Of a stretch of DNA of 56,544 bases, positions 1 through 56,544 are shown piece by piece. Under the pieces are notes generated by a model that did not search any database, was not told the origin of the DNA, and was given only the letters and a program-made list of their open reading frames with translations. A program made the translations under genes and the position numbers. The DNA comes from Caulobacteraceae bacterium (lineage in GTDB: Bacteria; Pseudomonadota; Alphaproteobacteria; Caulobacterales; Caulobacteraceae), in NCBI GenBank assembly GCA_003165275.1, contig PLSW01000328.1, positions 1 through 56,544 on the forward strand, read 5' to 3'. Each line of letters starts with the position of its first letter. The first letter of the stretch is position 1.

Positions 1-802
1 CAAAGGTCAGACCCAGGAATGCGATAATGGCCATCGTCATGTTGGCGATGGCTGTGCTTCCCACGGTCTTCAGATAACCTATCGCCATGTCTTCGGTCCG
101 GCGGAGGCCCCCGAACCCAAGCATGATCAGACCGAGATAGATCACCAGGTAGAGCGTGATCCGTAGGATGAGCATGTCGATCGCCACGATGACCAACACG
201 AGGTAGGTCGCCAGGAACGCCACCAGCATGAAGATCGAGCCGATCGACACGTTGATCTGGCACGACAGATTACCCGCAATGTCCGTGATGTTGGCCAACC
301 CCTTGACCGCGCAAATCCCCTCGCCGGCTGCGCTATACAAGCCAAGGCTTGAAAGCGACTTCGACCAAATGCCGCCCGCCGCGTTTAGAACCCCGTCAGG
401 TGTCGACACCCCGCCGGCTCCCGCTGACGCCGCGAGCGTATCGAAGGATTGCGCGATGGCGAGCCCGATAGCCGAGCCGTTCTGCAGAATGTACCAGAAG
501 ACCCCTGTCACCACGGTGAAGCGGATCAGTTCGGTGAGGATCTCACCAAGGTCGGCGGCCTTTAGGGCCAACTGCGCCATCGCCCAGACGAAGGAGATGC
601 TCGCCAGCGACCAGAATATGCCCTTCGCGGCACTATTCATGGCGCTGCCAATCGTCGAGAGCTGCCCCTGGAACGCGGACTGCACGTCAGACATCATCGT
701 CTGTATGCCGGCGGCCGACGCGGGCGACGCCGCGCACACCAAGAGCGCGGCCGCGAGTCCTGCCGCTAGGTAGATCGAAGCTCGCCTGGCCGACCTTCCC
801 AT
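1..802 (-). CDS. trbL: TrbL conjugal transfer membrane protein (partial, runs off the left edge)
   Basis: An open frame starts at an ATG at 802 and stays open for 267 codons to the window edge, so the C-terminus is missing. The start encodes a signal-like stretch ending near ASPASA. Several hydrophobic segments follow, including one around residues 195-235, then the GFGGLRRTEDMA region typical of TrbL/VirB6. TrbL is the polytopic inner-membrane channel component of the P-type mating apparatus. It lies 4 bp after trbK, in the RP4 order J-K-L, so it is very probably translated from the same mRNA. The plus-strand frame across 228-773 is its antisense shadow. Confidence 0.88.
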   Translation of the reverse strand, partial: MGRSARRASIYLAAGLAAALLVCAASPASAAGIQTMMSDVQSAFQGQLSTIGSAMNSAAKGIFWSLASISFVWAMAQLALKAADLGEILTELIRFTVVTGVFWYILQNGSAIGLAIAQSFDTLAASAGAGGVSTPDGVLNAAGGIWSKSLSSLGLYSAAGEGICAVKGLANITDIAGNLSCQINVSIGSIFMLVAFLATYLVLVIVAIDMLILRITLYLVIYLGLIMLGFGGLRRTEDMAIGYLKTVGSTAIANMTMAIIAFLGLTF

Positions 803-806
803 GCCT

Positions 807-1199
807 TTAGTTCTTGGCAGGGGGTGGTTGCGGCAAGCCGTCCGCCATATGGCCGTAATTACCCTTAGGGGCGGGCTGATCGAGGCCGAGCGCTTGATTT
901 GCCTGCTTCACGCCCGCCTCGTTGGCCACCTGGGCTTGCGCCACTGTCCATTCGACGTATTTTTTCCGCATGGCGACGGCCTCCGGATCGGTCCGGCTGG
1001 AGTCGGGGATAGGAGGCGCTTGCACCTGGGCGGCCAGGTCCCTTGCCGCATCAGTCGGCGTTGACGTGGTTGTGGCGGGCGCCTGGGCTTGCGACCCCGA
1101 TTCCGCCTTTTCGGGGGCTTTGCCACACCCGGCCAAAACGACGATGGTCGTCGCAAAGGTTCCGGCCAGCAGACGTTTGGCTTTAGACGAAATGATCAT
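807..1199 (-). CDS. trbK: TrbK-like entry-exclusion lipoprotein
   Basis: A 130-aa protein with a classical lipoprotein signal: basic N-terminus, hydrophobic stretch, then lipobox VVLAGC (Cys at about residue 25). I chose the ATG at 1199 because GGAGG (1206-1210) lies just upstream; an in-frame ATG at 1235 would add 12 residues without a ribosome site. The name rests on position between trbJ and trbL and on being a small lipoprotein; RP4 TrbK is the entry-exclusion lipoprotein and such proteins diverge strongly. The C-terminus carries PAPKGNYGHMADGLP, nearly the same as the C-terminus of the neighbouring TrbJ. Confidence 0.7.
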   Translation of the reverse strand: MIISSKAKRLLAGTFATTIVVLAGCGKAPEKAESGSQAQAPATTTSTPTDAARDLAAQVQAPPIPDSSRTDPEAVAMRKKYVEWTVAQAQVANEAGVKQANQALGLDQPAPKGNYGHMADGLPQPPPAKN

Positions 1200-1244
1200 T
1201 ACGAGCCTCCTTGTTGAGGTCCTGATGTTAGCCAATTCAATTCA

Positions 1245-2048
1245 CTACGGGCCGATCGTCGGCAGACCAGCCGCCATTTGGCCGTAGTTTCCGGTCGGCG
1301 CTGGGCCATAGAAGCTCGACAGGGCACTCACCGTCGAAGTGTCCGCCGCAGTCTCGGCCGCGGCAGACTGGGCTAAGGCCTGCTGGGCCACGAGGCGGTC
1401 CGCGGCTTGCTGCTGCGTCTGTTGAGTCAGGGTCGAAGCGATCTGCAGATTAGCGCCGGCGGCGACCGTGCCGATCTGGTTGCTATAGCCCAGCGCTTGA
1501 AGCTCCCCGGTTGCGCCCTGAGACGCCGTTCCTATCGACTGCAGGTCCGTCGCCTGGCTCTGAAGCGCCGTAAGCTGGCTTTGGGCGCCTGAGACCAATG
1601 CGGCGTCCCGCGCCTGCGAGGCCGAGGCTTGAGCAGTCTGGGCGGCGGCGAACTGGCCCGAGCTGCAAAGGCCCTGGGTTCCACAGAAGTCGGTGCTCGA
1701 GGACACCCCTCCGCCGCTGGTAAACTGAGCCAGGTACTGGCTCACGGACTGCCCAATCGGGATCAGGCGCGTCACACCGTCGAGTAGGGTCTGCGAGCCG
1801 CTGACATCCGACGTGGTCGGACGATAGATGTTCGTGGTGGGCGCGGCCAGGTTCTGCTGTTGCAGCTGAAACTGCTGAACCTGCATCTCGTACTGCTGGA
1901 CCTGTTTGGTGACGGCCGAAGCCGCCTGGATCGCCGTCGCGGTCGTCTGCGCGTCCGCGACGATATCGGTCACCGTCATCTGCGCTTGAGCAATGCCGGG
2001 AGCCAGGAGCGTCGCGAGGAGGGCGCCGATCAGGTGATTTCGCCTCAT
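1245..2048 (-). CDS. trbJ: TrbJ, periplasmic mating-pair protein
   Basis: A 267-aa exported protein with a signal peptide (cleavage near GIAQA) and a long Gln/Ala-rich helical body, as expected for TrbJ/VirB5. An internal region with two Cys (STDFCGTQGLCSS, about residue 120) is also typical of TrbJ. VirB5-type proteins assist pilus assembly and sit at or near the pilus tip. Its ATG overlaps the stop of the preceding pilin-like gene as TGATG, so the two are coupled. The last 20 residues contain PAPTGNYGQMAAGLP, a tail shared with the next gene product. Confidence 0.85.
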   Translation of the reverse strand: MRRNHLIGALLATLLAPGIAQAQMTVTDIVADAQTTATAIQAASAVTKQVQQYEMQVQQFQLQQQNLAAPTTNIYRPTTSDVSGSQTLLDGVTRLIPIGQSVSQYLAQFTSGGGVSSSTDFCGTQGLCSSGQFAAAQTAQASASQARDAALVSGAQSQLTALQSQATDLQSIGTASQGATGELQALGYSNQIGTVAAGANLQIASTLTQQTQQQAADRLVAQQALAQSAAAETAADTSTVSALSSFYGPAPTGNYGQMAAGLPTIGP

Positions 2049-2419
2049 CAGATCGACCTTTCAGGTTCATGCAAACTCGCCGCCTGGGTGCTCGGGGCGT
2101 CTAGCGCCGAGACGACGGCCGCATTGGCGGACATCAGATTGATGACGGTCTGCCCGCCGAGGGTTAGGCCGCCGATGATCGTCAGCATCACCAGGGTCCG
2201 CAGGAACACGTACAGGTCCCCGCCGGACAACATGCGCGCGCCTGAGACGACGACGCCGACCAGCACTGCCGCGTAGGCCACAGGCCCGACGAAAGACGTC
2301 AAGGTGTTGTGGAGCCAGGTGTCTACGGCGAGGCCGCTCGTCGTGCTTGCCCACGCGGCGGGGCCGACGGCGGCCGCCACTAAGCCAAGGCCAATGGCGG
2401 CGAGATGGCGCCGCATCAA
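2048..2419 (-). CDS. Second TrbC/VirB2-like pilin protein
   Basis: A 123-aa protein with a signal peptide (AWAS), two hydrophobic segments and the GGDL..LR.L stretch that also occurs in TrbC encoded at 9085-9477. VirB2/TrbC proteins are the major pilin subunits. The canonical RP4-type order has no gene here, between trbI and trbJ, so this is an extra pilin-like gene. It overlaps trbI upstream by 4 bp (ATGA) and trbJ downstream by TGATG, so it is clearly part of the operon. It could be a minor pilin or a small assembly protein of the VirB2 fold. Confidence 0.7.
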   Translation of the reverse strand: MMRRHLAAIGLGLVAAAVGPAAWASTTSGLAVDTWLHNTLTSFVGPVAYAAVLVGVVVSGARMLSGGDLYVFLRTLVMLTIIGGLTLGGQTVINLMSANAAVVSALDAPSTQAASLHEPERSI

Positions 2420-3885
2420 CGTGCAGCCCTGTAATCAAACGCTTGGTAAGGCGTCCGGAAAACCAGGTCTTTCGTGACCACGACGTTGAAGCGGTAGCCC
2501 GGCCTGATCTTGAGCGTCGGCGCGATCGACAGGTTCTTCTGAATCATCTGCGTGGCCGTGGAGCCCAGCTGCTGAGCGAGCTGTTGGCTGAGCGCCTGGC
2601 TGACCGTCGTGGTCTCGCCATTGGACGAGGTTTGCGGGGCCCCGACCTCGGCGCCAGCGCCGATCAGGGACAGCATCACCGCTGAGCCGAAGATCCGCGT
2701 GTAGTGATTATTGACCTGATCAGTGAAGCCCGCGTAGCCGGCGCTGTCCGCGCCGGGCATGGCGCCGAGATCCAGCGCCTTACCGTCAGGAAACACCACC
2801 CGCTGCCAGGCGATCAGGACGCGCGCCTGCCCGTAGGCCGCATTGCTCTGGTAAGCGCCAACCAGGCGCGAACCCTGCGGGACAAGGAGATAATTTCCGG
2901 TCGCCGTGTCGTAGACATTCTGGGCGACCTGGGCCTCAATCTGCCCTGGAAGCTCAGAGCTGATACCCGTGATCATCACGCCGGGAATGACAAACCCGGC
3001 CCGCAACTCGAACGGGCTAGCGGGCGCCTCCGCCCGGCTGCTGGACGCCCAGCGATCGCCGCCTTGATTGTCGAACTGCCCATAGCCGCCCTGCGACTTC
3101 GTCCCAACGGACGCCCCGGTCAGTCGGGCATGTTCCGCCTGTTCGGCGGCAGAGGGCTCGATACCCTGGGCGGCTTGGCGCCCCATCAGCTGTTCCAGGG
3201 CCGCCAACTTCTCTTGGTCGGTCAATCCGACCCCGGCCGGCGACGCAGACCCCAACGTCGCCGTTTGCGGCGGCAAGGCGTCTTGTACCTTCTCGAGCAA
3301 TCCCCCGGTCAAACCCCCACTGCTCGCCGCGGCCGACGCCTTCGGCGGGGCCTTCAGGGCAGCGAGAAAGGCCGCCGTCCGCTGGGATTGAATGTCCTGA
3401 GCCGCCTGTTCGTTTGAGTGGTCGCCGCCCCTCGCAGCCGTGCCGGTCGGCGACGTCTGTCCGGGACGCAGTAGAGGCCCGTTGGCGTCCGCGCTGCCTG
3501 CAGGAACGCTCGCCGGCGAGGGCGGCGTGTCCAGATCGCCCGAACCGCCCCCCGCCGCCGCTCCGTTTGGCGATTGCCCTCCGTCAGGAGCTGATCCCGC
3601 CTTGGGAACCATCGTCCCATCCTTGGCGTCGCCCATGATGCCGGACGCCAACTGCATGGCGCTGGTCTTCTGCGACTGCAGCGCGGGGCCCGCGTCCTTG
3701 TGCCCGGTCGGCGTCTGTCGGCCCATCATGATGGAGCCGATCAGGACCGTGACAGCCAGCACAATGGCGCCCACGATCAACATCGGCTTTGCGTTGACCG
3801 TGCGGACGCCGGCGCGCATTTGCGCCTCGCGTGAGCCGCCGGGCGTCAGAGTCAAATCCAGCTTATCGTTCGGCCCCCCGCTCAT
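2416..3885 (-). CDS. trbI: TrbI (VirB10-like) channel scaffold
   Basis: A 489-aa protein with one N-terminal transmembrane segment (MLIVGAIVLAVTVLIGSIMM), a long Pro/Gly/Gln-rich linker, and a C-terminal VirB10 domain with the patterns FELRAGFVIPGVMITGI, LLVPQGSRLVGAYQS and PGYRFNVVVTKDL. TrbI bridges inner and outer membranes in the type IV secretion core. I chose the ATG at 3885 because it overlaps the trbH stop by 4 bp (ATGA); the upstream extension to 4002 is in frame but antisense-like in composition. The mature linker contains GGYGQF, reminiscent of the TrbJ/TrbK tails but not clearly the same motif. Confidence 0.92.
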   Translation of the reverse strand: MSGGPNDKLDLTLTPGGSREAQMRAGVRTVNAKPMLIVGAIVLAVTVLIGSIMMGRQTPTGHKDAGPALQSQKTSAMQLASGIMGDAKDGTMVPKAGSAPDGGQSPNGAAAGGGSGDLDTPPSPASVPAGSADANGPLLRPGQTSPTGTAARGGDHSNEQAAQDIQSQRTAAFLAALKAPPKASAAASSGGLTGGLLEKVQDALPPQTATLGSASPAGVGLTDQEKLAALEQLMGRQAAQGIEPSAAEQAEHARLTGASVGTKSQGGYGQFDNQGGDRWASSSRAEAPASPFELRAGFVIPGVMITGISSELPGQIEAQVAQNVYDTATGNYLLVPQGSRLVGAYQSNAAYGQARVLIAWQRVVFPDGKALDLGAMPGADSAGYAGFTDQVNNHYTRIFGSAVMLSLIGAGAEVGAPQTSSNGETTTVSQALSQQLAQQLGSTATQMIQKNLSIAPTLKIRPGYRFNVVVTKDLVFRTPYQAFDYRAAR

Positions 3886-4382
3886 TGTTGCGGGCTCACT
3901 GACTGCGGAGGTGGCGGCAGAACCAGGCGCCGGGGGGGATTCTGAATCAGCGCGACGCGCGCCTTCATGGACGCAGTGGCGCCGGTCAGATCGAAGGACC
4001 AACCCGAGACGGCCTGGTCGTTCTGGTACGCGCGGCTGAGCGTCTGCTGGCCCACATGGGCGATCACTGCGATGGCGCCATCGCCCAGGTCTCCGGTTTG
4101 GACCACGAGGCGCAAGCCATCAGGAGGCGCGATCCTGGCCGCTTTGCCCTCGACAACGCCATAGCCCGCCTGCCGCAGGAGGTCGCTCACCCCTGGAGGC
4201 GCTTTGACCACATCGAGCTTGGTCTGCGCCGGCGGGTAGAGCATCGCCAAAGCGGCGACGACGTTCTTCGCCCATCCAGGCGGCGCTACCGCCGCGTGAG
4301 GGGTCACGGAGCCATCGGTAGCGCATCCGGCCAGGATCGCCGCCGATATCACCGCGAGACTGGCCAGCCAGGGTCGCTGCAC
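3882..4382 (-). CDS. trbH: TrbH-like lipoprotein
   Basis: A 166-aa lipoprotein candidate: short signal then lipobox ILAGC at residues 16-20. It starts at a GTG (4382) one base after the trbG stop and ends in an ATGA overlap with trbI. In RP4, TrbH is the small lipoprotein between TrbG and TrbI and belongs to the outer-membrane core. The sequence itself is poorly conserved, so the call rests mainly on position, size and the lipobox. Confidence 0.7.
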   Translation of the reverse strand: MQRPWLASLAVISAAILAGCATDGSVTPHAAVAPPGWAKNVVAALAMLYPPAQTKLDVVKAPPGVSDLLRQAGYGVVEGKAARIAPPDGLRLVVQTGDLGDGAIAVIAHVGQQTLSRAYQNDQAVSGWSFDLTGATASMKARVALIQNPPRRLVLPPPPQSVSPQQ

Positions 4383-4383
4383 C

Positions 4384-5490
4384 TCAATTACTCCGCACGA
4401 TGGTTACGCGCTCTTGCTTGGCGCCGACCCCGACGACGAGCACGGCCTGGTCGAACACCTGATCGACGATGTAGCGGCCGTCCTGCACCCGGTAGTTCAC
4501 CAGGGTCGTGTCCGCGTCATTGCTGGCCGCGCCACCTTTGCGCACCACCACCAGGGTCGGGGCGTCGCCTTGCGGCAGGATCGAGGGCATCTCGATGATG
4601 GTCTTGACCCCGTCGTTGTAGACCCGCGCGGGCTTCCAACTGGCCTCGCCGGTGATCGAGTAGTTGAAGCGAAGATTGGCCAGATACTCCTGGCTCCCGT
4701 TGGGCGCCTGAGCGCCAGGCACGGCGGTGTCCTTGGTCACCCTCGCCTGTTCCGCTGCCGCTTCTTGAGCGACGTGCTGCCGAAGGTTCGCCCACTGGGC
4801 AGCCGCATCGGCCGGATAGGTGAACGCCACGCTCGGCATGTAGTCGTCGCGCCGCGAGACCAGGGCCATGTGGTAGGTGCGCCGGTCCGTGGTCACGACA
4901 AGCGACGTGGCTAAGCCGACATCCATCGGCTTGAGCATCAGGTGTTGGACTTCGTTTGGCGTCTGCCCCGACACGGCGGGGGTGATAAGCCATCGCGAGC
5001 TGTCGCCGACGTTGATGCTATTGACCTGCTCGCCCGCCTGCAGCTGGATATCGCAGACCTCCAGCACCGCGCACACCACGGTCGGCTCCGTGCCGCCAAA
5101 GGGGAACACGACAGCCCCATCTGCCCCGGCTACCGGCGGGGCGGCTCCGGCCAAGGCGTCGTCACGCCACTTACCGGCGATGGCCAAGCTTATCCTCTGC
5201 TGCGCCGTCAGGGCCTTGTCATGCCCGAGGTAGTCCGCCCCGGCGGAATCGACCGGCGCCGACTTGGCCCTGGGCGAGACCTTGGACCTTCTGTGGCGCG
5301 CTGGTGGGGCCGCCTTCAGCTCCGCCGAGGGCGTGCCCCGGCTCGAAGTCGCGTTCTTCGGAGCGATAGGCGCCTGCAGGAACGTCGGCGCCTGCGCGTC
5401 GGCCGCGCCAGCGAGCAGCGCGATTGCCAGGACTGCGACCGTCGTGCGTCGAAGTCTGATCTCGGGATGCGAAAACGGGGGCATGGGCAT
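4384..5490 (-). CDS. trbG: TrbG (VirB9-like) outer-membrane core protein
   Basis: A 368-aa exported protein. The signal peptide ends near GAADAQ, followed by a variable Pro/Ala/basic region. The VirB9/TrbG domain includes VVCAVLEVCDIQLQAGE, MDVGLATSLVVTTDRRTYHM and FNYSITGEASWKPARVYNDG, all typical of the family. VirB9 proteins form the outer-membrane ring of the secretion channel with TrbH and TrbI. It starts 3 bp after trbF. A second in-frame ATG two codons in is equally possible as start. Confidence 0.93.
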   Translation of the reverse strand: MPMPPFSHPEIRLRRTTVAVLAIALLAGAADAQAPTFLQAPIAPKNATSSRGTPSAELKAAPPARHRRSKVSPRAKSAPVDSAGADYLGHDKALTAQQRISLAIAGKWRDDALAGAAPPVAGADGAVVFPFGGTEPTVVCAVLEVCDIQLQAGEQVNSINVGDSSRWLITPAVSGQTPNEVQHLMLKPMDVGLATSLVVTTDRRTYHMALVSRRDDYMPSVAFTYPADAAAQWANLRQHVAQEAAAEQARVTKDTAVPGAQAPNGSQEYLANLRFNYSITGEASWKPARVYNDGVKTIIEMPSILPQGDAPTLVVVRKGGAASNDADTTLVNYRVQDGRYIVDQVFDQAVLVVGVGAKQERVTIVRSN

Positions 5491-5493
5491 GAC

Positions 5494-6192
5494 CTAAATC
5501 ACCTTCGACCACGAGAAATCGGACACGTAGAGGCCCAGCGGATTGGCGCGCACCATCTCCTCAGTCGTCTGACTGGTCGGTGCGCTCACGCGGACCGTCA
5601 CTAGAGCGCGCATCCGGCTCGGCGGCTCGGTCGGCTGGCCAGACCGATCCCGCACCGTTTCAACCCAATCGACCTGCCAGGTCGTGGGCGACTGAGCGAT
5701 GGTGGAGGTCACCTCCACCTCAATCGTCTGGGTCGCGGCACGGGTCATCGGCGGGTTCGTGTTGAACCACTCCGACATTTTCACCGTCGCCGCGTCGCCC
5801 TGCTGGAGCATGGCGTAGACGCGAAATACATTGCGGCGCTCCAGGGTCACGTCGGCGGTGACCGAGCGGGCGCTATCAATGAAGCTGGCCACCTGGGCCT
5901 GCACCACGCGGGCGTCGACCGGCTGAGCCCGGTCCGCCGGAGCAACTGCCACGGCCTCCCCGAGGTCACTCACCTTGACGACGTAGGGCACGAACTTCGA
6001 TTGGCTGTTCGCTTCGATCAGCCCGCCAACGGCGGCCATCACAATCATCAGGTTGAGCAAGGCCACGAGCTGCCAGAGGCGCCGTGAGGCGGCGAGGCCG
6101 CCGACGTGGTCGTTCCAGGTCCGGCGAGCGGCGAGATAGGGACTCTCCGCCTGCTCGGCCTTGCGCGGCACACTTTTCTTCGATCCGAACAT
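5494..6192 (-). CDS. trbF: TrbF (VirB8-like) inner-membrane protein
   Basis: A 232-aa bitopic protein: cytoplasmic N-terminus, the PYLAARRTWNDHVGGL motif typical of TrbF, one transmembrane segment at about residues 41-62, then a periplasmic NTF2-like VirB8 domain (for example SKFVPYVVKVSDLGEAVAV). VirB8/TrbF nucleates the inner-membrane complex. It lies 13 bp after trbE and 3 bp before trbG. Confidence 0.92.
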   Translation of the reverse strand: MFGSKKSVPRKAEQAESPYLAARRTWNDHVGGLAASRRLWQLVALLNLMIVMAAVGGLIEANSQSKFVPYVVKVSDLGEAVAVAPADRAQPVDARVVQAQVASFIDSARSVTADVTLERRNVFRVYAMLQQGDAATVKMSEWFNTNPPMTRAATQTIEVEVTSTIAQSPTTWQVDWVETVRDRSGQPTEPPSRMRALVTVRVSAPTSQTTEEMVRANPLGLYVSDFSWSKVI

Positions 6193-6205
6193 TAGGGGGT
6201 CCTTC

Positions 6206-8746
6206 TCAAGCCGCCTGCACGACGGGCGGGACTACGCCGCGCATCGCCAGCCACTCGCCGATCCAATCCTCACCGAACCGCGCCTGAAGCTTGCGGATCT
6301 CGGCCACGCTTTCCTTGTCGCTGGCGCCGACGAAGGCCATGGCGACTGGCCCTAAAGCCAGCTCGAACAGGCGGCGGCCGCCTTCGCTGACATAGTAGTA
6401 TTGGCGCTTGGGTATGGCGCCGGCGATGATCTCAACCTGCTTGTCGTTGAGCCCCATCTTCCGATAAAGGCCGGCGATATCCTCATTGCCCGCCTTGTCA
6501 TTAGGCAGGAAGATCTTGGTCGCCGAGGACTCCAAGATCGTGTCCAGGATGCCGGACTCGACGGCCTGGCTGATGGACTGCGTCGCCATCAGAACCAGGC
6601 AGTTGGCCTTGCGCAGCGTCAACAGCCATTCCTTGATCTTACGGCGGAAGGCCGGATGGCCCAGCATGATCCAGGCCTCATCGAGGATGATGGCGGCGGG
6701 CTGACCCCGCAGAGACCGCTCGATCCGGCGGAACAGGTAGAGCAGGACCGGCAAGGCGTATTTCTCGCCGAGGTCGATCAGCTGCTCGATCTCGAACAGG
6801 CTGAACTCGCTGAGCGCCAGGCCGTCCTTGTCCGCGTCCAGCAGCTGCCCCATGGCCCCGGCAACCGTGTACTGGGTCAGGGCATCCCGGATGGTGTTGT
6901 TCTGGACGATGGCGACGAACTCCGTCAGCGTCTTGGCGCCGGTCTGGTGCATATTGCGCAGAGCAAGGCCGATCTCGTTGCGCTGCTCCGGGGTGATCTC
7001 AACCCCATTCAGCCCAAGCAGCGTCTCGATCCAATCCAGCGCCCACGCGCGGTCTCCCGCGCTCTCCAGGAACTGCAGCGGGCAGAACGCGAGCCTGCCG
7101 GCGTCGCCGCCGATCTCGAAGTGCCGTCCCCCGACCGCCTGGCACAGGGCGTACATCGACATGCCCTTATCGAAGGCGAAGATCGACATCTTCGGGTAGC
7201 GCCGCAGCTGGGCGGCGATCAGGCCCAGCAGGACCGACTTACCGCTCCCGGTCGGCCCGAGGATCAGGGTGTGACCGACGTCGCGCACATGCAGATTGAG
7301 GCGGAACGGCGTGGCCCCGTGGGTGACGCATTCCATCAGGGCTGGCGCCTGCGGCGGGTACATCGGACAAGGCGCGTAGTTCAGGCCGGTCCAGATGGTG
7401 TTGACCGGCATCAGGTCGGCCAGGTTGAGCGTGTTGATCAACGGCCTGCGGACGTTCTCGACCCCATGGCCCGGCAGGGAGCCCATGAAGGCTTCCACGT
7501 TGTTGATCGTCTCGATCCGCGCGCCAAAGCCGCGCCCCCTGATCGCCTTGACGATCTTGCTAGCGTCCGCCTCAACCTGTCCGCGGTCCTCGCTCATCAA
7601 GACAACGCAGCTGGTGTAATAGCCTTGCGCCACCGCTCCGCTGGTGACCTCCGCGATGGCGGCGTCGCTGTCGGCGACCATGGCCAGAGCGTCCAGATCG
7701 ACCCGGCCGTTGTTGGTCTGCAGCATCTGATCCATGAAGCCGCGCACCCGCTGGCGCCACTTCTTGCGGAAGTTCTCCAGGTGCTTCACCGCCTCATGGG
7801 TGTCCATGAAGATAAACCGCGTCGACCAGCGGTACTCGCAGTGCAGCTCGGTCAGGTCAGACAGGATTCCGGGGGTTGAATCCTGTGGGAACGAGTCGAT
7901 CGCCACCACCTGAATGAACTGGCGGCCGATGCGCGGCACCACGCCGCTCCAGAACTCCTGAGCGCCGATGACGCTGTCCAGATACATTGGATTCGACGGC
8001 AGGTTTACGGGCTGGCGGATGCCGGTTGCGCAAAGCTGGAGCCAGCGCAGGAACTCGTCCTGGACCTCGACCGCGCCAAGCTCATTCTGCACCTTCACGC
8101 CGCCCAGCCGCGTCAGCTTGAGGCCGAGGGCCAGTCGGCCCTCAAAGGCGGCCGCGTCCCGTTTGAACTGATCGATCAGCTGGGTTGTACGCACCTTGTC
8201 GCTGATGGCGGCTCGGTCGTCATCGAACATCAGCTCCGTGAATCTCTGCGTCGCCAGCATCGGCGGAAAGAAGGTGGCGGTGATGACGAAATAGCCTTCG
8301 TACATTCGCCCTTGGCGCTCGAAGAGCTTGCGGCGCTCCTCGTCGATGGCCTGCGATACCCAGTCCGGAAAAGACGAAAGGCTGCGGGCGGGATAGCCTG
8401 GGGCCATGCGCCGCACGCAATCCACATGGACCATCCAGCCGCTGCCGAGGCCCGCGAGGGCCTGGTTGATCCGCGCCGAAAGTTGGTTGCGCTCGTCCGT
8501 CGTGGCCGAGGCGTTATCCCCGGCTTCATAAGACCAGGCGGCCATGAACGCGCCGTTCTTGCAGACAATGACCCCATCATCGACCACGGCTGCGTAATTC
8601 AGCATGTCCACGAAACCAGGGTCTTCGCTGCGCCAGCGTTTCGTCCGCTTATCGGCCGAAGCCACCCAGGCCTGGCCATAGAGGATGGCCAGGGCGAAGG
8701 CGCCGCTGGTGGCGAACAGGCCCGTTACTAGCGGCGTGACGCTCAT
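6206..8746 (-). CDS. trbE: TrbE (VirB4-like) ATPase
   Basis: An 846-aa ATPase powering pilus biogenesis and transfer. It has an N-terminal hydrophobic segment, the CagE/VirB4 N-domain, Walker A GPTGSGKS at residues 497-504 and Walker B AAIILDEAW near 684-692. The ATG at 8746 is chosen because it overlaps the trbD stop as TGATG; the open frame extends upstream to 8914 but that part overlaps trbD entirely. Length is normal for TrbE. The long plus-strand frame over 6401-7879 is antisense to it and not a gene. Confidence 0.95.
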   Translation of the reverse strand: MSVTPLVTGLFATSGAFALAILYGQAWVASADKRTKRWRSEDPGFVDMLNYAAVVDDGVIVCKNGAFMAAWSYEAGDNASATTDERNQLSARINQALAGLGSGWMVHVDCVRRMAPGYPARSLSSFPDWVSQAIDEERRKLFERQGRMYEGYFVITATFFPPMLATQRFTELMFDDDRAAISDKVRTTQLIDQFKRDAAAFEGRLALGLKLTRLGGVKVQNELGAVEVQDEFLRWLQLCATGIRQPVNLPSNPMYLDSVIGAQEFWSGVVPRIGRQFIQVVAIDSFPQDSTPGILSDLTELHCEYRWSTRFIFMDTHEAVKHLENFRKKWRQRVRGFMDQMLQTNNGRVDLDALAMVADSDAAIAEVTSGAVAQGYYTSCVVLMSEDRGQVEADASKIVKAIRGRGFGARIETINNVEAFMGSLPGHGVENVRRPLINTLNLADLMPVNTIWTGLNYAPCPMYPPQAPALMECVTHGATPFRLNLHVRDVGHTLILGPTGSGKSVLLGLIAAQLRRYPKMSIFAFDKGMSMYALCQAVGGRHFEIGGDAGRLAFCPLQFLESAGDRAWALDWIETLLGLNGVEITPEQRNEIGLALRNMHQTGAKTLTEFVAIVQNNTIRDALTQYTVAGAMGQLLDADKDGLALSEFSLFEIEQLIDLGEKYALPVLLYLFRRIERSLRGQPAAIILDEAWIMLGHPAFRRKIKEWLLTLRKANCLVLMATQSISQAVESGILDTILESSATKIFLPNDKAGNEDIAGLYRKMGLNDKQVEIIAGAIPKRQYYYVSEGGRRLFELALGPVAMAFVGASDKESVAEIRKLQARFGEDWIGEWLAMRGVVPPVVQAA

Positions 8747-9081
8747 CACTTGCCCTTCTTGACCGGATCGCCATAGCGCAGGGCTTGGCTGTTGCGATTG
8801 ACGCGCCAGGGGGTCGAGCGCGCCGGGTAATAGCTCCGGTAGCGCCTGTGCCGCAGATAGACTGGCCGCATGAGCGGGTCGGCCTTGGCCATCAGGCGCA
8901 GCGCGTAGATGCAAAAGGTCAGCAGCAGCGCGCCGCCGACCCAGGCCCGCAGTTCATGCAAGTCCGGGACGACGATCATTCCGGCCACGAGCCAGGCGGT
9001 CATGACTAGGTCCCGGTCGCCGCCCATAAAGGTCGTCGTCCGGACGCCAGACTTACGGATCGGAATAGCGCGCAACGACAT
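8746..9081 (-). CDS. trbD: TrbD (VirB3-like) membrane protein
   Basis: A 111-aa protein with two close hydrophobic segments (about residues 26-42 and 48-62). The start MSLRAIPIRKSGVRTTTFMG is characteristic of TrbD/VirB3, a small inner-membrane partner of the VirB4 ATPase. It lies 3 bp after trbC and is coupled to trbE by a TGATG overlap. The basic C-terminal half (RHRRYRSYYPARSTPWR) is typical too. Confidence 0.9.
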   Translation of the reverse strand: MSLRAIPIRKSGVRTTTFMGGDRDLVMTAWLVAGMIVVPDLHELRAWVGGALLLTFCIYALRLMAKADPLMRPVYLRHRRYRSYYPARSTPWRVNRNSQALRYGDPVKKGK

Positions 9082-9084
9082 CGC

Positions 9085-9477
9085 TTAGGCCATCTGGTCC
9101 AGGATGGCGGGCGCCAGGGCGACCACGGCGCCGGCGCCGCTGATCGCCGTCAGAAGGGCCGGAGCGCTGATGAGCAGCGCCGTGAAGCACACCAGCAAGA
9201 TGAGAGCGCGCAGTAACCCGTTCAGGTCGCCGCCGAGGATCAGGGTGCCGCCGGCGCCCGCCACCCCCAGCAGGGCGATGGCGTAGGCCACGGGCCCCGA
9301 AATCGAGCTGGTGACGTTTTTGAGGAAGCTCTCGTAAGGCAGGCCGCCGCCGCTGCTGGCCGAGGACGCCAGCGCCAAATGCGGCAAGCTCACCGCCACC
9401 AGGCCAATGGCCAGACCGATGGCGAGGGCGGACGTCGAGGTCCTGCCGCTCTCCGACTTGAGTTGCATATTACCCAT
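9085..9477 (-). CDS. trbC: TrbC (VirB2-like) major pilin precursor
   Basis: A 130-aa prepilin with a long signal (ends near LALAS), then two hydrophobic helices (VAYAIALLGVAGAGGTLIL and a second near residues 95-115). TrbC is processed, and in RP4 cyclised, to form the conjugative pilus. I prefer the ATG at 9477 because GGAAGGA lies 9-15 bp upstream. A GTG at 9498 that overlaps the trbB stop (GTGA) would add 7 residues and cannot be excluded. Confidence 0.87.
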   Translation of the reverse strand: MGNMQLKSESGRTSTSALAIGLAIGLVAVSLPHLALASSASSGGGLPYESFLKNVTSSISGPVAYAIALLGVAGAGGTLILGGDLNGLLRALILLVCFTALLISAPALLTAISGAGAVVALAPAILDQMA

Positions 9478-9494
9478 TCCCTTGATCCTTCCGC

Positions 9495-10493
9495 TCACGG
9501 CGCGGCTCGCTGGAAGCCGAACATTCCATCGGCGAAGCCGCCGACCTCCAAAACCTCCACAATCTTCCGCCCACCTTCCGGCGTGCGGGCGATGTGGACG
9601 ATGAGATGCACGGCCTCGCCGATCATCCGGTCTCGTTCGAGCGGATCAGGCGAGTCCTGGTGCATGTTGATGAGCGTGCTCAGCCGGGTGAGCCCAGCCG
9701 CGGCGTTGTTGGCGTGGAGAGTCGCCGCCCCGCCCTCGTGGCCCGTGTTCCACGCCATCAGAAGATCGAGGGCCTCGGGCCCACGGACCTCGCCGACCAG
9801 GATACGGTCGGGCCGCATCCGCAGGGTCGCCTTGAGCAAGGCCGTCATGCTGACCTCGGGCGAGGTCCGGTATTGGATGTAATTCGCGGCGGCGCACTGG
9901 ATCTCGCCGGTGTCTTCAATGATGACCAGGCGCTCGTCCGGCTCGTGCTCCACCATGCCGTTGATGACCGCGTTGACCAGAGTGGTCTTGCCCGACCCTG
10001 TGCCGCCGATCACCAGAATGTTGCGCCGGGCCGCGATCGCGGCCTGGATCGCCGCGAGCTGTGCTTCTGTCATCACCCCGCCAGGGAGGTATTCTTCAAG
10101 CCTGAAGATCGCGACGGCGCGCTTGCGAATGGCGAAGGTGGGCGCAGACACGACCGGCGGGAGCTGGGCGGCAAAGCGCGCACCCTCCAGCGGGAACTCC
10201 GCCTCGAGCAGCGGCGTGAGCTTGCGCGCCTCCTTGCCGTGATAGCCGGCGACGTCGCGGATAATGGCTTCAGCACGATGAAGCGGGATGACGCCGGCAG
10301 GCACGACTCGGCCCCCGAGGCGCTCTATCCAGAGCTTACCATCGGCGTTGAGCATCAGCTCGATCGTCCTCTTGTCGCTGAAAAGCGCGAAGACGTCCGG
10401 GCCAAGGTCGCGGATCAGCTTGGACTTGATGCGTTCTGGGCCCGACTCTGCGTCCAGGACCGCTTGGGGCGTAGTTTCTGGGGCCGCATTCAT
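9495..10493 (-). CDS. trbB: TrbB (VirB11-like) hexameric ATPase
   Basis: A 332-aa cytoplasmic ATPase with Walker A GGTGSGKT at residues 163-170, the Asp/His-box region LVIIEDTGEIQC, and LVGEVRG at 232-238 as the Walker B region of the VirB11/PulE family. It is the first trb gene proper and drives pilus assembly and substrate transfer with TrbE. It is normal in length. A 33-bp gap separates it from the AT-hook gene upstream, so both may share a promoter. Confidence 0.94.
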   Translation of the reverse strand: MNAAPETTPQAVLDAESGPERIKSKLIRDLGPDVFALFSDKRTIELMLNADGKLWIERLGGRVVPAGVIPLHRAEAIIRDVAGYHGKEARKLTPLLEAEFPLEGARFAAQLPPVVSAPTFAIRKRAVAIFRLEEYLPGGVMTEAQLAAIQAAIAARRNILVIGGTGSGKTTLVNAVINGMVEHEPDERLVIIEDTGEIQCAAANYIQYRTSPEVSMTALLKATLRMRPDRILVGEVRGPEALDLLMAWNTGHEGGAATLHANNAAAGLTRLSTLINMHQDSPDPLERDRMIGEAVHLIVHIARTPEGGRKIVEVLEVGGFADGMFGFQRAAP

Positions 10494-10526
10494 CGCGGCG
10501 CCCGCCGGCTTACGAGCTGCCCGAGC

Positions 10527-10901
10527 TTACGGTAGCGGGGTCTCGTCCTCGCGCTCGAACACCGCCGTGCCGGTGAAGCCGTATGACTCATAAAGGCGCT
10601 TGAGCGCCTGGTCAGAGGTGCGCCATTCGCGCACTTCGTAATTGTCGTAGCCGGTGACCGTGAACTCGCCCTGTTTCCAGCTGAGCGTGACCAGGAGCCG
10701 ATAGTTGCCGGATTTATAGACCAGCCGAGCGCCGACGATCCGGCCAGCTCGTAGGGCTGTAGACAAGAAGCGATCCCGGATGGCGTGCTCTTTGGGCACG
10801 ATTTCCCCGGACGCGCTCCTCTTTGGTCTCCCCACAGGGCGCCTCTTTCGCGGAGCCCCCTCATCCGCCGGCCTCGGCCCGACGATGGACTCGGTCAACA
10901 C
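10527..10901 (-). CDS. Small AT-hook-containing protein heading the trb operon, possible regulator
   Basis: A 124-aa protein of unrecognised family. I place the start at GTG 10901 (or TTG 10898) because AGGAG (10906-10910) lies just upstream; the frame extends to an ATG at 11009 but that part reads like non-coding sequence. Near the N-terminus RKRRPVGRPKR matches the AT-hook pattern (a GRP core flanked by basic residues), which binds the minor groove of AT-rich DNA. The rest looks like a compact alpha/beta domain (LVYKSGNYRLLVTLSWKQGE). Lying directly ahead of trbB, it could regulate transfer genes; that function is inferred from position and motif only. Confidence 0.6.
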   Translation of the reverse strand: MLTESIVGPRPADEGAPRKRRPVGRPKRSASGEIVPKEHAIRDRFLSTALRAGRIVGARLVYKSGNYRLLVTLSWKQGEFTVTGYDNYEVREWRTSDQALKRLYESYGFTGTAVFEREDETPLP

Positions 10902-11338
10902 AAGACTCCTGCCATTCGCACGTACCAAAAACGTGGTGAGAAACGGGGCAGGAGGAAACTCCCGCTTCTGATCTTCTACAGCGTGTCGACAGCAAATGTT
11001 GAGTCCCAAATTCGAGACTCATGACATCTACGTTGTTGCTATGGGTCGACACGTTGTGCGATCCGCCGGGCGAATGATGGGAAACACCAATATCACATCA
11101 TTTTGCCGTGGCCAGACCTTGCCGGTCGAAAACGATGGAAAATTCGCATTAGGCGTATGGGCCGTGCTGACCACGCTGAGCGGTCAACGCGCTATTATCT
11201 CAATGTTATCTGCGCCTTAAGGCGCGACGTCCGGCCCTAGCCCCCGATCTGGCGCGTTTTCGCCGTGGGCGATTAATTGCATTTTGTCCCAAAATTAAAT
11301 GCTGGTTAACCGCGACTCGCGGCAAGGTCGCCTCACAC
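10902..11338. promoter_or_regulatory. Non-coding control region between conjugation and replication blocks
   Basis: No convincing gene is visible in these 437 bp. Three structures stand out: an inverted repeat TGAGTC-N10-GACTCA at 11000-11021, a direct repeat TTATCT at 11195-11200 and 11206-11211 (11 bp apart, one helical turn), and immediately after it the perfect 14-bp palindrome GCGCCTTAAGGCGC at 11212-11225. Such sites are typical of operators. If the 43-kb insert is removed, this region would be the divergent promoter region between the AT-hook gene/trb operon and the gene at 54622. The regulatory role is inferred. Confidence 0.45.
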
Positions 11339-11343
11339 TTGAA
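11339..11343. repeat. Left 5-bp target-site duplication (TTGAA)
   Basis: TTGAA directly abuts the left terminal inverted repeat. The identical pentamer follows the right inverted repeat at 54605-54609. Five base pairs is the standard duplication length for Tn3-family transposons, so the pair marks the ends of the 43-kb element. Confidence 0.75.
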
Positions 11344-11381
11344 GAGGGCAGCGCGACATTTGCTCGCTAAACAACGCCAAG
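11344..11381 (+). repeat. Left 38-bp terminal inverted repeat of the large transposon
   Basis: Starts GAGGGCAGCGCGACATTTG and ends CCAAG. It equals 50146-50183 exactly and is the inverted partner of 54567-54604. The following 12 bp (GGCGAACGGAAC) are also shared with the right end. The 38-bp length fits the Tn3 family. Confidence 0.85.
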
Positions 11382-11432
11382 GGCGAACGGAACGGGAACT
11401 GACCGGAGGCGCTTTTTGGTCTGGCCGTGGCT

Positions 11433-11483
11433 TTAGCCCGTCGCACTCATGCGCTGCACAAAAGCTGTCTTTCCTGCGGTGTA
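11433..11483 (-). pseudogene. Last 16 codons of a second grpB-like gene
   Basis: On the minus strand the sequence encodes YTAGKTAFVQRMSATG and a stop, identical to the C-terminus of the protein encoded at 50235-50762. The rest of this copy is gone: the nested transposon's inverted repeat starts at the next base. It shows that the left copy of the small transposon once carried the same passenger gene. Confidence 0.8.
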
Positions 11484-11521
11484 GGGGTGACGCCATAGAA
11501 CGGGCAGAAAACCACGCTAAG
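11484..11521 (+). repeat. Left inverted repeat of the nested Tn3 element
   Basis: A 38-bp sequence starting GGGGTGACGCC and ending GCTAAG. It matches the right repeat at 37 of 38 positions. The tnpA stop is 17 bp inside it. Confidence 0.9.
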
Positions 11522-11538
11522 CGGACAAATGAGGAACG

Positions 11539-14514
11539 TTAAGCGGCGATGCTCTCGATCACCGTCCGGAGCGCCCTGAATTCCGCCGGGCCTGGGATGG
11601 CCGTCGCACCCCACAGATAGTCTCCGGTGAGGTTGACATGCTGCCAGCCCAGTGGAGCCAGGTGGTTCAGCAACTCGTCGGGAATGACCTCCCCCTGGCG
11701 ACGCAGCGTTTCAACGGCACGCCCGAGATAGACGGTGTTCCACAGGATGATCGCCGCCACGACGAGGTTGAGTCCGCTGGCCCGGTGCTGTTGAGTTTCA
11801 CGGGTGCGGTCACGGACCCGGCCGAGGCGATGGAAGCAAACGGCGCGGGCGAGAGCGTTGCGGGACTCGCCTTTGTTCAATTCCGCTGTGGCCTGGCGGC
11901 GCAGCGCCGGATCCTCCAGCCAGTCGAGCGTGAACAGGGTCCGCTCGATCCGGCCAACTTCGCGAAGCGCTAGGGCCAGGCCGTTCTGACGCGGATAGGA
12001 ACCCAGCCGTCGTAACATCAGCGACGCCGGCACGGCGCCGGTCCTGACCGATGTCGCCAACCGGAGGATGTCGTCCCAATGGGCCCGGATCAGCGCCTCG
12101 TCGATCCGGCCCGCGATGAAAGGCTCCAGCGCTGGCCATTGGGCGGCGGCGCCGAAAGTATAGAGCCGACGGTCATGGAGATTGGGGATGCGCGGTGCGA
12201 AGCGAAATCCCAAGAGGTGGCAGAGCGCGAAGACGTGGTCGGAAACGCCGCCGCCGTCGGTGTGGTGGACAGCGGCGCTCAGATCGGCGCCGTGGTAGAG
12301 CAGGCCGTCCAGGACGTGGAGCGCTTCGCCGTCGGCGACCGAGATCGGTTTGCTGTGGTAGGGCGCGTAGCGGCCGGAGATATGCGTATAGAAGCTGATC
12401 GCCGGGGCGCTGCCCTTATGAGGGTTGACGGCTCCCGTGGATTCTCCGCGCCCGCCCAGGGGAAAGTGCTGGCCGTCAGAGCTTGAGGTGGAGGCCTCGC
12501 CGAACGCGGCGGCGAGCGGATTGGCCTGTTGTGCCGCTACGATCCGCGCCAGGGCGCGCCCGTAGGTTTCTTCTCGCAGATGCCAGCCGGCGGTCCAGAC
12601 CATCTGTTTGTAGGTTGCGACCGAGCAGGCCTCGGCCATGCCGGTCAGGCCAAGATTGGTGGCGTCGGCCAGCACCGTGGTCAGGATCACCCGGTTGTCC
12701 TCGAACGGAAGGCCGGATCGTAGATGGGTGAAGCAATCACTGAAGCCGGTCCAGGCGGCGACCTCGCCGAGAAGGTCGGTGATGCGGACCTTGGGCAGAA
12801 GTCCATACAGACGATCGGCGAGAAGCTCGGCCGCCTCCGGCGTCACGGCGTGGAGCGGGGTGATTTTGAGCGAAGAGCCGCTCAGCCGGACATCCTCCAG
12901 CTGGTCCTTCCCGGCCTTGTCGGCGACCAACCGCAGCCGTTCATTGAGAAGGTCCTGCCGCTGCCGCAGGTGGATGGTGCAATCGAGGGGCGCCGAAACG
13001 GGGAGCGGGCCAGCCTCCTTCATGGCGGCAAATAGCGGCTTTGCGATGAGCTGATCCTCAACGGCGCGATACTGCCGGCTGCCGGCGACCCAGATATCGC
13101 CGGCGCGGAGCCGGTCCCGCAATTCGGCGAAGAAGCAAAGCTCGTAGGCCGCGCCGTCGATCTTCCCGCCCGGCATCACGGCCTGGCGCCAACCGCGTCG
13201 GATAAAGCCGGTCGGCAGATCTTTGGGCAGGGCGCGCCGATTGCCGGCGTAGAAGGGGCGCAGCATTTCGATCGACCGAACCAGGCCGCTCACCGCAGCG
13301 ACGCCGTGGAATATGAAGGCGCCCAGAAACAAGGGCCCGATCCGGCGCATGAGGGCGTGGTTGCGTTCGGCCAGCGCCAGGTAGTCGGGCCCATCGGGCT
13401 GCACGAGGGCCTTCGCCTCTTTGATCATGTCGACGAACTCGTCCCACGGCATGACCTTGGCCATAGCGTCGAACGGATCTTGTCCGGATTCCTTGGCGTC
13501 GATCAGAGCGCCGCCAATCTTGGTGAGCAATCGAACCTTCTCGTTGATGCTACGCGCGTCGCGTTGCAGTTCTGTCGCTGCTCGCCGTTCCGCGCGGCGA
13601 AACAGCCGCCCGATCAGACGGTCAAAGACTCCAATGGCGTCATCAGTCAGGCGCTCCGTTGTTTCGAGCACGGTCACCAACAGGGTGGCGCGGCGCCGCG
13701 CCGGCGACAGCGCCCTCAGATGTTGGGCTGTTAGGCGGGCGCCTTCCTGGGCGAGCTGCTTCACCCGATCGGGATGGACGGCCGCTCTGATACCAGGATC
13801 GAGTCCGATCTGGCGCAGGTGATCGAGCTGTTCGATGAGCCGCGCCAGGGATCGAAAGCTTGGGGCGCCGGGTGACTGACGCGCCCAGGCCAAGGTGCTG
13901 ATCGCAGTTTCGTCACGGACTTCCAGAAGAGCGTCCAATGCCCCGCCCTGTGATTCCGATAGGGCTCGGGTCAGCTGATCGGCGACCTTCCGTTCCGCGC
14001 CAAGCATCGCTGCGGCCACCATTCTGTCGATGACGGTGACGCCAGGCGCGGCGATCCCTTGCCGCCGCAGTTCGACCATGAGCGCCTCAGCAACCGAGAC
14101 GGCGCTCACCGTCGTCATGGCGATCGGCAGCATCCACTGCGACAGCTCTCGATGGTCGGGCTGGGTGAAGCCCCGAAATCCGAAGAGCTCACGCAAGGTG
14201 TCGAGTTGATCGTATCGGGTCTGGGGCCGGGTCGCATAGTCGCCGATCGCGGCGGGATCGATATCGAGTTGCTCACCGAGAAACCGCGCGACTTCCATCG
14301 GCACGGTCTCACCTGGGCGGATCAGCCGGCCGGGATAGCGCAGGGCGCAAAGTTGAAGCGCGAAGCCAAGGCGGTTCTGCGGCCGGCGACGTCGGGCGAT
14401 CACGTCCAGGTCCTCCTGGCTGAGCGTATAGTGCCGAATGAGGTCGGCCTCACCCGTGGGCAGGGCGAGCAAGCGGTCAAACTGGGCATCGGTGATGACA
14501 TGGCGGCGCGGCAT
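11539..14514 (-). CDS. tnpA: Tn3-family transposase TnpA (nested element)
   Basis: A 991-aa transposase. It begins MPRRHVITDAQF, a typical Tn3 TnpA start (a further ATG five codons upstream is possible). The N-terminal DNA-binding domain (DUF4158-like) is followed by the C-terminal catalytic DDE_Tnp_Tn3 domain, with SSSDGQHF, a conserved block HHTDGGGVSDHVFALCHLLG, and FRFAPRIPNLHDRR. Length and all blocks are normal, so it looks intact. It catalyses replicative transposition at the 38-bp ends. It shares family but not close identity with the transposase at 51567-54539, so the two elements should not cross-mobilise readily. Confidence 0.95.
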   Translation of the reverse strand: MPRRHVITDAQFDRLLALPTGEADLIRHYTLSQEDLDVIARRRRPQNRLGFALQLCALRYPGRLIRPGETVPMEVARFLGEQLDIDPAAIGDYATRPQTRYDQLDTLRELFGFRGFTQPDHRELSQWMLPIAMTTVSAVSVAEALMVELRRQGIAAPGVTVIDRMVAAAMLGAERKVADQLTRALSESQGGALDALLEVRDETAISTLAWARQSPGAPSFRSLARLIEQLDHLRQIGLDPGIRAAVHPDRVKQLAQEGARLTAQHLRALSPARRRATLLVTVLETTERLTDDAIGVFDRLIGRLFRRAERRAATELQRDARSINEKVRLLTKIGGALIDAKESGQDPFDAMAKVMPWDEFVDMIKEAKALVQPDGPDYLALAERNHALMRRIGPLFLGAFIFHGVAAVSGLVRSIEMLRPFYAGNRRALPKDLPTGFIRRGWRQAVMPGGKIDGAAYELCFFAELRDRLRAGDIWVAGSRQYRAVEDQLIAKPLFAAMKEAGPLPVSAPLDCTIHLRQRQDLLNERLRLVADKAGKDQLEDVRLSGSSLKITPLHAVTPEAAELLADRLYGLLPKVRITDLLGEVAAWTGFSDCFTHLRSGLPFEDNRVILTTVLADATNLGLTGMAEACSVATYKQMVWTAGWHLREETYGRALARIVAAQQANPLAAAFGEASTSSSDGQHFPLGGRGESTGAVNPHKGSAPAISFYTHISGRYAPYHSKPISVADGEALHVLDGLLYHGADLSAAVHHTDGGGVSDHVFALCHLLGFRFAPRIPNLHDRRLYTFGAAAQWPALEPFIAGRIDEALIRAHWDDILRLATSVRTGAVPASLMLRRLGSYPRQNGLALALREVGRIERTLFTLDWLEDPALRRQATAELNKGESRNALARAVCFHRLGRVRDRTRETQQHRASGLNLVVAAIILWNTVYLGRAVETLRRQGEVIPDELLNHLAPLGWQHVNLTGDYLWGATAIPGPAEFRALRTVIESIAA

Positions 14515-14667
14515 GGCAGGAGGTCCCAATCGAGGTGCGTTGAGGTTTTGGCGCCAGGACCGTAACGCGCGCGCCGCTCAGGGGCGGACAAAAGGTCCAC
14601 CTTTTTTCCGCGCTTCCCGCCAGCAACGAAATCAGTGCATTGTCATGGACGAAAGGTCCCAGACAAA
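14515..14667. promoter_or_regulatory. Putative res site between divergent tnpA and tnpR
   Basis: The divergent intergenic region contains two near-identical inverted motifs, GGACAAAAGGTCC at 14586-14598 and GGACGAAAGGTCC at 14647-14659, 61 bp apart. Resolvase recognition sites of Tn3 elements lie in this location and consist of inverted subsites, and they double as the operator for both genes. The exact crossover subsite cannot be assigned by eye. Confidence 0.5.
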
Positions 14668-15213
14668 ATGCGCGTCGGCTACGCCCGGGTTTCGACCGAT
14701 GACCAGAACCTCGATCGCCAGCGCGCCGCTCTTGCCGACGCCGGTTGCGCCGAGGTCGTCGAGGAGGTCGAAAGCGGGGTGAAGGCGCGAAACCGCCTGG
14801 TCGCCCTGCTGGCGCGTTTGACTGCCGGCGACGAACTGGTCGTGAAAAGCTTGGACCGGCTCGGGCGCCGCGCCGGCGAATTGGTCGTCCTTCTCGATGA
14901 GCAGCACCGTCGGGGCATCCTCGTGCGAATTCTGGACATGCCCTGGCTGGACTATTCCGCCCCGATCGGTCGCTTCATCGCCCAGACCTTTGCGGCGCTT
15001 GCCGAGCTGGAGCGTGAACAGACCCGCGAGCGCCAGCGCGGCGGCATCGACGCGGCGAAGCGTGCTGGCCGGCACCTTGGACGCCCGCCGAAGCTGACGG
15101 GTGCGCAGGTCAGGGAAGCGGAAAAGATGCTGCAGGACGATCGACCCGCTTCCGAGGTTGCCCGGCTGTTTCGGGTTCATCCCAAGACGCTGAAGGCCGC
15201 GCTCAAACGCTGA
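14668..15213 (+). CDS. tnpR: Serine resolvase TnpR (nested element)
   Basis: A 181-aa serine recombinase. MRVGYARVSTDDQ places the catalytic Ser at residue 9, and the resolvase core contains VVKSLDRLGRR. The E-helix region ends GRFIAQTFAALAELEREQTR, and a C-terminal helix-turn-helix follows (ASEVARLFRVHPKTLKAAL). It resolves cointegrates at res. I start at the ATG at 14668, since an upstream ATG at 14635 lies within the res-like repeats. Confidence 0.93.
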   Translation: MRVGYARVSTDDQNLDRQRAALADAGCAEVVEEVESGVKARNRLVALLARLTAGDELVVKSLDRLGRRAGELVVLLDEQHRRGILVRILDMPWLDYSAPIGRFIAQTFAALAELEREQTRERQRGGIDAAKRAGRHLGRPPKLTGAQVREAEKMLQDDRPASEVARLFRVHPKTLKAALKR

Positions 15214-15276
15214 CGATCCGGTGCTTCAAGAGCTTTCGCTCTTGATAAGTTATGCGAATAGTTATATATCTCGGGC

Positions 15277-15618
15277 ATGTCGAAACTACCCAAGCCGCTG
15301 CATTTCTGTGGTGACTCCCAGGATATTCTCGCCACCTTCCCGGAGGATGCGAGGCGCGGCGCGGGCTTTTCGCTCTACATGGTTCAGATCGGCCGGGAGC
15401 CGGGCGATTGGAAGCCCATGCCAACTGTGGGCGTGGGAGTTCGCGAAATCCGCGTCAGAGACGAGGCCGGCGCGTTTCGCGTGTTGTACGTCGCCAAGTT
15501 TTTGGAGGCTGTGTACGTCCTGCACTGCTTTCAGAAGAAGACTCAAAAGACTGCGGCGAGGGATATCGAGTTGGGCCAGAAGCGGCTCAAGACCCTACTA
15601 GAGGAGAGAGATCAATGA
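15277..15618 (+). CDS. RelE/HigB-type toxin (Gp49-like)
   Basis: A 113-aa protein whose second half has the pattern of the phage Gp49-like/HigB family: GVREIRVRDEAGAFRVLYVA, then VLHCFQKKTQKT and a helix GQKRLKTLLEERD. Members are ribosome-dependent mRNA endonucleases. Its stop overlaps the start of the downstream antitoxin by 4 bp (ATGA). The toxin-first order is typical of higBA. It is a passenger of the nested Tn3 element, where toxin-antitoxin pairs are a known cargo. Confidence 0.85.
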   Translation: MSKLPKPLHFCGDSQDILATFPEDARRGAGFSLYMVQIGREPGDWKPMPTVGVGVREIRVRDEAGAFRVLYVAKFLEAVYVLHCFQKKTQKTAARDIELGQKRLKTLLEERDQ

Positions 15619-15920
15619 CTGTTACGGGAAAAACCTTCGCAACGGCCTGGGATGCCATCGCTGCCACTCCGGAGGAGGCTGTGGTCTTGAAGGCGCGGGC
15701 GGATCTCATGATCGCTCTGACAGATCATATCAAGGCACAAGGCTGGACCCAGGCTGAGGCGGCCAAACATCTTGGAGTGACCCAACCGAGAATCTCCGAT
15801 CTCGCACGGGGCAAGTTCAACCTTTTCGGCTTGGATCACTTGGCCACCATGCTGGCCAGGGCCGGGCGTCAGGTTGATATCCGGGTCAAGAAAGCGACAC
15901 CTCAAAAACACGCAGCCTAG
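15615..15920 (+). CDS. XRE-family antitoxin (HigA-like)
   Basis: A 101-aa protein with an XRE helix-turn-helix at about residues 45-75 (WTQAEAAKHLGVTQPRISDL), followed by ARGKFNLFGLDHLATMLARAG, a sequence typical of HigA-type antitoxins paired with Gp49-like toxins. It should neutralise the toxin and repress the pair's promoter. The start at 15615 follows GAGGAGAG and overlaps the toxin stop. Confidence 0.88.
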   Translation: MTVTGKTFATAWDAIAATPEEAVVLKARADLMIALTDHIKAQGWTQAEAAKHLGVTQPRISDLARGKFNLFGLDHLATMLARAGRQVDIRVKKATPQKHAA

Positions 15921-15950
15921 ACGCCGAGGTCAACGTTCTCTTTTTGTCCG

Positions 15951-15988
15951 CTTAGCGCGGTTTTCTGCCCGTTCTATGGCGTCACCCC
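15951..15988 (-). repeat. Right inverted repeat of the nested Tn3 element
   Basis: Reverse complement reads GGGGTGACGCCATAGAACGG and ends GCTAAG, matching the left repeat with one difference. It begins about 30 bp after the antitoxin stop. Confidence 0.9.
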
Positions 15989-16044
15989 ACGATGCGGGCG
16001 AGGCGCGTCATGACCTGAACGTACCATGAACATGGACGGCGGCA

Positions 16045-16173
16045 ATGGATATCGAGTCGCCCTATTCATTGCTTCCTCGCGCAGCGGCCGAGCAAACAAT
16101 CACCCTGTTCGGCCAGGACGTCTTGCCCCGGCTGTCCGCGGCCAAGTCTGCGGCTTCGGTTGTGTATGTTTGA
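16045..16173 (+). pseudogene. Possible C-terminal remnant of a luciferase-like monooxygenase
   Basis: A 42-codon frame that contains AAEQTITLFGQDVLPRLSAA before a TGA stop. The LFGQDVLPRL stretch resembles the C-terminal helix of LLM-class flavin-dependent oxidoreductases. The rest of the gene is missing, probably lost in the rearrangement at the right flank of the nested transposon (15989). The assignment is tentative because only about 40 residues are left. Confidence 0.35.
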
Positions 16174-16251
16174 GGACATTGGGCAGGCTTGAGGCCGCAC
16201 TTGAGTCGCTATTGAAGGGGACCGGGCCAGCTTCGGCGGCTGCGCCGACCG

Positions 16252-16391
16252 CCTGAGCTTATGAGTCCAAGTCATATGGGCCCGCGATAATTGTAATTCC
16301 TGCGATCCGCCGTGCTCTTCATAGTGATTTGCGCACTTGCGAGGCGCGCCGACCCCCGCTCGCGGTATCGGCGCTGTGGCGCGAAGAAGAC
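16252..16391 (+). repeat. Repeat E1, about 140 bp, similar to 46254-46390, upstream of family A/B genes
   Basis: Aligned segments include CCTGAGCTTATGAG, AAGTCATATGG, GATAATT and CATAGTG, ending in a shared AGAAGAC/GGAAGAC. Both copies lie on the same strand, upstream of a plus-strand gene (start codons at 16648 and 46541). The 474 bp from 16174 to 16647 hold no gene that I can support. The element is probably a promoter-regulatory block or a mobile-end remnant; I cannot decide which from sequence. Confidence 0.55.
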
Positions 16392-16647
16392 AACGGCCCA
16401 AGACCCGCGGCTTGGCGGGCGATTCGGGAAGGAAGCGGATGAGCCATATAAGTCCGGGTTGGTGGGTTGGCGCTCCAGCGATCGCCCGAGCCATGACGCT
16501 GGCCTCGGCGCGTCGCGCCAATGGCTCCTATGACATGAACCGGGTTGCGACGGCGTCGGGCGCTGTCGAGGCGTTTGAATGGGGCGCGGGCCCTTCTTCG
16601 TCGGCGCTCGCCGATACGGACGAGGACGGTAAGTGAAGGGAATAGAC

Positions 16648-17379
16648 ATGGCTGACTTCGTATCGCGCCGCAGGCTTGGCCGGGTTCTCTTGGCGGCGTC
16701 GCTGTGGATGGGGGCCTCTGCGGGGACCCCGGCTTGGGCGGCGACGGGCCTGGAAGGCGTGTGGCGGATGGCCCAGCCGAGCCAGAGCTTGCAGCCGGTG
16801 AACGGGCCGATCCCGTTCACGGACGAGGGGCGCAAGCAGTACGAGCAGAACAAGCAGCTGCAGTCAAAACACCAGTTTGATGACTACGACATCACGCTTT
16901 CGCGCTGTTCCACCCCCGGCACGCCGCGCCTCATGTTGACGCCCGGCCGCTTCAGGATCTGGCAGCGCTTTGGCGTTTACACCTTCGATTTCGAGTGGAA
17001 CCGGGCGCTACGCCAGATCAATGCGAGCACGCTCCCGACCCGGCCCGACCCCATGGGACAGAAACTTGTCCCGAAAATGACTGGGGAATCCAAGGGCCAT
17101 TGGGAAGGCGACACCCTAGTTGCTGTGACCAGCAATCTCTCCGAGCGTACGCTGCTCGATGATCTAGTCCCCCACACCGGCGACCTGAAGGTGACTGAGC
17201 ATATCCGGCTGCTCGATCACGATACGCTTGAAGACCGTATCACCATCGAAGACCGCGCCTATTTCACGCGGCCCTGGGATGCGGTGATCACCTACAAGCG
17301 TCAACCCGACGTGCTGTTCGCAGAAGATGTCTGCTTGGACCGGCACGACGCTAAACAGCCGGCCTTTTCGAAGCCGTAA
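16648..17379 (+). CDS. Secreted family A protein (A1), HWxG[DNR]TL motif
   Basis: A 243-aa exported protein; the signal peptide ends GTPAWAA. Features shared by all A proteins here are an N-terminal L(E)GVW strand, RCSTPGTPRLML, GVYTFDFEWNR, GHWEGDTLVAVT, TRPWDAVITYKR, and a second Cys in EDVCLD near the C-terminus. Two conserved Cys in an exported protein suggest a disulfide. No function is known to me. I start at 16648, which has AAGGGA upstream; a GTG at 16633 would add five residues. It is followed 32 bp later by B1. It is a close paralogue (about three quarters identical) of A4 at 38024-38755, in inverted orientation. Confidence 0.85.
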   Translation: MADFVSRRRLGRVLLAASLWMGASAGTPAWAATGLEGVWRMAQPSQSLQPVNGPIPFTDEGRKQYEQNKQLQSKHQFDDYDITLSRCSTPGTPRLMLTPGRFRIWQRFGVYTFDFEWNRALRQINASTLPTRPDPMGQKLVPKMTGESKGHWEGDTLVAVTSNLSERTLLDDLVPHTGDLKVTEHIRLLDHDTLEDRITIEDRAYFTRPWDAVITYKRQPDVLFAEDVCLDRHDAKQPAFSKP

Positions 17380-17411
17380 CCAAAGCTTTCTTCATATTCG
17401 GGGTACATGCC

Positions 17412-18404
17412 ATGAGCGTACAACGCGCTTTCGAGCGAAGATTCAAAGCGGTTGCAATGGCGGGCGCCGCTGCCATGTGCATCGCGGCCACCGCTGCCGC
17501 GGCGGCGGACGCCCCCCCCCCGGCGCCCGGTTCCGGCTCACAGCCTGCGGGCCCTCCCGTTCCGCGCGGCCCGACCACAACTAGCGGCAAGGCGGGCCCA
17601 TCTGGGCCTCCGCTGATATTTCCTGACCCAGAGCCAAGCCCCGCCGAGAAAATGGTCGCGGCGCTGCCGCCGCCTTGGCAAGGGAGCATGCCGCCCCTGT
17701 CGCCGCTGCCGGCCAATTCGCCGATGCCGACGTCCGATCCGCATGACCTGCAAGGAACTTGGGTTCACGCCCAGCACCTCGAATTTCGCATACGGCAAGA
17801 CATGTACCGCAACCCGCCGCCCTACAATATGGTCGGCGCCAAACTATTGGCCGACCGTGTGATTTCGCAGAGCCAAGGCAAGCCCTTCACCAACGCCTCC
17901 GCCAAATGCCGCCCGCCCGGCCAGCAATGGCAGCTTGACCTGCACTTCCCGTTCCAAATCTTCCAGTCGAAGAAATGGATCGTTTTTGTGTTCGAAGAAT
18001 TTCACAATCGCTGGCAGATCCTGCTCGACCCGTCCGCCGATCCTGAGCCGGGCCAGAAGCGCTATATGGGCCGCTCGATCGGTCACTGGGTGGGCGACAC
18101 GCTCATCGTGGAGACCACCGATTTCCGCGATCCGCTCTGGCTTGATGTCGACGGCACGCCATTGTCGGCCGCCGGCAAACTGATCCATCGCATTCGCAAG
18201 GTCGATAACGGCGATCGCAACCCCTATATCGAGATCATCACGACCGTCGACGATCCAACCTATTATGAAAGACCGTGGTCTGTCGTTCGCAGCTTCGCTT
18301 GGCAACCGGAGTTGACCAATTTCTCCGAGTACAATTGCGAGGAGCAGGTGGGCGATCCGAGCGCGAGTCCCGACGCCGGCCTTATAACCGAACCGAAGAA
18401 CTAA
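17412..18404 (+). CDS. Secreted family B protein (B1)
   Basis: A 330-aa exported protein with a signal peptide (AAAAADA) and a Pro-rich linker, then the B-family core: DLQGTWVH, NASAKCRPPG, FPFQIFQSKKWIVFVFEEFH, YMGRSIGHWVGDTLIVET, ERPWSVVRSFAWQPE and SEYNCEEQVGDP. A and B share the order W-strand, Cys-PG, HWxGDTL, RPW, C-terminal Cys, so they are related families. B1 forms a pair with A1. Its closest relative here is B4 (37023-37994), which forms a pair with A4 on the other strand. Function unknown; periplasmic or outer-surface location inferred from the signal peptide. Confidence 0.85.
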   Translation: MSVQRAFERRFKAVAMAGAAAMCIAATAAAAADAPPPAPGSGSQPAGPPVPRGPTTTSGKAGPSGPPLIFPDPEPSPAEKMVAALPPPWQGSMPPLSPLPANSPMPTSDPHDLQGTWVHAQHLEFRIRQDMYRNPPPYNMVGAKLLADRVISQSQGKPFTNASAKCRPPGQQWQLDLHFPFQIFQSKKWIVFVFEEFHNRWQILLDPSADPEPGQKRYMGRSIGHWVGDTLIVETTDFRDPLWLDVDGTPLSAAGKLIHRIRKVDNGDRNPYIEIITTVDDPTYYERPWSVVRSFAWQPELTNFSEYNCEEQVGDPSASPDAGLITEPKN

Positions 18405-18436
18405 CCGGGTGATTGCTCTGGAAATTTAATTCCGGC

Positions 18437-18512
18437 TCCGCGCCATTGAATTGGCGCGGACTCGCGAAAGGATGTTTGGTCAGGTTGGCGGCTACGCCTG
18501 CGTAGCCTCCGC
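18437..18512. terminator. Pair of hairpins between convergent genes
   Basis: Two stems lie in the gap between the convergent B1 and SnoaL-like genes: TCCGCGCCA/TGGCGCGGA (18437-18460) and GGCTACGC/GCGTAGCC (18490-18507). Neither has a clear U-tract, so bidirectional termination is probable rather than certain. Confidence 0.4.
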
Positions 18513-18538
18513 CCAGAGACCATTATCAGCGTGGACGA

Positions 18539-19096
18539 TCATTTCTTTCCGATGACGACCTTGCGGACTTGGAACAGCCACTGCCCGTCTTTTTGTTTCA
18601 CGAGTATGTCCTCGTAGTGTCCCGGCTGGCTGAGCTTCGGCGTCCTGTCGCCAGTCGACGGCGCAAGCAGATCAAGCCAATAGCTATAATGGGTCGCGCG
18701 CGTAGGACTCTCGAAAACGTAATGATCCTCGCCGGTAAAATGCCACCGTTCGCCAGGCGGCGGCGGCGGGCCCTCCGGCGGCGGGCCGACGCCCATAATG
18801 CCCAGTGCGGCGATTTTTTCTCGGCCCTGGAGTCGCGTCTCCACACCGCTTTCAGTCTCTCCGACGAGCGCGCCGTCCTCGACAAAGGCTGAGGCCATGA
18901 TCTTGTTGTCATGCCGGTCGAGGCCGTAATGATACTTATAAAGTGTCTCCTGAATCGCCATCAAGTCCTTGGCGGTCGGCGTATAGGTCTTCGCCTCGGC
19001 CGCGCCGGCCAAAGAAGCGACGACGCCTGCGATCGACAAAAAAGCAGCGGCAGCCGCTGGCGCCCGGGCAATTTTCCTTAGAACTTGCTGATTCAT
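18539..19096 (-). CDS. Secreted SnoaL/NTF2-like protein
   Basis: A 185-aa exported protein: signal peptide ending AGAAEA, then an NTF2/SnoaL-like domain starting with helix AKDLMAIQETLYKYHYGLDR and strand ASAFVEDGALVGE, ending DGQWLFQVRKVVIGKK. The family includes cyclases, isomerases and non-enzymatic binders, so no reaction can be assigned. I start at the ATG at 19096 (GGTGG upstream); the frame runs on to 19444 but that extension lacks coding character. Its neighbours are another SnoaL-like gene and the TonB receptor, all leftward. Confidence 0.8.
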   Translation of the reverse strand: MNQQVLRKIARAPAAAAAFLSIAGVVASLAGAAEAKTYTPTAKDLMAIQETLYKYHYGLDRHDNKIMASAFVEDGALVGETESGVETRLQGREKIAALGIMGVGPPPEGPPPPPGERWHFTGEDHYVFESPTRATHYSYWLDLLAPSTGDRTPKLSQPGHYEDILVKQKDGQWLFQVRKVVIGKK

Positions 19097-19251
19097 AAAC
19101 CCACCAGGCTTTGCGATCTGTTGACGAGGAAGCAGTACAAAAAGCCCTTCACGCCTCGCCGTCTTAGGTGAGGCCAGAACCGAAGGAGGGGCGGCGTCAT
19201 TCCGAAATATCGGGCGCCGTGGAGCAAAATCCGCACCGCGCGGCGCGCGCT

Positions 19252-19830
19252 TTAGGGTTTCAGATCCTTCATCGGAGCGGTCAGATAGGCGGGCGGCGGA
19301 TTGGCGATCCGGCCGTCGTCCCAGTGTTCGTAGAGCTTGCCATCCTTGACACGGAACATCTCGAACGCGAACGCTGTATATGTCTTTCCCGCGTGCTGCG
19401 GATCCGGTGCTTCCAACTCGCGCAACACCATGACCATGTCGCATTCGGCGACCATGATGGTCGGTTTGCCCAATAAGGTGGGAGGCGGACCGTTGAAGCC
19501 CAGCTTGGCCATCGCGCCGAGCAGCTTCGCCATGGCGTCCCGGCCGTGAAGGTGATTGATCTCCTCGAACCTCAGGGCGTCCGGATTATGCTGGATATAA
19601 TCGGGATGCATCATTTGGTAGTAGTCTTGCGGCCTAGTCAGGTTGGCCAGCATGAGCTTCTTGTTGGCCGCCTCTTGCGCCCGCGAACAGCCCTCCCGGT
19701 TGGGCCCAGCGAGGGTGTCCGCTTGCGCCGGCTGGGCGAGACCGGCTCCGTGGGTCGACAAGACCGCGGCGCCCAATCCCACCGCGGCCAAAAAACCGAC
19801 CGCCCCCCCCATCACAAACTTGCTGATCAT
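19252..19830 (-). CDS. Secreted SnoaL-like protein, paralogue of 35770-36342
   Basis: A 192-aa exported protein. After the signal (GLAQPAQA) it has SRAQEAANKKLML, MHPDYIQHNP, INHLHGRDAM, and the C-terminal KLYEHWDDGRIANPP typical of SnoaL-like polyketide-cyclase folds. The His of YIQH and of YEHWD are the usual SnoaL positions. It is close to the protein at 35770-36342, with the same final AYLTAPxKDLK. ATG 19830 has GGAAA upstream; a TTG four codons earlier is possible. It lies 54 bp downstream of the TonB receptor and is probably in its operon. Confidence 0.82.
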   Translation of the reverse strand: MISKFVMGGAVGFLAAVGLGAAVLSTHGAGLAQPAQADTLAGPNREGCSRAQEAANKKLMLANLTRPQDYYQMMHPDYIQHNPDALRFEEINHLHGRDAMAKLLGAMAKLGFNGPPPTLLGKPTIMVAECDMVMVLRELEAPDPQHAGKTYTAFAFEMFRVKDGKLYEHWDDGRIANPPPAYLTAPMKDLKP

Positions 19831-19883
19831 ATTCGTTTCCAATCGATCTTGAGTCAGTGACGGAGGAAGCGGCCTAAACCAGA

Positions 19884-22136
19884 TCAGTAGCGGGCGGACA
19901 GAACCACGCCATAGGTCCGCGGATCGGAAGGCGTGGATAGCAGGGTGTCTGACGAACCAAACTGTCCTGACTCGATGAACGCCGTGGTCTTGTAAATATT
20001 GTTACCCACATTGCGGACATAGCCGGTGACCGAGAACCGCCGACTGGCGGACTGCCAGGTCGCGCTGAGATCGCCGACCCATTCCCCACCGACCTGGACG
20101 TACGGCGCGTATGACTCGCCATTCACGTGCAGAGCGGAGGTCGAAATGTTGTCCAAAGTCAGGTTAGACAGAGCATGGGCCGACATGTAGCGGGTGTCGC
20201 CATGCAGCGTCAGGGTCGAGTCAGCCGGCAGCCGGAAGATGTGGTCATAGCCAAAATCAGCGGTGAAGGGGGTGACGTTGGGGATCTGGTTGCTCGTGAA
20301 GTAGTTGCTGAAGGGAACGAGCGAGGCGCCCCCCGTATCCACCAGTCGGTTCCTGTTGGTGAACCGGGCGTTGGTGTAGGCGAGGTTGGCCGAAGCGCGA
20401 TCGTCCGGCGTGAACTGGAAGATCGTCTCGAGCTCTCCGCCAAACGTCTGCGCTGGCGCCGCCAAGGTCGTGAACGTCAATGCAGCATTGGGCGGCGCAA
20501 TATTGACGTCGGCGTCTTGGTACCCGCCGTAGCTGTTGAAGTATAACGTGCCGTTGACCTGCAGGCGCCGGTCCAGGAAGCGGTTCTTGGAGCCGATTTC
20601 ATAGGCTGTGAGCGTCTCGGCGTTCAGCTTGAGCGGAATGGGATTGCCGGTCGAGCCCGTGGTGACGCTGATGTCTCCGGGCGTAAATCCGGTCGAAATC
20701 GACGCATAGACCAGGTTTTGCGGCGTAAGATCGTGCTCCAACCGCACCTTGTAGGTGAAGTTGTCGAAAGCCCGCGTGCCGGCTTTCCCATTCAACGGCG
20801 CCCCCGCGACGCCCAGAGCCGAGTAGTCCTCGTTGACGGAAACCTTGGTGTGGTCGTACCGCACGCCGCTGTTCAGCCGCCACGTATCGGAGAGGGGGTA
20901 GGTGCCCTCGGCGAACGTGCCGATCGCTTCGGTGGTCTTATCATGCACCAGGGCGTCGACAGGGTTCGCGTTCAGAGCAACCGAATGCACTATAAGATGG
21001 GACGCCAGGCTGTTCTTGTAATAGAGCACGCCCGTCTGCCAAACCAGCTTTGAGCCGGGGTCCGACGCCAGACGCAGTTCCTGGGTGTTGAAGCTGTCCC
21101 TCGGGACCAGGATGGTCGTGTCGACCTCGCCGATCGCGGTGTTCGAAAAAGTCTTGGCGTTCGATTGCCATGTGCGATAGGCCGGCTCATAGGTCAGTTT
21201 TGCAAAACCCAGGTCCCAGTTAAAGACGCCCCAGTATTGCCTGAAATTATTGGCGCCGGTTCCGAGCCCAGTCGGCAAGTAGATAAATTTATTCGGGTTC
21301 TTGCCCGCCAGATCCACATCGGGCGTGATGCCGCCGTTGCCGGTGTTATTGTTCTGCAGAGCAACGCCGACGAGGAGCGAAATATCCTTGGTGGGCTGAT
21401 ACAGCAGCTTAACCTTGCCGTCGTCGGAAGTGCCAGACCCGTCGCCCTTGGCCGACAAATAGCCATCACGCACATAACGGTTGCCCGAAATGCGGATCGC
21501 CAAGGTGTCGTTGATGAGCGGCGCGTTCACGGCGCCCGTGTAATGCTGCAGGCCATAGTTGCCGAACTCGACGGCTGCGTTGCCGCCTAGGTGGGTCAAG
21601 CTGGGATCGGCGGTGTGGATGGCGACGAGACCCGAGGTCGCGCTGCGCCCATAGAGCGTGCCTTGCGGGCCGCGCAGAACTTCGACCCGGTCGATGTCAT
21701 AGCCACCGCCCACGCCTTCATACACGCCATCGACATAGACGGCGGCCGCGGCGGACACGGAGGTGACGTTGCCGACCGCCCCGAGGTTGGAGGGGATCCC
21801 GCGGATGGTCAGACCGGGAGCGGATGTATCGGTGCCGCTGCCGCCCGGCGTGGGCGAATTCGCCCCCGCGCCGGTGATGCCGGGAACATCCTCAAGGATC
21901 TGCCCGAGCGTGAATCTGCCCTGATCCTGCAGTTCCGCGCCGGTCCGCACGCTGACCGAGGTGGCGGTCTTCTGCACGTTGCTCGTGCGGTGCTCCGCGG
22001 TAATCACGACCTCTTGCAGCACGGTGGTTCCGGCCTGCGGCTGGCTGGGCGCAGTCTGCGCGTGGGCCTGGCCTGCAGGCAGCTGCGTGGCCGCTAGACA
22101 AGCGACGGCGCACATCTTTATCTCTGGAAACTTCAT
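19884..22136 (-). CDS. TonB-dependent outer-membrane receptor
   Basis: A 750-aa receptor. The signal peptide ends QAHAQ. The plug domain begins VLQEVVITAEHRTSNVQKTA, the pattern common in sphingomonad and caulobacter receptors, and includes VEVLRGPQGTLYGRSATSG. The barrel ends RTYGVVLSARY with a terminal aromatic residue. GAGGGGGG lies just upstream of the ATG. It imports an unknown substrate, plausibly the aromatic or its precursor used by this island. The 218 bp upstream (22137-22354) should hold its promoter; I saw only a fragmentary resemblance to the shared 40-bp element there. Confidence 0.95.
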   Translation of the reverse strand: MKFPEIKMCAVACLAATQLPAGQAHAQTAPSQPQAGTTVLQEVVITAEHRTSNVQKTATSVSVRTGAELQDQGRFTLGQILEDVPGITGAGANSPTPGGSGTDTSAPGLTIRGIPSNLGAVGNVTSVSAAAAVYVDGVYEGVGGGYDIDRVEVLRGPQGTLYGRSATSGLVAIHTADPSLTHLGGNAAVEFGNYGLQHYTGAVNAPLINDTLAIRISGNRYVRDGYLSAKGDGSGTSDDGKVKLLYQPTKDISLLVGVALQNNNTGNGGITPDVDLAGKNPNKFIYLPTGLGTGANNFRQYWGVFNWDLGFAKLTYEPAYRTWQSNAKTFSNTAIGEVDTTILVPRDSFNTQELRLASDPGSKLVWQTGVLYYKNSLASHLIVHSVALNANPVDALVHDKTTEAIGTFAEGTYPLSDTWRLNSGVRYDHTKVSVNEDYSALGVAGAPLNGKAGTRAFDNFTYKVRLEHDLTPQNLVYASISTGFTPGDISVTTGSTGNPIPLKLNAETLTAYEIGSKNRFLDRRLQVNGTLYFNSYGGYQDADVNIAPPNAALTFTTLAAPAQTFGGELETIFQFTPDDRASANLAYTNARFTNRNRLVDTGGASLVPFSNYFTSNQIPNVTPFTADFGYDHIFRLPADSTLTLHGDTRYMSAHALSNLTLDNISTSALHVNGESYAPYVQVGGEWVGDLSATWQSASRRFSVTGYVRNVGNNIYKTTAFIESGQFGSSDTLLSTPSDPRTYGVVLSARY

Positions 22137-22354
22137 TTTACCCCCCTCATTTCGCCTGGTGATCCAGAACGCGTCTAGGTGAATTTTGTCGCTATCTACG
22201 AACGCTTATAACGCGTTACTTGCGATACAGCCCCGCTACACCGATCCGACATAGCATTGCTTGTATTGCCAGCAATCTAACTCATATATCCATTAGCTGT
22301 CTAGTAAAACCTGATCGATGCCCGATCCGAGCGCCGAACGGTCTTTGGCAAACC

Positions 22355-23233
22355 CTAATTCGTAGTCAAACCCTCCATCGCCCCCGTCGGATTTTCTTCG
22401 CACTGAAACTCCAATACCTGCAGCTCAGGATGCCAGGTCGATACGCTCGTTCGTGAGACAGGTTCCAGGTAGGTCTGCGGGTCGTCAACAGTCACCGTCA
22501 GCTCTAACTTTTGTCCGCCATCTAATTTTCGCAGCCTGCTCACCGCATGAGTAGTTGCGGTCGTATCTTGTGCTTCGCCGTTATACCCAACGGTATCTAC
22601 AACAAGTGTATCACCTTCCCAGTGACCGACCGAGTCGCCCCAATAGCTAGGCTTGGGATGCGCGGGATGCCCCCGGTCCATATGGATGACCCACCGCGTG
22701 CGCCCTTCTTCCTGGAGCAGGACGATTTCCTTGGGGCCCTCAATGACCTCCAGCGGGAATGTGTCGCCGCCCAGGCCGATGTCATTCATCGGTCGGCATC
22801 GCGCCGCATCCGAGGCCAACGGCGTTCCCTTGCGATTCATTTCCTGGGCATAGTCGCGATGCGCCAACGCCTTCTTCGTCAGCTTCGACGGATCAACCCC
22901 CTGGGGTCCGGGAAACGGATCTCGGGCGGCCAGATTGGCGAGAGAACCAAGGGATAGCTGCTGGAGCGACGCCGCCAACCAGACCCCTTCGATATCGCGC
23001 GGATCCGCCCGTGGCGGGGCCGCGCCGGCGGGCGGCGGCGGCAACGGCGCAAAAAGCGTGGGAGCGCTTACGAACCCTTGCGGTCCTTGGTCAACCGGAG
23101 GCGCCTGCGCTGATAGGGGAGCTGGCTTGCCGTCCGGCGGGTTGGGCGGCGACTGCGCCATTGCCGCTGTCCCGCACAGCAGCACCGCGCTGAACACATA
23201 AGATTCCAAATGCTTGAGCTTCATGGGCTTCAC
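22355..23233 (-). CDS. Secreted family B protein (B2), divergent
   Basis: A 292-aa exported protein (signal ends AAMAQ) with a Pro-rich linker. It keeps GVW, ARCRPM, YWGDSVGHWEGDTLVVDTVGY and the C-terminal LEFQCEEN, but the FPFxIFQ and RPW segments have changed (FPLEVIE, LEPVSRTSVSTW). It is thus the most divergent B protein here. It overlaps the A2 stop by 4 bp (ATGA), making it the last gene of the D1-A2-B2 module. Function unknown. Confidence 0.82.
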   Translation of the reverse strand: MKPMKLKHLESYVFSAVLLCGTAAMAQSPPNPPDGKPAPLSAQAPPVDQGPQGFVSAPTLFAPLPPPPAGAAPPRADPRDIEGVWLAASLQQLSLGSLANLAARDPFPGPQGVDPSKLTKKALAHRDYAQEMNRKGTPLASDAARCRPMNDIGLGGDTFPLEVIEGPKEIVLLQEEGRTRWVIHMDRGHPAHPKPSYWGDSVGHWEGDTLVVDTVGYNGEAQDTTATTHAVSRLRKLDGGQKLELTVTVDDPQTYLEPVSRTSVSTWHPELQVLEFQCEENPTGAMEGLTTN

Positions 23234-23955
23234 TCGCCAAGCTTTCGCGACCAGTCGACCGCCGGCTTGCCGGCGTCGATGCGATCAAGGCAAATATCGA
23301 GCGGTATCTCGTGACTGTCGGGCAGACGGTTGAACGTTAGCACCGTCTCCCAAGGGCGGGTGAACGTCTGCGGATCCTCAATTCTGATCCGGTCCTCCAG
23401 TCGCCGACCCCCGTTTGTCAGCCTTATATGCTCGGTCAAGGAGAGCGCCTCGCTATGCGGCAGACCCGCTGAATCCAGCATGGTATTGTCCGCGCGAAGC
23501 CCGTTGGTATGGATCACCAGCGTGTCGCCATCCCAATGTCCGGACGACTCGCCAAGCGACAATGGATACGGCGCCTCTTGCTTCTGGCCGCTCATATCCA
23601 CATGCCGATTCCAATAGTTCCACTGAAAAATGTAGGTAATACGCTTTGGCCGCTGAATGATCTCAAACGGATAGGGAAGATATAAAATCCGCGGCATCCC
23701 CGGTGAAACACACTTGGCCGTCGGGTCATAGGACAGGTCGTGAACCTTCCATTTCGCCATGCGCTCGCCGTAGAGCTTACGCGCCTCGTTGTTCAGAGGC
23801 GGCGCTTGGCCGTCCACGGTCTTGAGTTCGCGAACCTTGGCCGCTGCCTCCCACACGCCGCTGATGTCCGGTGCCGCCTGCGCACCGGACGCCAGCATTA
23901 GGGCCGCCCCAATCACCGCCACGCTCATCGCCCTGGAGTTCATGCTGTTGCTCAT
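23230..23955 (-). CDS. Secreted family A protein (A2)
   Basis: A 241-aa exported protein (signal ends ASGAQA). It has ISGVWEAA, AKCVSPGMPRILYLPYPF, ITYIFQWNYWNR, SGHWDGDTLVIHT, TRPWETVLTFNR and DICLDR. Both conserved Cys are present. It is coupled by ATGA overlaps to D1 upstream and B2 downstream, showing that D, A and B are made together. Confidence 0.84.
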   Translation of the reverse strand: MSNSMNSRAMSVAVIGAALMLASGAQAAPDISGVWEAAAKVRELKTVDGQAPPLNNEARKLYGERMAKWKVHDLSYDPTAKCVSPGMPRILYLPYPFEIIQRPKRITYIFQWNYWNRHVDMSGQKQEAPYPLSLGESSGHWDGDTLVIHTNGLRADNTMLDSAGLPHSEALSLTEHIRLTNGGRRLEDRIRIEDPQTFTRPWETVLTFNRLPDSHEIPLDICLDRIDAGKPAVDWSRKLGE

Positions 23956-24380
23956 TGCGGCGGCGGGGGGCCGCCCGCAATATCGTTTCCGGGTCCGTAC
24001 AATGTACGTCCATCCGGCAGAGTGACCGTCATCAGCGTCCCGCCCTCGCCGCCCGCCTGGCTGTTGACGTTGCGCATCGGGTGAATTTTAGCGGTGACCT
24101 TATCGCCAGGTTTGAGGTCGGTTTGTTTCCAGCCGTGACGCACATTGATGTTAGGGGTGCCGCACTCGATGGACCATTCCACGCTCTTGCCCGCCGCGTC
24201 TCGCACCACCAGATGGATGAACATGTGCGGGTTGGTCCATTGGAACTCCTTTACAGTCCCCTCCAACACGGCCGATCGACTGTAATCGTACGCCGCGGTC
24301 GAGTGATGCGCCCAGACCGGCGTCGCTATCGCTACTAAGGCGCCGATAGCCCATGCTTGCTTTTTGCTGATTTTCTTCAT
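23952..24380 (-). CDS. DUF6152 secreted protein (D1) with HHS mature N-terminus
   Basis: A 142-aa exported protein. The signal peptide ends PVWA, so cleavage leaves His-His-Ser as the mature N-terminus. The DUF6152 pattern follows: HHSTAAYD, GTVKEFQWTNPH, GDKV, LPDGRTL, with a Pro-rich tail. GAGGAG lies upstream of ATG 24380; the frame continues to 24593 but that part is not coding-like. A free N-terminal His followed by a second His inside a PH motif could bind copper, as in histidine-brace proteins; that is an inference. It overlaps A2 by ATGA. Confidence 0.86.
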   Translation of the reverse strand: MKKISKKQAWAIGALVAIATPVWAHHSTAAYDYSRSAVLEGTVKEFQWTNPHMFIHLVVRDAAGKSVEWSIECGTPNINVRHGWKQTDLKPGDKVTAKIHPMRNVNSQAGGEGGTLMTVTLPDGRTLYGPGNDIAGGPPPPQ

Positions 24381-24597
24381 GGGCTCCTCAAGCCGAAAGT
24401 ATATTTGCCGTGTCCAGCCGAGCGTTTGGCGTGCACGGCGCTCCATTCCTTCAAATATTCCACTATCGAATCGCATGACCCTGATCCTCGAACCCTTCTC
24501 GTGAGCGATCACGCCGGTGATGCCGGACGCGCGCGATCGCCTCCTCAAGATCGCTTGGCTCCTCCGCGAGAAGTCGCCGCACGCCGCCGCCATCCGC

Positions 24598-25323
24598 TCA
24601 ACGAGGAAGCGGCAGACCCGTCTTTATTCGATCCAGGCAAATATCCTCTTTGAACGGAAACAGATCATCGGAAGCGCGCGTATAGACCAGCACCGCCGTC
24701 CAAGGCCGCGTAAACATCTGTGGATCTGTGATCTTAATTCGATCTTCCAGTGTATTTTTGCCGCGTAGACGCAATGTCTCTGTAAGAGCCAGGTCCTCAC
24801 TACTCGGGATCAGATTGTCGAGCAGCTTCTGCGGCAGGAAGTTGGTGGACTCCACAACCAGTGTGTCACCGTTCCAATGACCAGCACCTGCGCCCATTAT
24901 TGTCGGCGTGTCCGAATCCTGTCCGACGGATGACTGCAGATCAATCTGCCGCATGAGATGGTTCCACTGGAACAAAATAGAAACCATTCGTGTGTCTTGA
25001 AAAACTTTCATGGCCGTGGGCGTTAGCATCACCCGCGGCAGCCCTGGCGAAGAGCACCGGGTTTCGGTCAAATCGAAGCTGAAGTCGCCCGAGGCGGCCG
25101 CCTTGCGGTTCTCCTCATAGAGACGCCGCCCCTCCGCGGTGAACGGGATGGCTTGGCCATCCGCAGGTTTCAAAGCCACTTGTGGCGAGGCCAGTCGCCA
25201 CACGCCCGCGAGGTCGGCGGCGGCGGCGGAGCCGCTCGCGAACATCGCGCCGGCCAACATGATCGCCGCCCATGCGTGAACCAGGCCGCGGCCGGTAGGG
25301 ATCAATGACTTGATGGCGATCAT
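24598..25323 (-). CDS. Secreted family A protein (A3)
   Basis: A 241-aa exported protein (signal ends SGSAAA). It has LAGVWRLA, TRCSSPGLPRVMLTP, VSILFQWNHLMRQIDL, AGHWNGDTLVVES, TRPWTAVLVYTR and EDICLDR. It lies 14 bp after B3, so it should be the third gene of the D2-B3-A3 unit. A 217-bp gap follows before D1; I see no gene in that gap, and a secondary promoter there is possible. Confidence 0.84.
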   Translation of the reverse strand: MIAIKSLIPTGRGLVHAWAAIMLAGAMFASGSAAAADLAGVWRLASPQVALKPADGQAIPFTAEGRRLYEENRKAAASGDFSFDLTETRCSSPGLPRVMLTPTAMKVFQDTRMVSILFQWNHLMRQIDLQSSVGQDSDTPTIMGAGAGHWNGDTLVVESTNFLPQKLLDNLIPSSEDLALTETLRLRGKNTLEDRIKITDPQMFTRPWTAVLVYTRASDDLFPFKEDICLDRIKTGLPLPR

Positions 25324-25337
25324 GAAATCATTGCCCG

Positions 25338-26288
25338 CTATTGATCGTCGAGCGGTTCAGGCACCGCGCCGTAACGGCTGATTCCGTCTGGGGCGGTGGC
25401 CTGGCGCTCGCAATTGAATTCGGCGAATTCCGCACGATCGGGCCGCCAAGCAAAGGTTCGCGTGAACGACCAAGGCTTCGAGTAGAGAGTCTTGTCGTCG
25501 ACAATGGTTGTGATTTCGAGGTGGGGGCCGCCTTCGTCGGTCCTTTTGATCCGTTGGATCAAATGACCTTTGGCGGACATAGGCGTTCCCTGCGGGTCGA
25601 TCCAAATCCCCGCCTTATAGTTGACCGTATCGACGACGAGCGTATTCCCGTCCCAATGGGCGATGGAATCGCCCATGTATTGCGCGGGTTGATCAGGTTT
25701 ATGGCGGTCGCTCATCTGGATGTTCCAGATGGTGTGGTATTCTTCGAACGCGAAGACTAGGTACTTATCCGTTTGAAAGACCCGAAACGGAAAGTTTAGT
25801 TCGAGCTCCCATGGCTGGCCCGGCGGCAAGCATTGCAGCGACGCATTGACATAGGGTGTGCGGCTGTAGCCGGCCTTAAGGCGCCGATCGGCGATGCGAC
25901 GGCCGTCTTTGGTGAACGGGACGAGTTGCTGCTCGTCATCGAAATTGATCCGCATCACCCCCACTTGGTCGTGAAGCCACACGCCTTGAAAGTCACGCGG
26001 ATCCGCCGACGGCTTCGGCGCCTCGGGCGGTAGAGGCGTCAACTGCTGCTTCAAGAAGGCTTCGATAGGCGGACCTGCCGTGATGTTGCCGGTCTTGGGG
26101 TCATGGTATTCGACGGCCTGATCCGGCGTACCCAGATTGTCCGGCTTGTCGCCCGCCGGCGTTCCTTGGGCTGGCCCCTTCGCCGCCCCGGCCCCAGGTC
26201 CCGGTTGCGCGAACGCTGCACAATTGGCCGACCACACGACGACGGTTGCGAGCATAAGCGCACGCCAATGGACACTGCTTTTTCGCAT
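25338..26288 (-). CDS. Secreted family B protein (B3)
   Basis: A 316-aa exported protein. I start at ATG 26288, giving MRKSSVHWRALMLATVVVWS as signal peptide (ends AAFAQ); the frame extends to 26360 inside the upstream gene. A Pro/Gly-rich linker precedes FQGVWLHD, NASLQCLPPGQPW, LNFPFRVFQ, LVFAFEEYHTIWNIQ, YMGDSIAHWDGNTLVVDT, SKPWSFTRTFAWRPD and AEFNCERQ. The motif here is AHWDGNTL, a conservative variant. It lies 10 bp after D2. Confidence 0.84.
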   Translation of the reverse strand: MRKSSVHWRALMLATVVVWSANCAAFAQPGPGAGAAKGPAQGTPAGDKPDNLGTPDQAVEYHDPKTGNITAGPPIEAFLKQQLTPLPPEAPKPSADPRDFQGVWLHDQVGVMRINFDDEQQLVPFTKDGRRIADRRLKAGYSRTPYVNASLQCLPPGQPWELELNFPFRVFQTDKYLVFAFEEYHTIWNIQMSDRHKPDQPAQYMGDSIAHWDGNTLVVDTVNYKAGIWIDPQGTPMSAKGHLIQRIKRTDEGGPHLEITTIVDDKTLYSKPWSFTRTFAWRPDRAEFAEFNCERQATAPDGISRYGAVPEPLDDQ

Positions 26289-26298
26289 GCGAGGCGTC

Positions 26299-26760
26299 CT
26301 ATTTGGCCTTAGCCGGATCGGCCTTGGGCGAATTATTAGCGCCGAAATCCTCGAAACCATGCCCGCGCAGCACCCTGTTATCGGGCAATTTCAGCAAGGC
26401 CAATTCGCCGCCAGGCGCGCCATTGATATTGGGGTACCACTTCAATTCGACCTTCATTCCGGCTTTGAAGTCGGAAATCTTGAAGCCCTGCCGAACGATC
26501 GTGTTTGGAGCCCCCGTCGTGGCCGAAACGGTCTGAGCACCACCAGATTTATCGACATAAACAACTGTCACCGATGAATGCGGAGCACTCCAGTCAAAGT
26601 CCTTCAGGGTGCCCTCGACAGAGTTGACGTGGTTCTGATCGTAAGCGGCGTAAGAATGGTGTGCCAGAGCGTGCTCGGCAAAAACCATGCTGCAAATAGA
26701 TATAGCAGCTGTCGCGTAAAGAACGCGGGCTGGACGGCCAATTGGCGGCAATGCCTTCAT
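26299..26760 (-). CDS. DUF6152 secreted protein (D2) with HHS mature N-terminus
   Basis: A 153-aa exported protein. The signal ends EHALA and the mature chain begins HHSYAAYD, followed by GTLKDFDWSAPH and LPDNRVL as in other DUF6152 proteins. It is the first gene of the leftward operon D2-B3-A3-(gap)-D1-A2-B2. A TTG at 26784 in frame, preceded by AGGTGG, is an alternative start that lengthens the signal region. Copy A of the shared 40-bp element lies 229 bp upstream of the ATG. Confidence 0.85.
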   Translation of the reverse strand: MKALPPIGRPARVLYATAAISICSMVFAEHALAHHSYAAYDQNHVNSVEGTLKDFDWSAPHSSVTVVYVDKSGGAQTVSATTGAPNTIVRQGFKISDFKAGMKVELKWYPNINGAPGGELALLKLPDNRVLRGHGFEDFGANNSPKADPAKAK

Positions 26761-26988
26761 GATGCTCAGGTCTTTTGCTTTCAATGCGCCACCTATGGTA
26801 GACTATCTATTCACGCACGCGGCATAAATATTGGGGCGGATGCGATGTTAAACTAAGCCGTTAGACGGCAGTAACTCGATTGCGATCAGATCACGTGTTT
26901 CGCGAACTTGAACGACCGATATTATCCCCCACTGTTCTTTGTTTTCTTCTGCTGATTGGACGGTAAGTTTCCCCGGAGATTGGAGCAA

Positions 26989-27028
26989 GCGCAAATTTTC
27001 GATTAGGCCCCCAGCTTTTTCGCTATCC
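26989..27028 (-). promoter_or_regulatory. Shared 40-bp upstream element, copy A
   Basis: Reading on the minus strand it begins GGATAGCGAAAAAGCT and ends AATCGAAAATTTGCGC. The two CGAAAA half-sites are 21 bp apart, two helical turns. Near-identical copies are at 36439-36478 and 48348-48387 and a weaker one at 41027-41066, all in the same orientation relative to a downstream leftward operon. Copies A and C also share TCCCCGGAGA just outside the core. Otherwise the 26785-27203 gap holds no gene I can support. Confidence 0.65.
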
Positions 27029-27203
27029 GGATAGACTCGGGACAAGAGCCGAAGAGGGGCGCAGCCGAGGCGGCGAAGACCGCCGGCGGCGACGAGCGCT
27101 ACTGGGCGCGCGCCTCGAACCCGTTACGGGCGTTCAGTTTTTTCTCGCCAAACCGCTTGGATCGCGGACTGACCTTCCGCCGATGGGCCGACAGCCCTGG
27201 AAC

Positions 27204-27941
27204 TCAGTCGACAAGCCGGTCGAGCAGGGCGCTGGCCTGGCTGATCTCCAGGCGCTCGTAGGCGCGCTGCCGATAGGTGAGAACGGTGGCCGCCGCGATG
27301 CCCAGCTCCGCGGCGATTGACTGGGAGGTGGCTCCGGCTAGGGTTCGGGCGCAGACCTCGCGTTCGCGCCTGGTCAGCTGGGGAAAGACCCGCATCAACT
27401 TCCGCTCCAACCTGACGACCAGCGATCCTGAGGGGCCGGCGCGCCGCGCCATGGCGGTCAGAGCAATATTGGCCAAGGCGCCGAGCGGGCTGGTTTCGCA
27501 CCGATCATCTGCGCGCTGACGATAAAAGTTCACAGCCAGCCACTGGCCCGGCTGCCGCCAGCCGAAGCACAGCTTGCTGGCAAAGCGCGGCCGTTCGAAA
27601 CACAGGTTTCGATAATCAAGCTGCTCGATCTCACCGGCCCTGACCGTGCGCGCAAAGCCCGACCCAGCCGGCACGGCTTGGCGAGCACAGGACGCTGGAT
27701 CGAACCGGTGAAATCGGCGCGTATAAAGCCGAACGCGCGCGTCCGCTTCGGCCACCTCGCTGCACAAGGCCATGGTCTCCGGTTGAGCGCCATCAACGAG
27801 CCGGAAGGCGAACACCTCGTCGACGGCGCCCACGCCCTGGGCGGCCTGCAGAAGCAGCGCGCCGAAGGCGGGAGCGTCAGCCGCTTCGATCATCGAACAG
27901 CCGAGCGCCGGGTCAATCAGCAGTACGGGCGTCGACGCCAT
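27204..27941 (-). CDS. LuxR-family transcription regulator
   Basis: A 245-aa protein with a C-terminal LuxR helix-turn-helix at about residues 183-240: LTRREREVCARTLAGATSQS then IAAELGIAAATVLTYRQRAY and LEISQASALLDRL. The N-terminal region resembles no receiver or autoinducer domain that I recognise, so the signal is unknown. GGAGGCACTGGCC precedes the ATG. It is divergent from the MBL-fold/hydroxylase operon, which makes that operon a plausible target. Confidence 0.88.
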   Translation of the reverse strand: MASTPVLLIDPALGCSMIEAADAPAFGALLLQAAQGVGAVDEVFAFRLVDGAQPETMALCSEVAEADARVRLYTRRFHRFDPASCARQAVPAGSGFARTVRAGEIEQLDYRNLCFERPRFASKLCFGWRQPGQWLAVNFYRQRADDRCETSPLGALANIALTAMARRAGPSGSLVVRLERKLMRVFPQLTRREREVCARTLAGATSQSIAAELGIAAATVLTYRQRAYERLEISQASALLDRLVD

Positions 27942-28111
27942 GGCCAGTGCCTCCGAAACGGATGGTCTTGGCCATCATTCTAGCACGCGAAACATGAGCA
28001 GCAGCACACTTGTCCATAGGTCGATGGACAGACGCCAGCTGTATCCGACGCCATGATTTGCATAACGATGATAGAGCGCTGGCGAACCCCGCGCACCGCA
28101 GGGAGACATAA

Positions 28112-29068
28112 TTGGCCAAGCCTTTCGCCTCGTCCGCCGACCTTACAGAGAAGGTCGAGACACTCGAAGTCCTCGCTGATGGGGTCTACGCCCTCACCGC
28201 CCAAGGCGATCCAAATGTGGGCGCTATCGAGGGGGAGGACTTTCTGGTCTGTTTCGAGGCGCGCGCGACGCCTGCGGCGGCGCGTGACTGGCTCGCGAAG
28301 TTGCGTGAGCACACGGACAAGCCTGTCCGCTACCTCGTCCTAACCCATTATCATGCCGTCCGGGTGCTAGGCGCTAGCGCCTACGACGCAGAATCCATAA
28401 TCGCCAGCACCGCCACCCGCGAACTCATCGTCGAGCGCGGTCAGCAGGATTGGGACAGCGAGTTCGGGCGGATGCCGCGCCTGTTCAAGGAGCCGGAAGG
28501 CATTCCCGGCCTGACATGGCCGGACCTCACCTTCGAAGATCATATGCGGATCGAGCTGGGCGGCGATCGCGGGCGCATCGACCTGCAGTTCTGCGGCCGG
28601 GGACATACAGCCGGCGACATCGTCGCTTGGCATGAGAAGAGCCGCACGCTGTTCGCTGGCGACCTCGTCGAAGCCCAAGCGGCGCTCTACACCGGCGACG
28701 CATTCCACATGGATTGGTCGACCGACACTCTGGACCGGGTGCTCGCCTTTGACGCGGAGAATTTGATCGGCGGCCGCGGCCCGGTCGCCAAGGGCCCCGA
28801 GGCCTGTCGCGCCGCCGTCGAGCAAACCCGCGAGTTTCTTAACGCCATGGTGCAGCACGTCGGCGAGGCCCATCGTGCGGGGCGTGGTTTGAAGGCCGCC
28901 TTCGAAGCGACCCACGCCGCCCTGTCGCCGAAGTTCGGGCGCTGGCCGATCTTCGAACACTGCCTGCCGTTCAACGTTCAGCGGTTGTGGGACGAGTTTG
29001 ACGGCATCGATTGGCCGCGCATCTGGACGATGGAGCGCGACCGCGAGGTGTGGGCGAAGCTGGGCTGA
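28112..29068 (+). CDS. MBL-fold protein with altered metal motif
   Basis: A 318-aa protein of the metallo-beta-lactamase fold, starting at TTG 28112 after GGGAG. Fold markers are YLVLTHYH, FCGRGHTAGD and LFAGDLVE. However, the canonical HxHxDH motif reads HYHAVR, losing Asp and the third His, and the late His position reads GRGP. Metal binding must therefore differ, or catalysis is lost. It lies 10 bp ahead of the FAD hydroxylase in the same operon, so a role in handling the aromatic substrate or its ester/thioester is likely but unproven. Confidence 0.8.
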   Translation: MAKPFASSADLTEKVETLEVLADGVYALTAQGDPNVGAIEGEDFLVCFEARATPAAARDWLAKLREHTDKPVRYLVLTHYHAVRVLGASAYDAESIIASTATRELIVERGQQDWDSEFGRMPRLFKEPEGIPGLTWPDLTFEDHMRIELGGDRGRIDLQFCGRGHTAGDIVAWHEKSRTLFAGDLVEAQAALYTGDAFHMDWSTDTLDRVLAFDAENLIGGRGPVAKGPEACRAAVEQTREFLNAMVQHVGEAHRAGRGLKAAFEATHAALSPKFGRWPIFEHCLPFNVQRLWDEFDGIDWPRIWTMERDREVWAKLG

Positions 29069-29078
29069 ACTCGACGCA

Positions 29079-30677
29079 ATGACCCCGACCAGCAATTCCG
29101 CTCGGGTTTGGCGCCAGATGACGGCGCTGCCCGCGCCCACGACCTCCCGCGAGCAACGTTCCACCGTCATTGTCGGCGGCGGGCCCGTTGGCCTGACCAT
29201 GGCTCTCGACCTAGCGCGGCGCGGCCGATCGGTGACCGTCTTAAACCGGCTCGACTACATCCCCATCGGCTCGAAGGCGATCTGCTTCTCCAAGCGTACC
29301 CTGGACATCTGGGACAAGATGGGGATCGGCCAGACCATGCTCGACCGAAGTGTGACCTGGGAGCTGGGAAAGGTGTTCTGGGGCGCTGGAAATGAGCCGG
29401 TCTACGAATTCGACCTGCTGCCGGTGAAGGATCAGAAGACGCCGGCCTTCATCAACATCCAACAGTACTACGTCGAGGAGATTCTGGTCGACGCCCTGGC
29501 CTTGAGCGACAATGTCGACCTGCGCTGGGGGCACGAGGTGACTGATGTGGCGCCGTCGACCGACGGCGTGCGCCTGACCGTCGTCGCCGGCGCAATCCCC
29601 TACGAGATCGACGCCGACTGGGTCATTGCCTGCGACGGCTCCCATTCGCCAGTACGCTGCATGCTCGGGCTCGACTTCGAGGGGCGGATCTTCGAGGACA
29701 ACTTCCTGATCGCCGATGTCAGAATGAAGGCGTCGCCTCGACGCGCCGAGCGCTGGTTCTGGTTCGATCCGCCGTTCAACCCCGGTCAGTCGGCGTTGAT
29801 GCACAAACAGCCCGACGGCGTCTGGCGGATCGACTTCCAGCTGGGCTGGGACATCGACCGCGACGCCTGCGTTCGTCCGGAAAACGTCGAGCCCTATGTG
29901 CGCGGCCTGCTGGGCGAAGGGGTCGAGTTCACGCCGGAATGGTACAGCGTCTACACCTTCCAGTGCCGACGCATGGCGCGCTTCGTGCATGGGCGAGTGA
30001 TCTTCGCCGGCGACAGCGCCCATCTGGTTTCACCGTTCGGCGCGCGCGGCTGCAATGGCGGCATCGCCGACGTGGACAACCTCGGCTGGAAACTTGACCT
30101 AGTGCTATCGGGCGAGGCGCCCGAAGCACTGCTAGAGACCTATAATGACGAAGCGGTGACCACCGCGGATGAGAACATTCTCAACTCTACCCGTTCCACC
30201 GATTTCATGACGCCGAAGACCGCAGTGAGCCGGGCGTTCCGCGACGCTGTGCTGGAACTGGCGCGCGACTGCCTGTTCGCCCGCCCTTTCGTGAACTCGG
30301 GGCGCCTCTCGACGGCGGTCAGCTACCCGCACAGCATGCTCAATACGCCCGACGAGCCCGGCCAGGCCTGGAGCGGCCCGCCTCCTGGCGCGCCGCCGGT
30401 CGACGCGCCGCTCGGCGACGGATGGTTGCAGGAGCAGTTGGGAGACGGGTTCATCCTGCTGGTGAACGGCTGGACGGGACCCACGCCTGCGGGGGTCGCA
30501 CTGCTCGACCTAGCCGCCGTCGAGCCCCGGCCGAATCTGCTTCTCGACCGTTGGAACCTGACGCCAGGCGCAGCCTACCTGATCCGTCCTGACCAATATG
30601 TCGCGGCGCGCTGGCGCAAGCCGACGCCGGGCGCCGTCGCCGCCGCCCTTCAGCGGGCGAAAGGGCTGAACGCATGA
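29079..30677 (+). CDS. FAD-dependent aromatic ring hydroxylase (MhpA/PHBH-like)
   Basis: A 532-aa flavoprotein monooxygenase. The Rossmann motif VIVGGGPVGLTMALDLARRG lies near residues 30-50, a DG motif VIACDGSHSPVR follows, and the GD motif is VIFAGDSAHLVSPFGARGCN. These define class A aromatic hydroxylases. Given hmgA-fahA-maiA next to it, it may hydroxylate a phenolic acid to homogentisate or a precursor; substrate is inferred. I start at ATG 29079, 10 bp after the MBL gene; another ATG at 29118 is possible. It overlaps the DUF2783 gene by ATGA. Confidence 0.88.
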   Translation: MTPTSNSARVWRQMTALPAPTTSREQRSTVIVGGGPVGLTMALDLARRGRSVTVLNRLDYIPIGSKAICFSKRTLDIWDKMGIGQTMLDRSVTWELGKVFWGAGNEPVYEFDLLPVKDQKTPAFINIQQYYVEEILVDALALSDNVDLRWGHEVTDVAPSTDGVRLTVVAGAIPYEIDADWVIACDGSHSPVRCMLGLDFEGRIFEDNFLIADVRMKASPRRAERWFWFDPPFNPGQSALMHKQPDGVWRIDFQLGWDIDRDACVRPENVEPYVRGLLGEGVEFTPEWYSVYTFQCRRMARFVHGRVIFAGDSAHLVSPFGARGCNGGIADVDNLGWKLDLVLSGEAPEALLETYNDEAVTTADENILNSTRSTDFMTPKTAVSRAFRDAVLELARDCLFARPFVNSGRLSTAVSYPHSMLNTPDEPGQAWSGPPPGAPPVDAPLGDGWLQEQLGDGFILLVNGWTGPTPAGVALLDLAAVEPRPNLLLDRWNLTPGAAYLIRPDQYVAARWRKPTPGAVAAALQRAKGLNA

Positions 30678-30871
30678 GCCATCTCATCACCAAGCCGAAC
30701 ATCGAAACCCCCGACGACGTCTACCAATGGCTGATCGATCTTCACCTTGCTCGCAGCGAAGCCGAGAGCCACAAGATCAACGCCCGCCTCATATTGCTTC
30801 TGGTCAATCATGTCGGTGACCGCGAGGCGATCAAGGAGGCCATCGAAATCGCCGGAGGGCAGCCGGGCTAG
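30674..30871 (+). CDS. DUF2783 small protein
   Basis: A 65-aa protein. NIETPDDVYQWLIDLHLARS followed by NARLILLLVNHVGD is the DUF2783 signature. Such proteins are commonly encoded beside FAD hydroxylases of this type. It overlaps the hydroxylase stop by 4 bp (ATGA), so it is probably an accessory protein. Its own stop overlaps the convergent maiA stop by 4 bp. Confidence 0.85.
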   Translation: MSHLITKPNIETPDDVYQWLIDLHLARSEAESHKINARLILLLVNHVGDREAIKEAIEIAGGQPG

Positions 30872-31518
30872 TGTGCGCCGGGGGCGGGCACATCGGGCTG
30901 CCGATCCGGTGCGGCGGCCTGAAACGCCGGCAGGGCGCTGGCCTTGGCCACGGCGGCGCGGATGGCGGGAAACGGCTCAAGATCGACCTTAAACCGCTCA
31001 GCCGAATAGACCTGAGGCGTGAGGCAGCAGTCGGCCAGGGTCGGCTGGTCGCCGAAGGCGTACCCTGCGCCATGTTCGGCGATCAAGCGCTCCAGGGCGA
31101 GGAAGCCCTGGCCGATCCAGCGCGCCGTCCAGGCGTTGATCGCCACCTGATCCGCGCCGAAATCTGCGCGCAAGGCTTGCACCACCCGCAGGTTGTTCAG
31201 CGGGTGAATATCGCAGGCGATCAGGGCGGCCATGGCCCTCACCCGCGCTCTGTCCGCCCGGTTGGCCGGCAGTAGCGGCGGGAACGGCTGGAACTCTTCG
31301 ATCCATTCCAGGATTGACGGGCTTTCGATAAGAACGCCGTCGCCCGTTTCCAGCGCTGGCACCAGATCGTGGGGCGCCAGCGCGTGATAGGCCGGCGCAT
31401 GCTGCTCGCCAACCCTCAGGTCGTGTGTCGTCTGTTCGTAGGCCAGGCCTTTGAGGTTCAGTGCGATGCGCACCCGATAGGCGGCAGTCGATCTCCAGTA
31501 GCCGTGAAGACGCAGCAC
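30868..31518 (-). CDS. maiA: Maleylacetoacetate isomerase
   Basis: A 216-aa zeta-class glutathione transferase-like enzyme. MLRLHGYWRSTAAYRVRIAL matches the MAAI N-terminal glutathione-binding site, with IESPSILEWIEE as the GST SNAIL/ESxxI region and a C-terminal helical domain (FGDQPTLADCCLTPQVYSA). It isomerises maleylacetoacetate to fumarylacetoacetate. It starts at GTG, 3 bp after fahA, and is the last gene of hmgA-fahA-maiA. Confidence 0.93.
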   Translation of the reverse strand: MLRLHGYWRSTAAYRVRIALNLKGLAYEQTTHDLRVGEQHAPAYHALAPHDLVPALETGDGVLIESPSILEWIEEFQPFPPLLPANRADRARVRAMAALIACDIHPLNNLRVVQALRADFGADQVAINAWTARWIGQGFLALERLIAEHGAGYAFGDQPTLADCCLTPQVYSAERFKVDLEPFPAIRAAVAKASALPAFQAAAPDRQPDVPAPGAH

Positions 31519-31521
31519 GAC

Positions 31522-32823
31522 CTAACCCTCCGCGGGCAGGACGATGCCGCGGCATTGGCCGAAGCCGATGCTCGTCCGTCCCTCGGCTTCGGCCCGGGCG
31601 GCGAAGATCACCTCGTCGCCGTCCTCGAGAAAACACCGGGTCTCGCCGGTGGGCAGAGTCACAGGCTCGGTCCCGCCTCGGCTGATCTCCAGCAGGCTGC
31701 CCAAGGCGCTCCGGTCATCCCCCGAGATCGTGCCTGTGCCCAGCAGATCTGCCGGATTGAGGTTGCAGCCGCCCGAAGCGTGGTGGGCCACCATCTGGGC
31801 CACAGTCCAGTACATGTTCTGCGCCGTTCCCCGGCTGAGCCGGAATGGAGCCGCGCCGGCCTTTCGCATAGCCTCCGTGCTCAAAGCCGCCTCCAGAACG
31901 ATCGAAAAGGCGCCGCCGGCCTGATCCGCCGCGTCCCAAAGATAAGGCAAGGGTTGCGGATCACCCTCGGGCCGCGGCCGCTGGGCCACGCGATAGGGCG
32001 CCAGGGCCTCGATGGTCACGATCCAGGGCGTGATGGTGGTTTGGAAGTTCTTCGACAAGAACGGGCCGAGAGGCTGGTATTCCCAGGCCTGCACGTCCCG
32101 CGCCGACCAGTCGTTGAGCAGGCATAGGCCGGCCACGGACCGATGGGCCTCGCCGATCGGGATCGACCGGCCGAGCGCGTTGCCCGCCCCGATCCAGACG
32201 CCGAGCTCAAGCTCGTAATCCAGCCGCCGGCAGGGGCCGAACTGCGGCGCGGTGGCGTCGGGCGCCTTGGTCTGCCCCTTGGGGCGGACCACCGGAGCGC
32301 CCGATACGCGGATGGAGGACGCCCGTCCGTGATAGCCGATCGGCACATACTTGTAGTTGGGCAACAGCGGGTTATCGGGCCTGAACAGGCGGCCGATGTT
32401 CTCGGCGTGGCGAATGCCGACATAAAAATCCGTATAGTCGCCGATGGCCGCCGGCAGGCGCATCTCGCACATCGCTGCCTCATGCAGAAGCGGCTCGGCC
32501 TGCGCCCTGCCCTCCTCCCGGCTGAGGAGCAGCGACAGGGTGCGTCGTAACTCGATCCGACGCTGCGCGGGCTGGCCAAGGAGGCTGTTGAGCAGGGGTT
32601 CGCGGGCAATCATCGCCGCCCATTCGGGCAGCAGACCGGCCTCGGCCGCCGCCTTCAGGTCCAGGATCATGTCGCCGATGGCGACGCCAATGCGCGGTGC
32701 GCCGCCGGACGGCGAGAACACCCCCAGGGGCAGGTTCTGGATGGGGAAGTCGGCATGGCCCTGCGCCGTCTCCACCCAGCTTGTCAGGCGCGGATCGTGG
32801 CTCTCGTCGAGGACCATATTCAT
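31522..32823 (-). CDS. fahA: Fumarylacetoacetase
   Basis: A 433-aa enzyme of normal length. [20 protein letters not shown] contains the metal Asp and catalytic His, YHGRASSI follows, [12 protein letters not shown] provides metal Glu residues, and [20 protein letters not shown] with FLSKNF supplies Asp and Lys of the active site. It hydrolyses fumarylacetoacetate to fumarate and acetoacetate. It overlaps the hmgA stop by 4 bp (ATGA). Confidence 0.96.
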
Positions 32824-34157
32824 CGCGGCAACTCGGCCTTGGGGAAGCCCTGCCAGACCGCGTCGTAGTCCGACTGGGCCAGCGGCGTCTGCACTGCCCA
32901 GAGGGTGGGCCGGATCACCCAGCGGCTTTCGAACATAAAGGCCATGGTGTCCTTGATCCGATGCGGCTTCAACTCCGCCGCCACCGCGTTGCGGTAGGCC
33001 GCTGCATCGGGCCCGTGCCCGCTCATCGGGTTGTGCAGAGAAGCTCCGCCGGGAGCGAAACCGTCGCCTTCCTTGGCGTCATATACGCCGTGGATCAAGC
33101 CCATGAACTCGCTCATGACGTTACGGTGGAACCAGGGCGGACGGAAGGTGTCCTCAGCCACCATCCAGCGCGGCGGAAAAATCACAAAGTCGCAATTGGC
33201 CACGCCGGGCTGCTCGGAGGGCGAGGTCAGGACCGTGAAGATCGACGGGTCCGGGTGGTCATAGCTGACGGTGTTGATCACGTTGAAGCGCCTCAGGTCA
33301 TAGGCGTAAGGCGCGAGGTTGCCGTGCCAGGCGACCACGTCCAGCGGCGAGTGATCGAGGGAGGTGGTCCAAAGACGCCCCTGGAACTTCTGCACCAACT
33401 CGGTGGACACGGCGCGGTCCTCGAACCAGGCCTGGGGAATCACGAAGTCGCGCGGATTCGCCAGGCCATTGGCGCCGATCGGCCCGAGCTCTGGCAGACG
33501 GAAGGGCGCGCCGTAGTTCTCGCACACATAGCCGCGGGCGAAGGCGCCCGACAGCCGAACGGCGAAGCGTACGCCGCGCGGGATCACCGCGATTTGCAGC
33601 GGCTCGATGGCGAGCACGCCCAGTTCGGTGCGGATCACCAGCCCGCCTTGCTGGGGCACGATCAGCATTTCGCCGTCGGCCGAGAAGAACACCCGATCCT
33701 TCATCGAGCGCGTGGCGGCATAGGCATGAATTCCGATTCCGGCCTGGGCGGCGACATCACCGTTGCCGCCGTAGCTGATCAGGCCGTCCACGAAGTCGAC
33801 GGGCTCGGCCGGTGCCGGAAGCGGGTCCCAGCGCAGGCGATTGGGCGTGGGCGGAACCTCGTCAAAGGGGCCCGATCGCAGCAGCGGCGCATTCGCATAG
33901 GGTTGGAACGGGCGGTGGGCGGCGCTGGGCTGCAGCCGGTAGAGCCAGGAGCGGCGATTGTCCGCGCGGGGCGCCGTGAAGGCCGTTCCGGACAGCTGCT
34001 CGGCATAAAGGCCGAAAGGGGTCTTCTGCGGCGAGTTGCGACCGATGGGCAGGGAGCCGGCAACCGCCTCGCTCTCGAAATAGCCGCCGAAGCCGGTATG
34101 GGGCGGCCGCACCGCGGTTTGATCGCCCCCCAGGTTCAATCTTTCGAGCACAGTCAT
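32820..34157 (-). CDS. hmgA: Homogentisate 1,2-dioxygenase
   Basis: A 445-aa dioxygenase. [18 protein letters not shown] carries the iron-ligand His and Glu, and [11 protein letters not shown] the second ligand His. The start [11 protein letters not shown] at ATG 34157 has GGGAGG upstream; the open frame upstream to 34610 lies across the operator and marR and is not coding. It opens the ring of homogentisate to maleylacetoacetate. It heads the hmgA-fahA-maiA operon, and the palindrome at 34201-34247 overlaps its presumed promoter. Confidence 0.96.
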
Positions 34158-34200
34158 ATCGCCCTCCCGATCAGCCGAGCCGCCAGGCCACCACATTGTA

Positions 34201-34247
34201 GTTTCATTTGTTACTAGATCGCCCCGAAATCTAGTGTCAAATGAAAC
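34201..34247. promoter_or_regulatory. Palindromic operator between hmgA and marR
   Basis: Left arm GTTTCATTTGTTACTAGAT (34201-34219) and right arm ATCTAGTGTCAAATGAAAC (34229-34247) pair at 17 of 19 positions across a 9-bp spacer. On the minus strand, TTGACA lies within one arm, so the site overlaps the likely hmgA promoter. MarR proteins usually bind palindromes in such divergent regions. Binding by the adjacent MarR is inferred. Confidence 0.7.
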
Positions 34248-34322
34248 CTGTCTCTCCGCTCTGGACGAGGTTGGGCGGCCATGCCTCATTGTTCCGTCGG
34301 AGCGGAAAAGACGTGAGGCCCC

Positions 34323-34775
34323 ATGACAAAACCGCGCACGCTGCGGCTGGACGGTTTCCTGCCCTATCGGTTGTCGATCGCCACCAACATGGTGAGCGAC
34401 ATCATCGCCCGCGCCTATCGGACTATGTTTGGCCTGAACATTCCCGAATGGCGGCTGCTCGCGGTCCTGGCGGAAAGCGAGGGAATCACCCAGTTGGAAC
34501 TGAGCCTCGCGACACGCATGGACAAGGTCACCGTTAGCCGGGCCGCGGCCGGCCTGGTCGAGCGCAAACTTGCCCTTCGCACGCCCAATGCGGCGGACAA
34601 GCGCTCGCATCTCTTGTCATTGACCGAGCAGGGCCGTGACCTGTACCGCCAGGTCGCGCCCAAGGCGTTGGCTCTGGAGGATGCCGTTCTGGTCGACTTC
34701 GACAAGGCTGAGGTCGCCCAGTTGATGGCCATGCTGGAGCGCTTGGAAGAGGCCGCGCAGAGGTTGGGGCCTTGA
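34323..34775 (+). CDS. MarR-family regulator of the homogentisate operon
   Basis: A 150-aa winged-helix protein: [20 protein letters not shown], then recognition helix [20 protein letters not shown] and wing [20 protein letters not shown]. It is divergent from hmgA with a long palindrome between them. MarR regulators of homogentisate genes typically repress and release on binding the ring intermediate; here that is inferred from position. Confidence 0.88.
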
Positions 34776-34806
34776 ACCCAGCGTCTGTCGTGCCTGGTTC
34801 TTGGGG

Positions 34807-35679
34807 CTAGAGCAGGGTTGTCTCATAGAGCTTGAAAAGCTCGGTCCAGGCGCGCTCGGCCGAGGGCTCATCATAGGTGCCGTTGCCCTTGACGCACCAG
34901 CCGTGGTTCGCCGGATAGACCTCCACGGTCGCCGGCCGGCCGGCGGCGGCGAAAGCGGCTTTCAGCGTTTCCTTGATCTGAGGCTGCTGGGCGTCGTCAT
35001 TCTGGGCTTGGCCGATCAAATAGGCGGCGCGGGTCTGCGGGATCAGCAGATGGGGGCTGTCGGGCTTGTCAGTCGCGATGGTGTTGCCGGCATGGAACAT
35101 CGCCACGGCGGCGATCCGGTTCGGCGCCGCTGCGGCGGTGCGGATGCTAAAGAGCCCGCCCAAGCAATAGCCCTGGACGCCCGCCTTCTTCGACGTGTCG
35201 GTCTGAGGTTGGGCGTCGAGAAAGGCGAGGTAGGCTTTGCTGTCGGCGGTCACGGCCTGCGGCGTGAGCGTGCCCGCCAGACCAAACAGCAAATTGCGCT
35301 GAGACTGATCGGCTTTGTCGAAGTCAACCGGCCCCTCAAACAAAGGCGCGTGCTTGGATCGGTAGAAGGGATTGGGCGCGAGCACGACGTAGCCTTGGGC
35401 GGCGAGCTTGTGGCCCATATCGCGGAACACCGGACGCAAGCCCAAGATGTCCGTCCAGATCAACACCGCCGGCCACTTGCCTGGCTTGTCCGGACAGAAA
35501 AGGACCGCATCGCAAGACCCGTCCGGCGTCTTCACCTCGACGTCCCGCTCGACGACAGCAGTCTTGGCCAGCGCGCCGCCGGCGGCGCTCATCGCGGCCG
35601 CTCCGGCGATCAGGCCGAAGGTCCGGCGCGAAACCCTCGGGTCCTCCACGAGGCCGGGGTGGATGAATTCATCACACAT
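34807..35679 (-). CDS. Dienelactone hydrolase-family protein with Tat-type signal
   Basis: A 290-aa alpha/beta hydrolase. An SRRTFGLIAGAAAMS segment near residues 17-31 resembles a twin-arginine signal, suggesting export of the folded enzyme. The nucleophile Cys lies in GYCLGG, an Asp follows at NDDAQQ, and His is in NHGWCV, matching the dienelactone hydrolase triad. GGAGA precedes the ATG. Its substrate is unknown. It lies convergent with marR and downstream of the 35770-36342 gene (90-bp gap), on the same strand. Confidence 0.87.
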   Translation of the reverse strand: MCDEFIHPGLVEDPRVSRRTFGLIAGAAAMSAAGGALAKTAVVERDVEVKTPDGSCDAVLFCPDKPGKWPAVLIWTDILGLRPVFRDMGHKLAAQGYVVLAPNPFYRSKHAPLFEGPVDFDKADQSQRNLLFGLAGTLTPQAVTADSKAYLAFLDAQPQTDTSKKAGVQGYCLGGLFSIRTAAAAPNRIAAVAMFHAGNTIATDKPDSPHLLIPQTRAAYLIGQAQNDDAQQPQIKETLKAAFAAAGRPATVEVYPANHGWCVKGNGTYDEPSAERAWTELFKLYETTLL

Positions 35680-35769
35680 GGATAGGTCTCCATTGCGGCG
35701 CGGACAGGTGATCGATCGCGCAATTGCTCATTGGTAAGGCTGAGAAGATCTGACCGACCTGGCTTCGTG

Positions 35770-36342
35770 TCAGTGAGCGAGCTTCAGATCCTTTATCGGC
35801 GCCGTCAGATATGCTTGTGGGGGATTGCTGATCCGGTCGTCGTCCCAATGCTCATAAAGTTTCCCGTCCTTGATTCGAAACATTTCGAACCCGAAAGCGG
35901 TATAGGTTTTGCCTGGATTCTGCGGATCCGGCTCCTCGACCTGACGCAAAGCCATGACCAAATCGCATTCGGCGACCATAAGCGTGCGCTTAGCCAAGAA
36001 GGTTGGAGGCGGACCGCTGGCGCCCAATTTGCCCATGACTTCAATCAGCTTATCCATGGATTGCTTGCCATGCAGATGATTGATCTGCGAGAACCGCGAG
36101 GCGGCCGGCTCATGCTGGATATAATCCGGATGACTCAAGTTGGCATAGTCTTGCGGCGACGTCAGAGCCTTCATCACGATCTTCTTATTGGCGGCCTCTT
36201 CTTGCCGCGAGCAACTTTCCCGCGTGGAATCGGCAGCGGAGGCAGCTTGCACCGCCACGCTGAGCCCTGCGGCGAGGCCAACCATCGCGCCGACCACTAA
36301 TTTTTGGATCAAAGTCTCTCTGGATGTAATGCAGCGAACCAT
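35770..36342 (-). CDS. Secreted SnoaL-like protein, paralogue of 19252-19830
   Basis: A 190-aa exported protein (signal ends AASAA). SRQEEAANKKIVM, SHPDYIQHEP, INHLHGKQSM, and KLYEHWDDDRISNPP match the paralogue closely, including the shared tail AYLTAPIKDLK. GGAGGATTGCT precedes the ATG. Copy B of the shared 40-bp element lies 97 bp upstream, so this gene is probably regulated together with the operons under copies A and C. Confidence 0.84.
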   Translation of the reverse strand: MVRCITSRETLIQKLVVGAMVGLAAGLSVAVQAASAADSTRESCSRQEEAANKKIVMKALTSPQDYANLSHPDYIQHEPAASRFSQINHLHGKQSMDKLIEVMGKLGASGPPPTFLAKRTLMVAECDLVMALRQVEEPDPQNPGKTYTAFGFEMFRIKDGKLYEHWDDDRISNPPQAYLTAPIKDLKLAH

Positions 36343-36438
36343 AGCAATCCTCCTCTAGACTTATTGAATTTTTTTCTTTCTCGCATTTCCTTTCACACAG
36401 GAACTAAAGCGCCTGCGCTAATGCGAGGAGAGGCACAA

Positions 36439-36478
36439 CCGCAAATTTTCGATTGGGCTCCCACCTTTTTCGCTATCC
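36439..36478 (-). promoter_or_regulatory. Shared 40-bp upstream element, copy B
   Basis: Minus-strand reading GGATAGCGAAAAAGGT ... AATCGAAAATTTGCGG, with the two CGAAAA half-sites 21 bp apart as in copies A and C. It lies 97 bp upstream of the SnoaL-like gene start and 36 bp after the D3 stop. The outer TCCCCGGAGA flank of A and C is not present here. Confidence 0.65.
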
Positions 36479-36513
36479 CTCACGGCATTGGCGGATGTTC
36501 GTCGCACCTTTGA

Positions 36514-36969
36514 TTATTCGTAAGGCACGGGCGCGGCGGGACCAGGCCCCCCCGGAAGGCCGCCAGGCGGCGGACCGCCGCCTGCCAGCACGCGCCCATT
36601 TGGCAGCTGAACTTGCTCCATGAGTCCGAGATGCTGGCCGGTCCGCTCCGGCTCGGCAGTGACTATGACCTTGTCGCCAATCTGAATGTCGGCCGCGTTC
36701 CAGCCCGCTCGGATCAGCATGCTCGTGCCGCCGCTCTCGAAACCCCAGACTTCCTCTGGGCGATCCTTCCTACTGATGCGAAGATAAAGCCAGGAGTGAG
36801 GGTTGGCCCACACCCACTTTTGTACTGTGCCCGTGAAAATAATACGTTTCGTGCCATCGAACATCGACGCGGAATGATGCGCTTGCGCCGACAAGCCCGT
36901 CATCGCAAGCAGCATCGCGGCCGCCACCGCCATCCGCCAGTTTCCGTCCGGTTTGCGTATTTCGCTCAT
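36514..36969 (-). CDS. DUF6152 secreted protein (D3) with HHS mature N-terminus
   Basis: A 151-aa exported protein. The signal ends SAQA, leaving HHSASMFD as mature start, then GTVQKWVWANPHSW, GDKV and LPNGRVL, with a long Gly/Pro-rich C-terminal tail (about 20 residues). It is the last gene of the A5-B5-D4-A4-B4-D3 operon, 53 bp after B4. Confidence 0.85.
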   Translation of the reverse strand: MSEIRKPDGNWRMAVAAAMLLAMTGLSAQAHHSASMFDGTKRIIFTGTVQKWVWANPHSWLYLRISRKDRPEEVWGFESGGTSMLIRAGWNAADIQIGDKVIVTAEPERTGQHLGLMEQVQLPNGRVLAGGGPPPGGLPGGPGPAAPVPYE

Positions 36970-37022
36970 GTCTGCTTCTCGCTATTGTATTTGGAGAAAT
37001 TCGTTAGTTCCGGCGCGCCGAT

Positions 37023-37994
37023 TTACTCCGGATCGCGGATTAGGCCGGCTTCGGAGCGCGTGTTCGGGTCTCCCACCTGTTCTTCGCAATTGTATTCTAG
37101 GAAATTTGTCAGTTCTGGCTGCCACCCAAAGGTGCGCACGACTGACCAGGGCCTGACGTAGTAGGTTGAATCGAAGAAGGTTGTGATGATTTCGAGATAC
37201 GGGTTGTAATCGCCGTTATCGATCTTCTGAATACGCTGAACGATTTTGCCATTGGCCGACAAGGGTGTGCCATCGAGGTCGAGCCAGATAGCCTGACGGA
37301 AGTCCTTTGTCTCCACGACGAGCGTGTCGCCCTTCCAATGACCGATCGAGCGGCCCATATAGCGCTTCTCGTTCAGATGAGGCGCAGCGGAAGGATCAAA
37401 CAGGATTTGCCAGCGACCGTGATATTCCTCGAACAGGAACTCAAACCACCCTTTTGACTGGAAGATCTGAAACGGAAAGTTGGTGTCGATCTGCCATTGA
37501 GGGCCCGCTGGGCGGCAGGTAGCGGAGGCGTTGGTGTAGGGCTTGCCCTTGGCGGTCGAATTCACACGCCGGGCCAAGACTTGGGCGCCGGCCATATTGT
37601 AGGGCACCGGCTTGCCGTACATGTCTTGCTGGATGCGAAACTCGATGGGCTGGTTATGGACCCAAGTCCCCCGAAGATCCCGCGGATTGGACGAAGGCAT
37701 TGGCGCATCGGCCGGCAGCGGCGTTATCGGCGGCATGCTTCCTGGCCAAGGCGGCGGCAGCGCTGCGACCAGTTTCTCGGCGGGGCTCGGCTCGGGCTTG
37801 GGAAATAGCACAGGCCCCCCAGTGCCGAACCCGGTGGGACCTTGCCCGGCTGAAGGCGCGCCGCTTGCAGGCGGGGGAGGCCGCGGCGCTTGGGCGCTAG
37901 CCTCGCCGGCGGTGGCCACTGCCAAGCAGATGGCTGCGGCTGCCGACATTACAACGGCTTTGGATCTTCGCTCTAAAGCGCGCTGGACGCGCAT
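37023..37994 (-). CDS. Secreted family B protein (B4)
   Basis: A 323-aa exported protein (signal ends ASAQ) with a Pro-rich linker and the core DLRGTWVHNQ, NASATCRPAG, FPFQIFQSKGWFEFLFEEYH, YMGRSIGHWKGDTLVVETKD, VRPWSVVRTFGWQPE and LEYNCEEQVGDP. It is the closest relative of B1 (17412-18404), sharing whole blocks such as PEPSPAEK and VAALPPPW. It lies 29 bp after A4. Confidence 0.85.
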   Translation of the reverse strand: MRVQRALERRSKAVVMSAAAAICLAVATAGEASAQAPRPPPPASGAPSAGQGPTGFGTGGPVLFPKPEPSPAEKLVAALPPPWPGSMPPITPLPADAPMPSSNPRDLRGTWVHNQPIEFRIQQDMYGKPVPYNMAGAQVLARRVNSTAKGKPYTNASATCRPAGPQWQIDTNFPFQIFQSKGWFEFLFEEYHGRWQILFDPSAAPHLNEKRYMGRSIGHWKGDTLVVETKDFRQAIWLDLDGTPLSANGKIVQRIQKIDNGDYNPYLEIITTFFDSTYYVRPWSVVRTFGWQPELTNFLEYNCEEQVGDPNTRSEAGLIRDPE

Positions 37995-38023
37995 GGCATG
38001 TACCTCGGATTGAAGAATCTTGG

Positions 38024-38755
38024 CTAGGACTTGGGAAAGGCCGGCTGGTGAGCATCGTGCCGGTCCATGCAGACATCTTCCGCGAACACAACGTCAGGCT
38101 GACGCTTGTAAGTGATCACTGCATCCCAAGGCCGGGTGAAATAGGCGGGATCTTCGATGGTGATACGGTCTTGTAGCGTGGCGTGATCGAGCAGCCGGAT
38201 ATGTTCGGTCACTTTCATATCGCCGGTGTGGGGGACTAGATCATCAAGCAGCGTGCGCTCGGAGAGGTTGTCGGTAACCGCGACCAACGTATCGCCGATC
38301 CAATGCCCCTTTGAGGTTCCTGTCACAGTTGGAACATATTTCTGCCCCATCGGATCGGGCCTTTCGGGCAGCTTGCTCGCATCGATCTGGCGCAGCGCCC
38401 GGTTCCACTCGAAATCGAAGGTGTAAACGCCGAATTGCTCGCGCAACTTGAAGCGCTCAGGCGTCAGCATCAGGCGCGGCACGCCAGGGTTGGAACAGCG
38501 CGACAGCGTGATGTCGTAGCCATCAAAGTCTTGCTTGGCTTGCATCTGCTTGTTCCGCTCGTAGCGCTTGCGCCCCTCATCCGTGAAGGGGATGGGCCCA
38601 TGCACCGGCGTCAAGCTCTGCGTCGGCCGAGCGATCTTCCACACACCTTGAAGGTCAGGCGCTGCCCAGGCCGGGGTCCCCGCAGAGGCCCCCATCCACA
38701 GAAACAGCCCTAAGACGGCCCCGCCAAGTCCTTTGCGCAAATCTAGGTCGGTCAC
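38024..38755 (-). CDS. Secreted family A protein (A4), near-duplicate of A1
   Basis: A 243-aa exported protein, exactly the length of A1. Signal peptide and core follow A1 closely: WMGASAGTPAWAA, LQGVWKIA, LSRCSNPGVPRLMLTP, GVYTFDFEWNRALRQI, KGHWIGDTLVAVT, LSERTLLDDLVPHTGD, TRPWDAVITYKRQPDV, and EDVCMDRHDA. I prefer GTG 38755 (GAGGGGG upstream, same length as A1). An ATG at 38770 that overlaps the D4 stop by 4 bp is an alternative. Confidence 0.84.
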   Translation of the reverse strand: MTDLDLRKGLGGAVLGLFLWMGASAGTPAWAAPDLQGVWKIARPTQSLTPVHGPIPFTDEGRKRYERNKQMQAKQDFDGYDITLSRCSNPGVPRLMLTPERFKLREQFGVYTFDFEWNRALRQIDASKLPERPDPMGQKYVPTVTGTSKGHWIGDTLVAVTDNLSERTLLDDLVPHTGDMKVTEHIRLLDHATLQDRITIEDPAYFTRPWDAVITYKRQPDVVFAEDVCMDRHDAHQPAFPKS

Positions 38756-38766
38756 TTCGATCCCCC

Positions 38767-39198
38767 TCATTTGCCGGCCGCAGGAGCGCCGCCCGCAGCC
38801 GGGGCTCCTTCAGTATCTGAGAAGACGCGGCCATCGGGCAATGTGAGCGTCATGAGCGCTCCGCCTGGGGCCCTGTTGACGTTAGGGTGATAGGTGATCG
38901 ATATCTTGTCGCCGATATGAAAATCGCGCGGCTTGAAGCCTCGATTCACGAACATGAGCGGGCTGCCGCTGGCGATCTCCATGTCCGCAGGCTTGCCGTC
39001 CTTGTCGATATAGGCAAGCACCAGCGAGGAATGCGGCGCACCCCAGCGAAACTCCTTGATCGTGCCCGAAGCGCTCCCGACCTTGGTCACGTCGTAAGCG
39101 GCGAGGGAGTGATGCGCCAAGACGGGCGTGGCGAAAAGCGTCGCGGCCCAAACGAGCGTCGCCCCTCCGCCGATCAGCCTGACTTTTCTGTCTCTCAT
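38767..39198 (-). CDS. DUF6152 secreted protein (D4) with HHS mature N-terminus
   Basis: A 143-aa exported protein. The signal ends TPVLA and the mature chain begins HHSLAAYD, then GTIKEFRWGAPH, GDKI and LPDGRVF, with an Ala/Gly/Pro tail. GGAGG lies 5 bp before ATG 39198; an ATG at 39216 is less likely. It follows B5 by 35 bp and leads into A4. Confidence 0.86.
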   Translation of the reverse strand: MRDRKVRLIGGGATLVWAATLFATPVLAHHSLAAYDVTKVGSASGTIKEFRWGAPHSSLVLAYIDKDGKPADMEIASGSPLMFVNRGFKPRDFHIGDKISITYHPNVNRAPGGALMTLTLPDGRVFSDTEGAPAAGGAPAAGK

Positions 39199-39233
39199 CA
39201 CTGCCTCCGCAAGCAATTTAATAGGCCCTGAAC

Positions 39234-40097
39234 CTAGTCGTTGGGTTCAGGAATGACACCGGCGTCTGCGTTCACGCTGGGGTCGCCAACCTGTAGTTCG
39301 CAGTCATATTCATGCATCAGCGTCATGTCCGGCCGCCACGCATAGGCCTTCATCCAAGACCAGGGACGCGTGTAGTACCTCGGATCGTCGACCGTGTTTT
39401 GCACCTCCAGGTACCAATGGTCGCTCTTCACCTTTCGGATGCGCATCGTAAGCTTGCCGTCCTTGGAGATCGGCGTGCCCAGAGGTTCGATCCAAAGCCC
39501 CTCCTTCAACCCGGAGATTTGGACCACCAGGGTGTTGCCCTCCCAGTGGCCGACCGAACGGCCCATATATCCCGGCGGCCCGGCCCGCGCCGGGTCCATC
39601 ATGATCTCCCACAGGCCGTGGTATTCCTCGAACACGAAGTCCAGTCGGTCCTTGGCCTGGAAGATCAGAAACGGAAAGGTCAGCTCGAGCTGCCCCGGCG
39701 CTCCGGGAGGGAGGCAGTGTGTCGAGGCGTTGATGTAGGGCGGCCCTTTGGTGAAGCCTATGAAGCGGCGTTCCGCCACCTTTTTGCCGATCGCCGTGAA
39801 CGGGATCGGATCGCCGAACATGTCGCTCTTCATCTGCGACAGCAGGACACCGCCGGTGTCATGGAACCAAGCGCCGTTGAAGTCGCGCGGGTTGGCCGAG
39901 GGCTGCGGCGCACCAGCGGCGAGCGGCGGCGGCATGGGCGGCTTGTTCGAGACGTCCGGATTATCCTCGTTGCCAACCGGCGCGCCATCTGGCGGCGGTC
40001 CGCCAGGCGGAGGTCCACCTGGTCTTTGCGCGAAAGCGGCCGAGCCACAGACGGTCAGAGCCGCGGCAAAAAGTACGCATCCTATTCGCAGATTCAT
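39234..40097 (-). CDS. Secreted family B protein (B5)
   Basis: A 287-aa exported protein (signal ends AAFAQ) with a PGGPPPGGPPP linker. The core has FNGAWFHD, NASTHCLPPG, FPFLIFQAKDRLDFVFEEYH, YMGRSVGHWEGNTLVVQI, TRPWSWMKAYAWRPD and HEYDCELQVGDP. The motif is HWEGNTL. I start at ATG 40097 rather than a TTG at 40112. It lies 25 bp after A5. Confidence 0.84.
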   Translation of the reverse strand: MNLRIGCVLFAAALTVCGSAAFAQRPGGPPPGGPPPDGAPVGNEDNPDVSNKPPMPPPLAAGAPQPSANPRDFNGAWFHDTGGVLLSQMKSDMFGDPIPFTAIGKKVAERRFIGFTKGPPYINASTHCLPPGAPGQLELTFPFLIFQAKDRLDFVFEEYHGLWEIMMDPARAGPPGYMGRSVGHWEGNTLVVQISGLKEGLWIEPLGTPISKDGKLTMRIRKVKSDHWYLEVQNTVDDPRYYTRPWSWMKAYAWRPDMTLMHEYDCELQVGDPSVNADAGVIPEPND

Positions 40098-40122
40098 CGC
40101 TCTTTTTTTCAAGTTGGATGAC

Positions 40123-40926
40123 CTACGGTTGCTTGGCTTCGAGCTTGGCGAGAGGCGTCGGCGGCGGCTGCGCGGCCGTGCGCGAGGCGAAAAGCGCGAG
40201 AAGGCAGACGTTCTCGGGAAATTCAGTGTCCTTTTGGCGCCTGTACGTCACCACCGTTCGCCACGGTCGCGTGAAATATTCGGGGTCCGCGACCGTGATG
40301 CTGTCTTCCAAAACATCTGGGCTTCGAAGGCGAATGCGCTCAATCGTCTTCATGCCGTAGCCATGCGGCAAAAGATTGTCGACGAGCGTCTTGTCGTTGA
40401 AGCCGTCCGTCGTGAGCACCAAGGTGCGACCCTCCCAATGCCCGTGGGCGATCGGCGCGGCTCTGCCGACCAGAGCATCGTTATTTTCGCCTTCGTCCGG
40501 CAGGCCCTGAGCGACCCTGAGCTGCGGCTGCATCAAACCGCCCATGTCGATCTCGCGAAACAGCCTGTTCCATTCGAATTGGAACAGGACATAGCCAGGC
40601 CGCTGCCAGATACGGAAACGGTCCGGCGTCAGCATCAGGCGTGGTAGCCCCGGCGATGCGCAACTGGACGTGGCAGTGTCGTAGGCGAAATCGCCCTTAG
40701 TCAGGCCAAGCTTGTTCTGTTCGTAACGGGTGCGCCCCGCGGGCGTAAATGGGATGGGCCCGTCCGCGGGCTTGAAGGAAACCTGCGGCGCACTGATCTT
40801 CCACGTGCCTTGAAGGCCGATGGGATCAGCCGCCTCGACTGGCGACGGCAGAGCGCCGCCCCCAAAGACAAGGGCGAGCCCCGTCGCGGCCACACGCCCG
40901 AGCCTTACGCCACTTGCAATCCTCAA
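40123..40926 (-). CDS. Secreted family A protein (A5)
   Basis: A 267-aa exported protein that starts at TTG 40926, five bases after GGGGAGG (40931-40937). It has a signal peptide (ends SPVEAA), LQGTWKIS, SSCASPGLPRLMLTPDRF, YVLFQFEWNRLFREI, GHWEGRTLVLTT, TRPWRTVVTYRR and ENVCLLALFAS. The motif reads HWEGRTL, with Arg at the usual Asp. The C-terminus is longer than other A proteins by about 25 residues. It heads the six-gene operon A5-B5-D4-A4-B4-D3. Confidence 0.83.
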   Translation of the reverse strand: MRIASGVRLGRVAATGLALVFGGGALPSPVEAADPIGLQGTWKISAPQVSFKPADGPIPFTPAGRTRYEQNKLGLTKGDFAYDTATSSCASPGLPRLMLTPDRFRIWQRPGYVLFQFEWNRLFREIDMGGLMQPQLRVAQGLPDEGENNDALVGRAAPIAHGHWEGRTLVLTTDGFNDKTLVDNLLPHGYGMKTIERIRLRSPDVLEDSITVADPEYFTRPWRTVVTYRRQKDTEFPENVCLLALFASRTAAQPPPTPLAKLEAKQP

Positions 40927-41026
40927 GCCGCCTCCCCTGTCGATGGCGGCTGCGCCGCCCCGAATCCACCACCTCACGGATGATGGCTTACCGCTTTAGC
41001 GTGATCGACATTGGTCGAAGTCGGTA

Positions 41027-41066
41027 GCGCAAATATGCGGCGCCGATACATGATTTTTAGCTATTT
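41027..41066 (-). promoter_or_regulatory. Shared 40-bp upstream element, degenerate copy D
   Basis: Minus strand reads AAATAGCTAAAAATCA ... ATATTTGCGC. It keeps the outer blocks (TAGC, AAAAA, ATTTGCGC) at exactly the spacing of copies A-C while the centre differs. It lies 101 bp upstream of the A5 start. It is weaker evidence than the other three copies and could be coincidence. Confidence 0.4.
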
Positions 41067-41091
41067 AATCCGCTGAAAGGCCAAGTTTCGC

Positions 41092-41529
41092 TTAGAGCTC
41101 CACCACCGTCCCGCCGACCGTCCGCGACAGCCCCTGGAACACGGCCACCACGCGCTCGCCGACGCGCACCGTCACCTCATAGACGCCCGACCGTCCCGCC
41201 ACGCCCCGCTCGACCGCCTCGGCGACCATCCGCTCGCCCTCCCGCGCGGGCGTCAGGAAGGAGATCGAGGCGTGCTGGGCGACCGCGGCCTGGTTGCGCG
41301 AATTACAGGCGTAGGCGAAGGCGCTGTCTGCCAGGGCGAAGATCATCCCGCCGTGCGCCGTCCCATGGCCGTTCAGCATGTCGGCCCGGACCGTCATTGC
41401 CGCCCGCGCATAACCCACCCGCGCCGTCTCCAATTCGACACCCCAGGCGAGGCCGGCTCCTTCACGAGACAGCATGGTCGCGCCGATGCGTCGGGCGAGA
41501 TCGTCGGGAATAACCGATCGATCGCTCAT
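41092..41529 (-). CDS. paaI: PaaI-type hydroxyphenylacetyl-CoA thioesterase
   Basis: A 145-aa hotdog-fold thioesterase. GHGTAHGGMIFALADSAFAY followed by ACNS is the PaaI signature, including the HGG turn and catalytic Asp. PaaI hydrolyses ring-hydroxylated phenylacetyl-CoA and related dead-end thioesters. Its presence points to phenylacetate-type substrates feeding this island. It lies 104 bp after the SnoaL-like gene on the same strand. Confidence 0.9.
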   Translation of the reverse strand: MSDRSVIPDDLARRIGATMLSREGAGLAWGVELETARVGYARAAMTVRADMLNGHGTAHGGMIFALADSAFAYACNSRNQAAVAQHASISFLTPAREGERMVAEAVERGVAGRSGVYEVTVRVGERVVAVFQGLSRTVGGTVVEL

Positions 41530-41632
41530 CAGGCTTCTCCGACGCGACTTGCTCTCGTCATCTTCTCACGCGCAATCGACCGCGGCATCCAATCCTCATA
41601 GCTCCAGATGAAGCGTGAGAGGATGGCCAAGC

Positions 41633-42106
41633 TCAGTCTGAGTCCCAATGCTCTTTGAGCTTTCCGTCGACGATCTTGAACATGTTGAAGTGCAGCTTCT
41701 CCGCCGCCGCCGCGTCGCTAGGATTTGGGCTTGGAATTTGGGCGACCCAGATCACGAAGTCGCCGTCGGCGAAGAAATAGAGATCCTTCGGAGCGGGCGG
41801 ACTCGCGCCGGGCGACGGACCTACCTGCATGCCGGGCGGAGGGCCCTTGGACATCACCTGGATATAGCCTTCGCGCCCCGGCGGGAACCCGGCTGCGTGC
41901 TGGACATAGTCTGGGCTCATATACCGCTCTACGACGGTCCGGACGTTGGCGGTCGAATTGGGGCCCGCAGACGCGACGCGGACATCCGCGAGGAATTGCT
42001 TCACCATCTGAATATTGGCCTGCCCGGCGGCGTCAGCGGCATGCGCAGGTCCGCCGACAATCGCCGCGGCGGCGGCTAGTCCCAAGAAAAGTGGTTTCAT
42101 TCGCAT
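41633..42106 (-). CDS. Secreted SnoaL-like protein
   Basis: A 157-aa exported protein (signal ends GPAHAA). VERYMSPDYVQHAAGFPPGR and the C-terminal FKIVDGKLKEHWDSD match SnoaL-like folds. It is distinct from the pair at 19252 and 35770. GGAAGG precedes the ATG. Lying between paaI and a carboxymuconolactone decarboxylase-like gene, it probably belongs to the same leftward operon. Confidence 0.8.
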   Translation of the reverse strand: MRMKPLFLGLAAAAAIVGGPAHAADAAGQANIQMVKQFLADVRVASAGPNSTANVRTVVERYMSPDYVQHAAGFPPGREGYIQVMSKGPPPGMQVGPSPGASPPAPKDLYFFADGDFVIWVAQIPSPNPSDAAAAEKLHFNMFKIVDGKLKEHWDSD

Positions 42107-42164
42107 ATTGGTTGCCTTCCGCGCTATGCGCCAAGAGAATGATCGGGAATCAATGCTTTAGCGG

Positions 42165-42722
42165 TTATTGCTCGAAACTCATGTAGGCGCCGCTTCCGCT
42201 CATGGGTGGGATTTCGAAGCCGATCAGCGTCATGGCAATCAAGCTGTAGTAGCCGACGACGCCGATCAGATCGACCACGCCTTCAAGGCGGAGTTGCCCG
42301 AGCGCGGCGGTCCAGGTCGCCTCGTCGATGCGCCGATCGCGCAGGAGCTCGACGATGAAGCCATAGACGACGGCGTCGCCGGGATCGGTGAAGATAGGCG
42401 TCTCACCGCGTTGCAATGCGCTCATCACTTCCGCGGGCAGGCCCGCCTGGCGCGCGATCTGGGCGTGCGCCTCCCACTCGAACGCGGCCCGCCAATGGAC
42501 CGCTACAGTCAGAATAGCGAGCTCGGAAAGCCGGGGCGGCAGGCTCGAGCCGAACCGGCAATAGAGTCCGAGCGCCTGCGCCCGTTCAGCGAACTTGGGA
42601 CAGTTCAGCCAAGCCAGCATCGGCCCGGCGACCACGCCCCGTGGGCCTGATGCAATCGCATCATAGACCCGGCGTTGTTCCGCCGAGAGGGTCTCCAGGG
42701 AGAGTTGGGGCAATCGGCTCAT
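42165..42722 (-). CDS. Carboxymuconolactone decarboxylase-family protein
   Basis: A 185-aa protein. PPRLSELAILTVAVHWRAAF followed by EWEAHAQIARQAGLP is the CMD-family core. The CxxC pair of AhpD-type peroxidase members is absent, so a redox role is unlikely. Family members act on aromatic ring-cleavage lactones, but the substrate here is unknown. ATG 42722 is preferred; a TTG four codons upstream is possible. Confidence 0.83.
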   Translation of the reverse strand: MSRLPQLSLETLSAEQRRVYDAIASGPRGVVAGPMLAWLNCPKFAERAQALGLYCRFGSSLPPRLSELAILTVAVHWRAAFEWEAHAQIARQAGLPAEVMSALQRGETPIFTDPGDAVVYGFIVELLRDRRIDEATWTAALGQLRLEGVVDLIGVVGYYSLIAMTLIGFEIPPMSGSGAYMSFEQ

Positions 42723-42837
42723 CTGTTTTCCCAAGGCGCGAGGTGGAGCGCCCGGCTCCTTCGGAAACCTGACCCAGCTTCGCTAGCCCAAGCCGGTCCT
42801 TTCCCGAAAAATGGATTTGGCGCCCGCTTATCGATGT

Positions 42838-44121
42838 TCAGCGCCGGCCCCTGCCGATTCCCATCCGCGCAAACTCGGCCTCCTTGTCGATGAACTGGTG
42901 CTTCAGCGCGCCCGCCACGTGCAGGAGCAGCAGACCGAGCAGGAGGAAGCCGCCCACAGTGTGCCAACTGACAAATTCCTCGTGCAGCTTGTGTTGCGGC
43001 CGCACGCCGCCCGGCTGCTCCCCGATGGCTTCGATCGGGGCGATGGTTGGTAGCGGAAACACGTTCCAGATCTTCATCGATGGCGGCGCACCTGGCGGGG
43101 GCCCTATGGCGGCGCCCGCAGGCCGAGCCCCTGGGCTGGCCCCGGCCGGCGCAGCCTGCATCGCATGCATGGCGGCGGCGCCCGGCGAGCCGGAGGGTGG
43201 ATGCGCTGATACGATCGCCCATCCGCTGAGGGGCATGAGCACCATGGCGGCATAAAGCAGGAAGTGAACAATGTGCGCGGTGTTGCGCTCCCACGGCTTC
43301 ATCGTCTCTGGATAGGCCGGCGGCTCGTTGAGAAGTCTCCAGACGACCCGCGCCACGCCCACGCCGGACGGCGTGCCCATGACGAGTACGTCTCCGGGCA
43401 GGAACGTCATGACCTGCGAAAGGAGCGCGATCGTCTCGGCCACACTGAAGATCATGTCCGCGGTATCGGCGTTTTGGACGACTTCACCATTGAGTCGGGT
43501 CTGAAGCCTCAGTCCGCTGGCGCCGGGGGGCAGCTCATCAGCGGTGACGAACTCCGGGCCGAAGGCGCCGGTCGCATCGAAGTTCTTCCCGACCGTCCAC
43601 TGAGGCGTTCGCCGCTGGTAGTCGCGGATGGAGCCGTCGTTGAAGACGCTGTAGCCCGCGACAATCGAGAGCGCCCGCTCCTTAGGGACATGTCGACCCG
43701 CCCGACCGATCACAACCGCCAGCTCGCCCTCATAGTCCAGCTGATCCGAGATCAGGGGGCGGACAAGAGGCGCTTCGGCCGGAATCAAGGACGTAAGGGC
43801 GCGAAGGAAAACCACAGGATAGTCCGGGCGCGAACTTGGTCCCTCGGCTATGTGAGCGGCATAGTTGAGCCCAAGACAGACCACCTTTCCGGGTTGGCGG
43901 ACCGGTAGCTGCGGCGTGATCGACGAGAGGGGCAGGCGCGCCTTGGCCGTCGATCGTTCAACGGCTGCGCGGACTGCATCAAAACCGGCGTCCCCCAACG
44001 CCAATAACTCCGACACACCGACAGGCAGACGCGAATCAACGGCTTGGAGATCGACGACCTCGTGCTCAATTCTGACGCCTAGACGGGCGGCTCCATCATG
44101 CTGAAACGCCAAGAACCTCAA
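42838..44121 (-). CDS. Chimeric FAH-family hydrolase / cytochrome b561 fragment
   Basis: A 427-aa fusion starting at TTG 44121 after GGGGGG. Residues 1 to about 257 are an FAH-family hydrolase: VVCLGLNYAAH, LDYEGELAVVIG with metal Glu residues, and GDVLVMGTPSGVGVAR. There the FAH chain stops about 30 residues short. From about residue 258 (near nt 43347) the sequence becomes cytochrome b561-like from after its second helix: VVWRLLNEPPAYP, HIVHFLLYAAMVLMPLSGW, HEEFVSWHTVGGFLLLGLLL, HVAGALKHQF. The first two b561 helices with their His ligands are missing. An in-frame deletion joining two genes is the simplest reading. Whether either half works is unknown. Confidence 0.75.
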   Translation of the reverse strand: MRFLAFQHDGAARLGVRIEHEVVDLQAVDSRLPVGVSELLALGDAGFDAVRAAVERSTAKARLPLSSITPQLPVRQPGKVVCLGLNYAAHIAEGPSSRPDYPVVFLRALTSLIPAEAPLVRPLISDQLDYEGELAVVIGRAGRHVPKERALSIVAGYSVFNDGSIRDYQRRTPQWTVGKNFDATGAFGPEFVTADELPPGASGLRLQTRLNGEVVQNADTADMIFSVAETIALLSQVMTFLPGDVLVMGTPSGVGVARVVWRLLNEPPAYPETMKPWERNTAHIVHFLLYAAMVLMPLSGWAIVSAHPPSGSPGAAAMHAMQAAPAGASPGARPAGAAIGPPPGAPPSMKIWNVFPLPTIAPIEAIGEQPGGVRPQHKLHEEFVSWHTVGGFLLLGLLLLHVAGALKHQFIDKEAEFARMGIGRGRR

Positions 44122-44581
44122 TCTGATTCCCCCCGGTCATGAGCTGACCGCCCCCTAAAATGAAGCTGCGTTCTTGAATCTGGCCCGCATCGACCGCGCG
44201 TTTTGCACGCGTCCCAGACATCGCCGCCGTCGCTCCCTGGCGGAAACCATTGGCGCCATCGGGCAATCTGAAACAGCATAATAATTCGCGAGGCATATGC
44301 TTTGCAGATGTAAGCTTACCAACGTCAGAGTTCATGATCCCAGGCTGCGTGCTCGTCCGCAGTCTCTGGACCCCGCCAGACTTGCATGATCGGGGCCATG
44401 ATCTGGTTCGCTAAGATGACCGAATTATTATATTGGCCGGCCTAGGCTGCGCACCGTTAGATGGGGAAGGTGCCCGTCATCAGCGCCCGCCATTTTGTGA
44501 CAGGGGGCGCACCGGCCGCCGCCGCTCCCCCGACACGCGCACTTCGGCGCCCAAGATTAGATAACCGACGGAGGAGGCGCT
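44122..44581. other. Divergent intergenic region, no gene seen
   Basis: The 460 bp between the FAH/b561 chimera (leftward) and the MFS gene (rightward) should hold both promoters. GGAGGAGGCGC lies immediately before the TTG start of the MFS gene. I found no shared 40-bp element and no convincing coding frame. Confidence 0.4.
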
Positions 44582-45940
44582 TTGAATCCGGATATCGATC
44601 ACAGCCCTGAGGTCTGCGCCCGCGTCGCCCGTCGCATACTGCCGGCTTTGGCGCTGTTGTATGTGTTCAGTTCGTTAGATCGCGCCAATGTCGGTTTCGC
44701 GGCGCCGCAAATGAACGCCGATCTTGGCTTTGACCCCGCCGTCTACGGCTTTGGCGTGGGGATTTTCTTCGTGGGCTACCTTGCTCTGCAGCTGCCGAGC
44801 GTCTGGCTTCTGAAACGCATCGGCGCACGCCTCTGGATCACCGGCACTGTGGTGCTTTGGGGGATCATCGCCACGCTGGGGGTGGCGATCCACGACCAAG
44901 GAAGCTTCTATCTCAACCGGCTGCTGCTCGGCATGGCCGAAGCCGGATTCGCGCCCGGAATGACCTATTACATAAGCCGATGGCTGCCCAGCGCCTATCG
45001 CGGTCGAGCGATGGGCTTCACCATGCTGTCCGTTCCCGTTTCGATGATGATCGGCGGGCCGCTGTCTGGGGCGCTCCTTTCGTTTCATCCGCTGGGCCTT
45101 GCGGGTTGGCGCTGGATGTTCTTGGTCGAGGGCCTCCCCCCGCTGCTGCTCGGGCTGTTCGCGTTCGCCTGGTTCCAGGACGAACCCGATAAAGCAACTT
45201 GGCTGACACAGAATCAGCGCCAGTGGATCGCCGCCGTTCTGGCGAAAGAAGACGCTGATGCGCGACAAGGCGCGCGTTCTGGATCTCAGTTGAATTGGAT
45301 GCTGTCGCGGCGCGTTTGGACATACGCCCTGATCTGGTTCACGTTCACCGGCGGGTCCTACGGACTGATGTACTGGTTGCCCGAAACGCTTCACCGCTCG
45401 GGGATTCATAGCGCCCAGCTGATTGGATTGCTGACCGTCGCTCCCTGGGCCGGCGTCGCGGCCGGAATGATCCTGAACGGTCGCCATTCCGACCTTACGG
45501 GGGAGCGGATCTGGCACCTCGCCGGCGCGGCGCTCCTCGGGGCGGTCGCGCTCTTGGCGACGATCATGACGCCCATCGGCTGGCCGGCGCTGCTGCTGCT
45601 TAGCCTTTCCGGCTTGGGCATGGGGGGCGCCCTTGGACTGTTCTGGTCCCTGCCGTCCCGTGATTTCTCTCATCAGGGCCCCAACGCGTTCGCGGTGATC
45701 AATATGTTGGGCAATACCAGCGGCGCTGTGCTGCCCGCATTGATCGGCTTGATCCTCGCTCGGACAGGCCACATTTTCCTTCCGGTGGTCCTTACCAGCG
45801 GACTATTGGCCTTAGGCGGCGTGATGATCGCCGTGGCCAAAGTCGGCGGCAGGCCATCTGCCGAACCAAGCCGCAGGCCCACGTCTATTCAACGCGCCTC
45901 AGTCGCACCGGAAATAGAGCCCGCGCAGCCCGGTGGATGA
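44582..45940 (+). CDS. MFS importer (anion:cation symporter family, aromatic-acid type)
   Basis: A 452-aa protein with about 12 hydrophobic segments. LDRANVGFAAPQMNADLGFD, YGFGVGIFFVGYLALQLPS and RLLLGMAEAGFAPGMTYYIS are typical of the ACS family that imports phthalate, hydroxyphenylacetate and similar anions. It probably imports the aromatic acid for this pathway. It starts at TTG after GGAGG. No operon partner follows on this strand until 46541. Confidence 0.88.
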   Translation: MNPDIDHSPEVCARVARRILPALALLYVFSSLDRANVGFAAPQMNADLGFDPAVYGFGVGIFFVGYLALQLPSVWLLKRIGARLWITGTVVLWGIIATLGVAIHDQGSFYLNRLLLGMAEAGFAPGMTYYISRWLPSAYRGRAMGFTMLSVPVSMMIGGPLSGALLSFHPLGLAGWRWMFLVEGLPPLLLGLFAFAWFQDEPDKATWLTQNQRQWIAAVLAKEDADARQGARSGSQLNWMLSRRVWTYALIWFTFTGGSYGLMYWLPETLHRSGIHSAQLIGLLTVAPWAGVAAGMILNGRHSDLTGERIWHLAGAALLGAVALLATIMTPIGWPALLLLSLSGLGMGGALGLFWSLPSRDFSHQGPNAFAVINMLGNTSGAVLPALIGLILARTGHIFLPVVLTSGLLALGGVMIAVAKVGGRPSAEPSRRPTSIQRASVAPEIEPAQPGG

Positions 45941-46253
45941 GTTGTGCGCGGGGCCGCCAAGGTTTGTGCAATTGCTCCACCGATCCGAACGGGCCGGCTG
46001 CTTTTTACTGATCTAATCACCTGAGTAAGGAAGACCAAAAACATTTTGGCGGCCCGGGGTCGATGCTTCGCTCGGGCGAAGAGCAGAGAACCACTTTTTC
46101 ATTTCCGCTATGAACTGAAACAACAATTGCGACAGGCAGGCTCCCTGATCTTGCAGTCGCCCATCCGCCGAACGGCGAGGAGCGGCTTAGTGATGCGGTT
46201 GTTGCTCGCTCAACAGGCATCGTCGCCGTCCGGTGCTGACATGGCTTCCAACG

Positions 46254-46390
46254 ACCTGAGCTTATGAGCTTAAGTCATATGGACACGTGATAATTATCAT
46301 TCCCAGGCTACCTTGCCCTCTCCATAGTGGTTTTCGCACGAGCCAGGCGGGGCCTCCACCCACCGCGACTTCGGCTTCGTGGCAGGAAGA
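46254..46390 (+). repeat. Repeat E2, about 137 bp, similar to 16252-16391
   Basis: The second copy of repeat E, on the same strand as E1 and 151 bp upstream of the VOC gene start. It contains the palindrome GATAATTATC (46287-46296). Apart from this repeat, the 600 bp from 45941 to 46540 contain no gene I can support. Confidence 0.55.
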
Positions 46391-46540
46391 CGTGCGCTGT
46401 GACCGGCACATCGATCGGATGAAGGGCCCCGCTCGACCTCAGTTCAGGGCTGCGCGCCGTCGGCGGTTTCGCGGACGCCTGACCGGCCGCGCCACAGCTG
46501 GAACAAAACAACTAATATAAGTATGGAAAGGGTGTTGAGG

Positions 46541-47113
46541 ATGAGTTCGCAACCGGCAGTCCAACTCGGACATGTAGGCATCTTCGTCAAAAACTTCGAA
46601 GAGATGCTTGATTTCTACACCCGCGTTTTCGGCTTTATCCTCACTGACGGCGTCAAGCCGCCGAACGAAGGGGTGGCTTTTCTGAGCGGCGACCCTGACC
46701 ACCATCACCAGCTTGTTCTGGTGGGTGGCAGAGGCGAGAGAAAAGACTCGGTGGTGCAGCAAATCTCATTTCGGTTGCCCTCCCTGGGCGCTATCAGACA
46801 ACTGCACGCCGCCTTGCAAAATGAGCCCGTCACCGAGATACGGGCCTTGACCCATGGAACCTCTTGGTCGGTCTATTTCCACGACCCCGAAGGCAATAGA
46901 GTTGAAGCCTTTACCGAGACGCCCTGGTACGTCACGCAACCTTTCGCCAGTCCGATCGACTATTCAAAGCCGGATGACGTCATCTACGCGGAAACGCTGC
47001 GCCTATGCGAAACGCTCGCCGAGTTCAAGCCGCTCCAAGACTGGAAGCAGGAGGTGGCGAGTCATCTGCTGAACAAAGAACTCGCGGAGAAAACGACAGC
47101 CGGCACGTATTAG
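46541..47113 (+). CDS. VOC-family (glyoxalase/extradiol dioxygenase-like) protein
   Basis: A 190-aa protein with the VOC fold: QLGHVGIFVKNFEEMLDFYT with the first metal His, HHHQLVLVGG with a second, and DPEGNRVEAF with the metal Glu. These are the usual ligands of extradiol dioxygenases and glyoxalases, so it may cleave a catechol-type ring. ATG 46541 is preferred (AAAGG upstream); ATG 46523 is possible. It follows repeat E2. Confidence 0.84.
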   Translation: MSSQPAVQLGHVGIFVKNFEEMLDFYTRVFGFILTDGVKPPNEGVAFLSGDPDHHHQLVLVGGRGERKDSVVQQISFRLPSLGAIRQLHAALQNEPVTEIRALTHGTSWSVYFHDPEGNRVEAFTETPWYVTQPFASPIDYSKPDDVIYAETLRLCETLAEFKPLQDWKQEVASHLLNKELAEKTTAGTY

Positions 47114-47154
47114 GCAGCGTTTCGAAAACCGGTTCACCCCTTCCTAGACGCGCT

Positions 47155-48093
47155 CTAGAAATTGACGCGATCCGCCCCTTTAAGGTCGAGCATCTCGCGC
47201 GCATCCCGTGGCGTTGCTACGGAATAACCAAGCTCTTCGATGATCCTTCGGACCTTCCTCACCTGGTCGGCATTGCTCTTCGCGAGCTCACCGCGGCCGA
47301 TGTAGAGGTTGTCCTCAAGTCCGACACGCATATTGCCCCCGAGCATCGCGGCCTGAGTGCAAAACGACATCTGATGCCGACCAGCGCCGAGCACGGACCA
47401 AACATAATCGTCGCCGAATAGCCTATCAGCCGTGCGCTTCATAAAGATCAGGTTATCGGCGTCAGCGCCAATGCCGCCCAGAATCCCGAAAATGAATTGC
47501 AGAAAGTATGGCGGCTTGAACAGGCCGCGATCGACTAGATGTGCAAGGTTGTAGAGATGCCCAACATCGTAGCATTCATGCTCGAACTTGGTGCCGTGAC
47601 CTTCGCCCAACAACTGGTAGATGTGGTCAATATCACGGAAAGAATTTCTGAAGATAAAGTCATCGGAATTCCGAATGAATGATTCTTCCCAGTCGTGTTT
47701 CCAGGTCTTATACTTATCCGCCATCTGATATAGCGCGAAGTTCATCGTGCCCATGTTGAGTGAGCACATTTCCGGCGACATCGCGAGTGGCGCCGCCAGC
47801 CGTTGTTCGAGCGACATGTTCATACCGCCGCCCGTCGTAATATTCAAAACAGCGTCGCACTCTTGCTTAATTCTCGGCAAAAACTGCATGAATATACTGG
47901 GGTCGGGCGTCGGCCGCCCGTCATTCGGGTCGCGGGCGTGAAGGTGCAAAATCGCGGCGCCGGCTTCCACCGCTTCGATTGACTGCTCGACGATCTGGTC
48001 GGGCGTGATGGGCAGGAAGTCCGACATGGTGGGCGTGTGGACCGAACCGGTCACCGCGCAGGTGATGATGACCTTGTTGTTTTGCTTGCTCAT
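47155..48093 (-). CDS. BKACE-family beta-keto acid cleavage enzyme (DUF849)
   Basis: A 312-aa TIM-barrel protein. VIITCAVTGSVHTPTMSDFL followed by PITPDQIVEQSI and AAILHLHARDPNDGRPTPD are the hallmarks of the BKACE family, with His residues that bind zinc. BKACE enzymes cleave beta-keto acids with acetyl-CoA. A role in splitting an aliphatic side chain or ring-cleavage product is inferred. GGAGC precedes the ATG; copy C of the shared element lies 255 bp upstream. Confidence 0.92.
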   Translation of the reverse strand: MSKQNNKVIITCAVTGSVHTPTMSDFLPITPDQIVEQSIEAVEAGAAILHLHARDPNDGRPTPDPSIFMQFLPRIKQECDAVLNITTGGGMNMSLEQRLAAPLAMSPEMCSLNMGTMNFALYQMADKYKTWKHDWEESFIRNSDDFIFRNSFRDIDHIYQLLGEGHGTKFEHECYDVGHLYNLAHLVDRGLFKPPYFLQFIFGILGGIGADADNLIFMKRTADRLFGDDYVWSVLGAGRHQMSFCTQAAMLGGNMRVGLEDNLYIGRGELAKSNADQVRKVRRIIEELGYSVATPRDAREMLDLKGADRVNF

Positions 48094-48347
48094 GTCGTTC
48101 GCTCCATGCTTGCTTCGTCCGGTTGCCGGAACGCGGCGATCCCGTCAGAAAACCTTGTGTTTGCTCTCGACGCGCCGGCATGGACGCCGGTTTGCAACAA
48201 CGGCCCTGCCCCACAAGCGATCGCAGAACCAAAAAAGCCCGCGGCGAGGAATCCGCCGCGGACGGTTCGCGCTAAGACAGAGGGGCGCGCGTTGAATGGG
48301 GCCGCTTTTTGTTGATCAGACGGTAGGATTTCCCCGGAGAGGGGCAA

Positions 48348-48387
48348 GCGCAAATTTTCGATTACGCTCCAAGCTTTTTCGCTATCC
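48348..48387 (-). promoter_or_regulatory. Shared 40-bp upstream element, copy C
   Basis: Minus strand reads GGATAGCGAAAAAGCT ... AATCGAAAATTTGCGC, half-sites 21 bp apart. It lies 255 bp upstream of the BKACE start and shares the outer TCCCCGGAGA with copy A, although a 2-bp length difference lies between core and flank. The rest of 48094-48547 contains no gene that I can support. Confidence 0.65.
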
Positions 48388-48547
48388 GTTCAGGCGGTTC
48401 CAGACCCGAACCGAAGACCGCCCTTTCGACGCCGCGCCTTGTCATCTTCGCAGCGGCGACCTAGCCGGGCGCAACCGCTGCGAGCGACAAGACCGCACGA
48501 GCTAGGCGGCGCAGGCCGGCGACAGGAGGGCGCATAGGATCGCTGTT

Positions 48548-49498
48548 CTATGACGCCGGTGAGGCGTCCAATGCGCCAGGCTTCCCGTGCGCCTGAAGGG
48601 ATGTGACCTCCTCATTCAAACATTCAATGAAATGCGGAATGTGAGCCGTTGCTTTGGTAACCGCGCGGCGGGTGAGCGCGCCTATCGGCCGGAGCCAGAT
48701 CTCACTAGCGTCACGGAGGACGACGAGTTGCCCTGCATTGAGCTCCATCGCGAAGATTTCTCGAGGAAGAAGCGTCACCCAATCGCCGCGGCTTAGCAGG
48801 AGCCCACGGATGAGTTCGGTCGACAAGGTCTCCGCCCTAGCCGTCGGTATCGGCATCTCAAGGGAGGCGAAAGCGCGAGAAAGATCAGCATACCGCCCGG
48901 ATCCTTTTGGCGGCAGCACCCAGGACGCTTTGAGCAACGCTTCGGTATCGACCGACGCCTCGCACGCCAGTCGACTTGCCGCGCCGCTGACAATCACGAA
49001 GTCATCATAATACAATAGATGCTGGCAGATCTCGTTCGGAATAGGGCTGCCGAGATGGGAGACGATAATATCGAGCTCGCCCCTCACAAGGCTTTGGAGG
49101 AGATCGTCGAACTGCCCCGTCTGTACCACGGCCCGGCAGCTGGCGCTGTTGCTCAAGAAACGGGTGATTGCGCCTGGAACAAACGCCCCCGCCGTCGCTG
49201 GGCTGGCTCCAATGAGCAAATCGACCATCGACCTGGCCTTAACAATGCGATCAAACTCGCGCTCGGCGGAAATGGCTTCCGCACGGACGAGGCGCGCCAG
49301 GCTCGCGAGAACCTCTCCCTCCTCGGTTAATCTGACACCCCAGGGAAAGCGCTCAAGCAGCGGCGCCTTCATGCGCAATTCGAGCTCGCGCACCGTTCGG
49401 GAAACCGCCGACTGCGCCACGTTTCTGAGCTTGGACGCGGCGTTAATGCTGCCTTGCTCCGCAACATCCAAAAGCAGCATTAAGTAATTGTAGTTCAT
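48548..49498 (-). CDS. LysR-family transcription regulator
   Basis: A 316-aa LysR regulator. The N-terminal helix-turn-helix is QGSINAASKLRNVAQSAVSR followed by TVRELELRMKAPLLERFPWG; the substrate-binding domain follows. It lies upstream of BKACE on the same strand, with copy C in the 454-bp gap, so BKACE is a plausible target. It is also a candidate to bind the shared element; no direct evidence. Confidence 0.9.
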   Translation of the reverse strand: MNYNYLMLLLDVAEQGSINAASKLRNVAQSAVSRTVRELELRMKAPLLERFPWGVRLTEEGEVLASLARLVRAEAISAEREFDRIVKARSMVDLLIGASPATAGAFVPGAITRFLSNSASCRAVVQTGQFDDLLQSLVRGELDIIVSHLGSPIPNEICQHLLYYDDFVIVSGAASRLACEASVDTEALLKASWVLPPKGSGRYADLSRAFASLEMPIPTARAETLSTELIRGLLLSRGDWVTLLPREIFAMELNAGQLVVLRDASEIWLRPIGALTRRAVTKATAHIPHFIECLNEEVTSLQAHGKPGALDASPAS

Positions 49499-49981
49499 CT
49501 GATATGCCCAGGCGAGATAATACAGGCACGATCTTATCTCTTTATGAGGCCGGACTCAACACTATCGTGCCCGCTCATCCCGGACCTAGCTGGTCGAGAT
49601 GATCTAGGAGCCGATCCCAAGGCCGAGCGTCTGACGCATAGTCGGTGCGCCGCAGCCCTGATTCCCACGCTGGACTCAGCGCGCCCCTCCGGCGCTCCGC
49701 CGGTTCGACCCGAGGGTAGCCCACAAAACTCGGGCGACCGCCCAGAAATGGCCGCTTACGCGGCGGCAAGGCTCGTTCTTCAAACCACTAAAACGCCCCG
49801 GGGCCACCGGCTCCGGTGAGAGCGACCCCCTGCAACTTGCGGTTAAAGCTTAGCTGTGCGTTTTCGATAGGAAAGCGACACAAGGTCGTGTTCTATTCAT
49901 AAGCGCACTTGACCCTAGGTTGTTCCCGGACTCTCGTGGCGCGCCCGATTTTAGCGGGCTGGACCAGGAAGGCGCCGAACG
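49499..49981. other. Non-coding/rearranged stretch with remnant ahead of the trbC fragment
   Basis: No complete gene is visible. The last part, about 49853-49984, is open on the plus strand and ends ...SGLDQEGAER with a TGA that overlaps the trbC-fragment ATG (ATGA). This looks like the C-terminus of an upstream transfer gene that I cannot identify. A GC-rich hairpin CACCGG-CT-CCGGTG lies near 49804-49817. The rest shows no structure I recognise. Confidence 0.35.
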
Positions 49982-50145
49982 ATGATTTCTCCCCGCCAAC
50001 TCACCGGCGCTGCGTCACGCCTCAAGCATCGATCACAGACAGCCGTGATCGGCGCCGGCGTCATGCTGATGTTGGCAACCCCCGCCTGGGCGTCCGGCAG
50101 CGGCACGGCCATGCCGTGGGAAGGCCCGCTCACCACAATCATGAA
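49982..50145 (+). pseudogene. N-terminal fragment of a second trbC/virB2, cut by a transposon end
   Basis: The frame encodes MISPRQLTGAASRLKHRSQT, a signal peptide ending ATPAWASG, and MPWEGPLTTIM, a strong TrbC/VirB2 signature. It stops being pilin-like at 50146, exactly where the inverted repeat begins. The remainder of the pilin gene is not present at the other end of the transposon. It is unrelated to the plasmid's own trbC at the sequence level, so it comes from another conjugative element. Confidence 0.72.
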
Positions 50146-50183
50146 GAGGGCAGCGCGACATTTGCTCGCTAAACAACGCCAAG
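50146..50183 (+). repeat. Inner left inverted repeat of the small transposon
   Basis: Identical to 11344-11381. It begins GAGGGCAGCGCGACATTTG and interrupts the trbC fragment. It is the alternative left end that transposase could use to move only the 4.46-kb unit. Confidence 0.88.
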
Positions 50184-50234
50184 GGCGAACGGAACGGGAA
50201 CTGACCGGAGGCGCTTTTTGGTCTGGCCGTGGCT

Positions 50235-50762
50235 TTAGCCCGTCGCACTCATGCGCTGCACAAAAGCTGTCTTTCCTGCGGTGTAGTCGCTCCTCGTCAC
50301 TGTGCTCGCCGCCAATTTCAGTTTGAGCGCTTCATAGGCGGCCCGCACGTCGGGTTCACTTCGCAACCGGTCTCGAAAGCGCAAGGATCGGCGCCACTGC
50401 TCCCCGCCGTAGACCACCACATGAGCGAGATGGGTTCGGGCCCTTCCCCGCCCAAAGATGTGGTGTTCGGGTATCCCCTGGTCCCCTGCATAGTCATAGC
50501 CAAGGCCCGCCATAGGCTCGATGAAACTCATGCCGTCGCGAATGTCTGCGACCCCAATTTGAAGATCGATGATCGGCTTTGCCCGAAGTCCGGGAACGGC
50601 TGTGCTGCCATAATGCTCGATCGCCAACGCCCGGTCACCAAGCGCCGCTTTGATCCGAGCAGCTTCCTCGGCGAAAGCCAGCGGCCACGACGAATTGTAT
50701 TCGACCAGTCGGTTCACGCCTTGCTCAAGACCAAGGCCGTACATTGGATTGAGGTCATGCAT
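50235..50762 (-). CDS. GrpB-family (UPF0157) nucleotidyltransferase-like passenger protein
   Basis: A 175-aa protein. VEYNSSWPLAFAEEAARIKA, ALAIEHYGSTAVPGLRAKPI with IDLQIGV, and the typical HHIFGRGRARTHLAHVV are GrpB/UPF0157 family blocks. The family has a nucleotidyltransferase-like fold and no firmly known function to me. AGGTGA precedes the ATG. It is a passenger in the transposon; the terminal 16 codons are duplicated at 11433-11483. Confidence 0.88.
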   Translation of the reverse strand: MHDLNPMYGLGLEQGVNRLVEYNSSWPLAFAEEAARIKAALGDRALAIEHYGSTAVPGLRAKPIIDLQIGVADIRDGMSFIEPMAGLGYDYAGDQGIPEHHIFGRGRARTHLAHVVVYGGEQWRRSLRFRDRLRSEPDVRAAYEALKLKLAASTVTRSDYTAGKTAFVQRMSATG

Positions 50763-50848
50763 CGTTTCACCTTGGAGGCTGGGCGAGTCTCACTTTATCG
50801 GATGCTCTGCATGTCCCAGGTCACCCGACGCCGCCGTTGGTGGCTTCG

Positions 50849-51412
50849 CTATGAGGCCTTGCGAGTCACTCCAGCGGCAGCAACCTCGCGATAAACCGTC
50901 GATCGACCAAGGCCGAGCTGGCTAGCAGCCTTGGTCGGCGACAGTCCCGCTTCAACCAATCTCAGCGCAGCCTGCACCTTGTCGACATCGACAGGCTGAC
51001 GGCCGGGCAACTTCCCTCTCGCCCTCGCGGCAGCGATACCGTCCTTCGTCCGCTCGGCGATCAGTCTGCGCTCGAAATGCGCGATGGCGCCGAACACATG
51101 GAAGATCAGCTCGCCGGCGGCCGAGGAGGTGTCGATCTTTTCCTCAAGGCTGAGCAGGGCGACGTCGCGCACCTTCAGCTTTTCGACTATCGAGATGAGT
51201 TCGGCGAGGGAGCGGCCGAGCCGGTCGAGGCGGACGACAGCCAAGGTGTCGCCTTTGCGGGCGTAGGCGAGAAGCTCTGTCAGGCCCGGCCGGTCCATCG
51301 ATTTGCCTGAGCGCACGTCGGTGAACACCCTGATTGCTCCGGCTTCTTCGAGACGCATGGTCTGGCCGGCGACGTCCTGGTCGCCTGTGCTGACGCGGGC
51401 ATATCCGAGCAC
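50849..51412 (-). CDS. tnpR: Serine resolvase TnpR (small transposon)
   Basis: A 187-aa serine recombinase. LGYARVSTGDQD includes the catalytic Ser near residue 8; the core has VVRLDRLGRSLAELI, followed by FGAIAHFERRLIAERTKDGI and a C-terminal helix-turn-helix GLSPTKAASQLGLGRSTVYR. I place the start near GTG 51412, just after GGTGGGAG; the frame extends to 51568 across the res-like region. It resolves cointegrates of this element. Confidence 0.92.
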   Translation of the reverse strand: MLGYARVSTGDQDVAGQTMRLEEAGAIRVFTDVRSGKSMDRPGLTELLAYARKGDTLAVVRLDRLGRSLAELISIVEKLKVRDVALLSLEEKIDTSSAAGELIFHVFGAIAHFERRLIAERTKDGIAAARARGKLPGRQPVDVDKVQAALRLVEAGLSPTKAASQLGLGRSTVYREVAAAGVTRKAS

Positions 51413-51566
51413 ATCTCCCACCTTTGTGGCGTCCCCCAAACGTTCGTTCTGTGGACCCGGCGGCCGGCGCCGCTTTCGGGTCCCGAATCCCGTCCACAAA
51501 ATACGTCCCTTTACGCCGGACTGTCCATGATCCCCTATGGCCTTCTGTGGACGGTCGGAGGCGATC
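51413..51566. promoter_or_regulatory. Putative res site between tnpR and tnpA
   Basis: The divergent gap contains repeats of one motif: TTCTGTGGAC twice (near 51446-51455 and 51542-51551), GTCCACAAAATACGTCC and GGACTGTCC in between. Inverted copies of such motifs at this position are typical of resolvase subsites. GGAGG lies before the tnpA ATG. Confidence 0.5.
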
Positions 51567-54539
51567 ATGGGGCGACGAGACCTGCTGAGCGCCGAGGAGC
51601 GGCGTCAACTGTTCGGCGTTCCGGTCGATCGCGACACCCTGGCGCGCCTCTACACCCTCGACCCGGCGGATCTCGGCCTGATCGAGGCCCGGCGTGAGGA
51701 GCGCAACCGCCTTGGATTTGCGGTGCAGCTCGCCCTGATCCGCCATCCCGGATTGACCCTGGCTCAAGTCACCGAGCAGCCCGGTGTGGACCTGGAGCCG
51801 CTTGTCGGCTTCATCGCCAGCCAGCTGCAGCTGCCCACGGCGGCTCTGGCCGACTATGCGACGCGCGAGCAGACCATGACTGATCATGCTCGCGAACTCG
51901 GCGCGGCGCTCGGCCTACGCCCGCCCGCACGGGCGGACCTGAGCCTGATGATCGACGCGGCGGCTTCGGCCGCCTGGTCGACGGACAAGGGCGCGGTGAT
52001 CGCCGGCGCGGTCGTCGCCGCGCTTCGCGGCAAGGCGATCATGCTGCCGGCGACGGCGACGATCGAGCGGGCCGGCATCACCGGCCGGGCCACGGCGCGC
52101 AAGCGCGTCCACGACGCCCTGCTCGCCGGCCTGGGTCCGGAGCAGCTGGCGGCCTTGGACGAGCTGTTGCACCTCGATCCAGAGACGGGCTTCACACGCC
52201 TGACTTCGCTGCGGACCATTCCGGCCGGCCCCAAGCCGGACCACATCCGCGAGATCGTCGACAAGCTTGGCGCCGTGCGAGCCCTCGATATCGCCCAGGG
52301 CGCCGGGGACCGCATCCATCCAGATCGGCTGCGCCGCCTGGTGCGCGAGAGCCGGTTGTCGCCAACCTACCTCATCGACCGCTACACCCTGGCCCGCCGG
52401 CGCGCGACCGTGGTCGCGCTGCTGATCGACCTTGAAGGGCGCCTGACCGACGCGGCGATCGAAATGGCCGATCGCCTGATCGGCGCGGCTTTCATCCGGG
52501 GAAAGAGCGCCCAGGAGCGCCAATACAGCGCCACCTCCAAGGACGTCGCCCGGCTGATGCGCCTGTTCCTCGGCACGATAGATGCGCTCGCCGCGGCGGC
52601 CGAAGCCGACGCAGATCCGTTCGCGGCGCTCGATGAGGCCGTGGGTTGGAACAAGCTGCTGCGGGTCCGGGATGAGGTGGCCCAGATCGCCGATACGGCG
52701 GACGTCGATCCGCTCGTGCGCGCTGCGGACCGATACGCCAGCCTACGAAAGTTCGCGCCTGCCTTGCTCGATGCGCTGGACTTCAAGGCCGCGCGCGGGA
52801 GCGAGAAGACGCTCGCCGCGGTCGAGGTGCTTCGGCAGTTGCACAGGTCCGGGCGGCGCGCGCCGCCGTCCGACGCGCCGATGCCGTTCAAGAAGGAATG
52901 GCGCGCCCTCGTCGTCGATAGCCAGGGGCGTGTTGACCGGCGCTTGTACGAAACCGCGACCCTGGCCCACCTGCGCAACAAGCTCCGATCAGGGGACGTC
53001 TGGGTCGAGCGGTCGACGGCCTATCGCCAGTTCGACAGCTACATGCTGCCCCCGGCCGAAGCCCAGCCGATCACCTCCGGGCTCGGCCTGCCGGCGACCG
53101 CTGAGGCCTGGCTGGAAGGCCGCGGCCGGGAGTTGGACTGGCGGCTCAAGCGCTTCGCGCATCGTCTCCAACGCGGCCGGCTCGAGGGTGTCGAGATGCG
53201 CGACGACCGGCTGCACATCAGTCCGGTGCGGCTCGCGACGCCGCCCGAAGCCGACGTTCTCGCGGACCGGATCGACGCCATGCTGCCGAAAATCCGGGTG
53301 ACAGAGCTCCTACACGAGGTCGCTCGCGACACCGGCTTCCTCGGAGCCTTCACCAACCTGCGTACCGGAGAGCCCTGTCCGAACGAGAACGCACTGCTGG
53401 CGGCCATTCTCGCCGACGCCACCAATCTGGGCCTCGCGCGCATGGCCCAGGCAAGCCAGGGCGTGACCCGAGACCAACTGGTCTGGACGGCGGACGCCTT
53501 CATCCGAGACGACACCTATAAAGCGGCGCTGGCGCGGATTATCGACGCCCATCATGCGTTGCCGATGTCGGCCGTCTGGGGCGACGGCGCGACATCCAGT
53601 TCCGACGGGCAGTTCTTCCGGTCGGGCAAGCGCGGCGGCGCCGGAGAGGTGAACGCCCGCTACGGCGTCGACCCCGGCTTCAGCTTCTACACCCACGTCT
53701 CCGACCAGCACGCGCCCTACCATGCGCGCGTCATCTCGGCCGCCACGCATGAAGCGCCCTATGTTCTCGATGGGCTTCTCCACCACGGATCAAGCCTTCA
53801 GATCGCGGAACACTACACCGACACCGGCGGCGCGACCGACCACGTCTTCGCGCTCTGCACGCTGCTGGGCTTTCGATTCTGCCCGCGGCTGCGCGATTTT
53901 CAAGATCGGCGGCTGGTCTCGATCGGCCCGCCATCGGCCTATCCCGGCTTGGCGCCGATCGTGGGCAGGAAGGTGCGGGCCGATGTCATCAAGGAGCACT
54001 GGGGTGAGATCCTGCGCCTGGTCGCATCGCTCAAGGCTGGCCACGCCGCGCCCTCGGCCATGCTGCGCAAACTCGCCGCCTACGAGCGGCAAAATCAGCT
54101 CGCCGTCGCCCTCCAGGAGGTCGGGAAGATCGAGCGGACCTTGTTCATGCTCGACTGGCTGGAGAACCCCGCACTCCGGCGGCGTTGCCAGGCGGGCCTC
54201 AACAAGGGCGAGCAGCGGCACGCGCTGACGCAGGCGATCTGCACCTTCCGCCAAGGCCGCATCTCCGAGAGGACCCGCGACGCTCAGCAGTACCGCGCTT
54301 CGGGCCTGAACCTGGTGATCGCCGCCATCGTCTGGTGGAACTCGACCTACATGGCGGACGCCGTCGATCACCTGCGGGCTGCTGGCGAGCCTGCCCCCGA
54401 CGATCTCCTCGCCCACACCTCGCCGGTCGGCTGGGAGCACATCGCGTTCTCGGGCGACTTCCTCTGGGACCACGCCGCGGCGCTGCCAACGGGTCGCCGG
54501 CAGCTGACCCTCGGTCGCCGAATGCGCGGCGCGGCCTAA
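51567..54539 (+). CDS. tnpA: Tn3-family transposase TnpA (small and large transposon)
   Basis: A 990-aa transposase starting MGRRDLLSAEERRQLFGVPV with GGAGG five bases upstream (an earlier in-frame ATG at 51537 is less likely). It has the N-terminal DUF4158-like domain and the catalytic C-terminal domain with SSSDGQFF, HYTDTGGATDHVFALCTLLG and FRFCPRLRDFQDRR. Length and motifs are intact. It ends 27 bp before the right inverted repeat. It should act on both the 4.46-kb and the 43-kb ends. Confidence 0.95.
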   Translation: MGRRDLLSAEERRQLFGVPVDRDTLARLYTLDPADLGLIEARREERNRLGFAVQLALIRHPGLTLAQVTEQPGVDLEPLVGFIASQLQLPTAALADYATREQTMTDHARELGAALGLRPPARADLSLMIDAAASAAWSTDKGAVIAGAVVAALRGKAIMLPATATIERAGITGRATARKRVHDALLAGLGPEQLAALDELLHLDPETGFTRLTSLRTIPAGPKPDHIREIVDKLGAVRALDIAQGAGDRIHPDRLRRLVRESRLSPTYLIDRYTLARRRATVVALLIDLEGRLTDAAIEMADRLIGAAFIRGKSAQERQYSATSKDVARLMRLFLGTIDALAAAAEADADPFAALDEAVGWNKLLRVRDEVAQIADTADVDPLVRAADRYASLRKFAPALLDALDFKAARGSEKTLAAVEVLRQLHRSGRRAPPSDAPMPFKKEWRALVVDSQGRVDRRLYETATLAHLRNKLRSGDVWVERSTAYRQFDSYMLPPAEAQPITSGLGLPATAEAWLEGRGRELDWRLKRFAHRLQRGRLEGVEMRDDRLHISPVRLATPPEADVLADRIDAMLPKIRVTELLHEVARDTGFLGAFTNLRTGEPCPNENALLAAILADATNLGLARMAQASQGVTRDQLVWTADAFIRDDTYKAALARIIDAHHALPMSAVWGDGATSSSDGQFFRSGKRGGAGEVNARYGVDPGFSFYTHVSDQHAPYHARVISAATHEAPYVLDGLLHHGSSLQIAEHYTDTGGATDHVFALCTLLGFRFCPRLRDFQDRRLVSIGPPSAYPGLAPIVGRKVRADVIKEHWGEILRLVASLKAGHAAPSAMLRKLAAYERQNQLAVALQEVGKIERTLFMLDWLENPALRRRCQAGLNKGEQRHALTQAICTFRQGRISERTRDAQQYRASGLNLVIAAIVWWNSTYMADAVDHLRAAGEPAPDDLLAHTSPVGWEHIAFSGDFLWDHAAALPTGRRQLTLGRRMRGAA

Positions 54540-54566
54540 AGTTGGCGCGTTCGGGTTCCGTTCGCC

Positions 54567-54604
54567 CTTAGCGTTGCTGAGCTAACAAATGTCGCGCTGC
54601 CCTC
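54567..54604 (-). repeat. Right 38-bp inverted repeat of both the small and the large transposon
   Basis: Reverse complement begins GAGGGCAGCGCGACATTTG and ends GCTAAG; 33 of 38 positions match the left repeat, and the next 12 bp also match. It is followed directly by TTGAA. Confidence 0.87.
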
Positions 54605-54609
54605 TTGAA
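54605..54609. repeat. Right 5-bp target-site duplication (TTGAA)
   Basis: Identical to 11339-11343, on the other side of the 43-kb element. The next bases, GGGGAGG, are the ribosome site of the 54622 gene, so the insertion separates that gene from its original upstream region. Confidence 0.75.
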
Positions 54610-54621
54610 GGGGAGGCCACT

Positions 54622-54879
54622 GTGACGCAGCAGCAAGCACCGGATCTTGAGCGTAAGCGGCGGCAGGCGAACTACCAGAACTCCTACCTCGACCGCCTGC
54701 GCAGGAGCGGCATGGCCACCCTGAGCACAGCGCTTCCGGCCGATCTGCTCCGGTATGTCACCGAGGAGCGTGACCGGGCAGGCTTTCCAAATCTTGGCGC
54801 GACTCTCGCCGAGATCGTCCGCGAGCATCGCGCTCGCAACCTCAACCCGCCAACAAAGGACAGCACCGTGAGCGCATAG
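54622..54879 (+). CDS. Small ribbon-helix-helix-like protein upstream of repC
   Basis: An 85-aa protein starting at GTG 54622, a few bases after GGGGAGG. The N-terminus is basic (ERKRRQANYQNSYLDRLRRS), followed by TLSTALPADLLRYVTEERDR and LGATLAEIVREHRAR: a short strand and two helices, the order of a ribbon-helix-helix DNA-binding domain. Close to the replication gene, it could be a copy-number or partition regulator. This is an inference; I do not recognise a named family. Confidence 0.6.
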   Translation: MTQQQAPDLERKRRQANYQNSYLDRLRRSGMATLSTALPADLLRYVTEERDRAGFPNLGATLAEIVREHRARNLNPPTKDSTVSA

Positions 54880-54907
54880 AAAAACCCGGTCGCTCGAAAG
54901 CGCCGGG
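54880..54907 (-). terminator. Rho-independent terminator of the antisense RNA
   Basis: On the minus strand a nine-pair stem (CCGGG/CCCGG and AGCG/CGCT, one bulge) with loop UUCG is followed by TTTTT (54884-54880). It faces the antisense direction. In the plus direction it lacks a T-run, so it would terminate the 54622 gene only weakly. Confidence 0.75.
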
Positions 54908-54959
54908 CCTTTCAGGAGTTTCATTAGGGCCGGTCGCCAAACCGGAAGAGCCCCAGACA
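54880..54959 (-). ncRNA. Candidate antisense RNA controlling repC, about 80 nt
   Basis: On the minus strand, a promoter-like TTGTCA-17-TAGGGT is followed by a short transcript that would end at a strong hairpin with five U's. Within it, CCGGT and ACCGG form a stem closing the loop UUGGCG, which contains the YUNR U-turn pattern found in many antisense-control loops. The RNA is complementary to the leader of the mRNA reading into repC. The arrangement matches replication-control antisense RNAs in general; I saw no direct evidence of expression. Confidence 0.6.
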
Positions 54960-54965
54960 GCTCAC

Positions 54966-54994
54966 ACCCTAGCGAAACCCCCACAGTTTGACAA
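54966..54994 (-). promoter_or_regulatory. Candidate antisense RNA promoter
   Basis: TTGTCA (54994-54989) and TAGGGT (54971-54966) are separated by exactly 17 bp on the minus strand. Transcription should start near 54959. Confidence 0.55.
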
Positions 54995-55054
54995 GCCAAA
55001 ACGCGCTTCGGCGTGACTGGATTTCTGTGTCCGCGGCTCAATAGGAGCCAAGAC

Positions 55055-55165
55055 ATGACCTCCGTCGCCGACCAAGCCGTCGGCCTTCCGCGCCTTGCCC
55101 TGCAAGGACGCGACGGCCGACCGCACACTACTAGCTCACCCCTCATTTCGAGGGCGTGGCCATGA
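55055..55165 (+). CDS. 36-aa leader peptide coupled to repC
   Basis: ATG 55055 has AGGAG 7 bp upstream (55043-55047), while repC itself has no ribosome site in front. The frame of 36 codons ends in TGA at 55163-55165, overlapping the repC ATG at 55162 as ATGA. The peptide (MTSVADQAVGLPRLALQGRD and 16 more) resembles nothing I know. Coupled leader peptides with antisense RNA regulate initiator synthesis in several plasmid groups; that parallel is inferred. Confidence 0.65.
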   Translation: MTSVADQAVGLPRLALQGRDGRPHTTSSPLISRAWP

Positions 55166-56544
55166 TCAACCACGCCCAATCAGTTGATGACTGGCGGCCC
55201 GGCTTCGCCAAGCGCGCATCTAACTTCGACGAGGTGTGCGAGCGCGCCTCGGCTTGGCGTTGGGAGCTTGGGGTCACGATCTGGCGGATCGAGGACGCCG
55301 TCATGTTGGGCGCCCGTGATCTCAGGCCCATCCAGCGCCTGGTGCTGCTCCACTATGTTCGGCGCCTCAACCAGGAGCAGCTGGAGAACAACATCGCCTG
55401 CGTCTGGCCCAGTTCGGCCAGGATCGCCGGCGAGCTGGGCTGCAGCGAGAATACGCTGCGCGGCCATCGCAAGGGGCTCGAGGCGCTCGGTTACATGGTC
55501 CGCGACTACAACCGCGCCAATCGCCCCGCCGACGTCGAGGCCTTCGACCTCGCCCCGCTTGTGGCCCGCCTAGCGGAATTGGAGGCGAACGCGGATGCGT
55601 TCGACGCCGAGTTTCGTGCAAATCGCTCACGCCAAGCAGAGCACGTCGTTGCCCATCGAAATATTAGCGCCCAGGCGCCTGAAACCGGGCGCCTAGAACA
55701 GTCCCAACCGAACCTCAGTTCCTCTGTACGAGGCGATAAGGACGCGGCTCAGCCGCGACATTCCCCGGATTCGCGGCCCTCTACGCGGACCGAGAGCGGC
55801 AAAGGAACCGCCAACTCCGGCCGGCACCGGCAAAACCGACAGCCCGGCGCCAATGGCTCCTCGGGAGGAGCAAGCGTTTCCGGCGGCGCATCTTCTGACC
55901 CCTCGGTGTACGCGGAAATGGTCCGCCAGGAGCTTCGGTCGGCCGCCAAGGTCTGTCCGCGTCTAGCGCCGCTGGTGACCCCTGCCCTCCTGGCCAATCC
56001 GCTCAGCGCCACTCCGGAAGATGCGGCCCGCGTTGCCGCCGCAGCGGCCGATCTCCTGCCCCATCCGGATCGGAACAACGATCAGACCGCGATGTGGGGT
56101 TGGCGCAAGCACGGCGCGCGCGTCCTGGTGATGCTGGCCATCGCCGTGGAGGACGCCGACGTTCGTTCGCCCTGCGGCTACTTCGGTAAGCTAACCGGCC
56201 AGGACCTCGGTGCGTCCGACCTCCGCCTGAACCTGGCCCGTATCCTCAAGGCCAAGGGGGAGATTCCGTCGCCCGAGGCGCCTAACGCGCCAACGGCTCA
56301 GCTGGATCCCGACGCCCAGGCGCTGCGCCTGGCCGAGGATCTCGTCGCTCCGCCAGGGAGCGAAGACCCCAAGTGGCAGGCGATCGCCGTCGAGCTGCGG
56401 CGCATCCTGCGCGAGGGCAAGTTCGGCAGCTGGTTCGGACGCGTCGGATTCGCCGGCGTCACGGACGGAGTGCTCACGCTATCCACGCCAAGCTCCCTCG
56501 TGGCCGAGCGCATTCGGGCTCTGTCAACGGCGGAGCAAAACCAG
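55162..56544 (+). CDS. repC: RepC-type plasmid replication initiator (partial, runs off right edge)
   Basis: 461 codons open to the window end. RPIQRLVLLHYVRRLNQEQL, VWPSSARIAGELGCSENTLR and GHRKGLEALGYMVRDYNRAN match the RP-C/RepC winged-helix domain (roughly residues 55-135). A low-complexity polar linker occupies about 170-255. A second region (QELRSAAKVCPRLAPLVTPA, GYFGKL) resembles the RepC C-terminal part. From about residue 404, KWQAIAVELRRILREGKFGS and WFGRVGF ... LTLSTPSSLVAERIRAL look like the DnaA N-terminal domain fold, unusual as a tail. Start is set by the ATGA overlap with the leader. Confidence 0.82.
   Translation, partial: MINHAQSVDDWRPGFAKRASNFDEVCERASAWRWELGVTIWRIEDAVMLGARDLRPIQRLVLLHYVRRLNQEQLENNIACVWPSSARIAGELGCSENTLRGHRKGLEALGYMVRDYNRANRPADVEAFDLAPLVARLAELEANADAFDAEFRANRSRQAEHVVAHRNISAQAPETGRLEQSQPNLSSSVRGDKDAAQPRHSPDSRPSTRTESGKGTANSGRHRQNRQPGANGSSGGASVSGGASSDPSVYAEMVRQELRSAAKVCPRLAPLVTPALLANPLSATPEDAARVAAAAADLLPHPDRNNDQTAMWGWRKHGARVLVMLAIAVEDADVRSPCGYFGKLTGQDLGASDLRLNLARILKAKGEIPSPEAPNAPTAQLDPDAQALRLAEDLVAPPGSEDPKWQAIAVELRRILREGKFGSWFGRVGFAGVTDGVLTLSTPSSLVAERIRALSTAEQNQ

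Follow-up and report, generated by a model that had tools for sequence, protein, structure and literature searches.

Comparison across genomes shows that DUF6152 proteins (D), a superfamily of exported proteins (A and B) and, elsewhere, a DUF6644 membrane protein (M) form one functional unit. We analysed a 56,544-bp stretch of a Caulobacteraceae bacterium (contig PLSW01000328.1), called here the window, whose genes may encode the soluble components of a conserved envelope system of D and A/B, with M added in other genomes. An envelope system in which D provides a metal site, A/B are hydrophobic-ligand barrels and M is an inner-membrane anchor or relay is the reading we prefer, with a chance of being correct that we put at about half.

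The five A, five B and four DUF6152 genes of the original prediction are all open frames at the places given, and the gene orders were as described. On the plus strand, A1 (16648..17379), encoding an exported, predicted calycin-like barrel protein whose fold is taken from the model of its paralogue A3, precedes B1 (17412..18404), an A-related gene whose product has a Pro-rich N-terminal extension. The minus strand carries D2-B3-A3-D1-A2-B2, with D2 at 26299..26760, B3 at 25338..26288, A3 (the A member with a predicted structure) at 24598..25323, D1 at 23952..24380, A2 at 23230..23955 and B2 at 22355..23233. A TonB-dependent receptor gene, a likely but unproven associate, lies at 19884..22136 on the same strand. 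The other minus-strand group is A5-B5-D4-A4-B4-D3, with A5 at 40123..40977, B5 at 39234..40112, D4 at 38767..39198, A4 at 38024..38770, B4 at 37023..37994 and D3 (the D member with a predicted structure) at 36514..36969. The open frames of D1, D2 and D4 exceed the likely gene lengths, so their starts were chosen by reading; that of D1 probably lies inside the longer ORF 23952-24593. The B3 start is more likely 26288, 10 bp past the D2 stop. ATGA overlaps, claimed for D-A and A-B junctions, are present at D1-A2 and D4-A4, and the A2-B2 junction is GTGA. A1-B1 and A4-B4 seem to have arisen by duplication of one pair (78% and 68% identity); the remaining pairs have 39-49% identity within A and 35-47% within B. 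The window also contains mobile-element genes, a VirB4-like gene and a Tn3-like transposase.

All four window D proteins scored above the Pfam gathering score of PF19649 (DUF6152; 27 bits), at 64-124 bits (D1 124, D2 69, D4 64), and PF19649 was the sole Pfam family above its cut-off in each. In the ten window A/B proteins, B4 and B5 and A5 included, the HWxG[DNR]TL motif has an invariant H-W-x-G-x-T-L core, and both the C-terminal Cys and the first Cys are invariant (10/10 each). The Cys-PG segment attributed to every member is found in eight of the ten, B2 having C-RPMN and B4 C-RPAG at this place.

A and B are one superfamily that has no Pfam or NCBIfam model. Pfam and NCBIfam scans of six of the ten window proteins (all except A3, A4, B3 and B4) returned nothing usable; a match to a uORF model at E 0.017 was dismissed as noise. 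A profile search of solved structures with A/B found no relative (best E 0.97). The profile alignment (alignment A6) combines the ten window proteins with 88 of the 136 distinct hits at the loci. Two cysteines are invariant in the A/B alignment (98/98 and 94/94), as is an Asp, and a G-x-W near the start has Gly in 47/49 rows and Trp in 48/49. The predicted model of A3 (pLDDT 88.6) is a barrel of the FABP/CRBP type, with best matches at E 2.5e-4 in Foldseek and at Z 9.3 in VIA (rmsd 3.8, 121 residues aligned); these matches are modest, at about 12% identity and a TM of about 0.35 by query length. A is thus a predicted calycin-like barrel, and both A and B probably form such a barrel, disulphide-bonded and holding a small hydrophobic ligand. 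The prediction was to be doubted if structures matched unrelated enzymes with confidence; the models gave an OB fold for D and a calycin-like fold for A, and no enzyme.

Co-occurrence and linkage bear out the claim that A, B and D work together: every sampled A/B genome has D, the genes are tightly linked, and D-A/B fusions occur in three genomes. A lack of co-occurrence would have spoken against the prediction; A/B and D do co-occur. In the order sample of 200 genomes, A/B were found in 22 and D in 31, with D in 22/22 A/B genomes; in the phylum sample of 398 genomes, A/B were found in 12 and D in 42, with D in 12/12. The two samples overlap and their genomes are related, so hypergeometric p-values overstate independence. 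A/B scoring took up to 15 candidates per genome in the order sample and about 7 in the phylum sample, and A/B with weak scores may have escaped. A-centred loci supplied the A6 profile as well as the local models of D and M; PF19649 and PF20349 alone are independent of these loci. With a span from Acidobacteria to Gammaproteobacteria, 58 of 79 loci have D on the strand of an A/B gene and no more than 200 bp from it, and 61/79 have it within 3 kb; the 18 loci with no D inside 3 kb comprise 6 of 18 close and 12 of 61 distant ones. In the order sample D was within 1.5 kb of A/B in 21 of 22 genomes (same strand in 19, opposite in two), as counted on a subset of A/B rows covering all 22. The one genome lacking an adjacent D, G037, has an A/B hit with two stops. 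G037 and another A/B genome, G179, carry only low-scoring D, as do nine D genomes of this sample that lack A/B.

The D-A/B arrangement is not due to chance, because it was found again in other phyla. The fusions are a D-A/B protein of 360 aa (L148), a D-A/B protein of 382 aa followed by two M genes (L150) and a single-frame D-A/B-M protein of 570 aa (L149). We also considered an envelope assembly or stress module with no tie to metals or substrates, moved along with catabolic genes by mobility. The mobile-element genes of the window (VirB4-like and Tn3-like transposase) fit such a module, as does the occurrence of D in many genomic contexts, but D-A/B linkage and fusions were seen again in distant lineages, and hitch-hiking cannot account for the unit. 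We regard this explanation as very improbable.

The picture of three families was incomplete: it left out M and the His-His with which mature D would begin. All sampled genomes with M carry D (25/25 in the 200-genome order sample, 28/28 in the 398-genome phylum sample). M was not found in the genome of the window itself, whose assembly is 91% complete. Of the 30 fetched D loci of genomes that lack A/B, 28 have M immediately next to D (20/20, 8/9 and 0/1 in three sets). The fetched loci cover 21 of the 30 phylum-sample genomes with D and no A/B: the 20 of the first set, 17 of which were already known to have DUF6644, so that its 20/20 is partly due to choice, and the one with L157. M was missing at the other two of these loci (L138 and L157), as well as at L145 and at two D loci on contig C46. 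M is often a tandem pair. M proteins elsewhere match PF20349; they also hit DUF2214 at E 4.6e-5, below the cut-off, so M may be distantly related to that family. A profile search of solved structures with M found no relative (best E 1.2).

In the four window D proteins Ala or Val, any residue and Ala are followed by HH, and the mature N-terminus of D1, D2 and D4 reads HHS. His, His and a later Pro-His are invariant in 111/111 aligned D rows, with Ala before HH in 104/111; the row set of 114 excludes L135-L148 and L158-L182, and the His counts were made over 111 rows. His was at position 1 after signal cleavage in 71/71 proteins of the D alignment (alignment A5: the four D of the window together with 67 of the 68 hits at the loci, all but the fragment in L080), as read from the sequence alone and in one case by eye. 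One exception, the D of L138, has lost HH and keeps Pro-His. A simple cleavage-site rule was satisfied at HH in 96/96 located D, compared with 616/2304 (27%) shifted positions. Of 105 D frames, the HH pattern picked up 96. Six of the nine missed do contain HH when read, and the rest are two fragments and a frame with a wrong-frame start. There is thus fair support that D exposes His1-His2 after signal-peptide cleavage.

The predicted model of D3 (pLDDT 86.9) has the strand and helix order of a five-strand barrel with a helix between strands 3 and 4, and the Pro-His sits in the loop between the first two strands. The VIA matches listed for D3 were mostly OB proteins, the best being PriB (Z 8.7, rmsd 2.5, 81 aligned); this Z is barely above the 7-8 typical of models with no clear match. 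Foldseek gave no match at E 0.001 or better (best E 1.3e-3), and a profile search of solved structures with D found no relative (best E 0.9). D is a predicted OB fold. CusF, CcmE and nitrobindin were absent among the VIA matches listed, which excludes nothing. A DNA-binding role, suggested by the SSB and PriB matches, was rejected, as D has a signal peptide and many proteins share the OB fold. We predict, with fair support, that D holds a transition-metal ion by its free amino terminus together with the histidines. Cu(II) is the metal most often reported at sites with an N-terminal His.

Gene neighbours were compared in close, distant and D-M sets (115/120, 118/170 and 116/128 ORFs passed length and codon-position filters; 25 families were listed in each). 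The proposed association with a TonB receptor was supported in close relatives, Plug being found in 15/115 neighbour ORFs of 20 close loci. SnoaL-like neighbours were also found: SnoaL_2, FAA hydrolase and short-chain dehydrogenase had three members each among the 25 of 111 neighbour families listed. The proposed action on an imported aromatic is weak and suggestive only. The distant loci had DUF6644 and PQQ dehydrogenases in place of FAA hydrolase, SnoaL_2 and short-chain dehydrogenase. The TonB receptors near close loci and in the window, with the predicted calycin-like fold of A, would also suit a TonB-coupled uptake set in which A/B would carry the imported compound in the periplasm, D would be a subunit for structure or docking and its histidines would serve otherwise. 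We consider this unlikely: D-M pairs stand without any A/B inside the fetched 10-12 kb at 20/20 loci of one set, and docking alone hardly explains three invariant histidines.

In the preferred envelope system, A/B would present a small hydrophobic ligand to D, and the D metal would bind or oxidise it. M, if present, would anchor D at the inner membrane and pass on metal or electrons; the window set may operate wholly within the periplasm, with supply from the TonB receptor. A/B acting as hydrophobic-ligand barrels would explain their multiplication beside TonB receptors and catabolic genes. A more specific and unlikely form of this proposal makes D-A/B-M a metal-dependent oxidase or peroxygenase of the periplasm, of a new class, in which D is a single-metal N-terminal-His OB active site, interchangeable A/B deliver hydrophobic substrates and the M pair supplies membrane electrons.

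A His exposed at the N-terminus when the signal peptide is removed is known to chelate metal (PMC12537917, PMC10952591). Metal acquisition or delivery is a rival reading: D would capture periplasmic Cu(II) or Ni(II), A/B would carry a metal-binding small molecule and M would be a permease, as in CopC-CopD or Ang-HupE/UreJ. It would draw on the N-terminal His-His of D, the small membrane protein adjoining D at 28/30 fetched D loci of A/B-less genomes, the HupE/UreJ_2-like genes at 4/79 loci (one confirmed by Pfam) and the precedent in PMC12537917. However, no copper or nickel homeostasis family was among the 25 frequent neighbour families listed for each of the close, distant and D-M sets; for D-M pairs these were 25 of 116 families, and the lack of a copper-homeostasis family among them counts against the preferred reading too. 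At least 15 A/B with three D genes in each of G100 and G190 fit varied ligands better than one metal, an argument that is weak because D too reaches 7 and 8 copies (G323 and G350). We judge metal delivery possible, at well below even chances.

If the envelope system is correct, two Pfam families of no assigned function, together with a third that has no name, turn into a single testable system whose clear chemical handle is the free His-His end; an OB-fold class would be added to the N-terminal-histidine metalloproteins, and many 'hypothetical' exported proteins of aromatic degraders, Acidobacteria and Gemmatimonadota would gain a role. DUF6152 (PF19649), which contains D, and DUF6644 (PF20349), which contains M elsewhere, are named only as families with no assigned function, and a literature search, covering few subscription journals, found no mention of DUF6152, DUF6644, PF19649, PF20349 or IPR046587; DUF2214 has a single mention in each of two papers. 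CopC is a small exported protein with an N-terminal His that works beside the membrane protein CopD. Like CopC and CopD, D and M pair a small exported N-terminal-His protein with a membrane partner, but the predicted OB fold of D differs from the fold of CopC. No CopC or CopD Pfam domain was matched by the four D proteins (at E 1) or by the M proteins scanned (one at E 0.01, two at E 0.1). Calycins (fatty-acid-binding and retinol-binding proteins, lipocalins) are characterised by a closed barrel of 8-10 strands with G-x-W. Like them, A has a predicted barrel whose first strand is followed by a helical insert, and G-x-W occurs close to its start; unlike them, A/B have no sequence match in PDB or Pfam, contain two invariant Cys and an invariant Asp, and are exported. 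D also resembles the N-terminal-histidine metalloproteins found by signal strapping, DUF4198, DUF6702, Ang-1 and Ang-2, in which the signal peptide is cut just before a conserved His1 and Ang-1 and Ang-2 have a membrane permease domain that may be likened to the membrane partner of D (PMC12537917, whose main text does not mention DUF6152). The HupE/UreJ_2 domain that Ang-1 and Ang-2 carry in the same protein is in none of the four window D, and the one membrane fusion seen (L149) carries a DUF6644-type part. DUF4198 and Ang-1 are reported to have a beta-sandwich or Ig-like fold (PMC12537917), compared with the predicted OB fold of D. D further differs from this set in its His-His together with Pro-His, in DUF6644 as membrane partner instead of HupE/UreJ_2, and in its calycin-like partners.

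All fourteen A, B and D genes given in the original prediction were present in the window as open frames, as described there, D being the DUF6152 family (PF19649) and A and B two related exported families. The claimed gene orders were also confirmed, as were the overlaps, which are ATGA/GTGA junctions. A1-B1 and A4-B4 appear to be two copies of one A-B pair, duplicated together. The A and B proteins of the window have in common an invariant His-Trp-x-Gly-x-Thr-Leu and two invariant cysteines, and in profile searches of the window's genome the A profile recovered B and the B profile recovered A; A and B therefore form one superfamily (A/B). These searches placed A/B only on the window contig. 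The same genome has two further DUF6152 genes, both on contig C46 (L147:8687-9100 and L146:7880-8380), near which neither A/B nor DUF6644 (PF20349), the membrane family M, was found; exported and transport-like genes, read from sequence, follow the L147 copy.

Searching genome contigs with the five window A proteins gave 79 loci, 18 close and 61 distant, from Novosphingobium, Sphingomonas, Steroidobacter, Phenylobacterium, Acidobacteria and Gemmatimonadota, several of them from one genome, most of all Novosphingobium sp. Rr 2-17. By profile count, D lies within 3 kb of A/B at 61 of the 79 loci (12/18 close, 49/61 distant), and at 58 the two are on the same strand no more than 200 bp apart; 43 loci have a tandem A/B pair. 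When counted earlier with smaller profiles, 62 loci had D near A/B and 39 had tandem A/B. Because the 79 loci had been picked through A, whole genomes were sampled too. Among 200 genomes of the window's order, 31 had D and 22 had A/B; each of the 22 also carried D, in 21 cases within 1.5 kb of an A/B gene. The sole exception to this spacing was G037, whose A/B match contains two stops. The D matches of the nine order genomes that have D and lack A/B scored low (33-51 bits), as did those of two A/B genomes, G037 and G179. In the phylum sample (398 genomes), D was found in 42 and A/B in 12, again with D in 12/12.

The most widespread gene cluster adjoining the 79 loci was DUF6644 (23 loci by clustering); by profile it occurs at 34, with at least two copies at 31 of these. 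Every genome matching DUF6644 also had D (25/25 in the order sample, 28/28 in the phylum sample). M directly adjoins D in 28 of 30 fetched D loci of genomes with D and no A/B, a count that combines three sets (20/20, 8/9 and 0/1), most of the 20 having been picked as known M genomes. Only 3 of the 18 close loci had M within the fetched DNA, and the window's genome was the sole A/B genome across both samples in which M was not found. At L137 a DUF6134 gene (7224-7886) stands immediately ahead of a D-M pair, and at L144 a gene resembling it, by reading, precedes D.

The three parts were also found fused. L149 carries D, A/B and M in a single 570-codon open frame, with another M gene after it; the M part of the fusion scored 111 bits with the local M profile and 19 with the Pfam model, which is under the Pfam cut-off. 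L150, from a second species of the same genus, has a D-A/B fusion followed by two M genes. L148, whose genome belongs to the same order as the window, has a D-A/B fusion that probably arose independently. Linkage, nested presence across genomes and fusion together are strong evidence that D, A/B and M are a working unit, and we have very little doubt that this unit is real. The core claim that A, B and D work together stands. The system is a widespread envelope system of putative function, and no published description of it was found in the literature searched.

The window also encodes a TonB receptor, homogentisate dioxygenase, fumarylacetoacetase, GST-type, FAD hydroxylase-type and SnoaL-like proteins, a LuxR-type regulator and a thioesterase, the homogentisate-pathway genes (28998-34610) lying between two D-A-B blocks. 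TonB receptor plugs were the commonest neighbour family of the close loci (15/115 ORFs). At the distant loci DUF6644 came first (19/118 ORFs), ahead of PQQ dehydrogenases with 8 and c-type cytochrome domains with 7. From these neighbour families, a role in substrate handling at the envelope is plausible; the proposed action on an aromatic is so far not upheld. G100 and G190 have at least 15 A/B genes each against three D, and G323 and G350 have 7 and 8 D copies; copy number alone therefore cannot tell which part tracks substrate. At L155, D-A/B stands beside more A/B genes and two genes that Pfam identifies as PQQ dehydrogenases, one of which also carries a c-type cytochrome domain; L156 appears similar by reading. 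Genes clustering with a HupE/UreJ_2 protein lie near D-A/B at L009, L039, L044 and L063; the Pfam check covers L063, whose protein seems to begin with His once the signal peptide is removed.

The surroundings at 1-15500 of the window are mobile. They include a gene resembling VirB4, at 72.5% to a gene with that annotation on a Thauera plasmid, a probable VirB11-type ATPase read from sequence (9495-10493) and a transposase-like frame (11539-14529), which matches at 74% a stretch of Azospirillum plasmid lacking annotation; another, short match of this frame is annotated as Tn3 family. On the minus strand, 42838-44121 is a single frame in which most of an FAA hydrolase (positions 1-187 of the 214 in its profile) runs into the end of a cytochrome b561 (56-176 of 179); either a deletion fused the two naturally or the assembly joined them.

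Foldseek (best E 2.5e-4) and VIA (Z 9.3, rmsd 3.8, 121 aligned) matched the predicted structure of A (pLDDT 88.6) to fatty-acid- and retinol-binding proteins, and like that fold it has helices between strands 1 and 2. Sequence searches of solved structures gave no solved relative of A/B. The conserved residues, Cys90 (98/98), Cys229 (94/94), Asp200 (98/98) and G-x-W (47 and 48/49), fit an exported disulphide-bonded barrel. By homology to A, B would have the same fold, and ligand binding by A/B is somewhat favoured.

In the predicted structure of D (pLDDT 86.9) the strands follow one another as in an OB barrel; most of the structural matches were OB proteins, none strong. His-His directly follows the signal-peptide end in 71/71 aligned D proteins (70 by pattern, the 71st by eye), most often after A-x-A or V-x-A. 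The 111 aligned rows that span this region show no variation at either histidine or at a Pro-His in the loop that follows strand 1, and 104 of them have Ala just before His-His. An N-terminal histidine released by signal cleavage is a metal chelator regardless of fold. From its sequence, D quite likely holds a site that binds metal. The DUF6152 protein at L138:7962-8315, outside the 111-row alignment, has Asp-Pro in place of His-His and retains Pro-His; M was not found beside its gene in the fetched locus, and this natural variant offers a test of the metal hypothesis. The best explanation, to which we give even odds as stated, is that A/B hold a ligand, D supplies a metal site and M anchors or relays. 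By text search, DUF6152 is absent from the main text of the 2025 study in which the N-terminal-His principle was used to find four bacterial metalloprotein classes (PMC12537917).
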